Assembly (NCBI RefSeq): GCF_019649055.1
Contig: NW_026570271.1
Span: 248,001-312,000, forward strand
Length of the DNA: 64,000 nucleotides
From: Paramacrobiotus metropolitanus
Taxonomy: Eukaryota; Tardigrada; Eutardigrada; Parachela; Macrobiotidae
Direction: 5' to 3'
This document shows, piece after piece, positions 1-64,000 of this stretch. The first letter of the stretch is position 1. Every line of letters begins with the position of its first letter. The notes beneath the pieces were generated by a model, which saw only the letters and a program-made list of their open reading frames with translations, ran no database searches and was not told where the DNA came from. The position numbers and the translations under genes were made by a program.

Positions 1-343
1 GACTCTGTATTAAACATAAACTACGGTATAATAAAAGAAATGTCCAAAAACTTGCGTTGGCCGACCGGAGCGCAGTTCCTACCACTTTCACTAACTTGCA
101 GTCGGCAGTTCCATTTCGACATATGCAGTAGACCCCAAAATTGCCATTACCCTGAAATGGCTGCAGTGTGGTCTAGCATTAGAGAAAATTTTCGGTGTCC
201 CGTATTATAGTAATATGGTCATTGAGAACGCGTACCACCATGCCGGCCGCTCTAATAAATAATTAATATTAAAGACAACTAATGATCTGAGATTGTAGTC
301 AATGCTGATGAAAAGGTGATGATGGCGATGCACAAAGTGCTAA

Positions 344-478
344 CTTGTCCCGTAATTTCTAATGCTTCAATACATCGACATATAAAAATTCACGTTCGAG
401 ATCGTTCGTAATTATCACAAATTTTGAGCTAAATACATGCCATCTGTACCATTCCATTAGAAATTACGGGACAGGCTT
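344..478. repeat. MITE-like short inverted repeat
   Basis: The ends are inverted copies of about 20 bp. The left end contains TTGTCCCGTAATTTCTAATG and the right end is its complement with small differences, enclosing about 90 bp of AT-rich DNA. A single end of the same family, GCTTGTCCCGTAATTTCTAA, recurs near 39748, which shows the ends are dispersed. No coding capacity. Target duplication not resolved. Confidence 0.6.
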
Positions 479-1455
479 GTATAACGTAAGTACAGCCGGA
501 CAGTATAGCGTGTCAATACTTTTGATTATTGATCACGATCAATTATGATTACCGGTCATAACTATACACCTCGCTGAATAACTAACAATTGCGTTTTGAA
601 ATACATGATTTAAATACGACCGCTACAGTACAAATTGACAGAAGTTAAGAAAAACGGAGTTTCTTAGCTTGTAGACACGCAATTTTAAAAATTGGCCCAT
701 AATATCGCTGTGAGGATTCACCTTATTTTCAGATAAAGGTCGTGAATCGTTGAACTCATCATACACACGCATAAATAACTGTAAGATGCTTGAGTAATAA
801 CTTACCTGTAATAAAGTAGCAATGAATTGATGGAACTAGTTGCACGTTGACTGCTGCCCGTAAAGTCCACACCGTAACGTAAGACAAATGTAAAAGAAAT
901 TATTTTGAAGTTTTATTCTTGAATTACCGATCGTTTTCCCGCAACAAACTCTGGAAATACAGGAAATACAACTCGATGAGCTGTAATAGTACCGCAATTT
1001 ATATTTAGTTTGCATTGTAAACTAAAATTCTCCTACAAGGAGGAAAGAGACACTTCATTCCAAAAGTAGTACGTAGCCGATGCAAACTCTGCTAAGCATC
1101 CATAAAAAAGGGTCCAGTGACTGACTTAACCTTAACATATATCTTTCTTACCGCACTTCACCAATAAGGATCTTACTGTTCATGACCCAGTAACCCCTAG
1201 GAACCGCTCTTCAATCAGGTCATCGTATACTCCTAATAATACTAAAGATTTTCTTTAGCCGGCCAAATGGAGATGGCCTAAATTTGTTACTTGGTTACTA
1301 GCTGACCTGTTGCTTTACAGCCAGTCTATTTCAATGCAACTTTGAGAGCAATAATTATTCATCATGCTGAATTATTCCCCATGTGCGTGCACTTCTGTTG
1401 GCCACCAAGAAAAGGTAAATACGTAAGCTGGAGAATACTAAGGATATCGTCGAAA
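479..1455. other. No gene recognised
   Basis: AT-rich sequence with only short unsupported open frames. I see no conserved motif, RNA gene or terminal repeat. Confidence 0.5.
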
Positions 1456-3100
1456 ACCGTTATTAAAAATTATAATTCTCGTATCTATATATACGTTAAT
1501 TCTTTGCTTTCAGCTTATGTAATATGTACGGTCGAAGCATTAAAATATTCATGTCGGCAGCGCATGTAGACAGTTTAGTTTTTTAAGCCGCATTTAGGGG
1601 TAGATTTCATTCGCCAGCATGTGCCGCTTGAAATCTAACGGGGCAACGCCGTATCCGTACTCGGGACCAGCTGTCGATCATTTCGGCCGTTTTTATTTCG
1701 ACTCTGCTTATTTTGACCGTCGTTCATGTCAACCGCCAGTAACCGCTAAATACCTTTCTGCGGACATTCCAACCGATGTTTCAGCTTTTGTCGTGTCCTA
1801 CAGAAAACGTTTCGCAACAATTTTAGAAGTGAAAACTGGTTTTAATAAGTAATCATCGTTCAAGGACCTTTTATGCTACCAGATCGACATAAAAGTTGAT
1901 TAGCTAATAGCTATGCATCGCAAACTACACAGGTTTTATCAATAGAAGTACTATGCCAAAAACAAACTGGAAGAGCAAAAAGATACAAAACAGCAAGCGC
2001 TACAGCGGCAGCATGTGTCATATCAACAATGCTTCAATTTACGATGGAATGAATAATGCCGCTGTGATCAACCTTCCCTGACTAACGGGTAACAATAATG
2101 TGCAGTCCCAATGCACACTCGGTGCAATATGGAAAAGGCTCTTCTTCCAATAGCACACGATACTCCTGAGCAGTCAAATGAGACAAGAACATATCCTCGT
2201 CGTCCGATGACACGCGACACAGATGGCATTGGTATTTCTCTTTAACTGTGGCGGCTTCGTTGTTCGGCGGAAGAATCGACTGTGGAGCGGCGGTTTTCAC
2301 TGACCTGCCAGAGCGGTGGGGGTATCTAAGTGCTCATCTGATTCTAGCTCATGCCACGAACAGGTGAAATGGTTTCCGGAATCCGAATATCTGATGACAT
2401 GAGGTCGTCTTCGAATGCGCTGTTTCCTTGATAAAGCCGTACGCCAAGATAATCCACGAAGAAGGACAACGATATCTTGGACAAGGGAAAGCAAAAACTT
2501 CTGCAAAAAAAGCCAATCCTTTTACTGTAGGTAGCAAAAATGCTCAATTTCAGGAGCTACCTGAACCACTTGGCAGTTTACATAATACTTGAATCTCGAA
2601 AGCAAAACCGCACGGAATATTTTAAAACGCCTTATTTGCTTTTGCTGCTGCGGCACTCATCTAGCTGTGCTGAACCCCAGCTTCTGCTGATGTAGGTATC
2701 TGCGGAAGCTAAAAGAATTCATTTTTGCGGTACAGTTAATACAACTTTTCCGATATGTAGCACTGCATTCATGTAAATTACGGGAAAGTTCGCTTTGGCG
2801 CGCTTGCAAATTCTTTTACATTGCTTCAGAGTTCAGTGGATTTTGTAGCCGAACGCGTTTTATACACTGGCGTGAAAACGGTATGTGTGCGTTACATCCG
2901 GTCGAGTACACAAAAAGGTGAAATTGCATCCTAAAATTTTTAAATGGATGAATAATATTTTTACAAATCTTGCATGTAAATCATAATTATCGAATTTGTG
3001 GCATCTTCCCGCCCTATGGGCACCCCAGTAATAAACACAAGCAATCTTTTATTTTGAAAAATAACGCCACCCCACGAAATTGCCGCACAAGATGCCGTTA
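1456..3100. repeat. Duplicated segment, copy 1 (pair at 34503-35995)
   Basis: From CCGTTATTAAAAAT near 1459 to the motif CGCACAAGATGCCGT near 3099 this stretch aligns collinearly with 34503-35995, with many substitutions and indels. Shared landmarks include GCCAGCATGTG followed by CGCTTGAA, TCGATCATTTCGGCCG, the zinc-finger exon on the minus strand and GTAATAAACACAA near the right end. The copies lie about 33 kb apart in the same orientation. It could be an old segmental duplication or an unrecognised dispersed element; no terminal repeats were identified. Confidence 0.75.
2082..2300 (-). pseudogene. C2H2-like zinc-finger exon, copy 1
   Basis: The open frame reads through SILPPNNEA, then YQCHLCRVSSDDEDMFLSHL, then FPYCTECALGLH, and ends at a stop. 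The first CxxC-x12-H unit and a second CxxC unit match the paralogues at 35132-35290 (-) and 53588-54022 (-). In both relatives the finger ends in H-x5-H (QEH or KEH); here the last His is Tyr (QEYR), so one zinc ligand is lost. There is no ATG at the 5' end of this frame. It follows CAGGTCAG, which could be a splice acceptor, so this is probably an internal or last exon. The upstream minus-strand frames (2297-2547) resemble copy 2 but are not in one frame. Likely a decaying copy of a nucleic-acid or protein-binding zinc-finger protein; function unknown. Confidence 0.5.
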
Positions 3101-3416
3101 ATAAACGTGAATGTGCATGCTACTCGTATCTTTCATCGGAACGGAGCCTGCCGGTTTCAGGCCCCTGATCCTAAAACCCCAAACAGCCCAAAAAGACGGA
3201 CGTACGCTGGAATGGTGGAACTTTTGTGCGGTCGTACGATCCCGAATGGATTTCGGCTATCTTTGTAGATAGATTAACGTGCGGCTGGGTTACGTTTGTG
3301 TTTGTGTCCATACTGCGGCAGAGGGTCTTCCTGTGGGGTATCGCAATAAGGACATGAAGGCGCGGTCGGTGATCGGAACCAGGTGTGGTCGAGAGAAGGC
3401 GCTCCTGATAGAATGC

Positions 3417-3710
3417 TGGCTGGTGTATCGCCTCCGGACTGGTGTGCCGTCGAATCTATCGGGCTTGTGCTGGCGTACCGTCAAAGATGGGCGCTGCCGG
3501 AGGTGGTAACTGGCGTGCCATCGGAAGTGGGCGCTACCGGACGTGGTCGCTGGCGTGCAGTCGGAAATGGGCGCTGCCAGGCTGGGTGACTGGCTGGTGT
3601 ACCGTCAGAAATGGGCGCTTCCAGGCTTGTGGTTGGCGTACCGTCGAAGATAGGCACTGCCGGAAGTGGTCGCTGGCGTGCCGTCGGAAATGGGCGCTGC
3701 CAGGCTGATG
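3417..3710. repeat. 40-bp tandem repeat, about 6-7 units
   Basis: Degenerate units of about 40 bp built on CTGGCGTGCCGTCGG, AAATGGGCGCTGCC and GGAGGTGGTC repeat from about 3471 to 3710, with one or two poorer units before. They are GC-rich compared with their surroundings. The overlapping open frames on both strands encode only repetitive peptide and are not supported as genes. Confidence 0.8.
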
Positions 3711-3804
3711 CAAGCATTAAAAAAATTAAGCCACAACGTCATATTTCTGCCGGTCATATTAGTGCAGTAATTTCAAAAGGGCGTTTGTACCCGGCAGAAA
3801 GGTA

Positions 3805-3979
3805 CAGTGAAACCTGTCTTTTACATACACCGGTAAATACATACACCTGGAAATTATATACGCGGAAAGTTTAACCGGCTCGTCCCATAGACTGTAATAT
3901 AGCTGTGTAATACATACACCTGGATAACACATACGGTTTTTGTTTAACCGAAGGTGTATTTAGTAACCAGGTTTCACTG
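3805..3979. mobile_element. pogo/Tc1-like MITE, copy 1
   Basis: A 175-bp element with termini CAGTGAAACCTG and CAGGTTTCACTG, flanked by TA on both sides (3803-3804 and 3980-3981), the duplication typical of Tc1/mariner-superfamily elements. A second copy with near-identical interior is at 9032-9202. Terminal CAGTGAAACCT resembles pogo/Tigger ends. It has no coding capacity, so it must be non-autonomous. Confidence 0.85.
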
Positions 3980-4013
3980 TAAACGGGTGGATGGTGGATG
4001 TATTATGAAATCG

Positions 4014-4052
4014 CATCCACCAATCTGCCAACCTTCGGTAGATTGGTGGATG
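4014..4052. repeat. Short perfect-type hairpin
   Basis: CATCCACCAATCT and AGATTGGTGGATG form a stem around a loop containing CCAACCTTCGG. It lies directly after the MITE and just before the HTH relic. Function unknown. Confidence 0.55.
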
Positions 4053-4101
4053 AGCCGTCCACCTTTCTGCCGACTATAAATGTAGGCAGTGATGTCGCAT
4101 T

Positions 4102-4480
4102 ATGCGACATACTGTGATTAACCGTGCTCTGGCCAAGAACCAGAAAATTTCTGTTAGCCGAGAAAGCAAGATGCAATACTTAGCTGCTTTGATGAAGGCC
4201 ATAGTGGGAAGTACATCCGGGATAAGTTCGTCATCACGTTGGCGACTTTTCATAGGATTCTGCAACAGCACGGAAAAACGTTTCAGCAACGCGCCCTAAA
4301 AATCAAAGAAAAGCGGGACGTGGCCGTTCTGAAACTGCGTGCTGAAGGACTGGAAGCCATAGCAAAGCAGGTAAAAATAAACATTGGCACGGTAAGCAGA
4401 ATTCTAAAACAAAACTGGGACAAGGAGTCAAGCGCACCGGATGGACCACGCTGCATAGGGCGTCCCCCGAACTGGATTCA
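4102..4480 (+). pseudogene. HTH-array family relic (HTH4 and HTH5 only)
   Basis: Translation gives pieces of the last two HTH units of the family best seen at 36953-38050 (-). One piece contains ISVSRESK, another FDEGHSGKYI and then HRILQQHGKTFQ, and a third AVLKLRAEGLEAIAKQVKIN, GTVSRILKQNWD and the spacer IGRPPNW. These match VSREKTQEILDY, FEKGYSGLYI, LQQNGKTFQ and AVLNLYAKGL in the intact paralogue. The fragments fall in at least two frames with no start or first three HTH units, so this is a truncated, frame-broken copy. Downstream frames to about 4737 are not recognised. Confidence 0.7.
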
Positions 4481-4599
4481 AATAATGTCGCTGCCGTTGT
4501 CAGTCTTTAACTACTGGCGCAAACATTGGCCAAAAACCGAAACCTACAAATATGCATCATTTGCAAGTTGCAGGAACTTCCGGAGGTTGCCGACTTGAA

Positions 4600-7110
4600 A
4601 CGGGTGATCTACATGGAAGTACGATCACACAGCCACCTACAGTTACTGAAAGGACAGCTGCTGTGTATTTGCCGCTGCCACACAACGCCACACACTCATT
4701 GATGAGTAAGCATACGTACGGAAACGTGCAGTTTTAACGTGTATAAAAGCATGCAATGATAACATCAGAAAGATTCGTACTTTGGACTTTATTTGCTTGC
4801 ACATTACTGGAACTTGCGAAAACCAAACTTCCCAGACATAACATATCCCTCGTCAAAAAGTTTGTTCTAAACTGTATCAACATACCTGAAATGTTAAGCC
4901 GTTTATCATAAAATGTGCCGACGGCATGATTTTGGCAGCAGATCTTATGTAATGATTTATATCAATACGAAAACGTATCGAAGTTACAAAATTTATTCGA
5001 AACTCGTACCCGCTTCTTCGCAACTGTTTAGCCAAAACGTTAAACAGAAGCAAACGCAAAACAAGAAAAACAAAAGAACAAAAGCTTTGTTGGTCGACCG
5101 TCATGTAAGTAAACAATATCTCGCTTAGCAGGAAACAATTCCAGAAAAATAAAAAAAATAAACCAGCCAAATTCCAAGATCAGCACTACGACCGCCCATG
5201 TTAATTGCCAGCAGTCCCGACACCGTCGCGGTTCTGGTTCATTGCAAATAAAAATGTAAGATATTGCAGCCAAAGCGAAAGCTTTGTCGGTCGACCGACA
5301 TTAATCGCCTCGCCTCGCCACATAACCTAAAAAGCGATTTTGATCCATGTGTCGCCGTTATAGATCATCATAGCTTTTCTGCAGAACCTTGTTAAGTAAT
5401 CAGTTATCAAAGGCATAGTTTCTGTGCAAGGACATGATCGGTCGACCGACAAGAATTATCTTCAAAAGCAAAAATCGCAAAAAAGAAGCAAAAGTTCTTC
5501 GAAACAAAAAAACAAACTGCTCCAGTTTACCTAGTTGGAGGCAAAACGTTAACGATAAAATACCTGACACTGCCCACGCGGTGGCTGCATTACTTTTGCT
5601 GCCGACTACGCTCACTGTAGGAAACTTTCATGCTGCTCCTGATTGGCTGCATGGCAGTTTCAGTGCCCACCGCAAGTTCACGTTCAGAGCCGTTGCGCCC
5701 AAGCTGATTTTGACAGCCAGTTTTGGTAATGGCAATTTTCGACTTTTTATCTGTGCTTTTGAAATGGTTTCTGGTATTTTGTTGAATCATTGACGTTTTG
5801 TTTTATGACATCGACAGCCAAATTTATTTCAAAACATTTAAAAAACACTGCTAGTGTTGATATTTATACGTGACAGTGATTTATGCGTGGCACTGTCACG
5901 CACGGCATGCTTATGGATAAAAGTGCAACATTCGACACAGTCTGCAGTGATGCGAGGACCCACAGCAATTTCGGATAAGTTCTAGGGTAAGAGCTTGTCG
6001 AAAAGTTCCCGATTTAAACGTCATAAACTATCACGTGTCGAATTATTGTGTGCGTTTTTATTTCCAGATCCTTGGGAGGCTGTGCTTGGACAAATGTGCA
6101 TGAGGACATGCAGTAAAGCAACAGGTAATGCAACTGTGTAGTAGAGCGCTATTTTCAGCTACCAAACGATAAAACGAATTTCGATTCAAAAAAATATTAG
6201 TCGTTTTTGTTACCTTAAACATAGGAAGCGAGCAGAAACTAGATTTTTTACTAAAGAAGTTTTCCTTAGGTATTTTAAAGTGCAGAAGGGACAAGTTTAA
6301 GGTATTAAAATTTGAGTTGATTTAAGCCTTTTTTATTGCCTATTTGCATGTCGACATGCATATGTCTTTCTTATCGCTTATTTGCATTTCGACATGCCTG
6401 TTTCAAAAGTGGCAGTCGGTGCGTAATTGGTGGTGCGTATATGAAGTGTCCATAACTTGTTTATGCCATTTTTCTGATTCTTTTTCAAATTATAAATTTT
6501 TAAAAAATAATAAATCAATTTAATGTGTTGTTGCTGCATTGTCCTGACCATTGCAGTTTACTCTAAAACAATACAGGATGTTTATGTCAAAGTGTCGATT
6601 TTTCCATTCGCTTTATTTATTGGCCAAATGCTCCGTTAACAAAAACAAAAATTTTTAATTTAAGATTTTTTGTTTGAAAACTGCATGTCGACATGCTCAG
6701 CAATTTTGTTGCTGGTGCATTAAAAGTTCTAACAGGCAGCGCTTTTCTATAACGAATGACCGTCCTTGAATGCAGTAGATCTGGAATGCAGCATCTGTTG
6801 CGTTCAAGTAAAACTTGAATGCAAATGTTGTGCATCTGAAAATATCATATTGTAAGTAAGATAACCATGCTGATGGTTCAAAATTTATATGTTCTGCAGG
6901 GCAGATGAAGTATTGCTCTCTAGGTCCCTTGCCAAACGCGAATTCACCGGGAAGTGCGTGGATGTCGACATCCATGATTGTCCTTGCCATCGTGGCGATG
7001 ATTAACTTGTTATGCATTTAGTAGTCGCTAATGCTATCCATGCTGGCTCTTTTGCAATTTCTATCGCCCTTATCGATTTTTTTACTTAATTATCTTGGTG
7101 TTTTCATGAG
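4600..7110. other. No gene recognised; scattered palindromes
   Basis: No supported coding sequence. Palindromic GGTCGACC sites at about 5093, 5288 and 5440 share context (AAAGCTTTGT before two of them, CGACAT or CGTCAT after). The palindrome GCATGTCGACATGC or close variants occur near 6347 and 6684. A TATAAAAG lies near 4742 but I see no exon that it would serve. Confidence 0.45.
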
Positions 7111-7116
7111 AAAGTA

Positions 7117-8605
7117 CAATGGACGACAAAAAGAGGTTGAACCGACCGGTCGGCTCACGGTCCAAAAATTTAATGATAAAATCAACAAAAACTGTGCAAC
7201 AGGAAACACATCGAATGCGCAGAAATAAATAATCGTAGACCCTTACAGTAAAACTTTATCACCGTATGTACACCAAATCACAGTATCCTGACTCTCAGTA
7301 CTTGCTACGTGCGCCCCCGTTGTATAAGCACGCATTGAGGCGACTGCCCATAGAATCTGCCAGTTCTTTACAATATTCTGCAGTGCACACATCTTCCCAG
7401 GCCAATTTAATAAACGAATCTAAGTCGCTCAGGTTTTTGGGGAGCTGCTTGGCGATGTTGTCTTTCATTCGGCCCCATAAGTTTTCGATGGGATTAAGGT
7501 CCGGGGATTTCGCTGGCCAAGGCATGACGTTGAGTCCTTCGGTGGTGAAGAATTTCGACATGGCGTTCGATTTGTGACAGGGCGCATTATCTTGCTGAAA
7601 GATAATGTCACGGCCATTTTCGTCCAGGTAAGGCAGCAGCTCGTCGAAAAGGACCTGTTCGTACCTTTCGGAATTCATGGTTCCTTGGAATCGAACCAGC
7701 GCAACTGGACCAGCAGCGCATATCGCCCCCCATACAGCTATTCCGCCTTTGTTCTGGCGGGATTGTTTGACTTGGAGATTGTTGGAAAATCGATCCTCTC
7801 CACGTTGCAACCAAATCTGTTTGTAAGCGTAGAATGTGGGTTTAGAGTGTAGCCATAAAACTGTCCTGCAGTAATACGTTTGTTCGCCCCTTGACACCTA
7901 CCTCGACTCGCCCCCCGCACAACTTGAATGTACACTCGTCAGAAAATATGACAGAGTGGAAGAAGGCGGGATCCTCCAGCAGCTGTTCCCGTTTCCAAAG
8001 ACACCAGTAGATGCGGTCGTCTTTGTGCTTTTGCGTCAGTTCGTCAGCAACCGCTTTACTCCTGCGGAATCCATAATCTTGCAGTCTTCGAAGGAGAGTT
8101 CGGTGAGGAATCTGCAGAGCGGCTGCTGCCTTCACGCCACTTAAGGTACGGTTTTCTTTAAGGAATTCTATAGCATATTCGTCTTGCGCTTGAGTTGTTT
8201 TTTTTCGGCCTTCCTTGCTTTTTCTTGTCTTTGCGCTCGCCAGTTTCTTCGTCGAAGTTGCGCAACTACGTGCGCCCATGCGTGCGATTTTCTAAAACCG
8301 CGCCGACTTTTTTCGTTGCGCTCTTTTTTATATAATCTGAACACTGCTTTCGCTACTTCTGCATCAATAAATTTACCGCTAACCATTTTGAGAACAAAAC
8401 GAGACAAGAATACGCGAAACAAACAAAAACAAGAAACGAAACGGAAGCGGATACGGAAACGTGATACACAAAACATGAATATTGGCCGTAAAAATATTGC
8501 AGTGGCCGCCGGCCAGCGCCAGTTTGTTTTGAACAGAGAAACGCTTGGCTGCGCCATATGCGTTAAACCGAGCCGATCGGTTCAACCTCTTTTTGTCGTA
8601 CATTG
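7117..8605 (-). mobile_element. Tc1/mariner transposon, complete ends
   Basis: A 1489-bp element bounded by TA at 7115-7116 and 8606-8607. The inverted ends share about 30 bp: left CAATGGACGACAAAAAGAGG and right the complement of CAATGTACGACAAAAAGAGG, each followed inward by TTGAACCGA. It encodes one transposase on the minus strand (7295-8386), which is no longer in one frame. Length, TA duplication and a DD34E triad place it in the Tc1 group. Confidence 0.92.
7295..8386 (-). pseudogene. Tc1-type transposase, frame-broken
   Basis: Cut-and-paste transposase that would bind the element's inverted ends and move it into TA sites. The N-terminus starts at an ATG (MVSGKFIDAEVAKAVFRLYK). A helix-turn-helix-like stretch (TLSGVKAAAALQIPHRTLLR) follows. 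The first catalytic Asp lies in FSDECTF, the second in FQQDNAPCH and the Glu in SPDLNPIENLWG; 34 residues separate the second Asp and the Glu, as in Tc1 (DD34E). The C-terminus ends in GGARSKY. The coding sequence changes frame at least twice (about 8250-8300 and 7740-7860), so the copy is inactive, although catalytic motifs and ends are intact. Decay therefore appears moderate. Confidence 0.9.
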
Positions 8606-9031
8606 TATGTCTCGGATGTTGGCTTTTTTGTGCAAAACTAGCTATGTGAAATATGCCGAAATAAATACAAAATGGTATCTGATATCCATATCGAAATGTT
8701 TCATATTCGTAAGTTTTATATAAAAAAGGACGTAATCTGTAATATCTAAGGCTTAATTCAAAAGTAATCATTAAACTACATGATATTTCTGACGAGGGTA
8801 TTCAGACGTTTGGTCTCTCGCACGATCCAGTGTCTGGCAAGTACGGATATTAATTTTGATAAATAGGATATATGCATAATACGAGTATGTAAATATACTG
8901 TTGTATGTACACTCGGGAAAATACATGTCGGTAGGCCAATTTGCACGCCCGATATTAAGTAAAAGATACTAGTGGTGGTTGATAGCCACATCATTGCACC
9001 GAGCACGAGCAACTGTTATGCATTTTCAGTA

Positions 9032-9202
9032 CAGTGAAACCTTTACACACCGGTAAATACATACACCTGGAAATTATATACGCGGAAAGTTTAACTGGCT
9101 CGTCCCATAGACTGTAATATAGCTCTGTGTAATACATACACCTGGATAACGCATACGGTTTTTTGTTTAACCGAAGGTGTATTTAGTAACCAGGTTTCAC
9201 TG
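9032..9202. mobile_element. pogo/Tc1-like MITE, copy 2
   Basis: A 171-bp element flanked by TA (9030-9031 and 9203-9204), with the same ends and interior as 3805-3979 apart from a few substitutions and small indels. Two near-identical copies 5 kb apart suggest fairly recent activity of this family. Confidence 0.85.
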
Positions 9203-9204
9203 TA

Positions 9205-10170
9205 ACACGTGAAAATGGTACGCACCACTGGAAATGGAATCAATTTGTGGAATTCCACATATATCTCATAGGAAGAGGGTTACGTACGCGCTTTTTGGCG
9301 TGAGACAAACTCTGCTGTGGAAGTATATAATCTGCTATGGAGCGGGTAGTCTTGACGATCAGTTAATTGCAGCACCTCGCGCTTCGCGCTCGGTGCATAT
9401 AAGCGCGGCTCCCCGTAGTTTTTTAAATCTCAGTAACCAAAAACATTAGTAACCAAAAACCAAAAACCAAAAACATTTTTTTTAAACCTAAAACGGCAAA
9501 AGATCGGCCTCGGTCCAGAACTGGGTCACATGCTTTTCGTTTTACATTCTTTCGACTGGAACCTGGCCGGCACTGTGCCGCAAGCAGTCCAACCCACATT
9601 CAAGGTGACCTTGACAACTTAGAAAAAATCTGCAAAATGAGCGAGCAACCAAGCCATCAAAGCGGTCCATTGAGCAAAATCAAAAGATTATGAGCAAGCG
9701 ACCTAGCTGCCACCACTGTCCAGTGAGCAAATTCGCTGACCGAGTTACCTATACTGTTCAGTCCGCGCGTGATTCACCTTTTATCCCAATTTTTTGGTAC
9801 ATACACGAAATCAACAATCCGACCAGGCAGTTAATGCATTTGCTAATGAATTAAAAAAATTATCCGTTGAAATCACCCGTGGATCACAAAAATTGCGAAG
9901 ACAAAGCCGCGGCTGTTCCTTGTATTAAATAATAATATATGCTCCCACAATCTACATACGGAACTGATAGGTATGATGCAGTTCGCCACAAACTTGCAGT
10001 ATGAATCGGTTGAAAGCAGCACACATTCCTTGTCTCTCGATTCCGTTTACTACTGTATGTACGCTGAAAATGCACAAACCCTGCACCGTGAATGCTTGGT
10101 TGTCGCTATCTTTCAGATATCAGTAGCCACAATTTTTTCGAAATCTGTAGTTTCGGCGATCTTCACTCAT
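9205..10170. other. No gene recognised; 5' flank of a duplicated HTH gene
   Basis: The last 130 bases, from about 10040, align with 20020-20160 upstream of the intact HTH-array gene (shared TTTACT, CTGTATRTACGCTGA and the CTTTCAGAT region). The rest is AT-rich with a short CCAAAAA simple repeat near 9430-9480 and nothing recognisable. Confidence 0.45.
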
Positions 10171-11729
10171 ATGGCCAAGATATCGGGGGTCACGATCGAT
10201 CGCGTTCGCGCTGTTCTCACGCCTGGACAACTATGTCCGCAGAATGATACACCAACAACATCCAGTGCTTCTACGTTCCAACCAACTGGGAATGTGCAAT
10301 ATCCGTACGGCCCAGCATCCCACCGCGAACGGGCAGCCGAGGTACCACACCATGGTGGTTTTCCGGGTGACACATGCAAATAGGGGTGGACGAGCAACAA
10401 AAACGACTGATTTACGAATTACACGAAGGCGGCCGCACATGGTAGCAGAGCGCGGGACACCTTGGTATCAAAATGAAAGCACTCCTCATAATTATTCAGA
10501 CAGAACAGTTGTCTGGACAAAGCTTCACACTGACCGAAAGTCAGAAAAACGAAATCCAACAGCTAGTGCGGAATAGAGAACTTAGTCTAACAGAACAGCG
10601 AAGCGGTTAGAGGTTAGCGCGAAGACCGTGGAAAAGTATCGGCGAATGCACTGACAGGTGCTCAGAAGAAAAAGATCCTCAAACTGTATACGATTGGGGC
10701 TGCACCAAAACCGATATTATGCAGGAGGTTCAGCTAAATAAAGTGGTTGTAGCGTCTGTAATTTCCCTTTGCCTAGCCCTGCGAAAGGCGCTCCCAGTTA
10801 GCCAAAGACAGAAGGAAGAAATTCTTGACTACTATAAAGAAGGTCACGGTAGACAGTTGATTCAGGAGATGTTCGGAATCTCAAAAAAAACTTTCAATTT
10901 TTTTTGCAACAAAATGGGAGACTTTCCAACAAAAAAGCAAAATTCTGCAAAGAAAACCGACCAACCGACCAGATGGATATTCCTCCAGAAACGCCCGCAG
11001 AACAATAAGTTGCGCAAGGGAGCGGCTGTTCAAAAACTGCGGACTGAAGGACTGACAATGGTTGCCATAGCGAAACAGTTGAAGATGAAAGTCAATACAG
11101 TGAGCAGCATTCTGAGACAAAACTGGAACGAAGAATCGATCGAGCGAGTTCGGCTTTCTCTGAGTAGTGAGTCATCTGAAGCGGAATGTTCCGACGCAGA
11201 AACTTCTTATCCAGAAACTTCCGATACAGAAACTTCTGAAGATTCTGTTATGGAAACGTCGGTGCTGAAACCGTCTATGCACAGACTTCCGATTCAGAAA
11301 GTTCAGATGCAGAAACAGATACTTCTGATGCAAAAACTTCGGATGCACAGAATTCCGATTCAGAAACTTGCGATGGTGAACCTTCCGATAATAAAACTTC
11401 CGTTGGCGAAACTGCCGAACCAGAAACTTGCGATGCAAGCGTTTCCAGTGGTAGATTTCGCGATGCGGAAACTACAGAATCAGAAACCGAAGCATCCGAT
11501 ACTTCGACAGAAAATTCAGATGCAGAAGGTTCCGATGCAAAATCTTACAAAACGAAACGCTTCGATGCAGACGCTTCCGAAGCGGAAACAGAAGAATCCG
11601 ATGCAGAAATTTCCGATACAGAAACGTCCGAATCAATACGTTCCATTGCGAAACCCTTCGACGCAGAAACGTTCAGTGCTTTTGCGTCCACTTCGCCGCA
11701 TTGTCGTATTAAACTGTCCGCGGGACTGA
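10171..11729 (+). pseudogene. HTH-array gene, decayed duplicate
   Basis: Collinear with the intact gene at 20195-22048. It begins MAKISGVTIDRVRAVLTPGQ, matching the N-terminal module there. It continues through RLIYELHEGGR (HTH1), a degraded HTH2, and DIMQEVQLNKVVVASVIS (HTH3). Then come VSQRQKEEILDYYKEGH (HTH4) and KLRTEGLTMVAIAKQLKM with SILRQNWNEE (HTH5). A DNA repeat follows that in the intact gene encodes the acidic tail. The reading frame changes around 10383, has in-frame stops before 10719, and shifts again in the tail near 11270, so no continuous protein is made. Read with 12296-13364, this is one half of a duplicated two-gene block whose better-preserved copy is at 20195-23604. Confidence 0.8.
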
Positions 11730-12295
11730 ATAACCACTTCCCTGCCTAGCTTAGCGGTATGAGCACTCTTTTCTCTCAAACTGGTACAGTAAAGTAACTT
11801 GGAGGAATGACGGAGATACGAACACAGAGATACAGGAACCAGGAATCCTATCAGGAACCCTGCGAAACACGAACACACGAACGAATGCCTTACTTCTCAC
11901 TCCCGGTCTCCGGATTGCGAGGATCAGACAAGGGCGAAGGTCAATTGTGACACGAGCATACTGTGTAGTATCACAAAGGATCTGACGTGGATCCTGAACA
12001 TCAAGATATCCGTTAGAACATGATGTCCCTTTAATCCAATTCACAACGCATTCCTCAACACATGGAAGTTAGAAATAAGAAAGTCTCAAGATCAGTAGTC
12101 GTAAGACTGATGCCGATATTAGGAACAACATGAGAATTTATAGGCTAGAAACAGCAGCACCATACGCGTTGCAAGGATTAGAGAACAGCAAATCAAACAC
12201 GAGAGATAGGACTAGATAAGGACAACAGCAGTGATGTAGGAGAAGGCGTACAGGTAAACAGTAAGTTAAACGAATCAGTACGTACTATCCACTCC

Positions 12296-13364
12296 TCCCC
12301 ACGTCAGCATCATCTTGACATAGCGAACAATGGAACGCCCACCGTACCAATTGTTAGTAGGACCATCACTTTTCCAGACCAACCGATTATGATGCGCAAG
12401 AACTGGCAACCAATTGGATTTGCAGCCAGTACCCAGAACTGTTATCCGCGCCTTTCGCAAGAGGGGCGTTAGATATATTAGCTTCTCCCAGGGGACGCAC
12501 CGCCCCCACAGAAGAATGTTCACTAGACACCGCAAGCGAACGGCATGGCACAATGGCTTCCAGTGGCTTCTGTCATATCTGGAACTTTGTGACCGCTCTT
12601 CAGGACGGTCACAAAATGAGCCGTCTATTGGGCCGACCATTAGTACGTCCGCTGCTGTACCAAACCAACCGCCCGATAACGGAATCGCAAGACATGGATG
12701 CGGACCGCGACAACATTCAGTATCAAGAACTGGAATCTGTCATTCTGAAAATGCGCGAACAAGGGTATTCTTATGACGCAGTGGTGACTGCTTCATGTCC
12801 GAAGCTACTCCCTTCAAAGATGCCAGCAGAGTTGCCGAACGGTTGGACATCGGCTGCAGAGAACTTAATAAGGTTGGTCGACCGTTTAATGTAAGTTAGT
12901 CCACGGGGACTACATTTTTGAACGTTAATAGAAATCCGTAAACAGGTTTATTTACGAACATATTGCTATTACCAAGCAAGGTACTCTATATTCTTAGGCT
13001 GAAATTTCGACTACAGAGTACTACGCGTAGCCCAACGGCAAACCCATTATGCCAGGGTGAAGGTGAGGACGGCGCTCATACCGAGCCGCCCAGATCCGGT
13101 TCTGATATCGTTCAGGCACCGTTCCATGCATTCCTTAGATCCGAGCAGATGCCAAATCAAAATTGACAGCAGCGTGATATGATATTAGAAAGCGAACCTT
13201 CAACAAGCGCCGAAATTGAACAGGGGGCTCCCAGTCCATCGCTCACTGGTACTAGTTGTAATGCTGATGCGCTTTCCCTTATTCAAACAGATTCATCAGC
13301 AGAAACGGAGGAAATTCTTCCCATTGGCAGCTGCCGCAATAGCAAACGCCAAAAAGGTAACTAA
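12296..13364 (+). pseudogene. Decayed duplicate of the tandem partner gene
   Basis: Collinear with 22530-23604. Matches include WLLSYLELCDRSSGR against WLLSYLEPCDQSSGR, SQNEPSIGPT against PHNEPSIAPT, and VILKMREQGYSYDAV against TVLKPREEGCYYEAV. A second exon-like block reads GSGSD-type sequence (RSGSDIVQAPFHAFLRSEQM against GSGSDANPIPLHAFPSLEQI) and ESEPSTSAE. The blocks lie in different frames and the first is shifted near 12700. A GTAAGT donor occurs at about 12892 where the relative has GTACCC. I infer a pseudogene; the protein family has no known function. Confidence 0.65.
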
Positions 13365-13469
13365 AATCTGCGTTATCGTCGACTGCGTTTCTCAAGGGTT
13401 AGTTAAAAATCGGCGTGGGACAGGAAGTCGCCGGACATTTTGGCCTGTCACAGGTTTGGAGTGTGGTTA

Positions 13470-15815
13470 AGCGATATGTACATAATGCTATGTAACGGCC
13501 CACTGTACGATCCCTTATGTTGATGCTCTACAATAATGTTTCGCGCAGCGTTATCGAATGATAGCGGTTAATAGTCTGCGTAAATGTAGCTTTCTTTTTC
13601 GCTTTTTTATTTGGAACATAGGACTTGGTTTTTAAGAAAACCTTCAGATAAGGATTTGGAATGGTTAGTACACTATTAGAAGTTTCCGATATAATTTAAA
13701 TTTTAAATCCCTGCGGGGAACAGGCGTGGAATTTTATCATGTTCTACAACGCAAATATGTTTTAAAGTACATTATGCACTTTTACTAATTTTTTAAACTT
13801 AAGCCATGCTCCAGAAACTGCTAAACTCCATTCGTAATATTTTACTTATTTTGATAGAATTTTTCTAATGATTTCCCCATAGTAAAAACGTGCGTCAGTA
13901 CGCTTTGCGCGAAAATTTACTTTATTTTCCTGTAGACTGTGTATACTCAGCCTTTAACTTCGCGCCCTTTAGCTTTTTATCACTGCAAAAAATTATAATT
14001 AATTTTTAATTTTTAGAAATTTTTGCAGCAAATCGATCGTTTGCCTTCACGCTTCGCAGTTTGCGGGAAAATAGACAACTGCTGCACGCAATTTTGTACA
14101 CGGCACTTGTTTTGCACCATACCAGAGTTTTTTTTTGTTATTGAAGGATAGTTGCTTAATTAAAGCGCCAGCCGTCTTTGGGTTTGGATCTAATGTTTCT
14201 CAGGAGTGCCTACTGCCTACCATATTCGATTGGCTAGCAGCCGGTGGCTTAGCGCGGCAAAGTACAACGCTGCTGCTTGTTTCCATGGGATGGAGGCAGA
14301 CTCATGGCGCTCTTCAGATAAGTCGCTCTGCACTTTCTCGAACTTAACATTTCTGTTACGTACTGATTTGCCGCTTTCTGAGTTTTAAATTTTTTGTCGG
14401 CCTTATCGGATATTATTGTTATCGCAAGACTGTTCTAGAATTTGCTTTCGTCAATGGGCGGAAGTAAGCACTCATTTTTGCTTTTACGTCGAACACCGGT
14501 CTGCCATAATGATTGAAATACAGTACATGTAATTTTTTTTTAATTTTTCCTGTTTATTTTAAGACAACATTTTCCTATATACAATAAAAAAAGCGTTCCG
14601 GTATATAAATTACCTGGATCGGAACTCGGAAGCGTTTATCATTTCCACAATGCGCAGGAAGATGTGAGCCTGTGAGCTGAAGAATAAGCTGTGTGCGCAC
14701 GGATGTTTGCCTGTCCAAACGCCATTAAGATTCTTAAGACGAGGTGACCGATAGGATAAGACCGTCGAAAAGGGTATCCCCGTTAAACGGTATTTGCCTA
14801 CATAGTTAAAAAATATTTTCCGCGCCATGTTTATCAGTTGTTGACAGTACAAAATTACGACTGTAGAAAGGATTAAATTTGGGATTTTAACACGCTGGCG
14901 CTCGGAGGCTACCGTCCGCGGAAGGATGACAGAGTTGCCCACAAATGGCGGCCATCTATGGGCCTAAGAAAAGTACGCCTTGGTTTCTGTGGCCATCTGG
15001 TTACGCCGTGACTGCATTAGCTTTTGTGGAACCATTATGTGGACCAGTGCTTTAAGTTTACTGTCCGTAGATCAAAAAATCTCACTTGTAGTGGGTGAAG
15101 CTGAAATGCAGTAAAGTTGGGTTAATCGGGAAAGGGGCTTTTCGCGCGATAGGGGAACTAAAAAGCTATAGGGCCGGAAAAACCTTAGTTTCGAAGATTG
15201 CACTGAAAGTCTAAAGCCATTAAGTTCTGGATATTCTTGGTTGACCTTCTTCATTTCTAACATTATTTTATTAATCTTAACTTTCCCCTCTATAACACCA
15301 CCATGATCCCATTTATACAGCATAAAAGCTAGGGAAGTGTGCGTTGCTTCGGTTAAGCGTTATAAGCTGAACCCAAACTACCGGAACAAGTCTAGACGTA
15401 AAACAATACACAAAAGTATATCATTACCGGAAAAAACTTATCGGAAATATTCAGCGCAGAGGCTGGACCCATTGAAGTTGCTATGGCACGATACACTGAT
15501 GTAGTCGCGTTAACGATGTCCGCGGCAGGGATATCATTAGCAGTTTACGTGACCGTTTGTGCATTTTTCGACTGTACTCGTACTGACTATGCCATAAAGC
15601 TGCATCAACCGCAATAAGTTAATTTTCACAGTTATTGTACGCCGTCTCGTAATACCGCCGCTTACAATAGTTGTCCGTTTTGGGGATGGACTTGTTATAA
15701 CAGCAGCTGTTTCCAAAGGATTTCTGTGCTTTCAGATTTTTGTGATGAATGAATGGGTTGCCATTTCATTTTTTTTAAAGTGATGTTGATCATTCCAGAG
15801 TGATCGGATAACGGA
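13470..15815. other. No gene recognised
   Basis: AT-rich DNA. Two small minus-strand open frames (14610-14942 and 15072-15323, the second with an ATG, MLYKWDHGG) show no recognisable domain and I do not call them. A short AAAAAAGCGTTCC-type stretch near 14588 is not repeated elsewhere as far as I can see. Confidence 0.45.
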
Positions 15816-15818
15816 ATC

Positions 15819-16760
15819 ATGGATGAGGAGAAAAGGCGGCTTGTTTGTGCATTGCACAAAAGTGGCATCGAATGGGGGCAAATTAGGAAACGCGTGGGCG
15901 TCGACAGCCAAACACTGCGAAATATTATCAAAACAGAAAAATTGTCTGAGAAACGCACCCAACTGACTGATGACCAGAGAAACGAGATCGCACAACTGGC
16001 ATGCGAAGGGAATCGAAGTACGGCAGAAATTGCGAAACAGTTCAACATTCGCCCGGGAAGCGTGTGTCGAATTCGGAAAAAGTACGTACTCAAGTCGGGC
16101 ATCCCTGAAACGACTGGTAAGAAAATTCTGCAGCGGAAGGAGAAGGTTTTCCCGGGACGCCCCCCAAAACTTCGTGAGAGTTTGCAGACGGCTGTTCTGA
16201 AACTCCGTGCTGAGGGATTGACAGCGGAGGCCATAGCTAAACAAGTGAAAGTAAGTGTCCACACGATGTACAAATGGCTGAAACGAATTCGGGACCTTGA
16301 ATCGAGGATGTCGAATGGGCCACTGAGCATGATACCTCCCGAATCGGCTTGGAATGATGCTACGGAAGACCAAACCGCACAGAAGCCGGTAGTTGAGGAC
16401 GACAACAATAGTAACACGGTACCTGAGCGGCGGAGGTCGGCTCGGTTAATCGCCATGCACCAAGGATCTCCGGGCTGCAGTTCCCACCTGTTCGATGATT
16501 CCGATTGCTACAGTGCCGCCGAATATCTGCCCGATGGCAGATCCTCAGCGAAAGATTCATGTGCATACAGCGCTGCAGAAGGTCCTGTTGTGCTAGAGAA
16601 TTTGGATGCTTCAAAACGTTATTCCGGGGAAAGGTCTACCATCGCGGTGCATTATGAAGGTGGGGTACACTTCAAAAGTCTGCTCTATAGAAAGTCTGCA
16701 TATACATGTACTGGACTGGCCAGGGCCATATCACTGGTTCACATCCACGTATTCGCGTAG
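15819..16760 (+). CDS. HTH-array protein with three HTH units
   Basis: A 313-residue open frame from ATG at 15819. HTH1 is at residues 2-40 (EEKRRLVCALHKSGIEWGQI), HTH2 at 47-88 (QRNEIAQL, AEIAKQFNI, SVCRIRKK) and HTH5-type at about 123-158 (AVLKLRAEGLTAEAIAKQVK). Between HTH2 and the last unit is a basic linker with PGRPPK, a weak AT-hook-like core. The units corresponding to HTH3 and HTH4 of the five-unit paralogues are absent, so this member is internally shorter. The C-terminal 150 residues are Ser- and acid-rich, with a basic RRRSARLI near 205-212. No catalytic domain is visible. Role inferred: sequence-specific DNA binding in the nucleus. It lies alone on this strand; the intact frame suggests function or recent origin. 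Whether it is spliced further is unknown. Confidence 0.75.
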   Translation: MDEEKRRLVCALHKSGIEWGQIRKRVGVDSQTLRNIIKTEKLSEKRTQLTDDQRNEIAQLACEGNRSTAEIAKQFNIRPGSVCRIRKKYVLKSGIPETTGKKILQRKEKVFPGRPPKLRESLQTAVLKLRAEGLTAEAIAKQVKVSVHTMYKWLKRIRDLESRMSNGPLSMIPPESAWNDATEDQTAQKPVVEDDNNSNTVPERRRSARLIAMHQGSPGCSSHLFDDSDCYSAAEYLPDGRSSAKDSCAYSAAEGPVVLENLDASKRYSGERSTIAVHYEGGVHFKSLLYRKSAYTCTGLARAISLVHIHVFA

Positions 16761-16764
16761 GTCT

Positions 16765-17875
16765 CCACGAATACGTGTTGTCAATCGCCAATACCATATC
16801 TTTTCGTAACTATTTTCGAGGATCAGAATGACCGAGAACTGGGGAGAACGAAAAACAAGTTAGGTAGCGATATCACGCCTTTGTACCAACCTACTCGTAT
16901 AATTATACGGTTTCAAGTGCACCATTACGGTTTTGCCTGTACGTTCTGTATGTACTGCCAATTAAATTTTATGTTTGCCCACGGCCCCAGACTTACTCGT
17001 CCACGGCCAATAAATTATTAAATGTCTTAAGCGTGCCTACTTAATGGTGACTCTTTCGTCCAGCTAGAAATAAAAGTTTCTTAAGACAGGAGCCCATGAC
17101 TTGGTCTTGGGGGGGGGGGTCTGTTGTTTTAGCTCATACGAGTACATCAGGTGTAGTAACATATTGGAAATGGTGGTTAAACGCATCGTCGGTCCGTCAG
17201 TTCGAAATTTAATTCATTTACATAAAGGAAAAATTTCCATCAATTAACCATTACTGACTGAGTTATTCTTATGTTTCTTTTGCTTACTATTTTTATTCTG
17301 CTTTGGTGACCGTTTTCTGTTCGATTTTGTAGCGAATCTCACAAGTAGTAGAAGACACTTCCGCGCATAGGCGAATTTAACTCCCTTGGGCGGGAGGGGT
17401 CTTGAGAACCTAATAAACGGCCAAATACTGTATCTTCCATGTCTTGCTGCAAAAACTGATCAAGAATTAAGCTGGTTTAATTTTGAGTGTACATAAAGCA
17501 ATGTGTCGGGTCAAAAATATCAATGATATCAAATGTATCATGTACAAAGTTTAAAAGTAGAAATGATTTTCGCTCGAAGGGCGATGCCGAAGCACATTTT
17601 TCCTGCGGAAATTACCGGAAATTCTATATAAGTAGTAAATTATTATGCTTTTTGTTTGTGAAGCAGGTTTATTACTAAAGGTACGAGTACTGAATGAGAG
17701 AATGCACTCAACAAGTCATATGCGTTTACTGTGGAATGCTGAACTGCTACTCCAGCCAGCGAGCGATATCGCTGAAGAAATTGCTAAGAATCAATAAAAC
17801 ATCAGCAGAATAGGTTAATAGCCTGTCGCTACTGTTTGCGGCAGAAGTCGCTACTGTTTACAGTAGTTAGCCAGC
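16765..17875. other. No gene recognised
   Basis: AT-rich sequence with a run of ten G near 17110. No supported coding frame or element ends. Confidence 0.45.
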
Positions 17876-17879
17876 TAAC

Positions 17880-18000
17880 TTGCCGTTGGCACTGCGGCGA
17901 AATAGCCTTTGGCTACCGAGCCGCAGTGTGCGGCAAAATAGCCAACCAGCTATATTGCCGCATATTGTTCTTGCTGCGGCAAAATAGCCTTAGCAATATT
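17880..18000. repeat. GGCTATTTTGCCGCA repeat family, copy 1
   Basis: Several direct and inverted copies of the motif GCGGCAAAATAGCC (complement GGCTATTTTGCCGC) are packed in about 120 bp, able to fold into hairpins. The same motif clusters recur at 27125-27300 and 33945-34115. Confidence 0.7.
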
Positions 18001-18501
18001 GTAATTTTGGTGGCGCTAGGTTATGCTACGGCTGACCGACAATTCAATAACGCCGTTTTGGCGTTTTGGAGCAGTAGGCGATAGTCTAAACTATCGCATA
18101 ATAATTTAACAGAGCCGAAACGCCGTGCTATCCCGCCACGGGAGACGATTCTACCGCAAGCTTCCGGTAGTTTATTTGGGCAACTCCCCGTACTTACTAT
18201 TAGTGCTGTTAGCCGACTGGAATGGGGCATTGCGGCAGTGCAGATGGCTAAAGCCGGCGCGGTACATAAGCACGATGCACCGGTGTAGCCACAACGTCCT
18301 ATTTTACCCGGCTAACGGCAGCAAGGACAGGGATTGGCAGGATAGGCTAGGTGGGCTGTTGAAATCCCCTGGTAAAGCAGCAGTAATTTTAGGAATGGTA
18401 TGATGCTTTGACAAAGTTCGAGCTGAGTGTGCTTCAGTTACATCTCGTCATTCTTCAAAATTAATATTGTATTTGTGGTAGGTCAAAAGTACTCACTGGC
18501 A

Positions 18502-19002
18502 ATGAGCAATTCAAAGCCTCAAAAAAATAAGCCATTACATGAGGAGAGGAGACGGCTGATTTGTGAGTTACACAAAGGCCCCTACACACTGCGGCAGATA
18601 ATAAAACGCGTAGGCATCACCGATCACGCACTCAAAAAAGTGGTCAAAACAGAAAACCTGCCCAGCCGACGCACGCAGCTGACTGAAAGCCAGAGAAAAG
18701 AGATCCTACAGCTAGTACGCAAAGGCGGTCAAAGTGCGGCAGAAATTGGGAAGCAGTTCGGCATTACCGCGAAAACTGTGAATATTATTCGGCAAAAGGC
18801 CACCGCGCTGGTCACGCAAGAGCAGAAGAAAACGATCCTCCAAATGTTCCATCGCGGCTGCTCGAGAACGGATATTATGCGTGAGGTTAATGTGGACGGC
18901 GATGTGGCATATGCAGTATTTCTGCCGTCGAACCATGCACATACTGTTCACGGAGTACGAAGATTCATACGGAACACCAATCTTCGGGAATTTAATTTAT
19001 GA
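18502..19002 (+). CDS. HTH-array protein with three N-terminal HTH units
   Basis: 166 residues from ATG at 18502; the frame is open upstream to 18427 but without another ATG. HTH1 is at residues 14-52 (EERRRLICELHKGPYTLRQI), HTH2 at 60-98 (QRKEILQLVRKG, AEIGKQFGITAKTV) and HTH3 at 104-142 (QKKTILQMFHRGCSRTDIMR). It matches the first half of the five-HTH proteins at 20195-22048 and 36953-38050, then diverges after VDGDVAYAVF into about 25 unrelated residues and stops. HTH4, HTH5 and the acidic tail are missing. Either the gene continues by splicing or this is a truncated copy. Likely DNA-binding; no enzymatic motif. Confidence 0.65.
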   Translation: MSNSKPQKNKPLHEERRRLICELHKGPYTLRQIIKRVGITDHALKKVVKTENLPSRRTQLTESQRKEILQLVRKGGQSAAEIGKQFGITAKTVNIIRQKATALVTQEQKKTILQMFHRGCSRTDIMREVNVDGDVAYAVFLPSNHAHTVHGVRRFIRNTNLREFNL

Positions 19003-20160
19003 ATATGATTTATGAATTGATGTTTATAAATCTAGTGTATAAGTTTGATGGGGTACATGTCCAGAGTCTGCCCTAGCAAATGCCAGCACATACTGTAATT
19101 GCATAGGTAAAGCTGTTATAAGTTATACTAAGGCCACGCCGTTGGTGACGCATTATCGGCCAGCCAGTTCACCATTTAATACAACATTTACTCGTACAAT
19201 AGAAATACCGATCTCTCAATCCTTATTCAAGTAGCTGATTTGCAAAAATGATTTTTATTGAAGGCCAAAGGTAGTGGAATCGGTTGAATCATTTCCTACT
19301 ATGTAACGCAAAACAAGAAACGAAGAAAATAATACTGTATAAATACTACTGTTTACCTGGATAGCTGCCTTTTGGGCTGTCAGTTAACCTGCTCTAGGCA
19401 ACATCAGAGTTAGGTCAGTTAACTCCACTGGAGTTAACAGTCGGGTAATACGAGTAGAAAAAGAAGAGAGACCTTGGTACTCGTACATATTGGAGCTACT
19501 CAAATATGTACCAAGTTCCTCGTTAAACCTTGCTTGTATATCCGACAAAACCATCCGACGGTCCAGAAAAAAGCCGAAAAAAAAACAAATGGGATACTCT
19601 AATAATAAGCACCGCATCAAACATGTCATTAAGGAAGTTTCGTCTAAAATAAAATTCAAAATTACAAATCAGAACTCGTTTGTCGTGCGATTTAGCGCTT
19701 GTAGGATACCGTGATTTACAGTTCCAAATATGCTCAGACTGTTTTAAGGAACCACAACCTTTTTATAGCTTACAGAGTCAAATTATTTTGCTTGCTTTTA
19801 CTGGACAGGTGGATGTTTTTGCCGGATATACGAGCAAGGTTTCTGAGGATTCATATGTGCACTAGGAGGGGGCATGTGTGTATACCAAATATATCATACA
19901 ATTTCACAAACGAATTTGTATCTCGGATGCAATTCCTCACAAAAATGAATGAATCGGCTCCAAATAATACACTTGCTTGCTTGCTACTAATTTTTACTGT
20001 CCCTTTATTCCATTTACTGTATATACGCTGAGAAAGACTAGTTGGTCATTCTTGGTCAGCGCTTGGCAAGCTTTCAGATGTCGACGGCCACAATTTGTCC
20101 AAAGTCACCAGTTACGTCAAACAACAGCCCACAATTTTACTCACTTGTCAGTTTATTTGA
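19003..20160. other. No gene recognised; flank of the HTH-array gene
   Basis: Contains the perfect palindrome GTTAACTCCACTGGAGTTAAC-type hairpin at about 19419-19438. The last 140 bases resemble 10040-10170 and probably include 5' UTR or intron of the gene starting at 20195. Nothing else recognised. Confidence 0.45.
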
Positions 20161-20194
20161 ATATTTTTCAGGCGAAAGTTGTTACCTCTCCGAA

Positions 20195-22048
20195 ATGGTC
20201 AAGATATCGGGACTCACGATGGATCGGGTCCGCGCTATTCTCACGCCTGGACAGCGCTGTCAACGGGATGATATACTACCAACATCCAGTGCTTCTGCGT
20301 GCCAACCAATTGAGACTGTGCAAGATCAGTGTGGCCCAGTGTCCCTCCGCCAACGGGCAGCCGAGGTTCCAGACCATGGATATTCTCCGGGCCAACACAA
20401 GCAAAGCGGGGTGGACAAACAACAAAGGCGGCTGATCTACGAATTACACAAAGGTGGTTGCACATGGCGGCAGATCGCGGGACACCTGGGCATGAAAATG
20501 AAAGAAATCCTCAAAATTATCCAGACAGCAAAGCTGCCTCGACAAAGCACCGCACTGTCTGAGTTTCAGAAAAACGAGATCAAACAGGTAGCGCGGAATG
20601 GAGAAGTCAGTCCAACAGAAACAGCGAAGTGGTCTGCGATGAGGGTGAAGACCCATGAGAAGTATCGGCGAATGGCCGTGACTGATGCGCAGGAGAAAAA
20701 GATCATCCAACTGTACGATTGGGGCTGCTCCAGAACCGATATTATGCAGGAGGTTCAGCTAAGTAAAGCGGTTGTAGCGGCTGTAATTTCCCGTTGTCTA
20801 GCCCGGCGAAAGCCGCTACCAGTTAGCCAAAGACAGAAGGAAGAAATTCTTGATTATTATAAAGAAGGTCATTGTGGCCAATTCATTCAAGAGATGTTCG
20901 GGATCTCAGAAAAAACGTTCAGTTTGATTCTTCAACAAAATGACAAACTTTCAAGCAAAAGACCAACATTGGGCAACAAAATGGGAAAGTTCCAACCGAC
21001 CAGAAGGAAATCCCTACAGAAACGTCCCCAGAACAGTAACTGGAAGAGGCGAGCGGCTGTTCAAAAACTTCGAATTGAGGGAATGACAATGGTTGCCATA
21101 GCGAAACAGCTGAAGATAAGCGTGGATACGGTGAGCAGCATTCTTCGAAAAAATTGGAACGAAGGAACGACCGCCCGAGATGGGCATTCGTTGAGCAGGG
21201 AGGCATCTGACGCAGAATTTTCCGATGCCGCAACTACTGATGCAGAAACTTCCGACACAGAGATCTGTGATATAGTAATTTCCGATGCGGAAATGTCGAA
21301 TGCGGAAACGTCCAATGCACGGAATTCCAATTTAGAAACTTACGACGGTGAAATTTCCGATGGTGAAACGTCGGATGGGGAAGCTTCCGATACAGAAACG
21401 GAAACATCCCATGCAAAAACGTGCGATGCAAGGACTTCCGATGCAAAAGATTTTAATGGCAAAGTTTGCGATGCTGAAACTGTAGAATCAGAAAGCGAAG
21501 CATCCAATACAGAAAGTTCAGATGCAGAAACTTGCGATTCAAGAACTCCCTGTACAGATCGTTGCAGAGCAGAAACTTCTGAAGTAGAAACAGAAGCATC
21601 TGATGCCGAATCAAAAACTTCCGATGAAGAAATTTCCGACGCAGAAACGTCCGATGCGAAACCTTCCAATGCGAAGCCTTGCGATTTCGAAAAAGAAACT
21701 TTCCAAGCAGATATAGAAGCAACCGATGCCGAGAAGTCCGATGTAGAAACAGAGGCTTCCGATACGGGAAATTCCGATGCAGACCCAGAAACTTATGAAG
21801 CAGAAACAGAAGCATCCGATACAGAAACAGAAGCTTACGATGCAGAAACTTGTGACATTGAAACGAGTGGTGTTGACGAACTTGATTTGATCTTCCAGCA
21901 TTCTGAAGTTATTGCTGACGCTGGTTACGGAAATGCTTTTACGAATTCCCGCGACGAACAAGGCATAATTAATTCACCATCCGTTTTACATGGAGCCGTA
22001 GACGGGGTAATGAACCGGGACTGCGGGGAAAGCCAAGCCGGTACGTAG
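20195..22048 (+). CDS. Five-HTH array protein with acidic repeat tail
   Basis: 617 residues from the ATG at 20195, chosen because ATATTTTTCAG at 20161-20171 looks like a splice acceptor just upstream and because the next gene starts the same way. Residues 1-19 (MVKISGLTMDRVRAILTPG) form a module shared with the genes at 10171 and 22395. HTH units lie at about 74-112 (QQRRLIYELHKGGCTWRQI), 120-160, 161-201 (CSRTDIMQEVQLSKAVVAAV), 210-249 (QRQKEEILDYYKEGH) and 283-321 (MTMVAIAKQLKISVDTVSSI). A basic linker (RRKSLQKRP) precedes the last. Residues about 338-600 are an acidic tail of degenerate DAETS pentapeptides encoded by a 15-bp repeat. No nuclease or ATPase motif is seen. I infer a nuclear DNA-binding protein whose tail may recruit or mimic charged partners. 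GGTACGTA close to the stop might be a donor, so the true C-terminus may differ. Confidence 0.8.
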   Translation: MVKISGLTMDRVRAILTPGQRCQRDDILPTSSASACQPIETVQDQCGPVSLRQRAAEVPDHGYSPGQHKQSGVDKQQRRLIYELHKGGCTWRQIAGHLGMKMKEILKIIQTAKLPRQSTALSEFQKNEIKQVARNGEVSPTETAKWSAMRVKTHEKYRRMAVTDAQEKKIIQLYDWGCSRTDIMQEVQLSKAVVAAVISRCLARRKPLPVSQRQKEEILDYYKEGHCGQFIQEMFGISEKTFSLILQQNDKLSSKRPTLGNKMGKFQPTRRKSLQKRPQNSNWKRRAAVQKLRIEGMTMVAIAKQLKISVDTVSSILRKNWNEGTTARDGHSLSREASDAEFSDAATTDAETSDTEICDIVISDAEMSNAETSNARNSNLETYDGEISDGETSDGEASDTETETSHAKTCDARTSDAKDFNGKVCDAETVESESEASNTESSDAETCDSRTPCTDRCRAETSEVETEASDAESKTSDEEISDAETSDAKPSNAKPCDFEKETFQADIEATDAEKSDVETEASDTGNSDADPETYEAETEASDTETEAYDAETCDIETSGVDELDLIFQHSEVIADAGYGNAFTNSRDEQGIINSPSVLHGAVDGVMNRDCGESQAGT

Positions 22049-22394
22049 GCCAGTTATCCGATGTTATGGTACCAATTGAACTGTACAACGTACACTCGGC
22101 GAATACATCGTGCGGAAAAGAGTACGCGACCTTTGTTGTGCTGCAGCATAATTTATAATATGTGCACACTTACGGTTGTATAAAGCCCTAGTTAACTTAA
22201 AAACATGCAGCTTTTCTGTATCTCTGCTAATTTAACTGTGCGTGATACTTTTACGCTCACATACTCAAGGCGGTTTCATAAGTTGACGGCCGCGGTTTGC
22301 CCGTGGTCAGCAGTTACTACAGGCTAACCAGAATGCTGGCGGCAGGGTTAAATTTCTTTTATGGCTTTCAGGCGGAGACTCTTACCTTGCCCAC

Positions 22395-23096
22395 ATGGTC
22401 AAGAAAAAGGGATTAACGGTTGATCGTGTCCGCGCTAGTCTCACGCCTGGACGCCGACCTCCGCAGGACGATCCTCTAACAACATCCGCTGCTCTTGCAG
22501 TCACTCTGCCACATGATCATAACGTAGCGAGCAGTAAACCGTCCACCGTACCAATCGTCAACACGTGCACCATTGTCCCACACCACACAATTACAAAAAC
22601 GGCTACCGATTGGATTTGCAGCCAGTACCCGGAACTGTCAACCCCGCCGGTCGTTAGAGGTGCGCCGGATATTGTTACTCTTCCATGTAGACGCATTCCT
22701 CCCACAGAGCAATTTTCGCTAGACACCGTAAGTGAACGGCAAAGCACAATGGACTTCCAATGGCTTTTGTCGTACCTCGAACCCTGTGACCAATCTTCGG
22801 GACGTCCACATAACGAGCCGTCCATTGCGCCGACCACTAGTGCGTCCCCTACTCCACGAAACCGTCCGACTACAGAATCGCAAGAAATGGATGAGGACCG
22901 AGACAATAGCACGGGCCAAGACCCGGAATCAACGGTTCTGAAACCGCGCGAGGAAGGATGCTATTATGAAGCGGTGGCGCAGAATATCAGTGCTAGCTTC
23001 CTGTCCGAAGCCACTTCTTTGGGATATGTCGAACGGCCAGACAATAGCAGGAAAGACCTTCCTCATGTTGGCCGGACGTTTTTATGTACCCTGTAA
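22395..23096 (+). CDS. Tandem partner sharing the MVK-LTPG N-terminal module
   Basis: 233 codons from ATG at 22395, 346 bases after the stop of the five-HTH gene and on the same strand. It starts MVKKKGLTVDRVRASLTPGR, the same module as that gene, and is also preceded by a TTTCAG acceptor (GGCTTTCAGGCGGAGAC). The middle is Ser/Thr/Pro-rich with no domain I recognise. Near the C-terminus, TVLKPREEGCYYEAVAQ resembles the start of HTH5 (AVLKLRAEGLTAEAIAKQ), suggesting a partial HTH. The decayed duplicate at 12296-13364 carries the same order. The last codons lie in sequence that is a GTAAGT donor in that duplicate, so the 3' end here is uncertain and an exon at 23383-23604 may follow. Confidence 0.6.
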   Translation: MVKKKGLTVDRVRASLTPGRRPPQDDPLTTSAALAVTLPHDHNVASSKPSTVPIVNTCTIVPHHTITKTATDWICSQYPELSTPPVVRGAPDIVTLPCRRIPPTEQFSLDTVSERQSTMDFQWLLSYLEPCDQSSGRPHNEPSIAPTTSASPTPRNRPTTESQEMDEDRDNSTGQDPESTVLKPREEGCYYEAVAQNISASFLSEATSLGYVERPDNSRKDLPHVGRTFLCTL

Positions 23097-23382
23097 ATTA
23101 TTTTCGAACGCCCTTAGAGATCCGCAGTCTTAATCACAATAGAATGCCAGGTAAGATTTTCTTTTTTCTGCCCATTTTTCAACACCTTCAAAACATTTTC
23201 GTTGAGAACACTTACTTTTCCTTAATACACTTCACACTTACTTTGGTTCGTAGTTTATAACACTGTACTTTAACTTATTTTGCGTAGACTTAACTTTACG
23301 TAGACTAAAACTCCTCGTTCTGTATGTAGTCAATTCTGACAAACTTTTGCACTTTGCCGTACCTTTATATTCTTTAACTCAG

Positions 23383-23604
23383 CCTTCTGGTGCATCACGC
23401 AATCTTGGCACATCCATTACATCGGCAAACGCATTATTCCAGGTTGAAGCGGAAGATGTTACTGATACCGAGCAGCATGGATCCGGTTCTGACGCCAATC
23501 CGATACCGCTCCATGCGTTTCCCAGCCTCGAGCAAATATCAGTGGAAAACTGCCAGCAGCTCAAGACATTAGAAAGCGAGACTTCAACAAGCGCTGAAAG
23601 TTAG
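23383..23604 (+). CDS. Probable downstream exon of the tandem partner gene
   Basis: The frame opens after TTTAACTCAG, a good acceptor, and runs PSGASRNLGTSITSANALFQ to a stop after SETSTSAES. Its decayed duplicate at about 13035-13220 preserves this frame (ANPLCQGEGEDGAHTE; FHAFLRSEQM; ESEPSTSAE) with several synonymous-looking differences, which supports coding in the past. Acidic and Ser-rich; no known domain. A donor that would join the exon ending near 23090 in phase was not found. Confidence 0.45.
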   Translation, partial: PSGASRNLGTSITSANALFQVEAEDVTDTEQHGSGSDANPIPLHAFPSLEQISVENCQQLKTLESETSTSAES

Positions 23605-24303
23605 AAGGAGGCATTTTGAAAGTGAAAAACGGAAAAGCATATAATGACGATTTTGTGGCACCGGGCAACCGGCTATGCAGGATAATATTTCTCCTTTGTC
23701 AACAACTGAATGGCAAAAACCAGAAAAGGTTGCGGCATGTTTTCGTGACAGTTCCACAGAAGACACAGCTCAAAATTAGCCGCTATCGCCGAGCTCTCAA
23801 ACTAACACTGTCATGGCAAAATTTTAGTGTCATAATTATATGCTGTTGTCTGCCTCTAAACGAAGAGGATTTGATGTTGTCGGAACTAAGGAACATCGTT
23901 TTCTTGCATCGAGGATGTGCTCCTGCGGTACACGGGATACACTTTCAAAAGTCGGCAACCTATTAAACTGGGCAGTTATACTGTTACGAGCCTGTCACGG
24001 GATATTGCACAAGGCTGCATTACGCACCCAGCCGCAGCGGGTTATTTTAGCATTGCGGTGCCTGCAGACAACTGCAGAGTGCTTGTTGCCCAAGCGATTG
24101 CTCAGTATTACTTTGCGCTAATATCCTTTAAAAGCATTTTGTACTTTCTCAGCAGCTTTGATATTATGTATCCACGATTCAATTGCAAGAAATAGTTTAT
24201 CTGTACAGCATTTCATGCATTTTCGTATTGAACAGATTAGCTTTCCATCCGTAAGTGGAAAGGTTTTCGTCGTTCACCTCGAGCAGTGACGGAGAAAAAA
24301 GAT
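23605..24303. other. No gene recognised
   Basis: Mixed-composition DNA between the HTH gene pair and the foldback element. Short overlapping frames on the plus strand have no recognisable domain. Confidence 0.4.
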
Positions 24304-24312
24304 GAGGTTTCT

Positions 24313-25368
24313 GGCAGGGGATAAAAGGTGGCAATGGCACCTGCCACTGGCAATTGCCACCGGCAGTGGTAGTTGCCACTACGCGTTCTGGCAAGCGATA
24401 TAACGTGGCAACTGCCGGAACCTTGAAATGGGATAGATGTGTCAGCCAACGATAATCTCTATATCAAATATCTAAAAAATTAAGAAAGAAGTAAGTCGCC
24501 GGGTAGTTCTAATTTATGGTACGAGTTCTGGTAGTGGTACTGGTAAGCGTAGCGGTACTAGTGGTGGTAATTTGACTGGCAGTGGTTATGGTAGTGGTAA
24601 GGTGGAAACCCAAATTTCTTGGCTGTACTGATTTTCTTATCTGTTTTTGGAATGTTTTCTTATGCATACCTTATGCTCTTACTCGCTAAGTTTTCTTATG
24701 GTTGCTTAGATTATTCTTAGATTTTCTTAGGGTTATTAGGTTAATTCGGGGAATTCTCAAGTTAGTCTAAGGTTTTCTTAGGTTTTCTTGGGTTATTGTT
24801 AGGTTCTTCTAGGGTTTTCTTTTCTGCGGGTTTCAATTTTTTTTCTTAAGTTTTGTGTTGTTTCTTAAGAAAATCTAAGAACTAACCTAAGAAAAAGCAA
24901 AATATATCCTAAGAAATCTAAGGAAAATAATAGAACTAAGAAAATTGAAAAGGCTAAGAAATTAGGAAAACTGGGACAACTGACAATGAGAAACAAATTA
25001 AGCAAAACAAGGAAATCTGAGAAAATTGTAAAGATGCAGTCCCACCACCGTAACTACTTCCATTACCATCACCACCACCATTAACACCACCAGTACCTAT
25101 GAACTACCATTACCGGTATCGGTGCCACTATCAGCACCGCTGCCACAGCAAATACTAGAACCATTAACTAGAATTTCCCGGTGACATACTCCCTTCTGAA
25201 TTTTTTTGATATTTCAGAAAGAGATTATCGTTGGATGGCACGTCCATCTCATTTCAAAATTCGGGCAGTTGCCACGTTTTATCGCTTGCCAAAACGCGTT
25301 GTGGCAACTGCCACTGCCGGTGGCAGTTGCCAGTGGCAGGTGCCGCTGCCACCTTTTTATCCCCTGCC
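24313..25368. mobile_element. Foldback element with Mutator-like 9-bp duplication
   Basis: A 1056-bp element flanked by the direct repeat GAGGTTTCT (24304-24312 and 25369-25377). Its ends, GGCAGGGGATAAAAGG and the complement of GGCAGGGGATAAAAAGG, begin inverted arms of about 180 bp at roughly 85% identity by eye. These include GGCAACTGCC and CCAACGATAATCTCT. Inside, the inversion continues: (TTTTCTTAGG)n on the left (about 24640-24850) faces (CCTAAGAAAA)n on the right (24855-25010), and GGTAGTGGT-type repeats face ACCACTACC-type. The whole element could fold into one long hairpin. Long inverted ends with a 9-bp duplication fit Mutator-like elements. It has no coding capacity, so it is non-autonomous. 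Confidence 0.85.
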
Positions 25369-25377
25369 GAGGTTTCT

Positions 25378-27120
25378 AATGCAGAACTTAATGCAAACTG
25401 AAAACTGTATTAGGTACACAATTAACATCAGCTCGCGAAAGCAACGCGTGCCTTCTACAGGTAAACAACCGCAAACACGTTTGTTGCTGGATCACGGGTC
25501 ACTTTCTAATATGAAATGGTCATTCGCGAGGTCGAGCTCTCGTCGAGCCAGAGATGCTTCAAGTGGCGCCGCTATGTTCGGACGTCTAGCAGACTCCGAT
25601 GTCTGCAAGTACAAATGTGTAATTGACAACATGATTAATGGCTGTTCCCGCCACCCTGGCACCTCATTTGACTATTCTCACCTCCTTCTTTAAATTTCTT
25701 TTACACCACCACTGGCTATTGCCACCACCTTTTTACACTTTCTTTCGGCTACTCCCACTTCCTATTTATATTATGTAAACGAATACTTTAAGTTAATAGG
25801 GAAATCGTTTTTAGAACAAATATATTCTTAAACATCTTTTTTCAGAAGCTGGAGTATACTTCCTAGTGATATTCGTAAAACATTAATGAGTCCATAAACT
25901 TTAGAAGCCAGTAAAGATAAAGCCGGTAATATTTGCCGATATTATTAAGTAAACTACTAGCAGACAAGCAAAAAAAGTTCATGGCACAATCCCGATCGGA
26001 TATCTTCTCTGATGACGAGGAACGTCTGATGCAAACAAGCAGCGATGACTCGGTTATCTATGTACATGAAGACGCCTAACTGCCGGAAGATTTCAGTACA
26101 TGACAGGAATCGGACGAAAGCTTCGAAGAGTACCAATCTGTTACCAAGTCTTTAATGTGTAAAAAATGCATTTATTAGTATAAACAACTCAGTGCAATAA
26201 ATAGGTGCGAATAGCCAAAAGAGGTGAGCAAAGGCGGTGACAATACCAACTTGCCTCAAGGAAGTGGAATACGTGATTTAAGTCTGCTCCAAAACGCATA
26301 CATTTGACAGTCTCGGCTAGTGCACCGAGAAGCACTTGCTGTTTTTTTGAGTATCACAGATCCAGTGTCGCGGACCGGATATGAGGATTGTGAGTCCATC
26401 GCCTTAGTCATGTCAAGCGGTATTGTTCGCCAAAGAAATCATAAAAGAAACTGAGATGTGGCTCGTCATGACGGCTGACCTTGGAACACTGTGGTGGTCT
26501 GTTTTTCAAATTTGCAAACAAGTATTTCAGGAGAAACAACTCAGTGCTTATTTCTCGCCTTTATACATACTGTTAATTACGTAAGACAGTCAAAGTCGTA
26601 GCACGGTTTTGCAAAACGTTGAAATTAACTCGGCTGTCTCTTAATCCACGTACATTTACAAATATCTGTATCAGGGGCTCGATTAACAGAGGAAAAAAAA
26701 CGGATAAATCAGCTATTCTAAGGGATTGTCGCGGTATATAGGACCAAATTCGTGTACATCCATGAAAAATTTCACCGTCGCGCACAAACAAATCTTTTAC
26801 ATTGCTGACTGCTTTATGATATTCTGTGAAAAAATATTTGTATAAGTAGGCGTGAAATCCGTTTGCGCGCGCAACATTCGGTTGGAAAGTTATGGGTGAA
26901 GCAAAATTCCAAAAAAAAACATGAAGCAACGAAATGCATACCTTCGTGAAAACAAACAGTGAGTGATTTCTTATTGTCAAGAGATCTAAAGATCATTCGG
27001 TCATGAACAAAAAACATCGCATACAGACTGTATTATGTCATCAGCACTAGGTTTCGCTCATAAAAATTACATTTGTAATCGCTATTTTATAGTTTTGCGT
27101 TTAGTATGAAAAGGTAATAA
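25378..27120. other. No supported gene; one possible tiny exon
   Basis: An ATG at 25981 opens MAQSRSDIFSDDEERLMQ and, after SVIYVHEDA, stops; acidic and Ser-rich, it vaguely resembles the acidic parts of the local HTH proteins but is too short to call. A minus-strand frame of 135 codons at 26573-26980 lacks an ATG and shows no recognisable domain. Confidence 0.35.
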
Positions 27121-27124
27121 TAAT

Positions 27125-27300
27125 CGAAGTGGCTATTTTGCCGCAGTGTTTGCGGCTAAATAGCCGTTCGGCTATTTTGCCGCACTAGGGTGGGCGAAAT
27201 AGTTTGTTGGCTATTTTACCGCACACTGCGTTAAAATAGCTGCTCGCTATTTTGCTGCACTATGGTTGGCAAAATAGTCAGTTGGCTATTTTGCCACACC
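27125..27300. repeat. GGCTATTTTGCCGCA repeat family, copy 2
   Basis: Six or more direct and inverted units of GGCTATTTTGCCGCA and its complement in 175 bp, alternating with ACTAGGGTGGGCGAAATAG-type units. See 17880-18000 and 33945-34115. Confidence 0.75.
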
Positions 27301-27679
27301 ATTATTGCAGCCTGTCTCATTAGTTGCCGCGCACTTTCAATTCGCTCTATACGGTAAAGTGCCGGATGTTCTGCAAAACAGCGTTACTTACTTAAAACAG
27401 AATGTTACAGAGCGTCTTACAGAGCGTTACAGAGCAACTACTCAGTAGACACTCCAACTCAAAATGTGTCACTGTTAGTCGAATTAACATTTATTTTCAA
27501 AGCAAGCATGCATCGAAGGTTTTAGACCAGTTTTCAGTACTGTAATCAGCAACACAACATAGACGTTAGCGATTGCAAACAGCTTTACTGTGAAATCAAT
27601 AAACTGAAGCAAACAGGCAGCACGAAACTGCCCATCTGGAGCGATCTGCACCGAGCCTGATTGTTGCAGCGCTGTATTT

Positions 27680-30600
27680 TAAGGCTTCATCCGAGCAAAG
27701 CCCGTAGGTTCACCTCCGACCACCAGGTTACTCCGCGTGAGGATCCCAATAACAGCCGGCATCTCAGGCTACATATCCAGTCCGGTAAGAAATCGTGATT
27801 ACTTAAAATCACTGGCTTCCTGGACCTATATGGGGTATTCTCGGTTGATCCAAGTCTAGGTCGATTCTTCCGGGGCTTTTTGGCTTGTGTCAGGTCCAAG
27901 CTCTACCTTCCGGGGTTCTTCGCTCGTACCGTACGAATACCGTTTCTATAACGGTCAGTGTGACCGAAGCATATTGGGTCAAGGTCCCGTTAACAGCTAG
28001 TATGCTACGTATGGTTAGTCTAATCCGATCCTTACGAGTCGACTATATCGTTTCTCTGTTATGAACATCCTCCTTGGTGATGGAAGATGAAAACTGTCGT
28101 TCTGCCGGGACAAATAAGGAGGTATCTCTTCCGGAGTAATCCCGGTCCGGAAAAATAATTCTCGTTCGACCATCAGTCAAGAAATGTCCAGGTAATACAT
28201 CTACCTGTATACCTCTAAGCCGGATTTGTGGTCACTGTGAGAACTAGGCAGTTTTGTTCAATTATCTCGTTCGGCGGAAACTGCGGTGACGTTTCGTAGG
28301 GTGACAGGTATAAAATCTGTATGTGCCGGGTCGTTTGGGTTAGGTAGTAGGTTGTGGTTGGATGCGATCTGCGGCGAATTAAGTTCACTACGTCCCCATC
28401 TGGGGATGCGTTAAATTGACATAACAAAAAATTCGATGAGGTTCGTCTTAGTTCTTAGTAGGCTGTCGTCATGTCTGTTTACCGGTTTGCTGTTAGCTTT
28501 GTTCTTATTGACATCGGTCACATCACGGTTCGCCTGTGGTACCCTCAGTAAGCTAGTGGTAAGCTCGGAGTCCGTATGATGTCTGGGTCTCCGACGCAGG
28601 CTTCGAAGTCCTGGGAAACCAAGAGGACGCGCTGTTATTTGACTGGGTGGCATAGTGGTGTCAAACTAATCTACTGGCGATGGTGTCCTCCGCTTCCGGG
28701 GTCCCGACGGCTCGAAAATCCGGAATGTTTGCGGATTTTTTGCCGTCGGCGGCCTATGCCGTCGATTTCGGCTTCGCGCCGACTGTGAGGTTCCAAACCG
28801 GGTTGTTTTGATCGCTGTTGAGTCACTCTTCCCTGATAATCTAGTTATCGAGATTACCCTGTTTAACCGGTAATCTCGTGGTTCTTGTCGGGAAAACCGC
28901 GATTTTGACAGGGTTTTGGTGGGGTGCTGTCCAGGTTTTAGATACACCGATAATGAATTCGGGAACGGCACAGCCGGGAACGGCACAGCCGGGAACGGCA
29001 CAGCCGGAACGGCACAGCCGGGAACGGCACAGCCGGGAACGGCACAGCCGGGAACGGCACAGCCGGGAACGGCACAGCCGGGAACGGCACAGCCGGGAAC
29101 GGCACAGCCGGGAACGGCACAGCCGGGAACGGCACAGCCGGAACGGCATACGGGAACGGCACAGCCGGGAACGGCACAGCCGGAACGGCACAGCCGGGAA
29201 CGGCACAGCCGGGAACGGCACAGCCGAACGGCACAGCCGGGAACGGCATACGGGAACGGCACAGCCGGAACGGCACAGCCGGGAACGGCATGCCGGGAAC
29301 GGCACAGCCGGGAACGGCACAGCCGGAACGGCACAGCCGGGAACGGCACAGCCGGGAACGGCTGAACGGCATAGCCGGGAACGGCACAGCCGGGAACGGC
29401 ACAGCCGGGAACGGCACAGCCGGGAACGGCACAGCCGGGAACGGCACAGCCGGGAACGGCACAGCCGGGAACGGCACAGCCGGGAACGGCACAGCCGGGA
29501 ACGGCACAGCCGGGAACGGCATTACGGGAACGGCACAGCCGGGAACGGCACAGCCGGGAACGGCATAGCCGGAACGGCATAGCCGGGAACGGCACAGCCG
29601 GGAACGGCACAGCCGGGAACGGCACAGCCGGGAACGGCACAGCCGGGAACGGCATAGCCGGGAACGGCACAGCCGGGAACGGCACAGCCGGGAACGGCAC
29701 AGCCGGGAACGGCACAGCCGGGAACGGCACAGCCGGGAACGGCACAGCCGGGAACGGCACAGCCGGGAACGGCAGCCGGGAACGGCATAGCCGGAACGGC
29801 ACAGCCGAACGGCACAGCGGGAACGGCACAGCCGAAGCACGACACGCCGACGATCTTCCTGCAGTATCCGAGCGGTTCCATTTTAAGTTGTTCTTCTCAC
29901 CAAACTTCTTTCTTTGGGCTGAGCGAGGTCAAGGCTCCAGTATCCAGCGTCGCCACTGTCGGTGTCGTTCCGATCACAATTTCGTGTGTCCAAGCGGGCA
30001 CTCTAACCGGTCGACGCTGCTCGATCGGGCTGATATAGACACCGAACGCATAAGCGTGTTCAACAGTAACAACGACACATTGGCCGGGATCGTCACACGC
30101 TAGCGGTGATCCATTGAACCTGCCGATCCGGCTGGCGTTGCCGCTATTCGATTAATGCGAGTTTCTTCTATCGGTCACATGGTCATCGTCAATATCGATC
30201 GCGGGTCTCGCCATTGATCCTCCTCCGCCGCTTTGCAAGCTCGGACACAAACCAACAACTGGTCTGCAGCGTCCAAATTAAAACGGTCGGGAATCTCAGT
30301 TCGGTCGGATAAGTATGCTGCTCACCCGTGCTATCCAATGCGACCTTTGCAGCAGTCGATGCTGGTCGTTCGAGGCGAGTTGGGCCCATTACGGCTTGCG
30401 CCGTACACCAAACGTACCGGCGGTTGGTTCCGATGGAATTAAGTCACTCGTCACCACGGCAATTCGGGTCGGTTTACCGCGAGGTCAGTTTCTCCATCCC
30501 GGCAGGCTGGTAAACTTGCCCAGTATACGGGAGCGCTTGATTTTCCAGGCTGCAGTATCGGCTGCTGCTGCTGTTAATAAACAAGGGCACCCGCGTCCCG

Positions 30601-33600
30601 GCTGCACTAATCGCGGCGGATACTGAGCCAAAGACGGCAGTAGCTAGCGCATTTGCGGCATTCTCTGATTGTCTTGCCAGGATCCCCAAAGCAACCACCA
30701 CGGCTATTCCAGTTGCCGCCCAGGGCGGCTTCCGTTCATGGCGCACTCTGCCTCCGGCTGCCCTGGAAATTAAGAACCCCGTTGCCAGTTGTCTGGCCAC
30801 CCGATATCCTATGTTCCAGGTGGAAGCGCCTAGCCGGGACGGTTAGGATTCGCCGCCTTGACGGGTAATCCGGCGTTCTAGCGACGGTGCCAGTCCTGGT
30901 GCCAGCGTTGGCACGGGTTCTGGTTCCAGTCGCCGGCCGCGAATCCACACATTGCCGTAGCATGGTTCCCGGCATCTAGCAGCAGCAGGTGATCGCTCAA
31001 GTTTGCGTTCGCCTTTCATGTTTCGTTCCATGCTCATTGTACCCGTTCCGTCCCCCAGCGTTATCTCCGTCCCCCAGCGTCGTGCCGGGCCAGGCCGATT
31101 CGTGCCCACTGAATTTTCGAAGTTCTGGCCGGCTTTATTCCATTCCCCTTGGTGGGTTAAGTTCTGGCCGAGCTAACCACCGCCAAAACTGCCGCGGCCC
31201 CACCTCGCTGGTGGTTGAATTTCCTCCCATATCCGGCCTTCAGCCGCAGTTCCCGCCGTTTCCTCCAGTGTTCTATCATGCCTCCTGTCCGCGGCGGGCT
31301 CAGTTGTGGCTGTCCATATTGTGTCGGGGATGCAAACGCAGGGCCGAATGGTGTCAAGTTTACGGAAAATGCGTGTCCGGGCGACTGAACCCTCATGTCG
31401 CCTGCACAGGCCAGCACAAACACCGTCCATCCGGTCGCCAAATCGAGCCGTAAACTTAGCAACTCAGAGTTCAATTTAAATTCAGCAATTGAACGGCCAA
31501 CCATCCTTCGGTTCTTGTGCCGCCGGTACCTAGTACTAGTCCACCACATGTCCGGCTGGAGCCCAGCTCACGTGCGACCATGAATTCAGCGATTATTGCG
31601 CTACTGACTAATCCGTGTCTTTGTGAGGTGGCAAAGCTGGTATACCCATCCGTCCTGTTTTCGCATAAAGCCGTCAAACTTGACGTAAGGTCCGTCATCC
31701 GCGGCCGATATCAGCGAACGCCCGAGGTAATTCGATTTGCTAATGCTGCGTCGACTCTGATCAACATCGCCCCATCCCCTTGGTTTCTCTTTCCGGTCGT
31801 GTCGTTGGTCTCGGTCGGCATCGACATGGTTATCTCGTCGACCACGGCGCTTTGCGTCCCGGCAATTCTCGCCGGGACAGCTTTCCGGCATGATGCAATA
31901 CTGGGGGATGAAATATGGACAGCCGGTAAGCCGGATGTATCAGCAGGCCGTATTGCACATGGGCTTAGTGCAGCATGGACAGCAACCCATCTAAGTCGGG
32001 GCGCAGCCTCGCCCGGCACATTCGCCAGTTGTAGGAGCACAACGGCCAGCCGTGGTCACACGACTACCGGAGGATGAACCCTGCCGACCAGAACGGACGG
32101 TGCGGCAGCCCACGCTGGCGCTAACACGACTTCGAACCCAAGACTGACGTCAGCAAACCCCGTCGGAAACGACAGCCAAACCACGGCGGCCACAACTGCG
32201 ACGACCGGCATAAAGGATAATCCTTGCCGCTGACCTTAACTGGTCCGGCTTTGGCGAGACGCTAAAAATACGGCGCCGGAATAATGGACGCAAGAAAAAT
32301 CGCGGTATTGAAGCGACCGACTGGGTTTGACAGTGAATCTCCGGAAAATCCGGGATGCGCCGTGACGGGCTGATATCGAAAGCTCATCCTGTAGGATGTG
32401 CCACAATCGTCCACCTCATCGATCAGGTTCCTCGTGTCAGGTTGTTCCTTCCGCCGGTTAGATCCATCGCTCAGGATATGTTCGTGCGGCTGCGGCGTTC
32501 GATCTTGAAGCCTCCTATGTGTTCCAGTCTGTTTTGACTGTCCGTCCGGCTTCGGCAGGTTCGTCCGCCTAGCCGCATCGGTAGTCCGGGATGCTGTGTC
32601 GTTCAATCCCACCGAACCAAGGAACCGCGGCGCCGGGCTGTCGTCCGATTCGTCTCCAAGCCGGCTAAGCGTTCCTCAAGCTGTTCCGTCAGGTGTATCG
32701 TTGTTCCCAGTTCCTGTTCCAGGTTGACGTATTTCAAAAATATATCCGTCTGCTCCTTCGGTGCTTGGACGGTTCACGCGATGAACTCAGAGTTTTTTTG
32801 AGCTTTTCCTTGTACGCGTTAATTTTTTTTTTGCCGTCCGAAGCTGTCGATTGTAGCATCGCTAACGCTTCGGTTCTTTTGCTGCACTTCTGTCTTAGAT
32901 AAACGCTCTCGATCGCGAAAGTACCCACCCGTTTTTGGAGTCAGTCGGTGACTTCTGCCATGTCCGCGTTCTCCGCTTTCAAGGTAGTGATAGTCGCATC
33001 CTTTTCCGCCAAGGTTGCCTTTTTCCGGTCGATTTTGTCTCCGGCATGCTAACTGGGCTTCCACATGAGCTGATTGTCCGTTTATCGTGCCATCGGTGAC
33101 CTGGTCCGGCGGCCCGCTAAGTTTCTGGAACTGTTGTCCTTTCGGCGTCCGAAATACCGGTTCGTTCGGGTCGAATTCTGTCCGTCTTCGGTGTCGATTC
33201 CCGGCTGTCGTCTATTAGAGACACTGGAACAATTCCGGCTCGAACAATGTCGACCGGCGACGGTATGGTCGAATCGCTGGTCAAGCGGTCGACTCAGCTC
33301 TCGGTTGAACTCTGCCGAGTGAACGTTGGTGTAAGCTAGTCCGCTCCATCCGCTGGGTAATCTGGCTGCCGTGCCGGGTTACGATCCACCCACAGCTGTT
33401 TCCCGCTATTCTGTTCTCCGGATTGTGCGGCTCGGCTTGGTCCACAGTGTCCACGGGGACGCCGGGTTGCCGAGCGGGCGTGTGTGATGCTTGCCCTTCT
33501 TCAGCCTGCTGTCCATGCGTGCCCGGAGGGTGTTCCGTCCGTTTTGTTAAGTGCGATCCAACTACAGTGGTGCCGCGCCAAGTTCGAACAGTTGCGCCAA
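27680..33600 (-). mobile_element. GC-rich block holding a retroelement fossil
   Basis: The base composition is clearly GC-richer than on either side. On the minus strand near 29930-29990 the sequence reads IVIGTTPTVATLDTGALTSL, which carries the Asp-Thr-Gly motif of a retropepsin, and near 32740-33030 there is a coiled-coil-like stretch (TLKAENADMAEV). This suggests an old retrotransposon with gag and protease parts, heavily decayed. I could not identify terminal repeats, so the limits are approximate and family assignment is open. A minisatellite occupies 28961-29834 within it. Confidence 0.4.
28961..29834. repeat. 15-bp minisatellite GGGAACGGCACAGCC, about 58 units
   Basis: Near-perfect head-to-tail units of 15 bp over 874 bp, with occasional 14-bp units (one G lost) and variants carrying CATAGCC, CATACGG or CATGCCG. 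As 15 is a multiple of 3 and the unit has no stop in any frame, all six frames stay open. The long frames on both strands (NGTAG, GTAQP, AVPFP, RLCRS repeats) are therefore products of the repeat and not evidence for genes. Confidence 0.95.
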
Positions 33601-33944
33601 TTAAATTTAAAACATTTCTGTACTGTTTTACTTTTTATTTTGCGCTTTTCTGGTGTAGCATTTCATTGTGGATCTGAATATGCAAAAATTTGAAATGTTG
33701 TTGATGGAATAATAAGCAGCCAACAAGGATAAACAAGGCTTATAACTGACCTTCTAGAAATTTCCAAGTGACATTTTTTTCATGGACATTTTATATACTG
33801 TTGACTGAGTGTTGAGTGGTCTTTAAGGTATGTGGTATGGGTCAGCAAAAGCTTTTTCGTGGTTGGTGCTCGCGGTGACCCGGAGAGAAAGGTGCACCTC
33901 CCATAGGCTTGTACGCTTATCCCTTATTATAATTATCCTCCTCC

Positions 33945-34115
33945 GTCCATAGCGGCAAAATAGCTAACGAACTGTTTTAGCGCAGTGCGGTAATAATAAC
34001 AAGCTATTTCGCCCACCATAGTGCGGCAAATAGCCAACTGGCTATTCCGGCGCAGTGTGCGGCAATAGCCTGAGGGCTATTCAGACCCCTATTGTTATAC
34101 TCGCGCAAAATAGCC
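33945..34115. repeat. GGCTATTTTGCCGCA repeat family, copy 3
   Basis: Degenerate units of GCGGCAAAATAGC and its complement, including GCGGCAAATAGCCAACTGGC that can form a hairpin. It lies at the right edge of the GC-rich block. Confidence 0.65.
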
Positions 34116-34502
34116 ATAGCCAATAATAATCCTTCACGGACTTATTCCATGCAATTTGCGCGGGTCTGCTAGTAACACTGTACTACACCCCGCACTTGTC
34201 CAGACTTTGTAATGGTTTGAGCCTACTGCACTGTAAGTTGAGTGAGCTAAAGATGCTCACGTTCAGTCAGCTGCCTGCTCTCTGCACGCAGCTGCAGGCC
34301 GTGTATGTGAATTGTGAATGGGCTCATACAACGTACGTGGGCCTGCACTGCAAAATAAATGGACAAGTGCAGGGTAGCAGTACAGTATATAATACAGTAC
34401 TACCATTACAAAACCCAAATTCTAGAATCTTTAAATATAGAGACCATTCTAGATTTGCGCACACCATACCAGATTCAAACACATAAATGTTTGAAAAGTC
34501 TC

Positions 34503-35995
34503 CGTTATTAAAAATAAATTCTCGTGTCTATATCCTCGTTAAGTCTCTGCTTTCGGCTTATGTTCGGTCAAAACATCAAAATTCATTGGGGCATTAAATA
34601 CGGCTGTAACTATATGTATAGAGACAGTTATTTCTGTAAGCCGCCCATAAAGGGCGATTTTTTCGCCAGCATGTGTCGCTTGAATTCTAACGGGACAACG
34701 CCGTTTCCGTACTCGAAACCAACTGTCGATCATTTCGGCCGTTTCCATTTCGATTCTGCTCCTTTCGGTCATTGCTCATGTCGACCGGCACTAACCTCAG
34801 CTAAATATATTTCTCTGTGGACATTCCAACCAAAGTTCAACTTTTGTTGGGTACAACACAAAAACTTTCACAAGAGTTTCACAAGTAAAAACTGGATTGA
34901 ACAACTGATCATCGTTCGATGACTTTTCATGCTACCAAGACGACACAAAAACTGATTACCTATGTATCGCAAACTACAAAGGTTTTATCAGCAGCAGTAT
35001 TATGTCAAAAACACAATGGAAGAGCAAAAAAGATATAAAACGGCAAGCGCTTCAGCTGCAGTATGTGCCCTATCATCATTGCTTTAATTAACGATGGAAT
35101 GCATAAAGCCGCTGTGCTCAACCTCCCCTGACTAACACGTAACACTAATGTGCAGGCCCACTGCACACTCTGTGCAATGTGGGAAAGTCTCCTTTGCCAG
35201 TAGCAGACGATGCTCCTGACCAGTCAAATGAGACAAAAACAGATCCTCGTCGTCCGATGACACGCGACACAGATGGCACTGGTATTTCATTTTGACCGTG
35301 TTGGTTTCGTTCGTCGTGCGTTGTTTCCTTGATAATGCCGCACGTCAAGATAATCAGCGAACGAAGGACAACGATATCTTGCACCAGGGAAAGCAAGAAC
35401 TTCTGCAAAAAAACCAAATCGGTCTTCAGAACAGTATGTAGCAAAAATGCTCAATTTCAGGAGCTGCCGGAACCACTTAGCAGTTTATAATACTTTAATC
35501 TCGAAAGTAAAACCGCGCGGAATATCTTAAAACACCTTAATTGATTTTTCCTGCTGCGGCACTCGTCCAGCTTACCAGTTAGCTGAAGCCCCGCTTCTGC
35601 TGATATATATACCTTCGGAAGCTAAAAAAATTAATTTTGCGCTGCAGTTACGAAAACTATTCCGGTATGTAGCACTGCATTCATGTAAATTACGGGAAAG
35701 TTCGCTTTGGCGTACCTGCAAATTTTTTACATTGCTTCAGAGTTCAGTGTATTCTATAGCGCTTTCTATACACTGGTGTGAAAACCGTATGTCTGCGTAG
35801 CCTCTGTTTTAGGATACAAAAGGTAAACTTGCATTCTAAAAGATCTGAATGCATAAGTAAATTTTCTTACAATTTTTGAAACCATATCGAATTTGTGGCA
35901 CCCCCTCCCCCGCACCCCCGTAATAAACACAAATAATCTCTTACTTTGAAAAATAACGGCACGCCACGAAATTGCCGCACAAGATGCCGTCAGTG
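34503..35995. repeat. Duplicated segment, copy 2 (pair at 1456-3100)
   Basis: Collinear with 1456-3100 from CCGTTATTAAAAAT to GCACAAGATGCCGT, with substitutions and indels throughout. It retains the zinc-finger exon in a better state than copy 1. Both copies keep the same orientation relative to this window. Confidence 0.75.
35132..35290 (-). CDS. C2H2-like zinc-finger exon, copy 2
   Basis: From ATG at 35290 the frame reads MKYQCHLCRVSSDDEDLFLS, HLTGQEHRLLL, then FPHCTECAVGLHISVTC and a stop: 52 residues. The first unit has C-x2-C-x12-H-x5-H with all four ligands, and the second starts CxxC followed by His. It aligns with 2082-2300 (-) and with the longer paralogue at 53588-54022 (-), which has YQCEICCFSSDEGEAFLLHL and then HCTGCPF. 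The upstream part of the family (the LPPNN-type stretch) is out of frame or missing here, so the copy may be an exon of a spliced gene or a remnant. Zinc binding is inferred from the motif; target unknown. Confidence 0.5.
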   Translation of the reverse strand: MKYQCHLCRVSSDDEDLFLSHLTGQEHRLLLAKETFPHCTECAVGLHISVTC

Positions 35996-36039
35996 TTAAG
36001 CGCAGTAAAATATGGAATAACCACGATATAATCATGTAG

Positions 36040-36950
36040 CTGCTTAGTGACCGCGAAATTTTTTAAGATAGCATGGTTGAGTACATTCTACGATAAAACA
36101 AGGAAGCAAGCCGAATGACAACAGCAGTTCCAACGGTGGCCGAATCGACTCAACGAGACTCTTCCTTCTCTGCAAACTACAACAAAATTTGAATTTTAAC
36201 GGAGAGAACTTATCGCCTTCTGACCCGTCGGTCGGAAAGCGAGTATAAAAATGTGGTGAATGCTAGTTGCTAGCAAGTCGTTGCAAAGATGTTACGGATG
36301 CTGCGTGTAAGTTGTGTAATTGCCTGTAGTGGTATCCCGTACCCGGTAACCATACCAGCGCAGTTCGGTTTCAATATTCAGGATTCAGCTTAAACACAAG
36401 TTAAAACTATTTGAAAACAAACCGAATCTGAATTCAGTGCCGTAACGATAACGACGGTAACTAAGAAGATTATTTTACCAAACCACAGTTCCACCATTTT
36501 TCTCAAACTGCAAAATTAATTTTTTAATCTTTTTGTACATATCTCTCCAACCGGCCGGATACTGCGCACACAAATAATGTTCATGCGAGTGAGTACAAAT
36601 CAATGTTAATACCTGAACATGTATCCGATCTTTGCTGTGCGGTATCATCTTGAAACTGGCTTAAGTTTACCAGAGTTACGCATATATCAGGGTGGCGAAC
36701 TGCAGTCAAGGAGATTTCCTAAAAACAAGAAGTACCTTTCTAAATAGAAGTCGAATCGTTAAACAATTCCATTTGTTAAAAAATTCTAGTTCTGTCTGTC
36801 AGTAAATTAACCTGCCGATAACACCTGGGGCTGGGGCAGCTGTTTTGCTTTTGCTACACACAACGTTAATTCTGATTAGCACTACTTCTACAAACATTTT
36901 CAAAACTTCGCTAAATTGAAAACACTTACGAAAGACAAATTGGCTCAAAG
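36040..36950. other. No coding sequence recognised
   Basis: Apart from the possible promoter at 36244-36312, AT-rich sequence with no supported gene; it probably includes the 3' side of the minus-strand HTH gene. Confidence 0.4.
36244..36312 (+). promoter_or_regulatory. Possible core promoter with short first exon
   Basis: TATAAAAA at 36244-36251 is followed about 30 bases later by a plausible start region (TAGCAAGTCGTTGC). An ATG at 36289 then opens M-L-R-M-L-R, ending at GTAAGTTG (donor at 36307). The spacing of TATA box, ATG and strong donor is what a spliced gene's first exon would show, but I cannot identify a downstream plus-strand exon. Confidence 0.25.
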
Positions 36951-36952
36951 GC

Positions 36953-38050
36953 TTAACTTACGCCAGTCAGCTGAATCGTCTCTTTGGGATTTCCGCTAGA
37001 TACCTTTATCGGAGTGGCGACGCACGAGTCCTTAGAACATATATATTCACTAAGCTCTCCTTCGATGTTGCCTCCGGATAGAACATTCGCTGTGGTGTTG
37101 TACTCGTGGTCGTAGGCCAGTGTGGAGGTATTATTACAACCGAAACGTCCAACAACATTAGCGCCAGGTTCCTTTCGTTGCGCTGTTTTTAACCGAGATG
37201 ACCTTTGGCACTCACGTACTCTGTTATTACCGCCGTTCTCATTCGTTCGTGGTATTTCTGTTACCAGGCCTTCCTGCAAACCATCCGATGCCAACACGGG
37301 CTTGCCGGCAGATTCTGTGTTCTTCAATAAACATCCATCCGGCGTGATAGACTTCTGGCCAACGGTTTTCAGCATTTGTTTTACCTTTCTGTAGTCCATT
37401 TTGAGTTCCCTCGCTATGGCATTCTTTGAGAGTCCCTTGGCGTAAAGGTTCAGAACAGCATCTCGGCTCAGCTGTTGGTTTTTCCGAAAGCGCTCTTGGA
37501 AGGTCTTCCCATTTTGTTGTAATAATATTTTAAGGGAGAATTTCGACAGACCAAATTTTTTACTAATGTACAATCCACTATAGCCTTTTTCGAAGTAGTC
37601 AAGTATTTCTTGTGTTTTCTCCCGACTGACAGATAACGTATCTCGCAAGGCAAAACTTTGTCCGCTTTGGCCAACTATAGCGCTAACGATATGCCCATCT
37701 ACTTTGGCTTCCTGGCTTATATCCGCCATTGAGTGGCCTCCCTCGAACATTTGGAGAATGGCTTTTCTTTGCTCTTTCGTAACGCCGTCCATTCGCAGAA
37801 TTCGGCTCACGGCCGACACGCTAATCTTCAGCTGCTTCGCAATTTGTGCTAGACTGTACTCTCCTGTGCGTGCTAGCTGCATAATCGCATTTTTTTGCTT
37901 CACCGCCGACTTGTTTCGAAGAGGTAATTTTTCTTTTTGAATAAAATGCATCACCGAACCCAATGTAACACCCAGGCGTTTCGCGATTTGCTGCCGAGTG
38001 TAGCCGCCTTGACGCAGTTCGCAAATCAGCCGTCTTTTTTCCTCATCCAT
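36953..38050 (-). CDS. Five-HTH array protein, minus strand
   Basis: 365 residues from ATG at 38050 (MDEEKRRLICELRQGGYTRQ). HTH units lie at about 2-38, 47-86 (AQIAKQLKISVSAVSRIL), 90-127 (EQRKAILQMFEGGHSMADI), 142-180 (SREKTQEILDYFEKGYSGLY) and 194-230 (SRDAVLNLYAKGLSKNAIA). HTH1 opens like that of the protein at 15819 (MDEEKRRLV) and HTH4 matches the relic at 4102. It lacks the MVK-LTPG module and the DAETS tail of the member at 20195; residues 235-365 are Ser/Asn-rich with GGNNRVRECQRSSRL. No catalytic motif is visible. The stop falls just inside a good donor (ACTGGC then GTAAGT), so the last three residues are probably intron and the gene continues downstream. Inferred nuclear DNA-binding protein; the most compact five-unit member. 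Confidence 0.8.
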   Translation of the reverse strand: MDEEKRRLICELRQGGYTRQQIAKRLGVTLGSVMHFIQKEKLPLRNKSAVKQKNAIMQLARTGEYSLAQIAKQLKISVSAVSRILRMDGVTKEQRKAILQMFEGGHSMADISQEAKVDGHIVSAIVGQSGQSFALRDTLSVSREKTQEILDYFEKGYSGLYISKKFGLSKFSLKILLQQNGKTFQERFRKNQQLSRDAVLNLYAKGLSKNAIARELKMDYRKVKQMLKTVGQKSITPDGCLLKNTESAGKPVLASDGLQEGLVTEIPRTNENGGNNRVRECQRSSRLKTAQRKEPGANVVGRFGCNNTSTLAYDHEYNTTANVLSGGNIEGELSEYICSKDSCVATPIKVSSGNPKETIQLTGVS

Positions 38051-38119
38051 TCCTTCGCTATTTGACCACGTAAAAAGTTCCACGCGATTACCATAAGCAA
38101 CGATACGTTGCACTGTACG

Positions 38120-38790
38120 TTTAGCAGTTGTACCCTAAATTCATAATTATAGTGTATGTTACAGTTTTGTCCCGTTAAATTTCGAACTACCTAGGTATGT
38201 AGCGCGAAATTTGCGCTATGAACGCTGGCCAGCACGTTAATTTAGCTAATAAAAGGGCTTTGCAAGTATCGAGGTAAACACTAAAAACATAGACACCCAC
38301 ATGAGTTAAGCATCATATTAGAAAGACGGAAACAGACGTGCAAAATGCAGATTATTTTCGCTCGGAATGCTAACACACTTGCAGTTGCAGCTCAGTGCAT
38401 ACGGCAACACAAAATGTGATTACTAATCGTCGTAAGCCAATATTCATCCGTGCTCAGCTTGTAATTAACCAACTAAATACACAAACGCACAAATACCATA
38501 CATATACAGTATAACACGATATTGCAATGGCACCCGTTGCCATGCATCACATCTCCCTTTGTTAAGAAAAAGTTTCTTAACACAGAAAATTGCGGAAAAA
38601 TTCGCATGCATTAAAAAGAAGAAAAATCCAAATATTAGTGAAACTGGTAATTATATTTACCGTCTTTGACTTAAGTTTAATTAATTATTATTTTCAGAGA
38701 CAAATGGTGAAAGAAATTTCCAAAAGTTTAAGTAAATAATTACTATTAATAATATCATTTTAAAATGAAATAAATTCCATTAGGCAAAGG
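38120..38790. other. No gene recognised; 5' flank of the minus-strand HTH gene
   Basis: AT-rich, with a small hairpin TTAAGAAAAAGTTTCTTAA near 38560. It would hold the promoter of the gene ending at 36953, but no box is convincing. Confidence 0.4.
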
Positions 38791-38795
38791 TTTAA

Positions 38796-39028
38796 CTTCG
38801 AAGGCTGGCTGGTCCGTGTTTGTATCGCGCTAATGCGATGGGATTCAGTCTCCTTGGAAACGTTTCGTTGGTTCGCAATTGACGACCTTTACTTGAAGAA
38901 CTGGGAAGCCCGGGAACTTGATTGGGCGTTTCCCTTCTTACGTTGCCTTGAATGGCTGAATACGGACGCGGCTCTTCGAAGGCTGGCTAGTCCGTGTTTA
39001 TATCGCGCTAATGCGATAGGATTCAGTC
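38796..39028. repeat. Direct repeat of about 56 bp, two copies
   Basis: CTTCGAAGGCTGGCT at 38796 and 38973 begins two copies of about 56 bp spaced 177 bp apart. Both contain the small hairpin ATCGCGCTAATGCGAT and end GGATTCAGTC. The spacer is unique. This could be a partial tandem duplication. Confidence 0.7.
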
Positions 39029-39029
39029 A

Positions 39030-40235
39030 TCGTGCTATATTATGTAGCTCGTATCATATATGGAGTTTTTAAAATTAAAATGTTTCATAAATTGGCGCCC
39101 GAGTGCTGTCACACATGATGACCCATAAACTTACAGGCATTTGTTTTTTAACCCGGTAATCGGCGTAATCGCGTCAGTTGGAGAAAGTATAATTTAAGTA
39201 CGCGAAGAATGAGATAACACGGCAGAGCAGAACTTTTAAAAAATTAAAAAAACTTTTAGGAAAGCTTGTTGCGCTAACCAGCTTTTTCTTAGAAACAAAA
39301 TCCTGATACAGGTATATGGTTGCCGTACGGACTACGGCAAGCGAACGAAATTCTTATCGGCACCTTTATCGATGGATTGCTTAAACAATTTACAGAGTTC
39401 ATCAACTTGATTCACATAAAGACAACAGTTTCTTCAATCTGTGGTGTTACAACATTTTACCGTCCGAATTAAAACTAAGCAATTTTACACATTTTTTAAT
39501 ATTATTGCACTCAAACGATTTCCTTATATGCGGGGAATGCATGAAGACGAGTACCGGGTTAGGAGAACTGAGCCGATCGTGAAATTTGTTTATGATATCT
39601 GTACGGGCGCTGTCTGTTGTGACAAGGACTGAACTCCCTAATACTCGTATTATAATACAGGTGCACATATCTTTCAGTGGTAACAGGTAAGTAATAGAAG
39701 TTTTTTAATAATTATTTGAAACAGTTGTATATCATACAGTAAGCACAAGCTTGTCCCGTAATTTCTAACCCACCCACACAGCGACAAAAAATTTCACCGG
39801 TTACGCCAAACTCCATAGTACGGCGGGCTATGCTACCATACTGACGCTCTTATACTGGTACTATACTTGGCCATTGGCATGGCTGATGAATGACAAATAT
39901 CGATTTCTATTATAAACTATCGATAATATACAACTTAAAAACTATATTAACCATTTTCTGGTGTCAATTACCTTAAATATTGAAAGGGGTAGATGTGTCA
40001 TTGTGGTAAATTAGCTCAAGGCTCGGGGCAGCAGTTTCGTTTTTAATGGAATTTCGTTTAATGGAATTGGATGTTTTAAAAAATATTTTATTTTCCTTAT
40101 TTTTAAAAATTAATAATTTAATTGTAATTTTCATAATTATTTATTATGATTTCTAATAATGATTTACAATATGAATATGTTTTACAGTTTTACAGTTTTA
40201 TTTTTCAACTGTATTTTCTAATTATATTTTCCTCT
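39030..40235. other. No gene recognised; solo MITE end
   Basis: Contains GCTTGTCCCGTAATTTCTAA near 39748, a single end of the MITE family seen at 344-478. No supported coding frame. Confidence 0.4.
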
Positions 40236-40681
40236 TGTGGTAGAATTTTGGTGGTAGAATATTTATTTTGGTGGTAGAATATTTATTTTTAAATTGTTGT
40301 ATTTTTTAATTTAATATTTTCCTCTTGTGGTAGAATTTCGGTGACAGTGTGACAGCCCCGCCTATTCAAGTTACGTCACAAAATATTTATTTTTAAATTG
40401 TATTTTTTAATTTAATATTTTCCTCTTGTGGTAGAATTTCGGTGACAGTGTGACAGCCCCGCCTATTCATGTTACGTCACAAAATATTTATTTTTAGGTT
40501 GTATTTTTTAATTTAATATTTTCTTCTTGTGTTAGAATTTCGGTGACAGTGTGACAGCCCCGCCTATTCATGTACGTCACAAAATATTTATTTTTAGGTT
40601 GTATTTTTTAATTTAATATTTTCCTCTTGTGTTAGAATTTCGGTGACAGTGTGACAGCCCCGCCTATTCATGTTACGTCAC
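40236..40681. repeat. 100-bp tandem array with CRE-like sites
   Basis: Four units of 100-101 bp end at about 40379, 40480, 40580 and 40680, preceded by a degenerate partial unit. Each holds ATTTATTTTTA, a poly-T stretch, TCTTGTGGTAGAATTTCGGT, GACAGTGTGACAGCCCCGCC and TTACGTCAC. TTACGTCA is the complement of TGACGTAA, the core bound by CREB/ATF-type bZIP proteins; one unit has lost a T. Units are very similar, so expansion is recent. Confidence 0.85.
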
Positions 40682-41852
40682 TATCGAGGTACTGATTTTT
40701 AAATCAGTGAAAAAAATATGTAATTCGACTACTTAGTAATAAGTAATGCGCAGGGTACTATATAATATTAGTAACAGCAAGTAATAAGTATAATACTCGT
40801 ACAATTAATTACAAAAAAGTAAGGTACGAATAAAAAGGACAAAGGTCGTTAATGATTTTTACAACATAACAGGTCATTTTTACAATATTAATAAATTTTG
40901 TCGCGCGCTTCTGCTCGGCTGTACATACCAGGATGACATTTATTAAAATTTAAATTACCGTATGTTAGCTCCCATGCTAGATTTACTCGAAACTTCAGTT
41001 CCTGCGATACTAGTAGTCGGTTATTGGTTCTTTCATCACGCACAAAATATTTTTGTTGTTGCTGTACAGTAATTACTCGTACTTACTGCAAAATAAACAC
41101 ATTTAGTGATACTGATTGTAACTGATACAATACATTGTGTTTTGCGGATTGTTTACGTTTCGTCTTTGCAACGCGCTCGCCAATGTTTGAGCTGCTCGAT
41201 TCCTCCACAAATTCTACATGCCTGCCTGACCCATTTTAATTTGGAAATCGTTATAGGCTTACCGCCACCCGTTTTCACCTTCATTTTTTATGGCCACCCT
41301 TTCTAACACACTTTTTTTATAGGCATCCTTTTTTGAATAATAATTAAAAAAATACACATTATTGTTCGTTCATATAGGAACCTTTTAATTTTTATATCTG
41401 TAAAGACATTAATGTGAAGCGATTTCCATGATACTCGTATCATCATCAAAGAAGCCTTTTGAAAAAATGTTGAATAGTTAATTAGCCGACGCAACCAGTA
41501 AAGTATAATAAGTTAACAGCAGCTGAAAATTGCACGCAACAGAATCTGTTGGTTTTCACAGTTTCGGAATTCACGGTAGTTTCAAGAAGTAAAAAGCCTT
41601 TAACTAATTACGTCAATTACTTGTACTCTACCTTATCATCATCTTCCACAACTATCACTTCAACGTTCCAGTCTCCCGTCTATTTTGGCAGATAATTTTA
41701 CTAAATCAAAGAGCGCCAAATTAAAACGATACGAGTTGATATAAAATCGATACGAGCCTTTGCAAACATTTTTATATCCAATCAGGAGAACCAAGTCCAT
41801 CAAACTCAAAATATGTTTGCCAGCGAGTATGCAACTTATCGCATTTCTCGAT
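40682..41852. other. No gene recognised
   Basis: AT-rich DNA with several ACTCGTA motifs (near 40795, 41076, 41441 and 41732) and no supported gene or element. Confidence 0.4.
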
Positions 41853-41922
41853 TCTGAAACTGCTCTATCACAGAATTTATCAGAAATGTTTCTAATAAAT
41901 TCTGTGACAGAGCAGTTTCAGA
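41853..41922. repeat. 70-bp hairpin
   Basis: TCTGAAACTGCTCTATCACA and its near-perfect complement TGTGACAGAGCAGTTTCAGA enclose a short loop (CAGAAATGTTTC). The stem is about 29 bp with one mismatch. It is too short to be an intact transposon and could be a solo foldback or a structured RNA locus. Confidence 0.7.
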
Positions 41923-42246
41923 AAAACGAAAGTGCACGCATTTTGCACTATGGCTCACGTACCCGAAGTTTGACCTTTCAGTTTTAACAAGAAAAATTCA
42001 TCCCATCTCCGTCCCATCACTCGTCACATTTTTCTATCGCGGCCCCAGTTGTTCGGCATCAAGAAGACGGCGTGATTGTGAAAGTGTTTGACGACTTGAT
42101 GACAACCCTAGCCGTGGTATAGAAGTACAAAGTAGTATGCTAAGCTTCGACTTTTAGTTTTTATTGATAAAATAATCCGCAGGTAGTGAACGCTGGAGAT
42201 TAAAACGCTTCGCCTCTTAAATTTAAAGAAAAAAAAAGAGGAAAAA

Positions 42247-42431
42247 TGCATAGTACAATGTAGGACTAAATGGTCGCATAGCCCCATACCCAGCATTCTG
42301 TACGCAAGCGGTGCAGTGCACTTGTACGAAACGGATATTTTGAACTCAGTCGTACAGTGCACTGCACTGCATTCGTACTGAATGTGGAGATGTTGGGTAT
42401 GCGACCATTTTGTCCTGAGCTGTACATGCAC
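42247..42431. mobile_element. MITE with about 65-bp inverted arms
   Basis: Arms pair GGACTAAATGGTCGCATA with the complement of TATGCGACCATTTTGTCC and continue through CCCATACCCAGCAT and GTGCAGTGCACTTGTACGA. The loop (AACGGATATTTTGAACTCAG) is short. Ends near ATGCATAGTACA and TGTACATGCA are also inverted. No coding capacity; superfamily unknown because the target duplication is unclear. Confidence 0.7.
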
Positions 42432-43099
42432 TTTACTCTTTTTTAAAAAGCATAGAGCATTTTTGAAAAGAACTTTTACTCTTTTTCAAAAAAGCTAACA
42501 AAGCAACAGGAAAAAAAGTGATAGTTGCCGTTTGCTAAACCAGCTTGTCTCTGGCTGATTAGGTAGACTGAAGCGTCACTGTCTCTCTCAGCGTCCTACA
42601 AGTGAGATTTTATATAAAATGATTGTCGAAAATGGCGAACTCTTCAGACTTATTTTTGGATAAAGACATCAATGGAATTTTTGAGCGAATTACAATTCGG
42701 TGGAAGGCAACAACGGCACATGGGTTGAACAGCATTTTGAAACTGGTCTACTGTAGTTTCGGATGCACTGCAATTCGAAACACGCTCTGAGCGTACGGGA
42801 ACACTATAAAAATGTAACGAGTTAGTCATTTGTGATGGGTGACCTGTGGCAGGTTTTAGAAAAAAGTGCCCGAAATTTGAGGTAGCACCCCTTCACATGA
42901 ATTTGATGCCATGCTTAAAAAACATCCAAGGACAATGACAGCCGAAGCAGTCGATCGTCGAATTTGCGCAAGAGTTTTTCAGGGCGGATGCGTGCACACA
43001 AGCAAAAATTATAGTAAAACATTTTGACGGTAATCGTTGTAAATACTTTTGGGAAGGGTCAGTCACATCAGTGCAAGGAGGCTCCTCGCAGTGGATAGC

Positions 43100-43365
43100 T
43101 TACCCGGGCCCAGTCACCGGCTCCCGGCTCCGAAAAATTTTACCTTATGCAGGCAGACACACTAACCTTTGGTATACTTAAAAAAAATATTATCATCGGC
43201 CATGGTTAAGTGGGCGTGCCTCATTGATACATACAGCACTATGTATTGTGAATACTGTATTATTGCAGCGTACAATGTCAGAGGTTTGCAACAGATACGT
43301 GTTATCAGTAGTCCGATTCTTTGATTCCTTTCTAAATCTTCTAAAAATTACTGTTGTTAATAATC
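43100..43365. repeat. Dispersed repeat, copy 1 (pair at 49890-50166)
   Basis: Shares with 49890-50166 the order CTCCGAAAAATTT, GGTATACTTAAAAAAA, CATCGGCCATGGT, ATACATACAGCACTATG, GCGTACAATGTCAGAGG and TTCTTCTAAAAATTACT. Differences are substitutions and one insertion of about 25 bp. A third remnant (CTTAAAAAAATATTTTTAGC) lies near 50271. Neither ends nor coding capacity were identified. Confidence 0.7.
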
Positions 43366-43529
43366 GAGTAGAATTTAACACAAAATTATTTATGAAGCTA
43401 GTGAGTAAGGATAACGCGTACTGTATTTGTGCCACCAAACATGTATAGTACTCTATCGTGGGGCGTATTCCCATTTCGCATTACACACTAGTGCTGTGCT
43501 AATAAGTGCTATATAATTATTACGGTATC

Positions 43530-44152
43530 ATCCCATTTCGCCAACGGGACATTTCGCCAACGAGACATTTCTACAACCGTAGGTTTTCTTACTTTCTTTG
43601 GTTTTCTTAGGTTTCTTAGGTTCCTTGGGTTTTTCTAGATTTCTTAGGTTTCTTAAGTTTTCTTAGGTTTTCTTAGAGTTCATTAGGTTTCTTAGGTTCT
43701 TAGGTTTCTTCGGTTTTTCTAGTTTTGTTAGTGCTCTTAGTAGTGTTGCTGGAAGTGCTCAAAATTGCATGCGAAAGAATTTCGATACCAATTCCGAGTA
43801 ATTGGAATTGGAATGACGGCAATTTAATTCCTATTACTCGGAATTCAAAATGGCAGTGTTCTTGAATTTCGAATATTCGAAATTTATTTTAGATTGCAGC
43901 ACTTCCAGCAACACTACCTCTTAGGTTTTCTTAGGTTTCTTAGATTTCTTAGGTTTTTTAAATTTTCTTATGTGTAGATATGCTTAAATTTTCTGCAGGT
44001 TTCCAAGGTTCTGTTGGCTCTTTTTTAAATTTTTCGAACCGTTAGTGATATTTTGGACTCGAAATGCCGTATTATAATTTCAGTTCGAACTACTGCTGTC
44101 TGGTTGGCGAAATGTCCGGTTGGCGAAATGTCCATTTGGCGGAATGGGTGAT
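43530..44152. mobile_element. Foldback-type element with CATTTCGCCAAC ends
   Basis: The left end TATCATCCCATTTCGCC, followed by ACGGGACATTTCGCCAACGA, is inverted at the right (complement of GGCGAAATGTCC repeated twice, ending GGCGGAATGGGTGATA). The interior is a degenerate (TTTTCTTAGG)n array on both sides of a nested hAT-type MITE at 43741-43916. No coding capacity. I could not see a target duplication. Confidence 0.65.
43741..43916. mobile_element. hAT-type MITE nested in a foldback
   Basis: A 176-bp element with perfect 19-bp inverted ends (TAGTGTTGCTGGAAGTGCT). It is flanked by GCTCTTAG (43733-43740) and CCTCTTAG (43917-43924), an 8-bp duplication with one mismatch. An 8-bp duplication and TAGTGTTG-type ends fit hAT. 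The interior has a second inverted pair (TTCCGAGTAATTGGAATT and AATTCCTATTACTCGGAA). It is younger than the array it interrupts. Confidence 0.85.
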
Positions 44153-44157
44153 AGCCC

Positions 44158-44354
44158 TTTCGATTCTGTCCTTGAATCACAAGTTATTATTAATAACAAC
44201 TTGTGAAAGTTATTAGTATTAATAACTTGTGATTCAAGGACTGAATCGAAAGATACTCTACAGGACACAAGTACTGAACCGCCGTACAAGATGCTCATCA
44301 CGAGTACTTAATAAATACACTTAAAACGTTTAAGTGTATTTATTGAGTACTCGT
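44158..44354. repeat. Two adjacent hairpins
   Basis: The first (44158-44251) pairs TTTCGATTCTGTCCTTGAAT and ATTCAAGGACTGAATCGAAA over about 33 bp. The second (about 44302-44354) pairs CGAGTACTTAATAAATACAC with GTGTATTTATTGAGTACTCG around AAAACGTTTAA. Between them lies GAACCGCCGTACAAGATG, a block also found at 50735-50757. Confidence 0.7.
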
Positions 44355-44373
44355 AATGGATGGTAGGAACACT

Positions 44374-44818
44374 GGCACCCTATCATTTCGGCCACCATTC
44401 ATTTCGGCTACCATTCATTTCGGCTGCCATTCATTTCGGCTATCATAGATTTGGTTACCGCGTTCGATTTTAGCTTACATGTATGATGTAGTCAATGACT
44501 CTACTGTAAGGCTAGCCAAGGTACTTAAGCAATGAGCATTAAAAAAATTTAAGAAACCTAAGAATACCTAAGAGAACCATAGAAAAACAAGATTAACCTA
44601 AGAATTACCTAAGAAACAAGAATAACCTAAGAAACCTAAGAATAAGCTGAATAACCTAAGAAACCTGCGAAAACCTAAGAAAATCGAACGGGTAACCGGA
44701 TCGGATCTATGATAGCCGCGGTAACCGGATCTATGATAGCCGTAACGCGGTAACCGGATCTATGATAGCCGAAACGAATGGTAGCCGAAATGAATGGTGG
44801 CCGAAATGAATGGACACG
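44374..44818. mobile_element. Foldback-type element with CATTCATTTCGGC repeats
   Basis: Three ACCATTCATTTCGGC-type units at the left face their complements (GCCGAAATGAATGGT) at the right. Next inward come ATCATAGAT and GGTTACCGCG facing CGCGGTAACC and ATCTATGAT. The core is a (CCTAAGAAAA)n array (about 44545-44690). GGAACACT flanks both sides (44366-44373 and 44819-44826), a likely 8- to 9-bp target duplication. Non-coding. Confidence 0.7.
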
Positions 44819-45200
44819 GGAACACTAGATGCAGTCGTGCTGGTTTACTGTATTTCCGCTGCACGTTTAATTTCCATGACAATGGCCGTCACAATCAAAA
44901 TTATAGTGTACACGGGTAAAGCCCATGTTATACTTCGATATGACGGCCAAAATGATGGCGCGTCATAAGCAGCATACGACATTATCATATTCAACATATA
45001 AAAGATGAAACCAAATATGATTATGTCGTATGTCAAATGGCAATATGCTATCACCAGTAAAATGAAACGGAAGTATGAACCAACTCGTCATGAAAAATGA
45101 TTATGCCGGTTTTGCCCATTCGACTCAACAAACGTTTCCCCAAAAACAAATCAAAAATTTTTTTTAACTTTTAATTTTAACTGGTGTTCCGAAAATCAGA

Positions 45201-46752
45201 ATGGATTCTCAAAATCTTCGACTGATCGCTCTTTTCCATCTCATACAATCTCGCCAGAAGCGTCGCAAACGGCTTTTGCGCACTCGACTGGGACTGCTCA
45301 TGGCTCATAACCGGATACGCAGCAGAAGTTGCTGTGTTCGTACGATGAATATTAATCGTGAGCAGACTGGAGAATTCAGTAGAATCGTCGAACGTATGTA
45401 TGAATTGGACGAGCAGCAGTTTTTTGAGTATTTTCGCATGTCAGCCGAGACTTTTGATGAATTACTGGGTCTGCTGGAATCGGAAATCTCCCACAGCCAG
45501 ACGCACGCTCAGCCTGTATCCGAACGTCAAAGACTTGCCTTAACTTTAAGGTATGTGGATCCAGTAAAAATACTATATTTTATTACCAGTTCGGCCCAAC
45601 AAACATATAAACAGCTGTGATTTACAATTGAAAAATTACGCATTTTTATGGCCAAGTGTATTAATTCATTGTACTGATTTTTATTTTTTTCAGAATTTTA
45701 GCACACGGAATAACTCAAAAAGCAGCAGCGCAAAGTTTTTGTCTAGGAACATCCACGGTCAATCAGATTTATCGCGAGACATGTGCTGCTTTATGGAAAA
45801 TTTTGCGCCCGATTTGTTTACCACCCCCGTCTGAAGAAATGTGGAAAAAAAGCGCATTCGAATTTAATAAAGAATGGCAGTTCCCGAACTGCATCGGAGC
45901 TATTGACGGAAAGCACGTTCAGATAAAGGTTAAAAAATTATTTTTGTTTAATATCTTATAATAAGTTCTACAGAAGTGTTATACTTACAGAAGCCACGCA
46001 ACGGCGGCAGCCAGTACATTAACTACAAAGGCACCCATTCCATTGTACTAATGGCTGTAGTTGGACCGGATTACAGGTTTTTATACGTCGACATAGGAGG
46101 ATACGGGAGACAGAGCGATGGTGGAACATGGAGAAATTGTTCCCTCGGCAAGGCTCTTGGAGACGGTTCACTGCTTTTACCTCAACCAGAGCGACCTCTA
46201 CTCTGCCAGCATCTGATGCCGCACGTATTTGTTGCCGATGCCGCATTTCCGATGTCCGTGAATCTGATGCGCCCGTATCCCGATCGGAAACTTACACGTT
46301 ATCAAAGAATCTATAACTACCGCCACTGTCGCGCGAGGCGTGTGTCAGAAAATGGTTTCGGCATTCTGGCTGCCCGTTTTCGTATTTTTCGTCGTCCCAT
46401 GGACTTCGAGCCTGAGCAGGTTGTGCTTACTGTACAAGGAGCCGTAGTTTTGCATAATTTCCTGTCAGCTAAAAGCCGTCAGAGTCAGTCATCTTCTTAC
46501 GTGTCTCCAACCATGCTCGACAGGGAAAATGAGGATGGGACAGGTGTGACACCAGGAGAATGGAGACGCATCACGGCCGGAGACAGTGGTCTTGCAAAAC
46601 TACGGGGCGGCCGCAGCAACCAACAAGCTAATCTTGTTCGTAACCGGTTTTGTGAGTATTTCAACACTGCCGGCAGTGTATCTTGGCAAGATATTCGTGC
46701 TTTTGGAATGGCTCAAGCCGACTCTGGGTCGGATTCTGAAGACGATCAATAG
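45201..46752 (+). CDS. PIF/Harbinger transposase (three exons)
   Basis: DDE transposase that cuts and pastes the element 44920-48731 into TTA/TAA-type sites, needing its Myb/MADF-like partner for nuclear entry and end binding in known family members. Exon 1 is 45201-45550 (donor GTATGTGG), exon 2 is 45694-45928 (acceptor TTTTTTTCAG, donor GTTAAA) and exon 3 is 45991-46752 (acceptor ACTTACAG). Joined, the phases agree and give 448 residues. An HTH-type region lies around GITQKAAAQSFCLGTSTVNQ. The catalytic triad is visible as GAIDGKH (first Asp), FVADAAFP (second Asp) and ENGFGILAARF (Glu). The acidic C-terminus ends SGSDSEDDQ. No stop or frameshift interrupts the joined frame, so this copy could be recent or active. 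Confidence 0.93.
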
Positions 46753-46930
46753 AAATATTTTAAGCAATAAAACTAACATTATAATATTTGTATATTATAT
46801 GTATAAATATGAATACGTATCTGTGTATACATGTATATATAGTATTTAAACTGCCCTCTACGCAAGTCAGTTAAAATGCAAGTACCGGATAACGATTTAT
46901 TACAGCAGTCAGATTCAGTTTCAACTTTGA

Positions 46931-48268
46931 CTACATAGTATATTCTTCAAGACATTCCAAAGCAAGTTTTGCAATAACTTCCCGAATCTGTCTTTTATAC
47001 TTCGGCCGGTGCGCTGGTTCGGCAGTTTGCAGAGTTGTGGTGACCCATTTTCCAAACAGCTCTTCATCAGAAATCTCCTTTGCAGATGTGCTGATGGACG
47101 ACGACAGCACTTCAACCAAACTTCGCGTGTTCTCAGCGTCGACACGATTAGACTTGTCCATGTCTGCCAAGAGCTTGTCTAGCGCAGTACCTTTCTTTCG
47201 TTTTTTGCCGCTGGATTGTATCCCCACATCTAAAAAGTGAACGGCGTTTGCCACGGAATTTTTTGGGAACTTAGTAATTACTAATAACAGTAACAAAAAA
47301 AAGCAGTATACAAACCAGTAAGCATGCATACCAAGTCCACTATCAAACCTGTTTTTTCCACGGGCTCTGGTAAATCACGAGAAATTACTGCAGCACCCCG
47401 CGTCTTTTGAAAAGTAAGCCTTATAATGCAAATTAAAATTAAATTTCAAAGTCGTATTCCTAGACATTTTGAAAGGTTAATCAAAGCTATATCAAAAAGG
47501 TACAAAAAAGTCACTTACAAGCTTTTTCACTAGATTGGGAAGTCATTAACCCGCTGCTTTCTGGTAGACAGCTTGAGACAACAAAAGCGTTGCTAGTCGC
47601 AGACGACGTGCTGGCAGGCGTGCGAGGATCAAAGTCTTCGTCGTTCAAAACTGCTGGCGTGGTATCCGGAGATTGTCCTTCTTCGATCTCTCCACCTTGT
47701 TCAATTCCTTCTTCTTGATTCTCAACAACAACCGCAGTGCTGTCAACCGTACTAAAAAATTGCGACGTTTATGATTTACCACATGTAATAATCAAATTAA
47801 ATTTAACACATGTGATTTAACACTACAATGTATGAAGTAATTTGTTACTTACTTAGCAAATGCGAAGACATCGCGGAGGAAAAACAACCTGTCGAACCAG
47901 CACCACTTTCTTGCCTGCTTGGCCTCAGCTCCGCTAGGTTTTAGTACGATGATTTTGTATTTTTCGCGAAACGTATTACGGAGGTGGTTCCATTGAATTT
48001 TGCAGTCATCCACTAAACAACAGTCATCCACTAAGCAACATCGTACTTTTGCACTGTGCCAATACACCTACCAGTTTTTCCGTTAATTAGCCCTGCGATA
48101 ATCTCCCATTGTGGAGTCTTGTTGGTTTCAGATAACTTGGGTCCTTGATATCCCTAAGCATTTCGCATCCTCCACGAGGCTGATTAAAGTTTCTTTCTCG
48201 CGATCATTAAATTTATGCTCAATAGTGCGCTTGTTTGCAGCACTACTACCAACAGCAGTACGAGACAT
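46931..48268 (-). pseudogene. Harbinger partner protein, MADF/Myb-like, probably broken
   Basis: Starts MSRTAVGSSAANKRTIEHKF at ATG 48268. Then come ETLISLVEDAKCL, TPQWEIIAGLINGKTG with donor GTAGGT, and a MADF-type block (CKIQWNHLRNTFREKYKI, RKWCWFDRLFFLRDVFAFAK) ending near 47849. A Glu/Ser-rich exon covers about 47520-47755 (GEIEEGQSPDTTP). The last exon (KKRKKGTALDKLLADMDKS, FGKWVTTTLQTAEPAH) stops at 46931. In characterised Harbinger systems the partner binds the ends and brings the transposase into the nucleus. The frame between DAKCL and LSETNKTPQW is interrupted by small indels near 48120-48150, so this gene is probably non-functional here. An in-line repeat (TGCTTAGTGGATGACTGT type) sits at the start of the MADF exon. 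Confidence 0.75.
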
Positions 48269-48734
48269 CTTCAAAAATTAAATTGGCACGACGCTGAAAA
48301 ACTTTATTCGTACATCTGATATTCCGAGGCCCCACAGAAGTGAAACGGCAATCGATAACCATAATATTGATAAGAATAAGTAAATTAAATAATAATAAAA
48401 CAGGAACTGCTTTGTTCGACGTCGAGTGCGCTAAAAGCAGACTGTTAACCGCCCGTGGTAGTAATATCGCCACCTACACGGGGCGACAGCTTTTACTGAG
48501 CATTTTGTTGACATATTAATATGTCGAAATGAGCAGGTTCATTTCGACATTTTTTATGTAGCATAGTCAACATGCGAGCGTCATGCGCTTATGTTAACAT
48601 TTTTTATGCAAACGATTCATACTTTTATGTTCAGCATAAAAAATGTGCAGCATAAAAGTATGAATGCCGATCACATATATGACAGCGTATGCTAGACATA
48701 TTGGCCGTCATATCGAAGTATAACATCGGCTTAA

Positions 48735-49889
48735 GTACAGTTGTGTACTTGTACAACGCATGGATAGTTGCTTTAGAACCAGTTTACGGGATTCACATCC
48801 GCACACAACCTCTGCGGCAATAGTTTATTACACAGTGCACGGTTCGCATCAATTAAACAACGCATGGATAGCTGTTTTAGAATTAGATACCGTGCAGGCC
48901 GTTCTGTACAAAACTGTAAACTACCAGGATACAGATGTGAAACCAACCCTGGTTTGCACATTCTCAAACGGATATTGCGCAGACAAACTGTTTTTACGCC
49001 AGTGTATGCAAGATATTTGTTTTGGCTACATGTTGTCATAAAATAAGTGAGAAAGGTTTCGGAAGTACGGCAGGAAAGTGAAACGGTCCGGGCACATACA
49101 GTTGTAACAGTAAATAAATTGGGCACCCTATTGATACTGTTTTTACTAACAAGTAACATACAGCCAACATATCGCCGCTAGCTTAAAAATGACCTTTGTG
49201 CAAGCCGGACCAGTTGTAATCTGACAGCACTAATCCAGACGAATTCACATACCGCCATACAGTGCGGCACGCAAAGGTGTACAGGTGCAAGAACTGCGCA
49301 GGGCACACATTTAAATTTTAACATTCCTGCGCGGAAGCGATTAATTTTGACAAGCTTAATTTTTGAGGAGTTTACTTCATTTTAAGGACTTAATATTAAG
49401 ATCTTCCAGTGGACCCGTCCGCTGTGACACCATGATTTGGCTCACATTGGAAAAGCTTTCGAAACCTCCTGATTTTTGTTTTCGTCTGAAGCACTGGCTA
49501 CAATAATCTACATGGTGTGCAACTTTAGTTAAACATTAAAACATTAAATCGAATACTTAAATAATTACGGTACTCGTAGTCCTTTTTTTGTAAATGTACC
49601 GTCTCGAATCAGATTGGTGCTGAGACCAGAATTAATACGAAGGAGGCTTCTGCCCGCGCGATGCACAGTACTCGTAAAATTCAACGTGAATTGAGTGAGA
49701 AACTGCGTGAGTGTTAACCAGAAAGAGTAGTGGATAGAAAGGCCATTAATTAGAAAACCCATTGGCCAATGAAAATGGCACTTTTCTTCGGAAATGCTGA
49801 TCTCCAAATGACGTAGCGGGCGTTTTCCCTCTTTAATTACAATAATTAATCATTCTGAAGATATATTTTTGAGGTTGTTTGAAATGATG
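48735..49889. other. No gene recognised; 27-bp direct repeat
   Basis: AACGCATGGATAG occurs at about 48757 and 48860, starting two diverged copies of about 27 bp. Weak frames on both strands across 48760-49159 have no recognisable domain. Confidence 0.4.
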
Positions 49890-50166
49890 TTTAACCAGGG
49901 CCCGATCACGTGCTCCCGACTCCGAAAAATTTCATTTTTTGCAGGAAGACAGAGTAACCCTTGGGTATACTTAAAAAAATATTTTCATCGGCCATGGTCG
50001 AAGTGGACGTATCTAAACTTGATTCCATTGCAATGATTGCTTTAATACATACAGCACTATGCATTGGGAACACCGTATTAATGTAGCGTACAATGTCAGA
50101 GGCTTTTTTGGCTAATACGTGTAATCAGTAGTCAGATCATTTTTAATTCTTCTAAAAATTACTAAC
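49890..50166. repeat. Dispersed repeat, copy 2
   Basis: Matches 43100-43365 in order and orientation. It carries an extra 25 bp (around TCTAAACTTGATTCCATTGC) absent from copy 1. Confidence 0.7.
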
Positions 50167-50196
50167 CATGCAGGGAACATTTTCCCCCTCCAAAGT

Positions 50197-50256
50197 AAAA
50201 AAATTCTCATATTTTGTAAAATGGCACTACCATTTTACAAAATATAAGAATTTTTT
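50197..50256. repeat. 60-bp hairpin
   Basis: AATTCTCATATTTTGTAAAA and its complement with one mismatch (TTTTACAAAATATAAGAATT) flank a short TGGCACTACCA loop; stem about 27 bp. Confidence 0.75.
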
Positions 50257-50379
50257 GACTATTTTAGTATTCTTAAAAAAATATTTTTAGCTGCCATCGT
50301 CAAGGGTGCGCGGCCAGACAACAATTAAAAGTTTGCATACTATCACATACTGTGTAATGCAGAGCAATACAAGTTATTA

Positions 50380-50703
50380 ATTTTTTCCTGCAGCACCGTG
50401 GACCTTTTGCAGCTGTCTGCTGTCGCGAAATGACGTAAAAGAAGCCCACGTGCGTAGGCTATTGTTACTGCTGCCGGTGTGAAAATTTTCAAAAATTTGT
50501 TATGAAATACAGTACATATCTGTATATTAGCAGAAAAAAGGTTTTTGCGCAACTTATTGTTTACAACCCGAATCGATGAAAAATTTCCGAAAATGTGTAC
50601 TCAAGCAGCATTGACGCGAACCGACGTACGTGGGCCTCTCTTATATCATTTCACGACAGCGGACAGCTGCAAAAGGTCCACGGTGCTGCACGAAAAAGTT
50701 ACA
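50380..50703. mobile_element. Inverted-repeat element with about 75-bp arms
   Basis: The left arm GCAGCACCGTGGACC, TTTTGCAGCTGTCTGCTGTC and CCCACGTGCGT is inverted at 50625-50703 (complement of ACGTACGTGGG, GACAGCGGACAGCTGCAAAA and GGTCCACGGTGCTGC). The 170-bp centre is unique. Target duplication and superfamily are not resolved. Confidence 0.7.
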
Positions 50704-50761
50704 TAATCGAAAGTGCTCTTACGGGATACAAGTACCGAACCGCCGTACAAGATGCTCATCA

Positions 50762-51950
50762 AAAAAGGTTCAAACTAAAGCCACATGTATTTGAATTTAA
50801 GAATACGAGCTTGTCCTACCATTAACAAGTCAACAACAAAAAAAGTAAACGCTCTAGTTTTATGAGAAGTTTCTATGAGTTGCAAACGGTATAGGTTTTA
50901 TGAGAATTTCTCAAAAATACAATAAAAGCACAAAATACAGTAGAAAGGAAAGCAGATCACGATCATCTTCTTATTAATCAACCCTAATTGTTATCGTTCT
51001 TATTACGGTACAACGTTGGAGGAAAAAGTTATGACGGAATCGACTCAGTAAAGTAGGTTTTTTTCTTCAATCAGGTACTTGCAACTGCAAGTAAGTTACT
51101 GCAAACGTGCATTACGGCGAAGAATGTTGGCAGCTTTGACTTTCATGGCAAATTTGGGCTAGTATTAGTAGAGCAAAACTGGGACCATACAGTCTGAATT
51201 ATATTATGTTCTGCGAACAAAGTAAGTAAAGCGACTATGAAGAGACCCCCGGCCCCCAAGGGGCCAATCATATTTCAGGAAGGTTAAAAAAAAACAATTT
51301 TTTTTTATTTCCGCGATATTGTTTTTTTTTGTGGAATTCCATTTCCAGGCAACAATACCAGTATAAAGTACTGCAGTTCCAATAAAAACCGTTGCCCCGA
51401 GACACTTCGCTTTTATTATTGTCTATGCAGTCCATAACTCAGCTAACTGTACTCCAAATTAAAAAGAAAGCTCGCACTTTGACAAGCTGTTTCTTGTTAC
51501 AATACGGGACAGTATTATGTGCTCGTGGTAACGGACAAGCCCATGTTATGCTTATGGCATCCATGGTAACAAGCGTTTGAATGACCAATGGCCTTAGGTT
51601 TGCCGTACACACTTCTAAATATTTTAAAACCAACATGTCAGGTGTGAAGAGATCATACCAAATTTCAGATTTCGGTGATACGAAAAAAGGCTCGTCACCG
51701 AAATCTGGTACTCTATTCGTATTACCGAAATCCGTTACTTTTCTACAGTAATTGTTGCGCGGTCCGTACTCCATATAAAGTATCACTACAAGTCTACATT
51801 CCCCGAGTTCATAAAAAATAGTAGAGATATGGCACACTTCGAACACAACAATTTTTTTATGAAGGCAGTTCCAGGTCGTAGTCTAGTAGCCACCGTAGTA
51901 ACCTTTACACTTCATATTCTGTTTGTCAACTTCCGAAAACCTTAGTACTC
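50762..51950. other. No gene recognised
   Basis: AT-rich DNA. A small hairpin around ATTTCGGTGA and TCACCGAAAT lies at about 51668-51705. A 135-codon minus-strand frame over it has no ATG and no domain. Confidence 0.4.
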
Positions 51951-51954
51951 ACTG

Positions 51955-52810
51955 TTAGTCTGGGTAGTTTACGTAGTTTTCTGTAGTCTCGGTAGTCTTA
52001 GTAGTTTGCATAGTTTGATGTAGTTTCCTGTAGTCTCGGTAGTATGCGTAGTTTTCTGTAGTTTCCTGTAGTCCCGGTAGGTTACGTAGTTTGCTGTATC
52101 TTCCTGTAGTCCCGGTAGCTTACGTAGTTTGCTGTAGTTTGCTGTAGTCTCGGTAGTTTGCGTAGTTTGCTGTAGTCTCGGTAGTTTGCGTAGTTTGTTC
52201 AGTAGTGTTGGTAGTTTGCGTAGTATGCTGTAGTTTCCTGTAGTCCCGGTAGCTTACGTAGCCTTGTGTAGTTTCAGTTTGGTGTAGTCTCGAAGTTTGC
52301 GTAGTTTTCTGTAGTTTCCTGTAGTTTGCGTAGCCGGTTTGTAGTGTGTCGGTGGTAGTTTGCGTAGTTTGCTGTAGTCTCAGTAGTTTGGTTTTGCGCC
52401 TACGCATACTATAAAGACTACCGACACTACTAAGAGCCACCAAAACTACGAAACTACAGGCGACTACGCTGGCTACACGAACTAGGGTTATTACAGGAAA
52501 CTGCACAGGCTTCCGAGACTACTGGTGACTACCGAAGACTACGCAAACTACCGAGACTACCGAAAACTACACAAACTACCGAGACTACCGAAGACTACGC
52601 AAACTACTGAGACTACAGGAAAGAACTACGCAAACTACGGAGACTACAGGAAACTACACAAACTACCGAGACTACAGGAAACTGCACGAACTACCAGGAC
52701 TACCGAAGACTACGCAAACTGCAGAGACTACAGGAAAGAACTACGTAAACTACCGGGACTACCGAAGACTACGCAAACTACCGAGACTACGAGTTACTAC
52801 AGGCCACCGC
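51955..52810. repeat. Large palindrome of a CTACCGAGACTACG satellite
   Basis: From about 51960 to 52390 the strand repeats TAGTTTGCGTAGTTT and GTAGTCTCGG in degenerate units. From about 52405 to 52800 it repeats the complement (ACTACGCAAACTA, CCGAGACTAC). The inversion point is near 52400, where unit structure is lost (TTTTGCGCCTACGCATACTA). The frames on both strands encode only repeats such as YANYRDYRKL and are not supported as genes. Confidence 0.85.
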
Positions 52811-52829
52811 ACAAAATAATGAAAATGCA

Positions 52830-53585
52830 GGTAACTACGGGCATGGCTAAAAAATTTTGCCATTGTATAAACAGCCTTTGCGAATACATAGGCTCATAGG
52901 CTACAACGGAAAGGTGCACTACATCGTCTAAGGATGGCCGTAAAAAAATGTCGCGTTCGAAGTGTGCCATAGGTGTAGATTAGATACTTAAAATAGTGCC
53001 CTGTATTTCAGAATAACTTTGACCATCATCCGCAAATCACTTGCACAAATGTTAACGCAACCTAAGGCCGTTCGATTTTTGCGCAGTAAAAATGAAAACA
53101 AAAAAATTATGCTTTTAGTTTCTATTTAATTTTAGTTATAATTACGTTTCTTCGACCAGCACAAGTTTGGAAGTGTAACCAGTAGCTCTCAAAAAGAATG
53201 GGCCTGAATATGACCTAAAACATATGCTACTCACTGGATTGCTTCCACAATGGGTTCTACTGAGGCTAGATTACTCTTCTTCTGCTTACAATCAGATTTC
53301 TACATGCTCCACTTTCTCCGTTCCGATGCAAGAGCATCTTCTGCAACGAGCTTTTTTTAATTTTCAGCGTCACCGTGTTACATGCGCATGGGGACTAATG
53401 GCCAGTTGTCTTATTGCATGCATAGTAAAAGTGGCCGGTTCATGAGAAAATTATTATTTTTTATTATCATCAACATGATGCATAACAATAACAGCTCAGA
53501 CGCAAAAGATAACTTGATCGTATAAGGTTTAATTAAGCATCACGTATAAGGTTTATCGTATAAGGTTTATTAAGATTTCGATAGT
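52830..53585. other. No gene recognised
   Basis: AT-rich, with a short duplicated stretch (GTATAAGGTTTA twice near 53520-53570). No supported coding frame. Confidence 0.4.
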
Positions 53586-53587
53586 CA

Positions 53588-54022
53588 TTAAGTTTCTACC
53601 TTGTAAATCCTCACAGAATGCATGTTCACGTTTTGCATATACATGTATATCGCGCTTTGCGATTGGTACGTAATAATATGCCTGCCCATCGTAGCCGGTT
53701 TGCGGGTTTTGAATGGACATCCTGTACAATGTAAGAATATCCCAGTGGCACAAAACTGTTCATGCTCTTTGTCTGCCAAATGCAACAGAAAAGCTTCTCC
53801 TTCATCGGAGGAAAAGCAGCAAATCTCGCACTGATATCTTGCGCTGCGGCCGATCACGGTCGCACTGTTTGGCGGAAGTAACGATACTTCGGTAGCAGTT
53901 TCCACGAATGTGTCCGGAGAAGCGCAAGGATGCTCCACCATTTGTACCCACTGGATTACTGCGCCGGTGGAAAGTGACTCGGCTGCGCTTTCTCGTTCCG
54001 GAGCGGCCCCCAGAGCCCTCAT
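53588..54022 (-). CDS. C2H2-like zinc-finger protein, longest local member
   Basis: 144 residues from the first in-frame ATG at 54022 (MRALGAAPERESAAESLSTG); the frame is open upstream to 54199 without an ATG, so an earlier exon is likely. The middle has EVSLLPPNSATVIG, matching SILPPNNEA in the copy at 2082. Finger 1 is YQCEICCFSSDEGEAFLLHL followed by ADKEH (C-x2-C-x12-H-x5-H). Finger 2 is HCTGCPFKTRKPATMGRH, which is C-x2-C-x11-H with a nearby second ligand unclear. The C-terminus is hydrophilic. It is the only local member with an uninterrupted N-terminal region. Zinc and probably nucleic-acid binding are inferred from the fingers; no target is known. Confidence 0.6.
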   Translation of the reverse strand: MRALGAAPERESAAESLSTGAVIQWVQMVEHPCASPDTFVETATEVSLLPPNSATVIGRSARYQCEICCFSSDEGEAFLLHLADKEHEQFCATGIFLHCTGCPFKTRKPATMGRHIITYQSQSAIYMYMQNVNMHSVRIYKVET

Positions 54023-54731
54023 TTCCTTGACATTTTCTGGTGCTTGGGTGCCAAAAAAGAATTTTATTTCGTTTTTGAAGGTAAAATGTGCAAGGTGAAA
54101 TGCTGGTAAATTATTAACACATACACTGTAATATACGACATGACATGATGTAAGACATGATGACAGTATGAGGTACTCTAGTATAAAAAGGGTTTTCAAC
54201 AGCCAAAAATGGTGCTAAAAATATGAGCAAAATAATTTGTTCTTGTAGTTCTGCCCAAATCGAAAAAATTGCACTTCAAATTTAACAGATGACCAATTTT
54301 TCGCACCCTTTCGCAACCTTTTACTTGGTTCACAGCCTTTCGCGCTATTCTTCTTTCCGTGCAATAACTTTCGATGCCAGCATTCTTTCCGTTAACTACC
54401 TGTTTCCGGCATTGCTCCTAAATCAATTAACTGTGGTAAATAACCAGTGGGAAACGGATTTATTTACTTGCTACTCAACTTCCGCCACTGAATTGTACCT
54501 TAAATTATTTCGATCTAAGTTCTGTGAGTGATTTGTGAATTGATGTTGCTGCATCCAGTTAATAGCACAAAAAATTTCATTTATGTCGTCTCGGCAATCC
54601 ATTTTGTGACAACAAATCCAGGAATTTTGGCATGCAGCCTTCGAAGCGGAATCAGGGCCTCATTGAAGGAGAGGGAAGGACAAGGACGGGAGTCCACGTT
54701 GGCGTGGAGGCTGAACAACGTTCTGAACCAG

Positions 54732-57406
54732 TTAAAGGACAGTTAGCTAGCTAAGTGAAGTTAAATTCGTGGTAAATTCCATGTATTGCTTTGTTTCGCG
54801 TCGGCTCAGCCCTTTCTTTGTTATGCCTGGCGAATACGCGTGAGTTGCCGCCGGCCGTGCACACAGCCCGACTGCCTGCATTCTCTTCTGATCAGTCGTG
54901 TTGACGAGCTGCTGTATTATCATTCTGATGATTAGCCCTCTGTTTTCATTTTCCTCAACAGTTCCATAAATTAGAAATTCCACCAGTGGTATCAGTAAAT
55001 AATGCCTCCAGCCACCCAGAAGCGGGAAAACTGCTAAAAGCAGCGCAGTGCCGTCAGGAACCCTCGCAAGAAAGTGCCATCGAAAGCGCCTTAAAAGTGT
55101 CATTGTTCGGCCTGAGCCATCTGGATCCAGCGATGTTCAGTTAATGGAGCCTACTCTTCAGTCCGTCTTCCAGCAGCAGCAAAAACATCAGCAGCAGCTG
55201 GACTCGCTGCTCACCATCAGAAATCTCAGCAGCAGCCTCAAACAATCCGGCCGCTGTCGCCTTCGTCAAACCTTCAGATCCAGCTTGGTGACGACTTCGG
55301 GAGAATCGTGCGCCAGGTGGACTCTACAAACAAGAGCGGATAAAGGAAAACGCAAGCGTCATCGGAACGAGGTGAGGAAAGTGGTTCCTCATCCTCTGAA
55401 CAGGAAAACGACAGTGACAGCTCGCCGGAGCGTAGCGCAGTGCCCAACGCCGCAACCGCCCTGATGTGTTCAGCCACTTAGGGCCACCGATGCTGCAACC
55501 GTCTGCATCTCCTTCTTCTGTTCACCGCTGCCATCCATTTCGGATAAAAAAGCTACGAAAGAAATTGCTGGACCTTTCGGAATATGTGGACTTTGATCTG
55601 CTGCTGCGGCAGAAGCAGGGTCGAAAAGCCAAAAAGCTGCAGTCGAATCTGTCGCTTTGTGGATGGGAAGATAACCCTTACCCCTGAAGATGGCAAAGTC
55701 AGAATTGACTCGTTCGAGGCATGGGCAGGGCCTTTTCCGTATTGCCAGCTACCGCATCGCGTTGCACCGCAGTTAAGCGCGAAGTTTTCAAATACCTGGC
55801 CATTGTTGCGTCGTATGCTGAGCGTGACGTACCAACCGCTAATTGGCTTGAGTATGACAGGCAGTTCCGTGCGTTCATGACCAGCCACCCGCGGGAGTAC
55901 GATCTCTGGGCGCATCAGCATGAGGATACGTACATCGACTGTATCAAAATCCGCTTCGTAACACCGTGTAGAATGACTGACAATATTCGCCGCGTGAAGG
56001 AACCGAAGAGGACGACGAATGCCACAACTGGCATGGCTGGGCACTTATTAGCAGCTGCCGCTGCCACGGAAGAGCAACCAGGGCATGGGCAGCCCTCAAA
56101 GCGTTCCGCCGCTGAAGCAGATATCTGTCGCAATTTAATTTCGGCAGCTGCACGGTATACCAAAAGCGCACCGGATTCACCTTGTTTCCGGTGTGGGATT
56201 CAACCACCAGGCCGTCAACTGTACGAAAGCGACCCTTAAGGTGACAGTGCCGGCGAGTGCGCGTTCCATGCATGATGCACCACGCCATCGCCGTCGCCGA
56301 CTGCTTGCCGACAATCCGCTTGCCGACTATAAACATGGTAAAACTGCTGCTACGATGGCCGCATTTGTGCTGATACTAATCCTACAAACCGGGCGCTGGT
56401 GATGTCATCGTTACAGCCGCTACGTTCAACACCCCAGGCCACCTCAGCCTGAAACTTTACCGGACTTGACAGATTGTTTGGGGGCAGTCGGGCGGAAGTG
56501 GGTATCGGATACACGTTCTGGTGAGGTCGCCACTGCACCCCGATGTCGCATACGCCGCCGCGCCTCAGCCTACCTCCGCAAACACGTAATCTGTTCTTGT
56601 CGCTGCACGCTTGTGTAGTTGCAGTCGTCGCTTATGATAATGCCGCCGGACACTGGAGGACTGGAGGGATATCGCCGTTAGAAATACCAGTACCGACCGC
56701 GAAATCAGCTGGACCGACACTGTGACAACCACCGTTACATTTCACCACTCCGTGGCACCTTCCATTATAGACCCTTATCGGACGGAGTAATTTGTTTGGG
56801 GCGATCGGGTGGAAGTGGGGATATCGAGCTCGAACCGGTGAGGTCATCCTACCTTCGATTTCGCATATGCCGCCGCGCCGCCGACCTGTTCTACCCGCAA
56901 ACGCCAATTCCTTCTGCTGCGTTTTGCTTGCGAATTTCCACAAAATTTAAAGGACAGTTAGCTAGCTAAGTGAGATTAAATTCGTGGTAAATTCCGTATT
57001 GCTTTTGTTTCGCGTCAGCTCAGCCCACTTTCTTTGTTATGCCTGGCGAATACGCGTGAGTTGCCGCCGGCCGTGCGCACGGCCGACTGCCGCTGCATTC
57101 TCTTCTGATCAGTCGTGTTGACGAGCTGCTGTATTATCATTCTGATGATTAGCCCTCTCCTGTTTTTCATTTACCACCGCCCACCTACATGGTGGCCTTT
57201 GATGTTATTGCTTTCGCAACTGTCTTGTTACTCAATGCAATAAACAGGGCAGTCAGGTGGAAGTGGGGATATCAGAGCTCGAACCGGTGAGGGTCATCAC
57301 CTGCACCTTCGATTTCGCATATGCCGCCGCCATACGACCTGTTCTACCGCAAACGCCCAATTCCTTCTGCTGCGTTTTGGCTACGGAATTTCCACAAGAA
57401 TTTAAC
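54732..57406 (+). mobile_element. DIRS-order (Ngaro-like) retroelement fossil
   Basis: The repeats are arranged as split direct repeats. Repeat A (starting TTAAAGGACAGTTAGC and ending GATTAGCCCTCT) occurs at 54732-54941 and 56947-57158. Repeat B (GGTGGAAGTGGGGATATC to GGAATTTCCACAA) occurs at 56801-56946 and 57247-57406, with a weaker B-like stretch at about 56470-56590. The order A, body, B, A, B is typical of tyrosine-recombinase retrotransposons. A gag-like protein part is recognisable in 55550-55960 (ANWLEYDRQFRAF type). The element is broken and only partly recognisable; A copies are roughly 90% alike by eye, so it is moderately old. Confidence 0.65.
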
Positions 57407-57902
57407 CAGGGCGGAAACGACATTCTCAATAGCAGTTCGCCTGCTGTTTTCCGTAATACACGGAAGCATGTTACCACTACTTGATTGCCTTCCTTTTCTG
57501 AGTACTTCTGTTGTATTAATGGGTTTTATCTTTGCAAAATAATGATGCGGGAAATATATTACGAAGTTTTCTTTCATTTCTGCTGATGAAAGGAGATGAC
57601 AAGCGGACAAAAGAAAGGTTTTGAACGGATTGAAAGGTATGCAAGGTAATGCGCCCAAGGATGTGTATGAAGTAAAAGGTAGTGCAAAAATGTGTAAACC
57701 GATTGAAAGGTTGTGCAAGGTTGTGAACGAGAACACCAATTTAAAAAAGCGTTCACTAATTTTAGAAAGAGGTTAAATCGTATTCTGGCTGAAAGTGGCA
57801 AATACTACCGCATTATCACTAAAACTAAAATGTGTATACCGGCATGCACTAGTAGTTAAGTGATTGTTTTTATTAATAATTTGAAAATATGTAAAGGTAA
57901 AC

Positions 57903-58580
57903 CTAACTGGACTTACAACTGGGATCTTTAGCAATTATGCCGTTTATGTCGTGGCAAAGCTCAACGTTCTCTGTTGTTGGACATTTGTATTTGTACGGCT
58001 GGTTACCGCACAACATCTTGTTGTTATCAGCAGGTGAACTGATCTCGGAATTGGAGATATGCCCACCGTCGGCGGTTGGATTAAGCTGGGGTACGGTACA
58101 TGGATCATTTGTTTTTGGAGTATAAGGAGTTTGCCCTGCAGAGTCCTCCTCGTCAATCGTAATGATGTCAATAATATTCGGCCATTTAAATTTAAGTTGC
58201 GAGCTACTTGCTGGGACCCCGTTAACAGATACCGACCGTCCGGGCGGTGTTTCCGGAGTTAAACCGGCCGCCCTTACTATCATTTCCACCCATAATAGCG
58301 AAGTTTTAAATCGCTGCGCTATCATTTGAAAGGACCATCCCTGCCGAAACAACCGCAGAACAACCGGTCGCAGCGCGTCGTACCGCTGTCGATCTTGCTC
58401 GGTGAAGATGACCGTTCTCCCAGCAGCGATCAGCACTCGCTTGATAAAGTGACGGGACACACTGAACTTCCGCATGATGTGGACGCAACTGCAACCTTTG
58501 TCAAATAGATCCACGATCTCCAGTTTCTCTTCCTGTGTGAGGTGTCGCGTATTGATACTTGTAGTTTGTTTCTCGGGCAT
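57903..58580 (-). CDS. Two-HTH protein with SUMO-interaction-like motif
   Basis: 225 residues from ATG at 58580 (MPEKQTTSINTRHLTQEEKL). HTH-a is at 14-53 (EKLEIVDLFDKGCSCVHIMR, VSRHFIKRVL) and HTH-b at 66-106 (LRPVVLRLFRQGWSFQMIAQ, WVEMIVRAAG). Both have the short three-helix pattern of the five-HTH genes at 20-38 kb but form their own subfamily with the gene at 60392-61295. Around residues 140-150, IIDIITIDEEDS is a hydrophobic run followed by acids, as in SUMO-interaction motifs. The C-terminal third is Ser/Asn/Pro-rich with two Cys-containing stretches (NKMLCGNQPYKYKCPTTE). The stop falls just after a strong donor-like GTAAGT (GTTGTAAGTCC), so the gene may continue by splicing. No catalytic motif. 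Inferred nuclear DNA-binding protein. Confidence 0.75.
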   Translation of the reverse strand: MPEKQTTSINTRHLTQEEKLEIVDLFDKGCSCVHIMRKFSVSRHFIKRVLIAAGRTVIFTEQDRQRYDALRPVVLRLFRQGWSFQMIAQRFKTSLLWVEMIVRAAGLTPETPPGRSVSVNGVPASSSQLKFKWPNIIDIITIDEEDSAGQTPYTPKTNDPCTVPQLNPTADGGHISNSEISSPADNNKMLCGNQPYKYKCPTTENVELCHDINGIIAKDPSCKSS

Positions 58581-58699
58581 CTTGGGATGTCGCAGTCCCA
58601 CACTCCTGTTCGAGCCGCTTGGTTTTTCTCCTTATATTAGGACTACCAACTCACAAGTATTCGTTATGATTTTTTTTCTTTTTCCCCAGCGTTGACTAA

Positions 58700-60390
58700 T
58701 ATGACTGCGCCGATCAGAGTCTTTGCGACTACAATACATAATACTATGCTGCCGCGCATTCCAAAGCACTTGTTTGTAATTAGGTGTTGTCTCACGTATG
58801 TTATTTTATCGCCAGCAGATTTACAGCCTGAAAATCGTTTATGCGCGCAACAACGATTCCAAACGTATGGCGAATTAAAATGTACCAAAAGGTTGTTATC
58901 CCATTTTTTTAAATTTTACTGTAATAAGGATAACTCTGAATCTGATCCAGTACTGAAATCTTGACATTTTTTACATTTAAATCGAATTTCATAAACTTCA
59001 GAATTTGTTTTGTAATTTCCGGAAAAGTCAAGGAATCGGGTCTTGATTTTGACTCTACATTAAATCATTAACTGATTTGTATACCAGGAATCGTTTTTCA
59101 GACACGAAAGCAAAAATGGTAGTGAATAAATACGAAATACCTAGATGTTATGAATACGGTCACTTCCGCTAAAATAAGAGTATTTTCTATACGAGTACTC
59201 AATTTTCATACGTTTATGAATGCAAAATTCTCATGCAGATTACTCATCGGTGTTGTTTTAATTAGAAAAATAAATAATTAATGAGACGGAAAAGCAAGGG
59301 AGTCTGTTCACTTAAAAGCAAGAGAGAAATTATGGGAATTGTTAGCAGCATAATAAGCCGGTTCTCATTAATTAGCGCCGTTTCCTTACCTTACTGAACA
59401 CACTTTCATTAACGGCATTCAATATTAATATTTTTGGTAACCTGAAATAAACTCGTATAATATACGACCTGTACAGCTAACATAATAAACGTAGGAATAA
59501 GAGAACAGGAACCGAGTTACTCTTCTTTTACATCATGGAAGGCGGCGTGTTTAATTTTTGGTTCTGCCAAATGAAACTAAACAAACATATACAAAGTATG
59601 AATTATGTTAGTATTCCGACCGTTCCAAAGTCTGGTATTCGATCAGCGAATAATTGCCGCAGGCTCCACCAGTAATTTCCACATGACTGGTTGATTGGAT
59701 TAGAATTCCGGCTTCTGTTCAAGGAAAACAAACCCTCACGTGTGCTGATTCAGCACTACCTATAGGCTTTCGATTTTTTTGGCAGCCCACTCCAATACAC
59801 TAAAAAGCGAATTGATAATTCATGCCACCACCAATTCAGTTAGCAAAGGCTGGAATTAATAAAGCGCGCTGTTAAACGAAACGCGTACAATTAAGTACTT
59901 CGCTGCCCACTTGGCGACAAAATGCTCTTATATTTTGCTCACCAGTTGTTAAAATTTTTTACCCAGTTAACCTTACAAACATGCTTATTTCTTTTAGTTA
60001 AAACTTCCCTTATCAGCTTGAAGCATAAAAATGAATACACATACAAACACAAAAGGAACAACAGGAAGTCGGTCGGGTGCAATAGAGAAGAACGGATCTT
60101 CCGAGCATTCTGTATTCTGTACTACTGTAGATTTCAACAAATTCGGTTTGCTTCAGACTTTCATTAATACAGAGCAGCAAAAAATGTCAGTGCAGAGCAG
60201 CAAAAGAATTTGTGCATTCGTATTTGAAAACTAAAAGTTCATTATTCAGCATCCTTTCTTTGTATCGGAGCGAACTGCAGAATTGCTGATAGTGTTGCAG
60301 GAAAAACACGATGTCCCTTGTCAGCAGGATCACCGTTTTTGAATGCACTTCTGGTGAACAGATGAGGACGTTTTGGAATGCGCTTATGGA
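58700..60390. other. No gene recognised
   Basis: AT-rich DNA between the two minus-strand two-HTH genes. Frames of up to 90 codons show no domain. It may hold the promoter of the gene at 57903-58580 and the 3' part of the next. Confidence 0.4.
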
Positions 60391-60391
60391 G

Positions 60392-61295
60392 CTAACCGGC
60401 ACCCCTTATTATCTCTTCCACATGTTTCATTTCAATTTTGGTGCACTCCGATATCGTCTGATAGGACCAGCCCTTTTTGAAGAGCTTCTCAATAACCGGT
60501 CGCAACTCTTCGTACACAGTTTCCTTGTTTTTTCGAAATTTTTTCATTTTTCCAGCGTCGCACAACATCTGCGTAATGCTTTCGCGGGACAGCTTCAGCT
60601 GCCACGTAATATACGAGCGAGTGTGGCCTTTGTCGAATAAATCCAAGATTTCTCTTTTGACTTCTGGGGTGAGAGAGTCTCTGCTCCGCGCACTGAAATG
60701 TCGCGTCGCTTTTTCCGGTGCGCCCTGTGATCCCTGGAAGCCGGATGAATGAACCAACGAATGCAGGGTTGGTTTGCAACAAGTATAGTCGTCTGAACGA
60801 TTGTGCCATGTAGTTGATAAGTTCAAGTTCGATATTGTGTTGAGAGGATGGATAATCTGCAAGGAAAAAATCCAAGATTTCCTTTTTTATTTCCGAAGCC
60901 ATTTCGTCTGTATCCGGTGCGTTAATATACCCAGTTTCTTGCTGCGGCAACGCCGGTACTGTTTGCAAGTGAAAACTCTGGGTGGATGATACTTGAGCAG
61001 ACGAGTGCCGAATTCCTCCGGAGCGGTCCTGGACGACCGCTGGTGAGGAAGTGTGGTAATCTAAAGGACCGAGCCATCTTTGCTCTACGGCATTTGGTAG
61101 AATCTGAGGTGCGTGAAGTTGTGCTAACTGGCAGTGCATTATGTTGGTTTCCTCAGTGGAGAAAGGATACTGCGCCTGCAGGATTCCATCCAGAACTGGC
61201 GTTTCGGGAATATTGCTGCTGCTTACCAGCGGCAGCCAACCGCCAATGTATTTGCCCGTTTCCGCTCCATCCATATTGCGCTGCACTCGCGACAT
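60392..61295 (-). pseudogene. Two-HTH paralogue, frame-broken or spliced
   Basis: The N-terminal frame starts at ATG 61295, directly after TTATAACAG (acceptor-like): MSRVQRNMDGAETGKYIGGW, then Gln/Ser-rich sequence and an acidic stretch (APDTDEMASEIKKEILDFF). The HTH region lies in another frame, from about 60680 to 60392: TPEVKREILDLFDKGHTRSY, LSRESITQMLCDAG, then YEELRPVIEKLFKKGWSYQT and EEIIRGAG before a stop. These match HTH-a and HTH-b of the gene at 57903-58580 (EEKLEIVDLFDKGC, ALRPVVLRLFRQGWSFQM, IVRAAG). I found no donor and acceptor that join the two frames convincingly, so a frameshift between about 60860 and 60700 is more likely, but an unseen small intron would make the gene intact. 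The frame stops 40 residues earlier than the paralogue's SIM-like region. Confidence 0.6.
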
Positions 61296-61299
61296 CTGT

Positions 61300-62640
61300 T
61301 ATAAAATATAATATGTATAGCTTTTGAGCTCCCAGGTATTGTAGAGTACTATGGTCCGTTCCTCTCTTTTGATTACCGAAGTGCACCATCCATTAAAAAA
61401 AAGGTCTGCATAACTCCACAGAGAGATTTCTATCTTAAAACTGAAAGAAGAAAATACGATTTAGTGATGCATGACATGGCGGCAGATCATTTACAAACGA
61501 CCGTATAATAAGTCAAAGCAGTACGTGCTGTATGTACGTACAATTATTGTAAGTTTTACAACTGTTACTTAGATCATTATTACAAAGGATCGGCACTGCT
61601 AAAACTGGTGCTTATAGTTAAAAGATTACCAAAAAAATACGAGTACAAAGGTGTGTGGGGTACGTATAAGCTACAGGCTACTGCGCAACTGGTAAATTGC
61701 TAAAAATAATATCAACCAGAACAATTATTCGAATTATGTACATATTACATGTATCGGCATTACCATGAATCCACGCGGTTTGTTCAGCCAACAAACGCAA
61801 AACTTTAGTTCCATTTTATTACCACCACTGCCATTACAAGCCTTATTATTCCAGATATTTAGTGGGTAATTGAATGAAAGATCTTCCTCGCCGATTGTTC
61901 CTGAATTTTGTAATTGTTCAACTGATAACCGCACGGCCGTTGGCTGCTCCAGAGTCCAGACACCGATTCCACCGCCTTTCGACAATAAAATGCACTTCTT
62001 TTATAGCAGATGCTGATCGTTCAAATCGCATGCTCAAGTGCAAAATTATCTGCACATCCAGATATTCAATTTTTTAAGAATAAATCATTAAAAAAAAGAT
62101 TTTGAAAACGAATGATTGGGTAGATGATGCACATCTTGAGTTGGAGTTTATGCAGTCATAACTCATAATCCACTTGATAACGCTATAACAAGATGGTAGT
62201 GTTGACGTGGACCACTGCAAGTCATTGCAATGCGCTTAATAGCGTCCACCTTTCAAGATCACGGTGACGAGGGTAATTGATGCTCTTTGTGCTCGTTCTT
62301 TTCTTCCAAGTAAAATGAATGATGAGCAACCGGTCGTTGTCTCACATTGGCAGCCGGCAAAAGTGGTACAGTGTCCCTACAAGTGAATTTTATAATTTTA
62401 TAATTACGCCACTGCTCAGGTCCGTTAAAGAATACACAAAAAATATCCAGTCAAGGTTATTTTTGTTATTTATTAAGCAGACCAACCCCTTGTTAAGCAC
62501 TCACGAGTCACGAGTCCGGATATAACGTGTTAAGTGCGTATACGTAGTTTAGATTTATGAGCACATAGAAATTCTTTCGCTGAACCACAACCAAAAAATG
62601 CAGTGCTGTTTAATTTCAACCACCAGTTCGTACTTCGTAG
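61300..62640. other. No gene recognised
   Basis: AT-rich flank of the two-HTH gene. No motif, repeat or RNA gene that I can support. Confidence 0.4.
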
Positions 62641-63445
62641 TCAGTACAGTACTAATGTAGAGCGGTAATGAATGGGCGGTGTTGAATCTTTTGACATTTG
62701 TGACAACGGCACATGACATATTTGGGATAACCGTACATCGAAATGTGTTATCCGCCGAACATGCGCACGCAGATCGTCTGCAGACAACAACAACAGTTCT
62801 TCGTTTACTTCGTCCTCTGACATGGCCGTGTCAACACCCGGATAAGCAGCCAGCAGTTCGTCGAGAATGGCTGATCCCGTTACATTCTCGGAGTTCGCAG
62901 CAGGCAGCGGTTGTGATTGAATTAGGGCTGTGGGAATGAGTTAACCACATCCGGTGGAATGCCGCATACAGGGATGATCCCGGACACCGGCTCGGAGGCG
63001 CATGCTGACGATCTCAAACGTGGCGCTCGCGACTGCTGATCGACAGGGGCGATCGGTTGCCGCGGGAACGCAGCGGGAACGGTAGGTGATCGGTCTCTGC
63101 GTTTCCGTGCAGCACCAGATGGATCCTTCCGCTTTGGTAACCACTCGTTCGTCGTCACTGTCGTCAATCACGATGATCGCGGGCTCGACGGAAGTTGACA
63201 GAGTGGGAGCGATACAGTTGGGTAAACGGCGATGGCTTTCGCGCAAGACTTGGGCTGCTTTAGTATGCTATCGAGCAAGTTGCAGATGGTGCTCTTCACT
63301 CAGCATGGGAGATGGAACCCAGATGGGAGGCTGCAAGAAAATAACGCAATTTTAAAAAGCTTAAACGGTTAAAGTTCAAAAAAGTTGAGTGTAATACCAG
63401 CTCACATACCGTGGTCTCGATCCCATTCAGGCGACCGTCCGGCGC
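62641..63445 (-). pseudogene. Acidic/basic protein fragments with SIM motif
   Basis: Exon-like blocks on the minus strand. A short one ends at CCACG followed by GTATGTGAG (near 63412), the next starts after TTTTCTTGCAG (near 63332) with PPIWVPSPMLSEEHHLQLAR. An in-frame stop follows, then VEPAIIVIDDSDDERVVTKA. A basic stretch (RKDPSGAARKRRDRSPTV) lies in another frame, and a last block after CATTCCCACAG reads LIQSQPLPAANSENV, LDELLAAYPGVD, SEDEVNEELLLLSADDLRAH and stops at 62641. IIVIDDSDDE is a strong SUMO-interaction-type motif like that in the two-HTH gene at 57903. No HTH is visible, so a relation to that family is only a guess. The stop and frame change suggest a pseudogene, though wrongly placed introns could explain part. 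Confidence 0.4.
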
Positions 63446-64000
63446 TACGAATCAAACACAAAAATTAGGAAAATAACATGCAATGAAACTGCTTTACGAG
63501 TTGTTATTTTTTCATGTTTACTAAGCTTAACGCGTACAGCGAAAGCGACCATGAAAGCAGGGCCGATAAAACCAAATAATAGGCAAAGTAGTAAATATGT
63601 AATTATGTAATTATGTGTACGAGTATATACCCATGCAGATGGTTCAACGTTCCCATGGTGTTAAAGGTATACTCGAGAGGGGATGTCCATCTAACAATTT
63701 TAACAGTTATCAATTAACAGCAAGCTGCCATATAGGATGTGTATACGAAATTAATAGTTTTGTTTTTCAATTCCCGGTATTTTTCTGTGCGGTACATCAG
63801 GAGCAGCGGGATGCGCGGGGAACAACGCGTAGGTGATTGCCGGCATCGGTAGGATAAGCCGACTGTAGTCTTACACGAACATCGTACACCGCCGTGACGA
63901 GCAGCCGGAAACCACGACATCCAAGCCGGCTCTGCTTCCGGCAACTCTCGGCTGCTTAAGGACGCTGAAAACTGAATTGCTAGGAAGTTTACGTTGTTTA
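63446..64000. other. No gene recognised
   Basis: AT-rich, ending in a short GC-richer part (63790-63960) with weak minus-strand frames. Too little to call. Confidence 0.35.

Follow-up and report, generated by a model that had tools for sequence, protein, structure and literature searches.

The window, a stretch of 64,000 nucleotides from contig NW_026570271.1 of Paramacrobiotus metropolitanus, harbors a local family of genes encoding arrays of helix-turn-helix (HTH) units. Two open genes carry all five unit types (u1 to u5). The gene at 36953-38050 (minus strand) encodes u1-u5 in residues 1-233, followed by a tail of about 130 residues that is predicted to be disordered. The gene at 20195-22048 (plus strand) encodes a 72-residue N-terminal part, u1-u5 (20411-21160) and an acidic tail, which is rich in S, T, D and E and has a 15-nt period. 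Directly upstream of its start lies an acceptor-like TTTTCAG site; such sites are not enriched (20 compared with 16.4 expected, and 18 of 100 shuffles reached 20). The other loci of this region, all on the plus strand, are shorter or damaged. A short open frame at 18502-19002 encodes u1-u3, and neither u4 nor u5 was detected in the next 1.25 kb on its 3' side, where one weak u3-like match (E 0.024) was obtained. The open frame at 15819-16760 encodes u1, u2, helix 3 of u4, u5 and a tail with weak similarity to that of the 36953 protein. At 4102-4595 a fragment with u4-u5 (4158-4421) was found, which, as judged by eye, changes frame where u4 starts, while 10171-11729 is a tandem duplicate of 20195-22048 that has degenerated (72-76% identity at the nucleotide level) and carries several frameshifts and a stop inside u1.

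Beyond 4102-38050, the unit profiles revealed two more loci carrying u4-u5, both open frames on the minus strand: 57903-58601, which also has a tail, and 60392-60862. The latter is overlapped by an open frame in a different reading frame (60489-61295). An N-terminal part of the 20195 type, with the common motif MVKxxGLTxDRVRAxLTPG, is encoded by an open frame at 22395-23096 (plus strand); downstream of this part, inspection by eye showed a segment similar to the beginning of u5. A frameshifted tandem counterpart of 22512-22977 lies at 12308-12784 (plus strand); its positions 12715-12780 match u5 weakly (11.9 bits; u5 control on the reversed window, 2.8 bits). No tRNA was detected in the window, and nothing in it matched Rfam at the gathering threshold.

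Twenty-two HTH units from seven loci could be aligned as types u1-u5 in one order. Against the profile of its own type, each unit of 36953, 20195, 18502, 15819 and 4158-4421 scored 64-92 bits, compared with at most 6.3 bits on the reversed window; these scores are partly circular, since the units had themselves gone into the profiles. The 10171 copy, which was outside the profile set, gave best pieces of 62, 25, 41, 55 and 59 bits for u1, u2, u3, u4 and u5, and with this broken copy included the scores across the loci span 25-92 bits. When the five units of 36953 were used as single-sequence queries in phmmer, the other loci were recovered, with u2 and u5 sometimes paired with a foreign type. 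The fixed order at six loci put forward in the original prediction was reproduced, with the qualification that 10171 is broken and 4102 frameshifted. Likewise, the unit sets 1-5 (36953 and 20195), 1-3 (18502) and 4-5 (4158-4421) were recovered as proposed, but 15819 is not simply 1-2-5. Gain and loss of units had also been suggested. A local family, tandem duplication and unit loss were indeed found, but two of the six members proposed there are broken, so that decay accounts for some of the differences in the number of units.

In a tree of the 22 units, u1 (support 99/96) and three u4 units (97/94) grouped well, u2, u3 and u5 grouped more weakly, and good support was obtained on 3 of 19 inner branches. 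The order of unit duplications was dropped, because it cannot be derived from a tree of such poor support. The unit-type profiles are similar to one another, the closest pairs being u4-u5 and u3-u4.

The HTH nature of the units, which a fold of another kind would have contradicted, agrees with AlphaFold2 models of two proteins, the full-length arrays of 36953 and of 20195-21235, each of which contains five tri-helical units in one chain; the alignments behind the two models have members in common. Of the first 23 ten-residue blocks of the 36953 model, 20 had a mean pLDDT of 81-95, and in the 20195 model 19 of 26 blocks (residues 71-330) reached at least 80. Weak fold matches in the PDB included PAX6, Pax5, Tc3 and Mos1, and those of the 20195 model included Reb1, SNAPc, Tc3, PAX6 and SETMAR. 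TM-scores of all PDB fold matches were low and their E-values exceeded 0.02; SelB and sigma factors also ranked among these matches. At the sequence level, the profile of all 22 units matched the Sleeping Beauty PAI subdomain (8.6e-8) as the best natural solved sequence; the sole chain that scored higher is presumably a designed repeat protein. When PDB sequences were queried with the 36953 protein alone, the best E-value was 0.11. The contrast with ordinary transposases drawn in the original prediction holds for the architecture, but the nearest natural solved sequence is a Tc1-type transposase HTH.

Pfam analysis of the single units (25 of 29 families listed) yielded matches to HTH_23 in 8 of 22 units, HTH_7 in 8, HTH_SB in 6 and CENP-B_N in 5. 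The best matches were to generic HTH families (HTH_23, resolvase HTH_7 and sigma-70 region 4), and in searches with complete array proteins HTH_SB fell short of the curated 43-bit cut-off, so that a Tc1 origin is not proved by these matches. PAX was likewise below its cut-off of 22 bits (15.4 bits for 20195, 17.6 bits for 15819) and was not in the best 25 of 53 matches for 36953. The absence of a nuclease or other catalytic part was supported by the material covered: no catalytic family scored above cut-off for the array proteins among the Pfam matches listed, and no DDE match was obtained in 10 neighboring open frames, out of 172 frames of at least 70 residues (the arrays and frames covered by other scans included) in the array-bearing stretches.

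Of the unit surfaces, the side of helix 3 that presumably faces DNA shows the lowest conservation. Mean identity within a unit type was 15% in these columns versus 36% in the remaining columns presumed to lie at the surface (permutation p 0.001), the helix-3 columns having been set from general HTH geometry, without model coordinates and after the conservation profile had been seen. As synonymous changes have reached saturation there (pS 0.74, pN/pS 0.85), this divergence may reflect relaxation. A net basic charge was found in 13 of 14 units of types u1, u2 and u5. All three copies of u3 are neutral or slightly acidic, and one of five u4 and one of six u5 units are net acidic.

On balance, these results are best explained by a family of putatively nuclear DNA-binding proteins that arose by local duplication and whose Tc1/paired-type HTH arrays probably read long sites. 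Two to five tri-helical HTH units of the Tc1/Sleeping Beauty PAI (paired-like) type, connected through short linkers, would make up the chain of each protein; in most members a disordered tail would follow, and none would have a catalytic domain. The third helix of every unit is expected to enter the major groove, so that a five-unit member would extend along the DNA and probably read one long composite site, in the manner of Reb1 or SNAPc and their Myb-type units. Since the DNA-facing side of helix 3 diverged most, the targets of the paralogues would differ. The tails, that of 20195 being acidic, may recruit other proteins, and family members would then most likely be repressors, activators or chromatin markers. 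An HTH of a Tc1-type transposase may be the origin of the units themselves. The Tc1 element of the window was considered as the source of the arrays and rejected, as its N-terminal frames did not match the unit profile significantly. A bolder form of this proposal is tentative and rather doubtful: a young modular family of DNA readers composed of Tc1-type HTH arrays, in which entire units come and go through local duplication and deletion and the residues of every recognition helix that face DNA diversify. Its logic would be like that of zinc-finger families in expansion, and its targets may be repeats and transposons of its own genome.

Alternatively, the arrays could be decaying remnants of one or several multi-HTH DNA-binding proteins of mobile elements, with frames still open owing to their recent age and no present host function. 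We regard this as a serious possibility, albeit an unlikely one. Besides the broken loci 10171 and 4102, 18502 resembles a truncation, 15819 an internal deletion, and the length of the 18502 frame (166 codons) is within chance, with 2.5 such frames expected in the window. Moreover, a broken Tc1-type and a Harbinger-type transposase lie in the same region. On the other hand, array frames with lengths of 365, 617 and 313 codons are each expected at most 0.003 times in the window (about 2e-4 for 365 and 2e-9 for 617 codons), and no inverted repeats bracketing an array were detected in a self-comparison, which short or diverged repeats would escape. The comparison of dN/dS between members envisaged in the original prediction bears on both sides. 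In the 18 of 21 locus pairs that overlap, pN/pS was 0.36-0.78, with a bootstrap upper limit below 1 in 16 of the 18, indicating weak purifying selection on the family; these values are just moderately below 1, and the upper limit reaches 1 in the other two pairs, as decay would allow.

It is improbable that the family comprises host proteins whose HTH units mainly serve as protein-interaction modules, although a precedent exists: in the F-box A2 proteins of the nematode Caenorhabditis, which captured a Tc1/mariner HTH, this HTH showed no DNA binding in the assays made, and protein binding was proposed for it (PMC12062965). The non-basic u3 and the poorly conserved recognition helices would fit such a role. 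The F-box A2 proteins combine a single HTH with an F-box and an FTH domain, neither of which is among the Pfam matches listed here. The basic charge of nearly all u1, u2 and u5 copies, as well as a tandem array with short linkers, the layout of DNA-reading proteins such as the weak fold matches Reb1 and SNAPc, favor DNA reading. Less probable still, and in our view quite unlikely, is that the arrays are the DNA-binding part of an unrecognized transposase or TnsD-like target selector with a catalytic partner beyond the window or in another exon. TnsD of Tn7 has multiple HTH domains, located C-terminally in TnsD proteins, and finds one attachment site (PMC10293859). Weak TnsD matches were indeed obtained (1.8e-5 for 36953, 4.3e-6 for 20195), but the array proteins scored 24.4, 26.4 and 16.7 bits, below the curated cut-off of 32.4 bits. 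TnsD is moreover prokaryotic with a TniQ-type core, and neither TniQ nor DDE is among the Pfam matches listed for the array proteins. The neighboring frames without a DDE match also speak against a catalytic partner, with the reservation that ten were covered. In addition, the window's own Tc1 and Harbinger frames, used as tblastn queries, matched themselves alone at E <0.05.

Compared with known systems, a DNA-reading array family shares serial tri-helical HTH units with the Tc1/mariner transposases Sleeping Beauty and Tc3 and with the PAX paired domain, in accordance with the PAI sequence match and the weak fold matches to Tc3 (1u78) and PAX6 (6pax). The Tc1/mariner DNA-binding domain and the paired domain have two HTHs, whereas the arrays here have up to five and no DDE core in the set tested. 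Reb1 and SNAPc, which place several tri-helical Myb-type units of one chain on a long site, rank 1 and 3 among the fold matches to the 20195 model; however, Foldseek E-values are just 0.03-0.11, Myb/SANT is absent among the Pfam matches listed, and the units match HTH_23, HTH_7 and HTH_SB instead. Pipsqueak and CENP-B-type proteins are DNA-binding proteins with transposase-like HTHs, Pipsqueak with four Psq HTHs in tandem. CENP-B_N matched some of the units, as given above. HTH_psq was not among the families listed for units and for array proteins (the unit list and two of the array-protein lists comprising 25 families each), and neither BTB nor DDE was among the Pfam matches listed for the array proteins. 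To our knowledge, animal tandem HTH readers contain two to four units. Tandem HTHs at the N-terminus also occur in Cbp1-family proteins, according to PMC10085805. Tandem HTH proteins are already known, and a five-unit family without a catalytic part appears to be a new form of them. Among the open-licence papers listed on multi-HTH, tandem HTH and transposase-derived HTH families, none was seen to describe a eukaryotic family with five paired-like HTH units. If correct, the family would provide a natural series for how HTH arrays read long sites, with as many as five paired-like units, no catalytic part, copies in tandem and a divergence that is greatest where helix 3 faces the DNA. It would also add another case of transposase-like parts in proteins that are no longer transposases.

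No sequence relative of the 36953 array was obtained in 50,697 phage records at E-values up to 1, and pattern searches with the 36953 protein gave 6 stretches in viral_contigs and 69 in genome_contigs, with no relative confirmed in either. Matches of the window's Tc1-type DDE frame to bacterial IS630-type records were of low identity only. Foldseek retrieved 12 viral models from BFVD with E-values no higher than 0.001, of which one bears the name HTH psq-type and one that of an endonuclease, the others being unnamed or uncharacterized. PHROG 323 (D5-like), a phage multi-HTH family, aligns to residues 55-216 of the 36953 protein (1.8e-11).

The five units of the array protein encoded at 36953-38050 (-), used as single-sequence queries, found other array frames (lowest whole-frame E-value 3e-13), and the five helix-turn-helix (HTH) unit types, u1 to u5, occur in one order across the aligned proteins. 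A profile for each unit type was searched over all six frames of the window, with stops read as X and the reversed window as control. The profiles recovered the units already noted, the broken copy at 10171 and the u4-u5 pairs at 57903 and 60392; these pairs had been picked up earlier by the Pfam scan and the single-sequence queries and were then put into the profiles. For the 10171 copy, which was absent from the profiles, the best pieces scored 62, 25, 41, 55 and 59 bits (u1-u5), and on the reversed window no score exceeded 6.3 bits. In a maximum-likelihood tree of 22 units, u1 formed one group (support 99/96), three u4 units grouped together (97/94), and u5 of 57903 paired with that of 60392 (95/90); the groups for u2, u3 and the other u5 were weaker, 3 of the 19 inner branches were well supported, and u2 and u5 of 36953 were placed outside the groups of their own types. 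As single queries, 36953 u2 scored higher against u5 of 20195 than against its u2 (14.6 versus 8.4 bits), and 36953 u5 higher against u4 of 60392 than against its u5 (8.4 versus 5.0 bits). Given these off-type scores and weak groups, the five types in fixed order of the original prediction are well carried by alignment and profiles, but less so by tree and single queries, which did not separate the types cleanly.

AlphaFold2 predicted five tri-helical units in both full-length members. For 36953, modelled with eight aligned window proteins, the helices lie within residues 3-40, 47-88, 92-128, 143-179 and 184-233. Of its first 23 ten-residue blocks, 20 have a mean pLDDT of 81-95; the tail is disordered. 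For 20195, placed first in a seven-row alignment, the units lie at residues 75-112, 123-160, 164-204, 212-253 and 280-328, and pLDDT was at least 80 in 19 of 26 blocks (residues 71-330). The placing of units relative to each other is unreliable (pTM 0.32 and 0.37). Foldseek gave no PDB match at E ≤0.001 for either model; weak matches included a designed repeat protein, PAX6, SelB, Pax5, Mos1 and Tc3 for 36953, Reb1, a designed repeat protein, SNAPc, SelB, Tc3, PAX6 and SETMAR for 20195, and also many sigma-factor chains. Among viral models 12 reached E 0.001, mostly unnamed or uncharacterised phage proteins.

Against PDB sequences, the top match of the 22-unit profile was 8vd6 (8.6e-16), taken to be a designed protein on the strength of its one associated paper (PMC12339374), followed by the Sleeping Beauty PAI subdomain (8.6e-8), IS5376 transposase and Tn3 resolvase. 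Ten open frames of the window were scanned against Pfam, and those with arrays had hits in many HTH families; HTH_23 and HTH_7 matched 8 of the 22 units each, HTH_28, HTH_38 and HTH_SB 6 each and CENP-B_N 5. In agreement with the predicted lack of a nuclease or other catalytic part, no catalytic family exceeded its curated cut-off among the best 25 of 53 matches for 36953, the best 25 of 27 for 15819 and all matches for the others. PHROG 323 (D5-like regulators) aligned to residues 55-216 of 36953, and a search of viral contigs, prokaryotic genomes and phage records yielded no confirmed relative of this protein. The best account of the arrays is a local family of multi-HTH proteins of the paired/Tc1 kind, for which no catalytic part turned up in the frames examined. 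The chief rival explanation is that they are remnants of mobile-element DNA-binding proteins.

The frames 20195-22048 (+) and 36953-38050 (-) are open over lengths beyond chance expectation. The region 10171-11729, predicted as a further member, does hold u1-u5 pieces matching the profiles, but is a tandem copy of 20195 (about 10,024 bases apart, 72-76% identical) broken by frameshifts and a stop, and its array differences from 20195 are spread about evenly over codon positions (0.18, 0.14, 0.21). The duplication falls into three aligned pieces (10171-13228 versus 20195-23612); 22395-23096, whose N-terminal part, like the adjacent upstream stretch, is shared with 20195, has a frameshifted counterpart at 12308-12784. 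The proposed u4-u5 class gained 57903 and 60392; in 4102-4595 the reading frame shifts where u4 starts, and the supposed u1-u2-u5 member 15819 keeps the last helix of u4, into which u2 leads directly before u5, an arrangement that looks like an internal deletion. The 18502 frame stops after u3, and the following 1.25 kb yielded neither u4 nor u5 but one weak u3-like match (E 0.024). A 268-codon open frame at 60489-61295 (-) overlaps the u4-u5 frame 60392-60862 in another reading frame and may be an upstream exon or a frameshift product.

Selection was estimated from pairs among seven loci, two of which may be broken copies (4102 and perhaps 60392); 18 of the 21 pairs overlap. In these, pN/pS was below 1 throughout (0.36-0.78; bootstrap upper limit below 1 in 16 of 18), a rough measure because synonymous change is saturated or nearly so in many pairs, and the values point to weak purifying selection across the history of the family. 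Within types, column identity was lowest at the presumed exposed positions of helix 3, with a mean of 15% in six such columns versus 36% in 19 other presumed surface columns (permutation p 0.001), and pN was 0.64 there versus 0.38 elsewhere. This divergence is a lead to diversifying selection rather than proof, since the columns were picked from general HTH geometry after the profile was seen and relaxation would yield the same picture.

Of the 14 copies of u1, u2 and u5, 13 are net basic; all three u3 copies are neutral or acidic, and one of the five u4 copies is net acidic. From fold, charge and the kinship of the units, the proteins of this multi-HTH family probably bind DNA; they would probably do so at long sites, with tails that would probably recruit partner proteins. 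Precedents point both ways. Fission yeast has Cbp1-family proteins, derived from transposases and carrying tandem HTHs, which bind to the LTRs of retrotransposons and repress them (PMC10085805). For the mariner HTH captured by F-box A2 proteins, by contrast, the assays made gave no DNA binding (PMC12062965). Of the 295 residues in the 20195 tail, 83 are acidic and 72 are Ser or Thr, and its coding DNA has a 15-nt period; in short-query blastp among five tails, those of 36953 and 15819 were weakly similar around R-S-x-R-L (E 0.002). The tail of the 57903 protein (57906-58265, -) contains IIDIITIDEED, which resembles a SUMO-interacting motif.

By its Tc1- and Harbinger-type transposase genes and its long minisatellites, the window looks eukaryotic. 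The Tc1-type transposase is broken across several reading frames (7298-8581, -; DDE_3 8.2e-21 in 7298-7897), and the Harbinger-type transposase lies at 45168-46749 (+; DDE_Tnp_4 3.2e-26 in 45952-46749). A second duplicated block (1457-3098 versus 34502-35990; 78-81% identical, 33 kb apart) carries a set of short frames akin to the Cys/His-rich one at 53591-54214, and a Pfam scan of these frames gave nothing at E ≤0.01. Tandem repeats comprise a GC-rich minisatellite at 28960-29834 (about 60 copies of a 15-bp unit, open in several frames), two arrays of 28-bp-type units that are mutual inverted copies (51956-52390, 52527-52790), and a tandem 39-bp repeat at 27130-27299, of which inverted copies lie some 7 kb away at 33947-34070.
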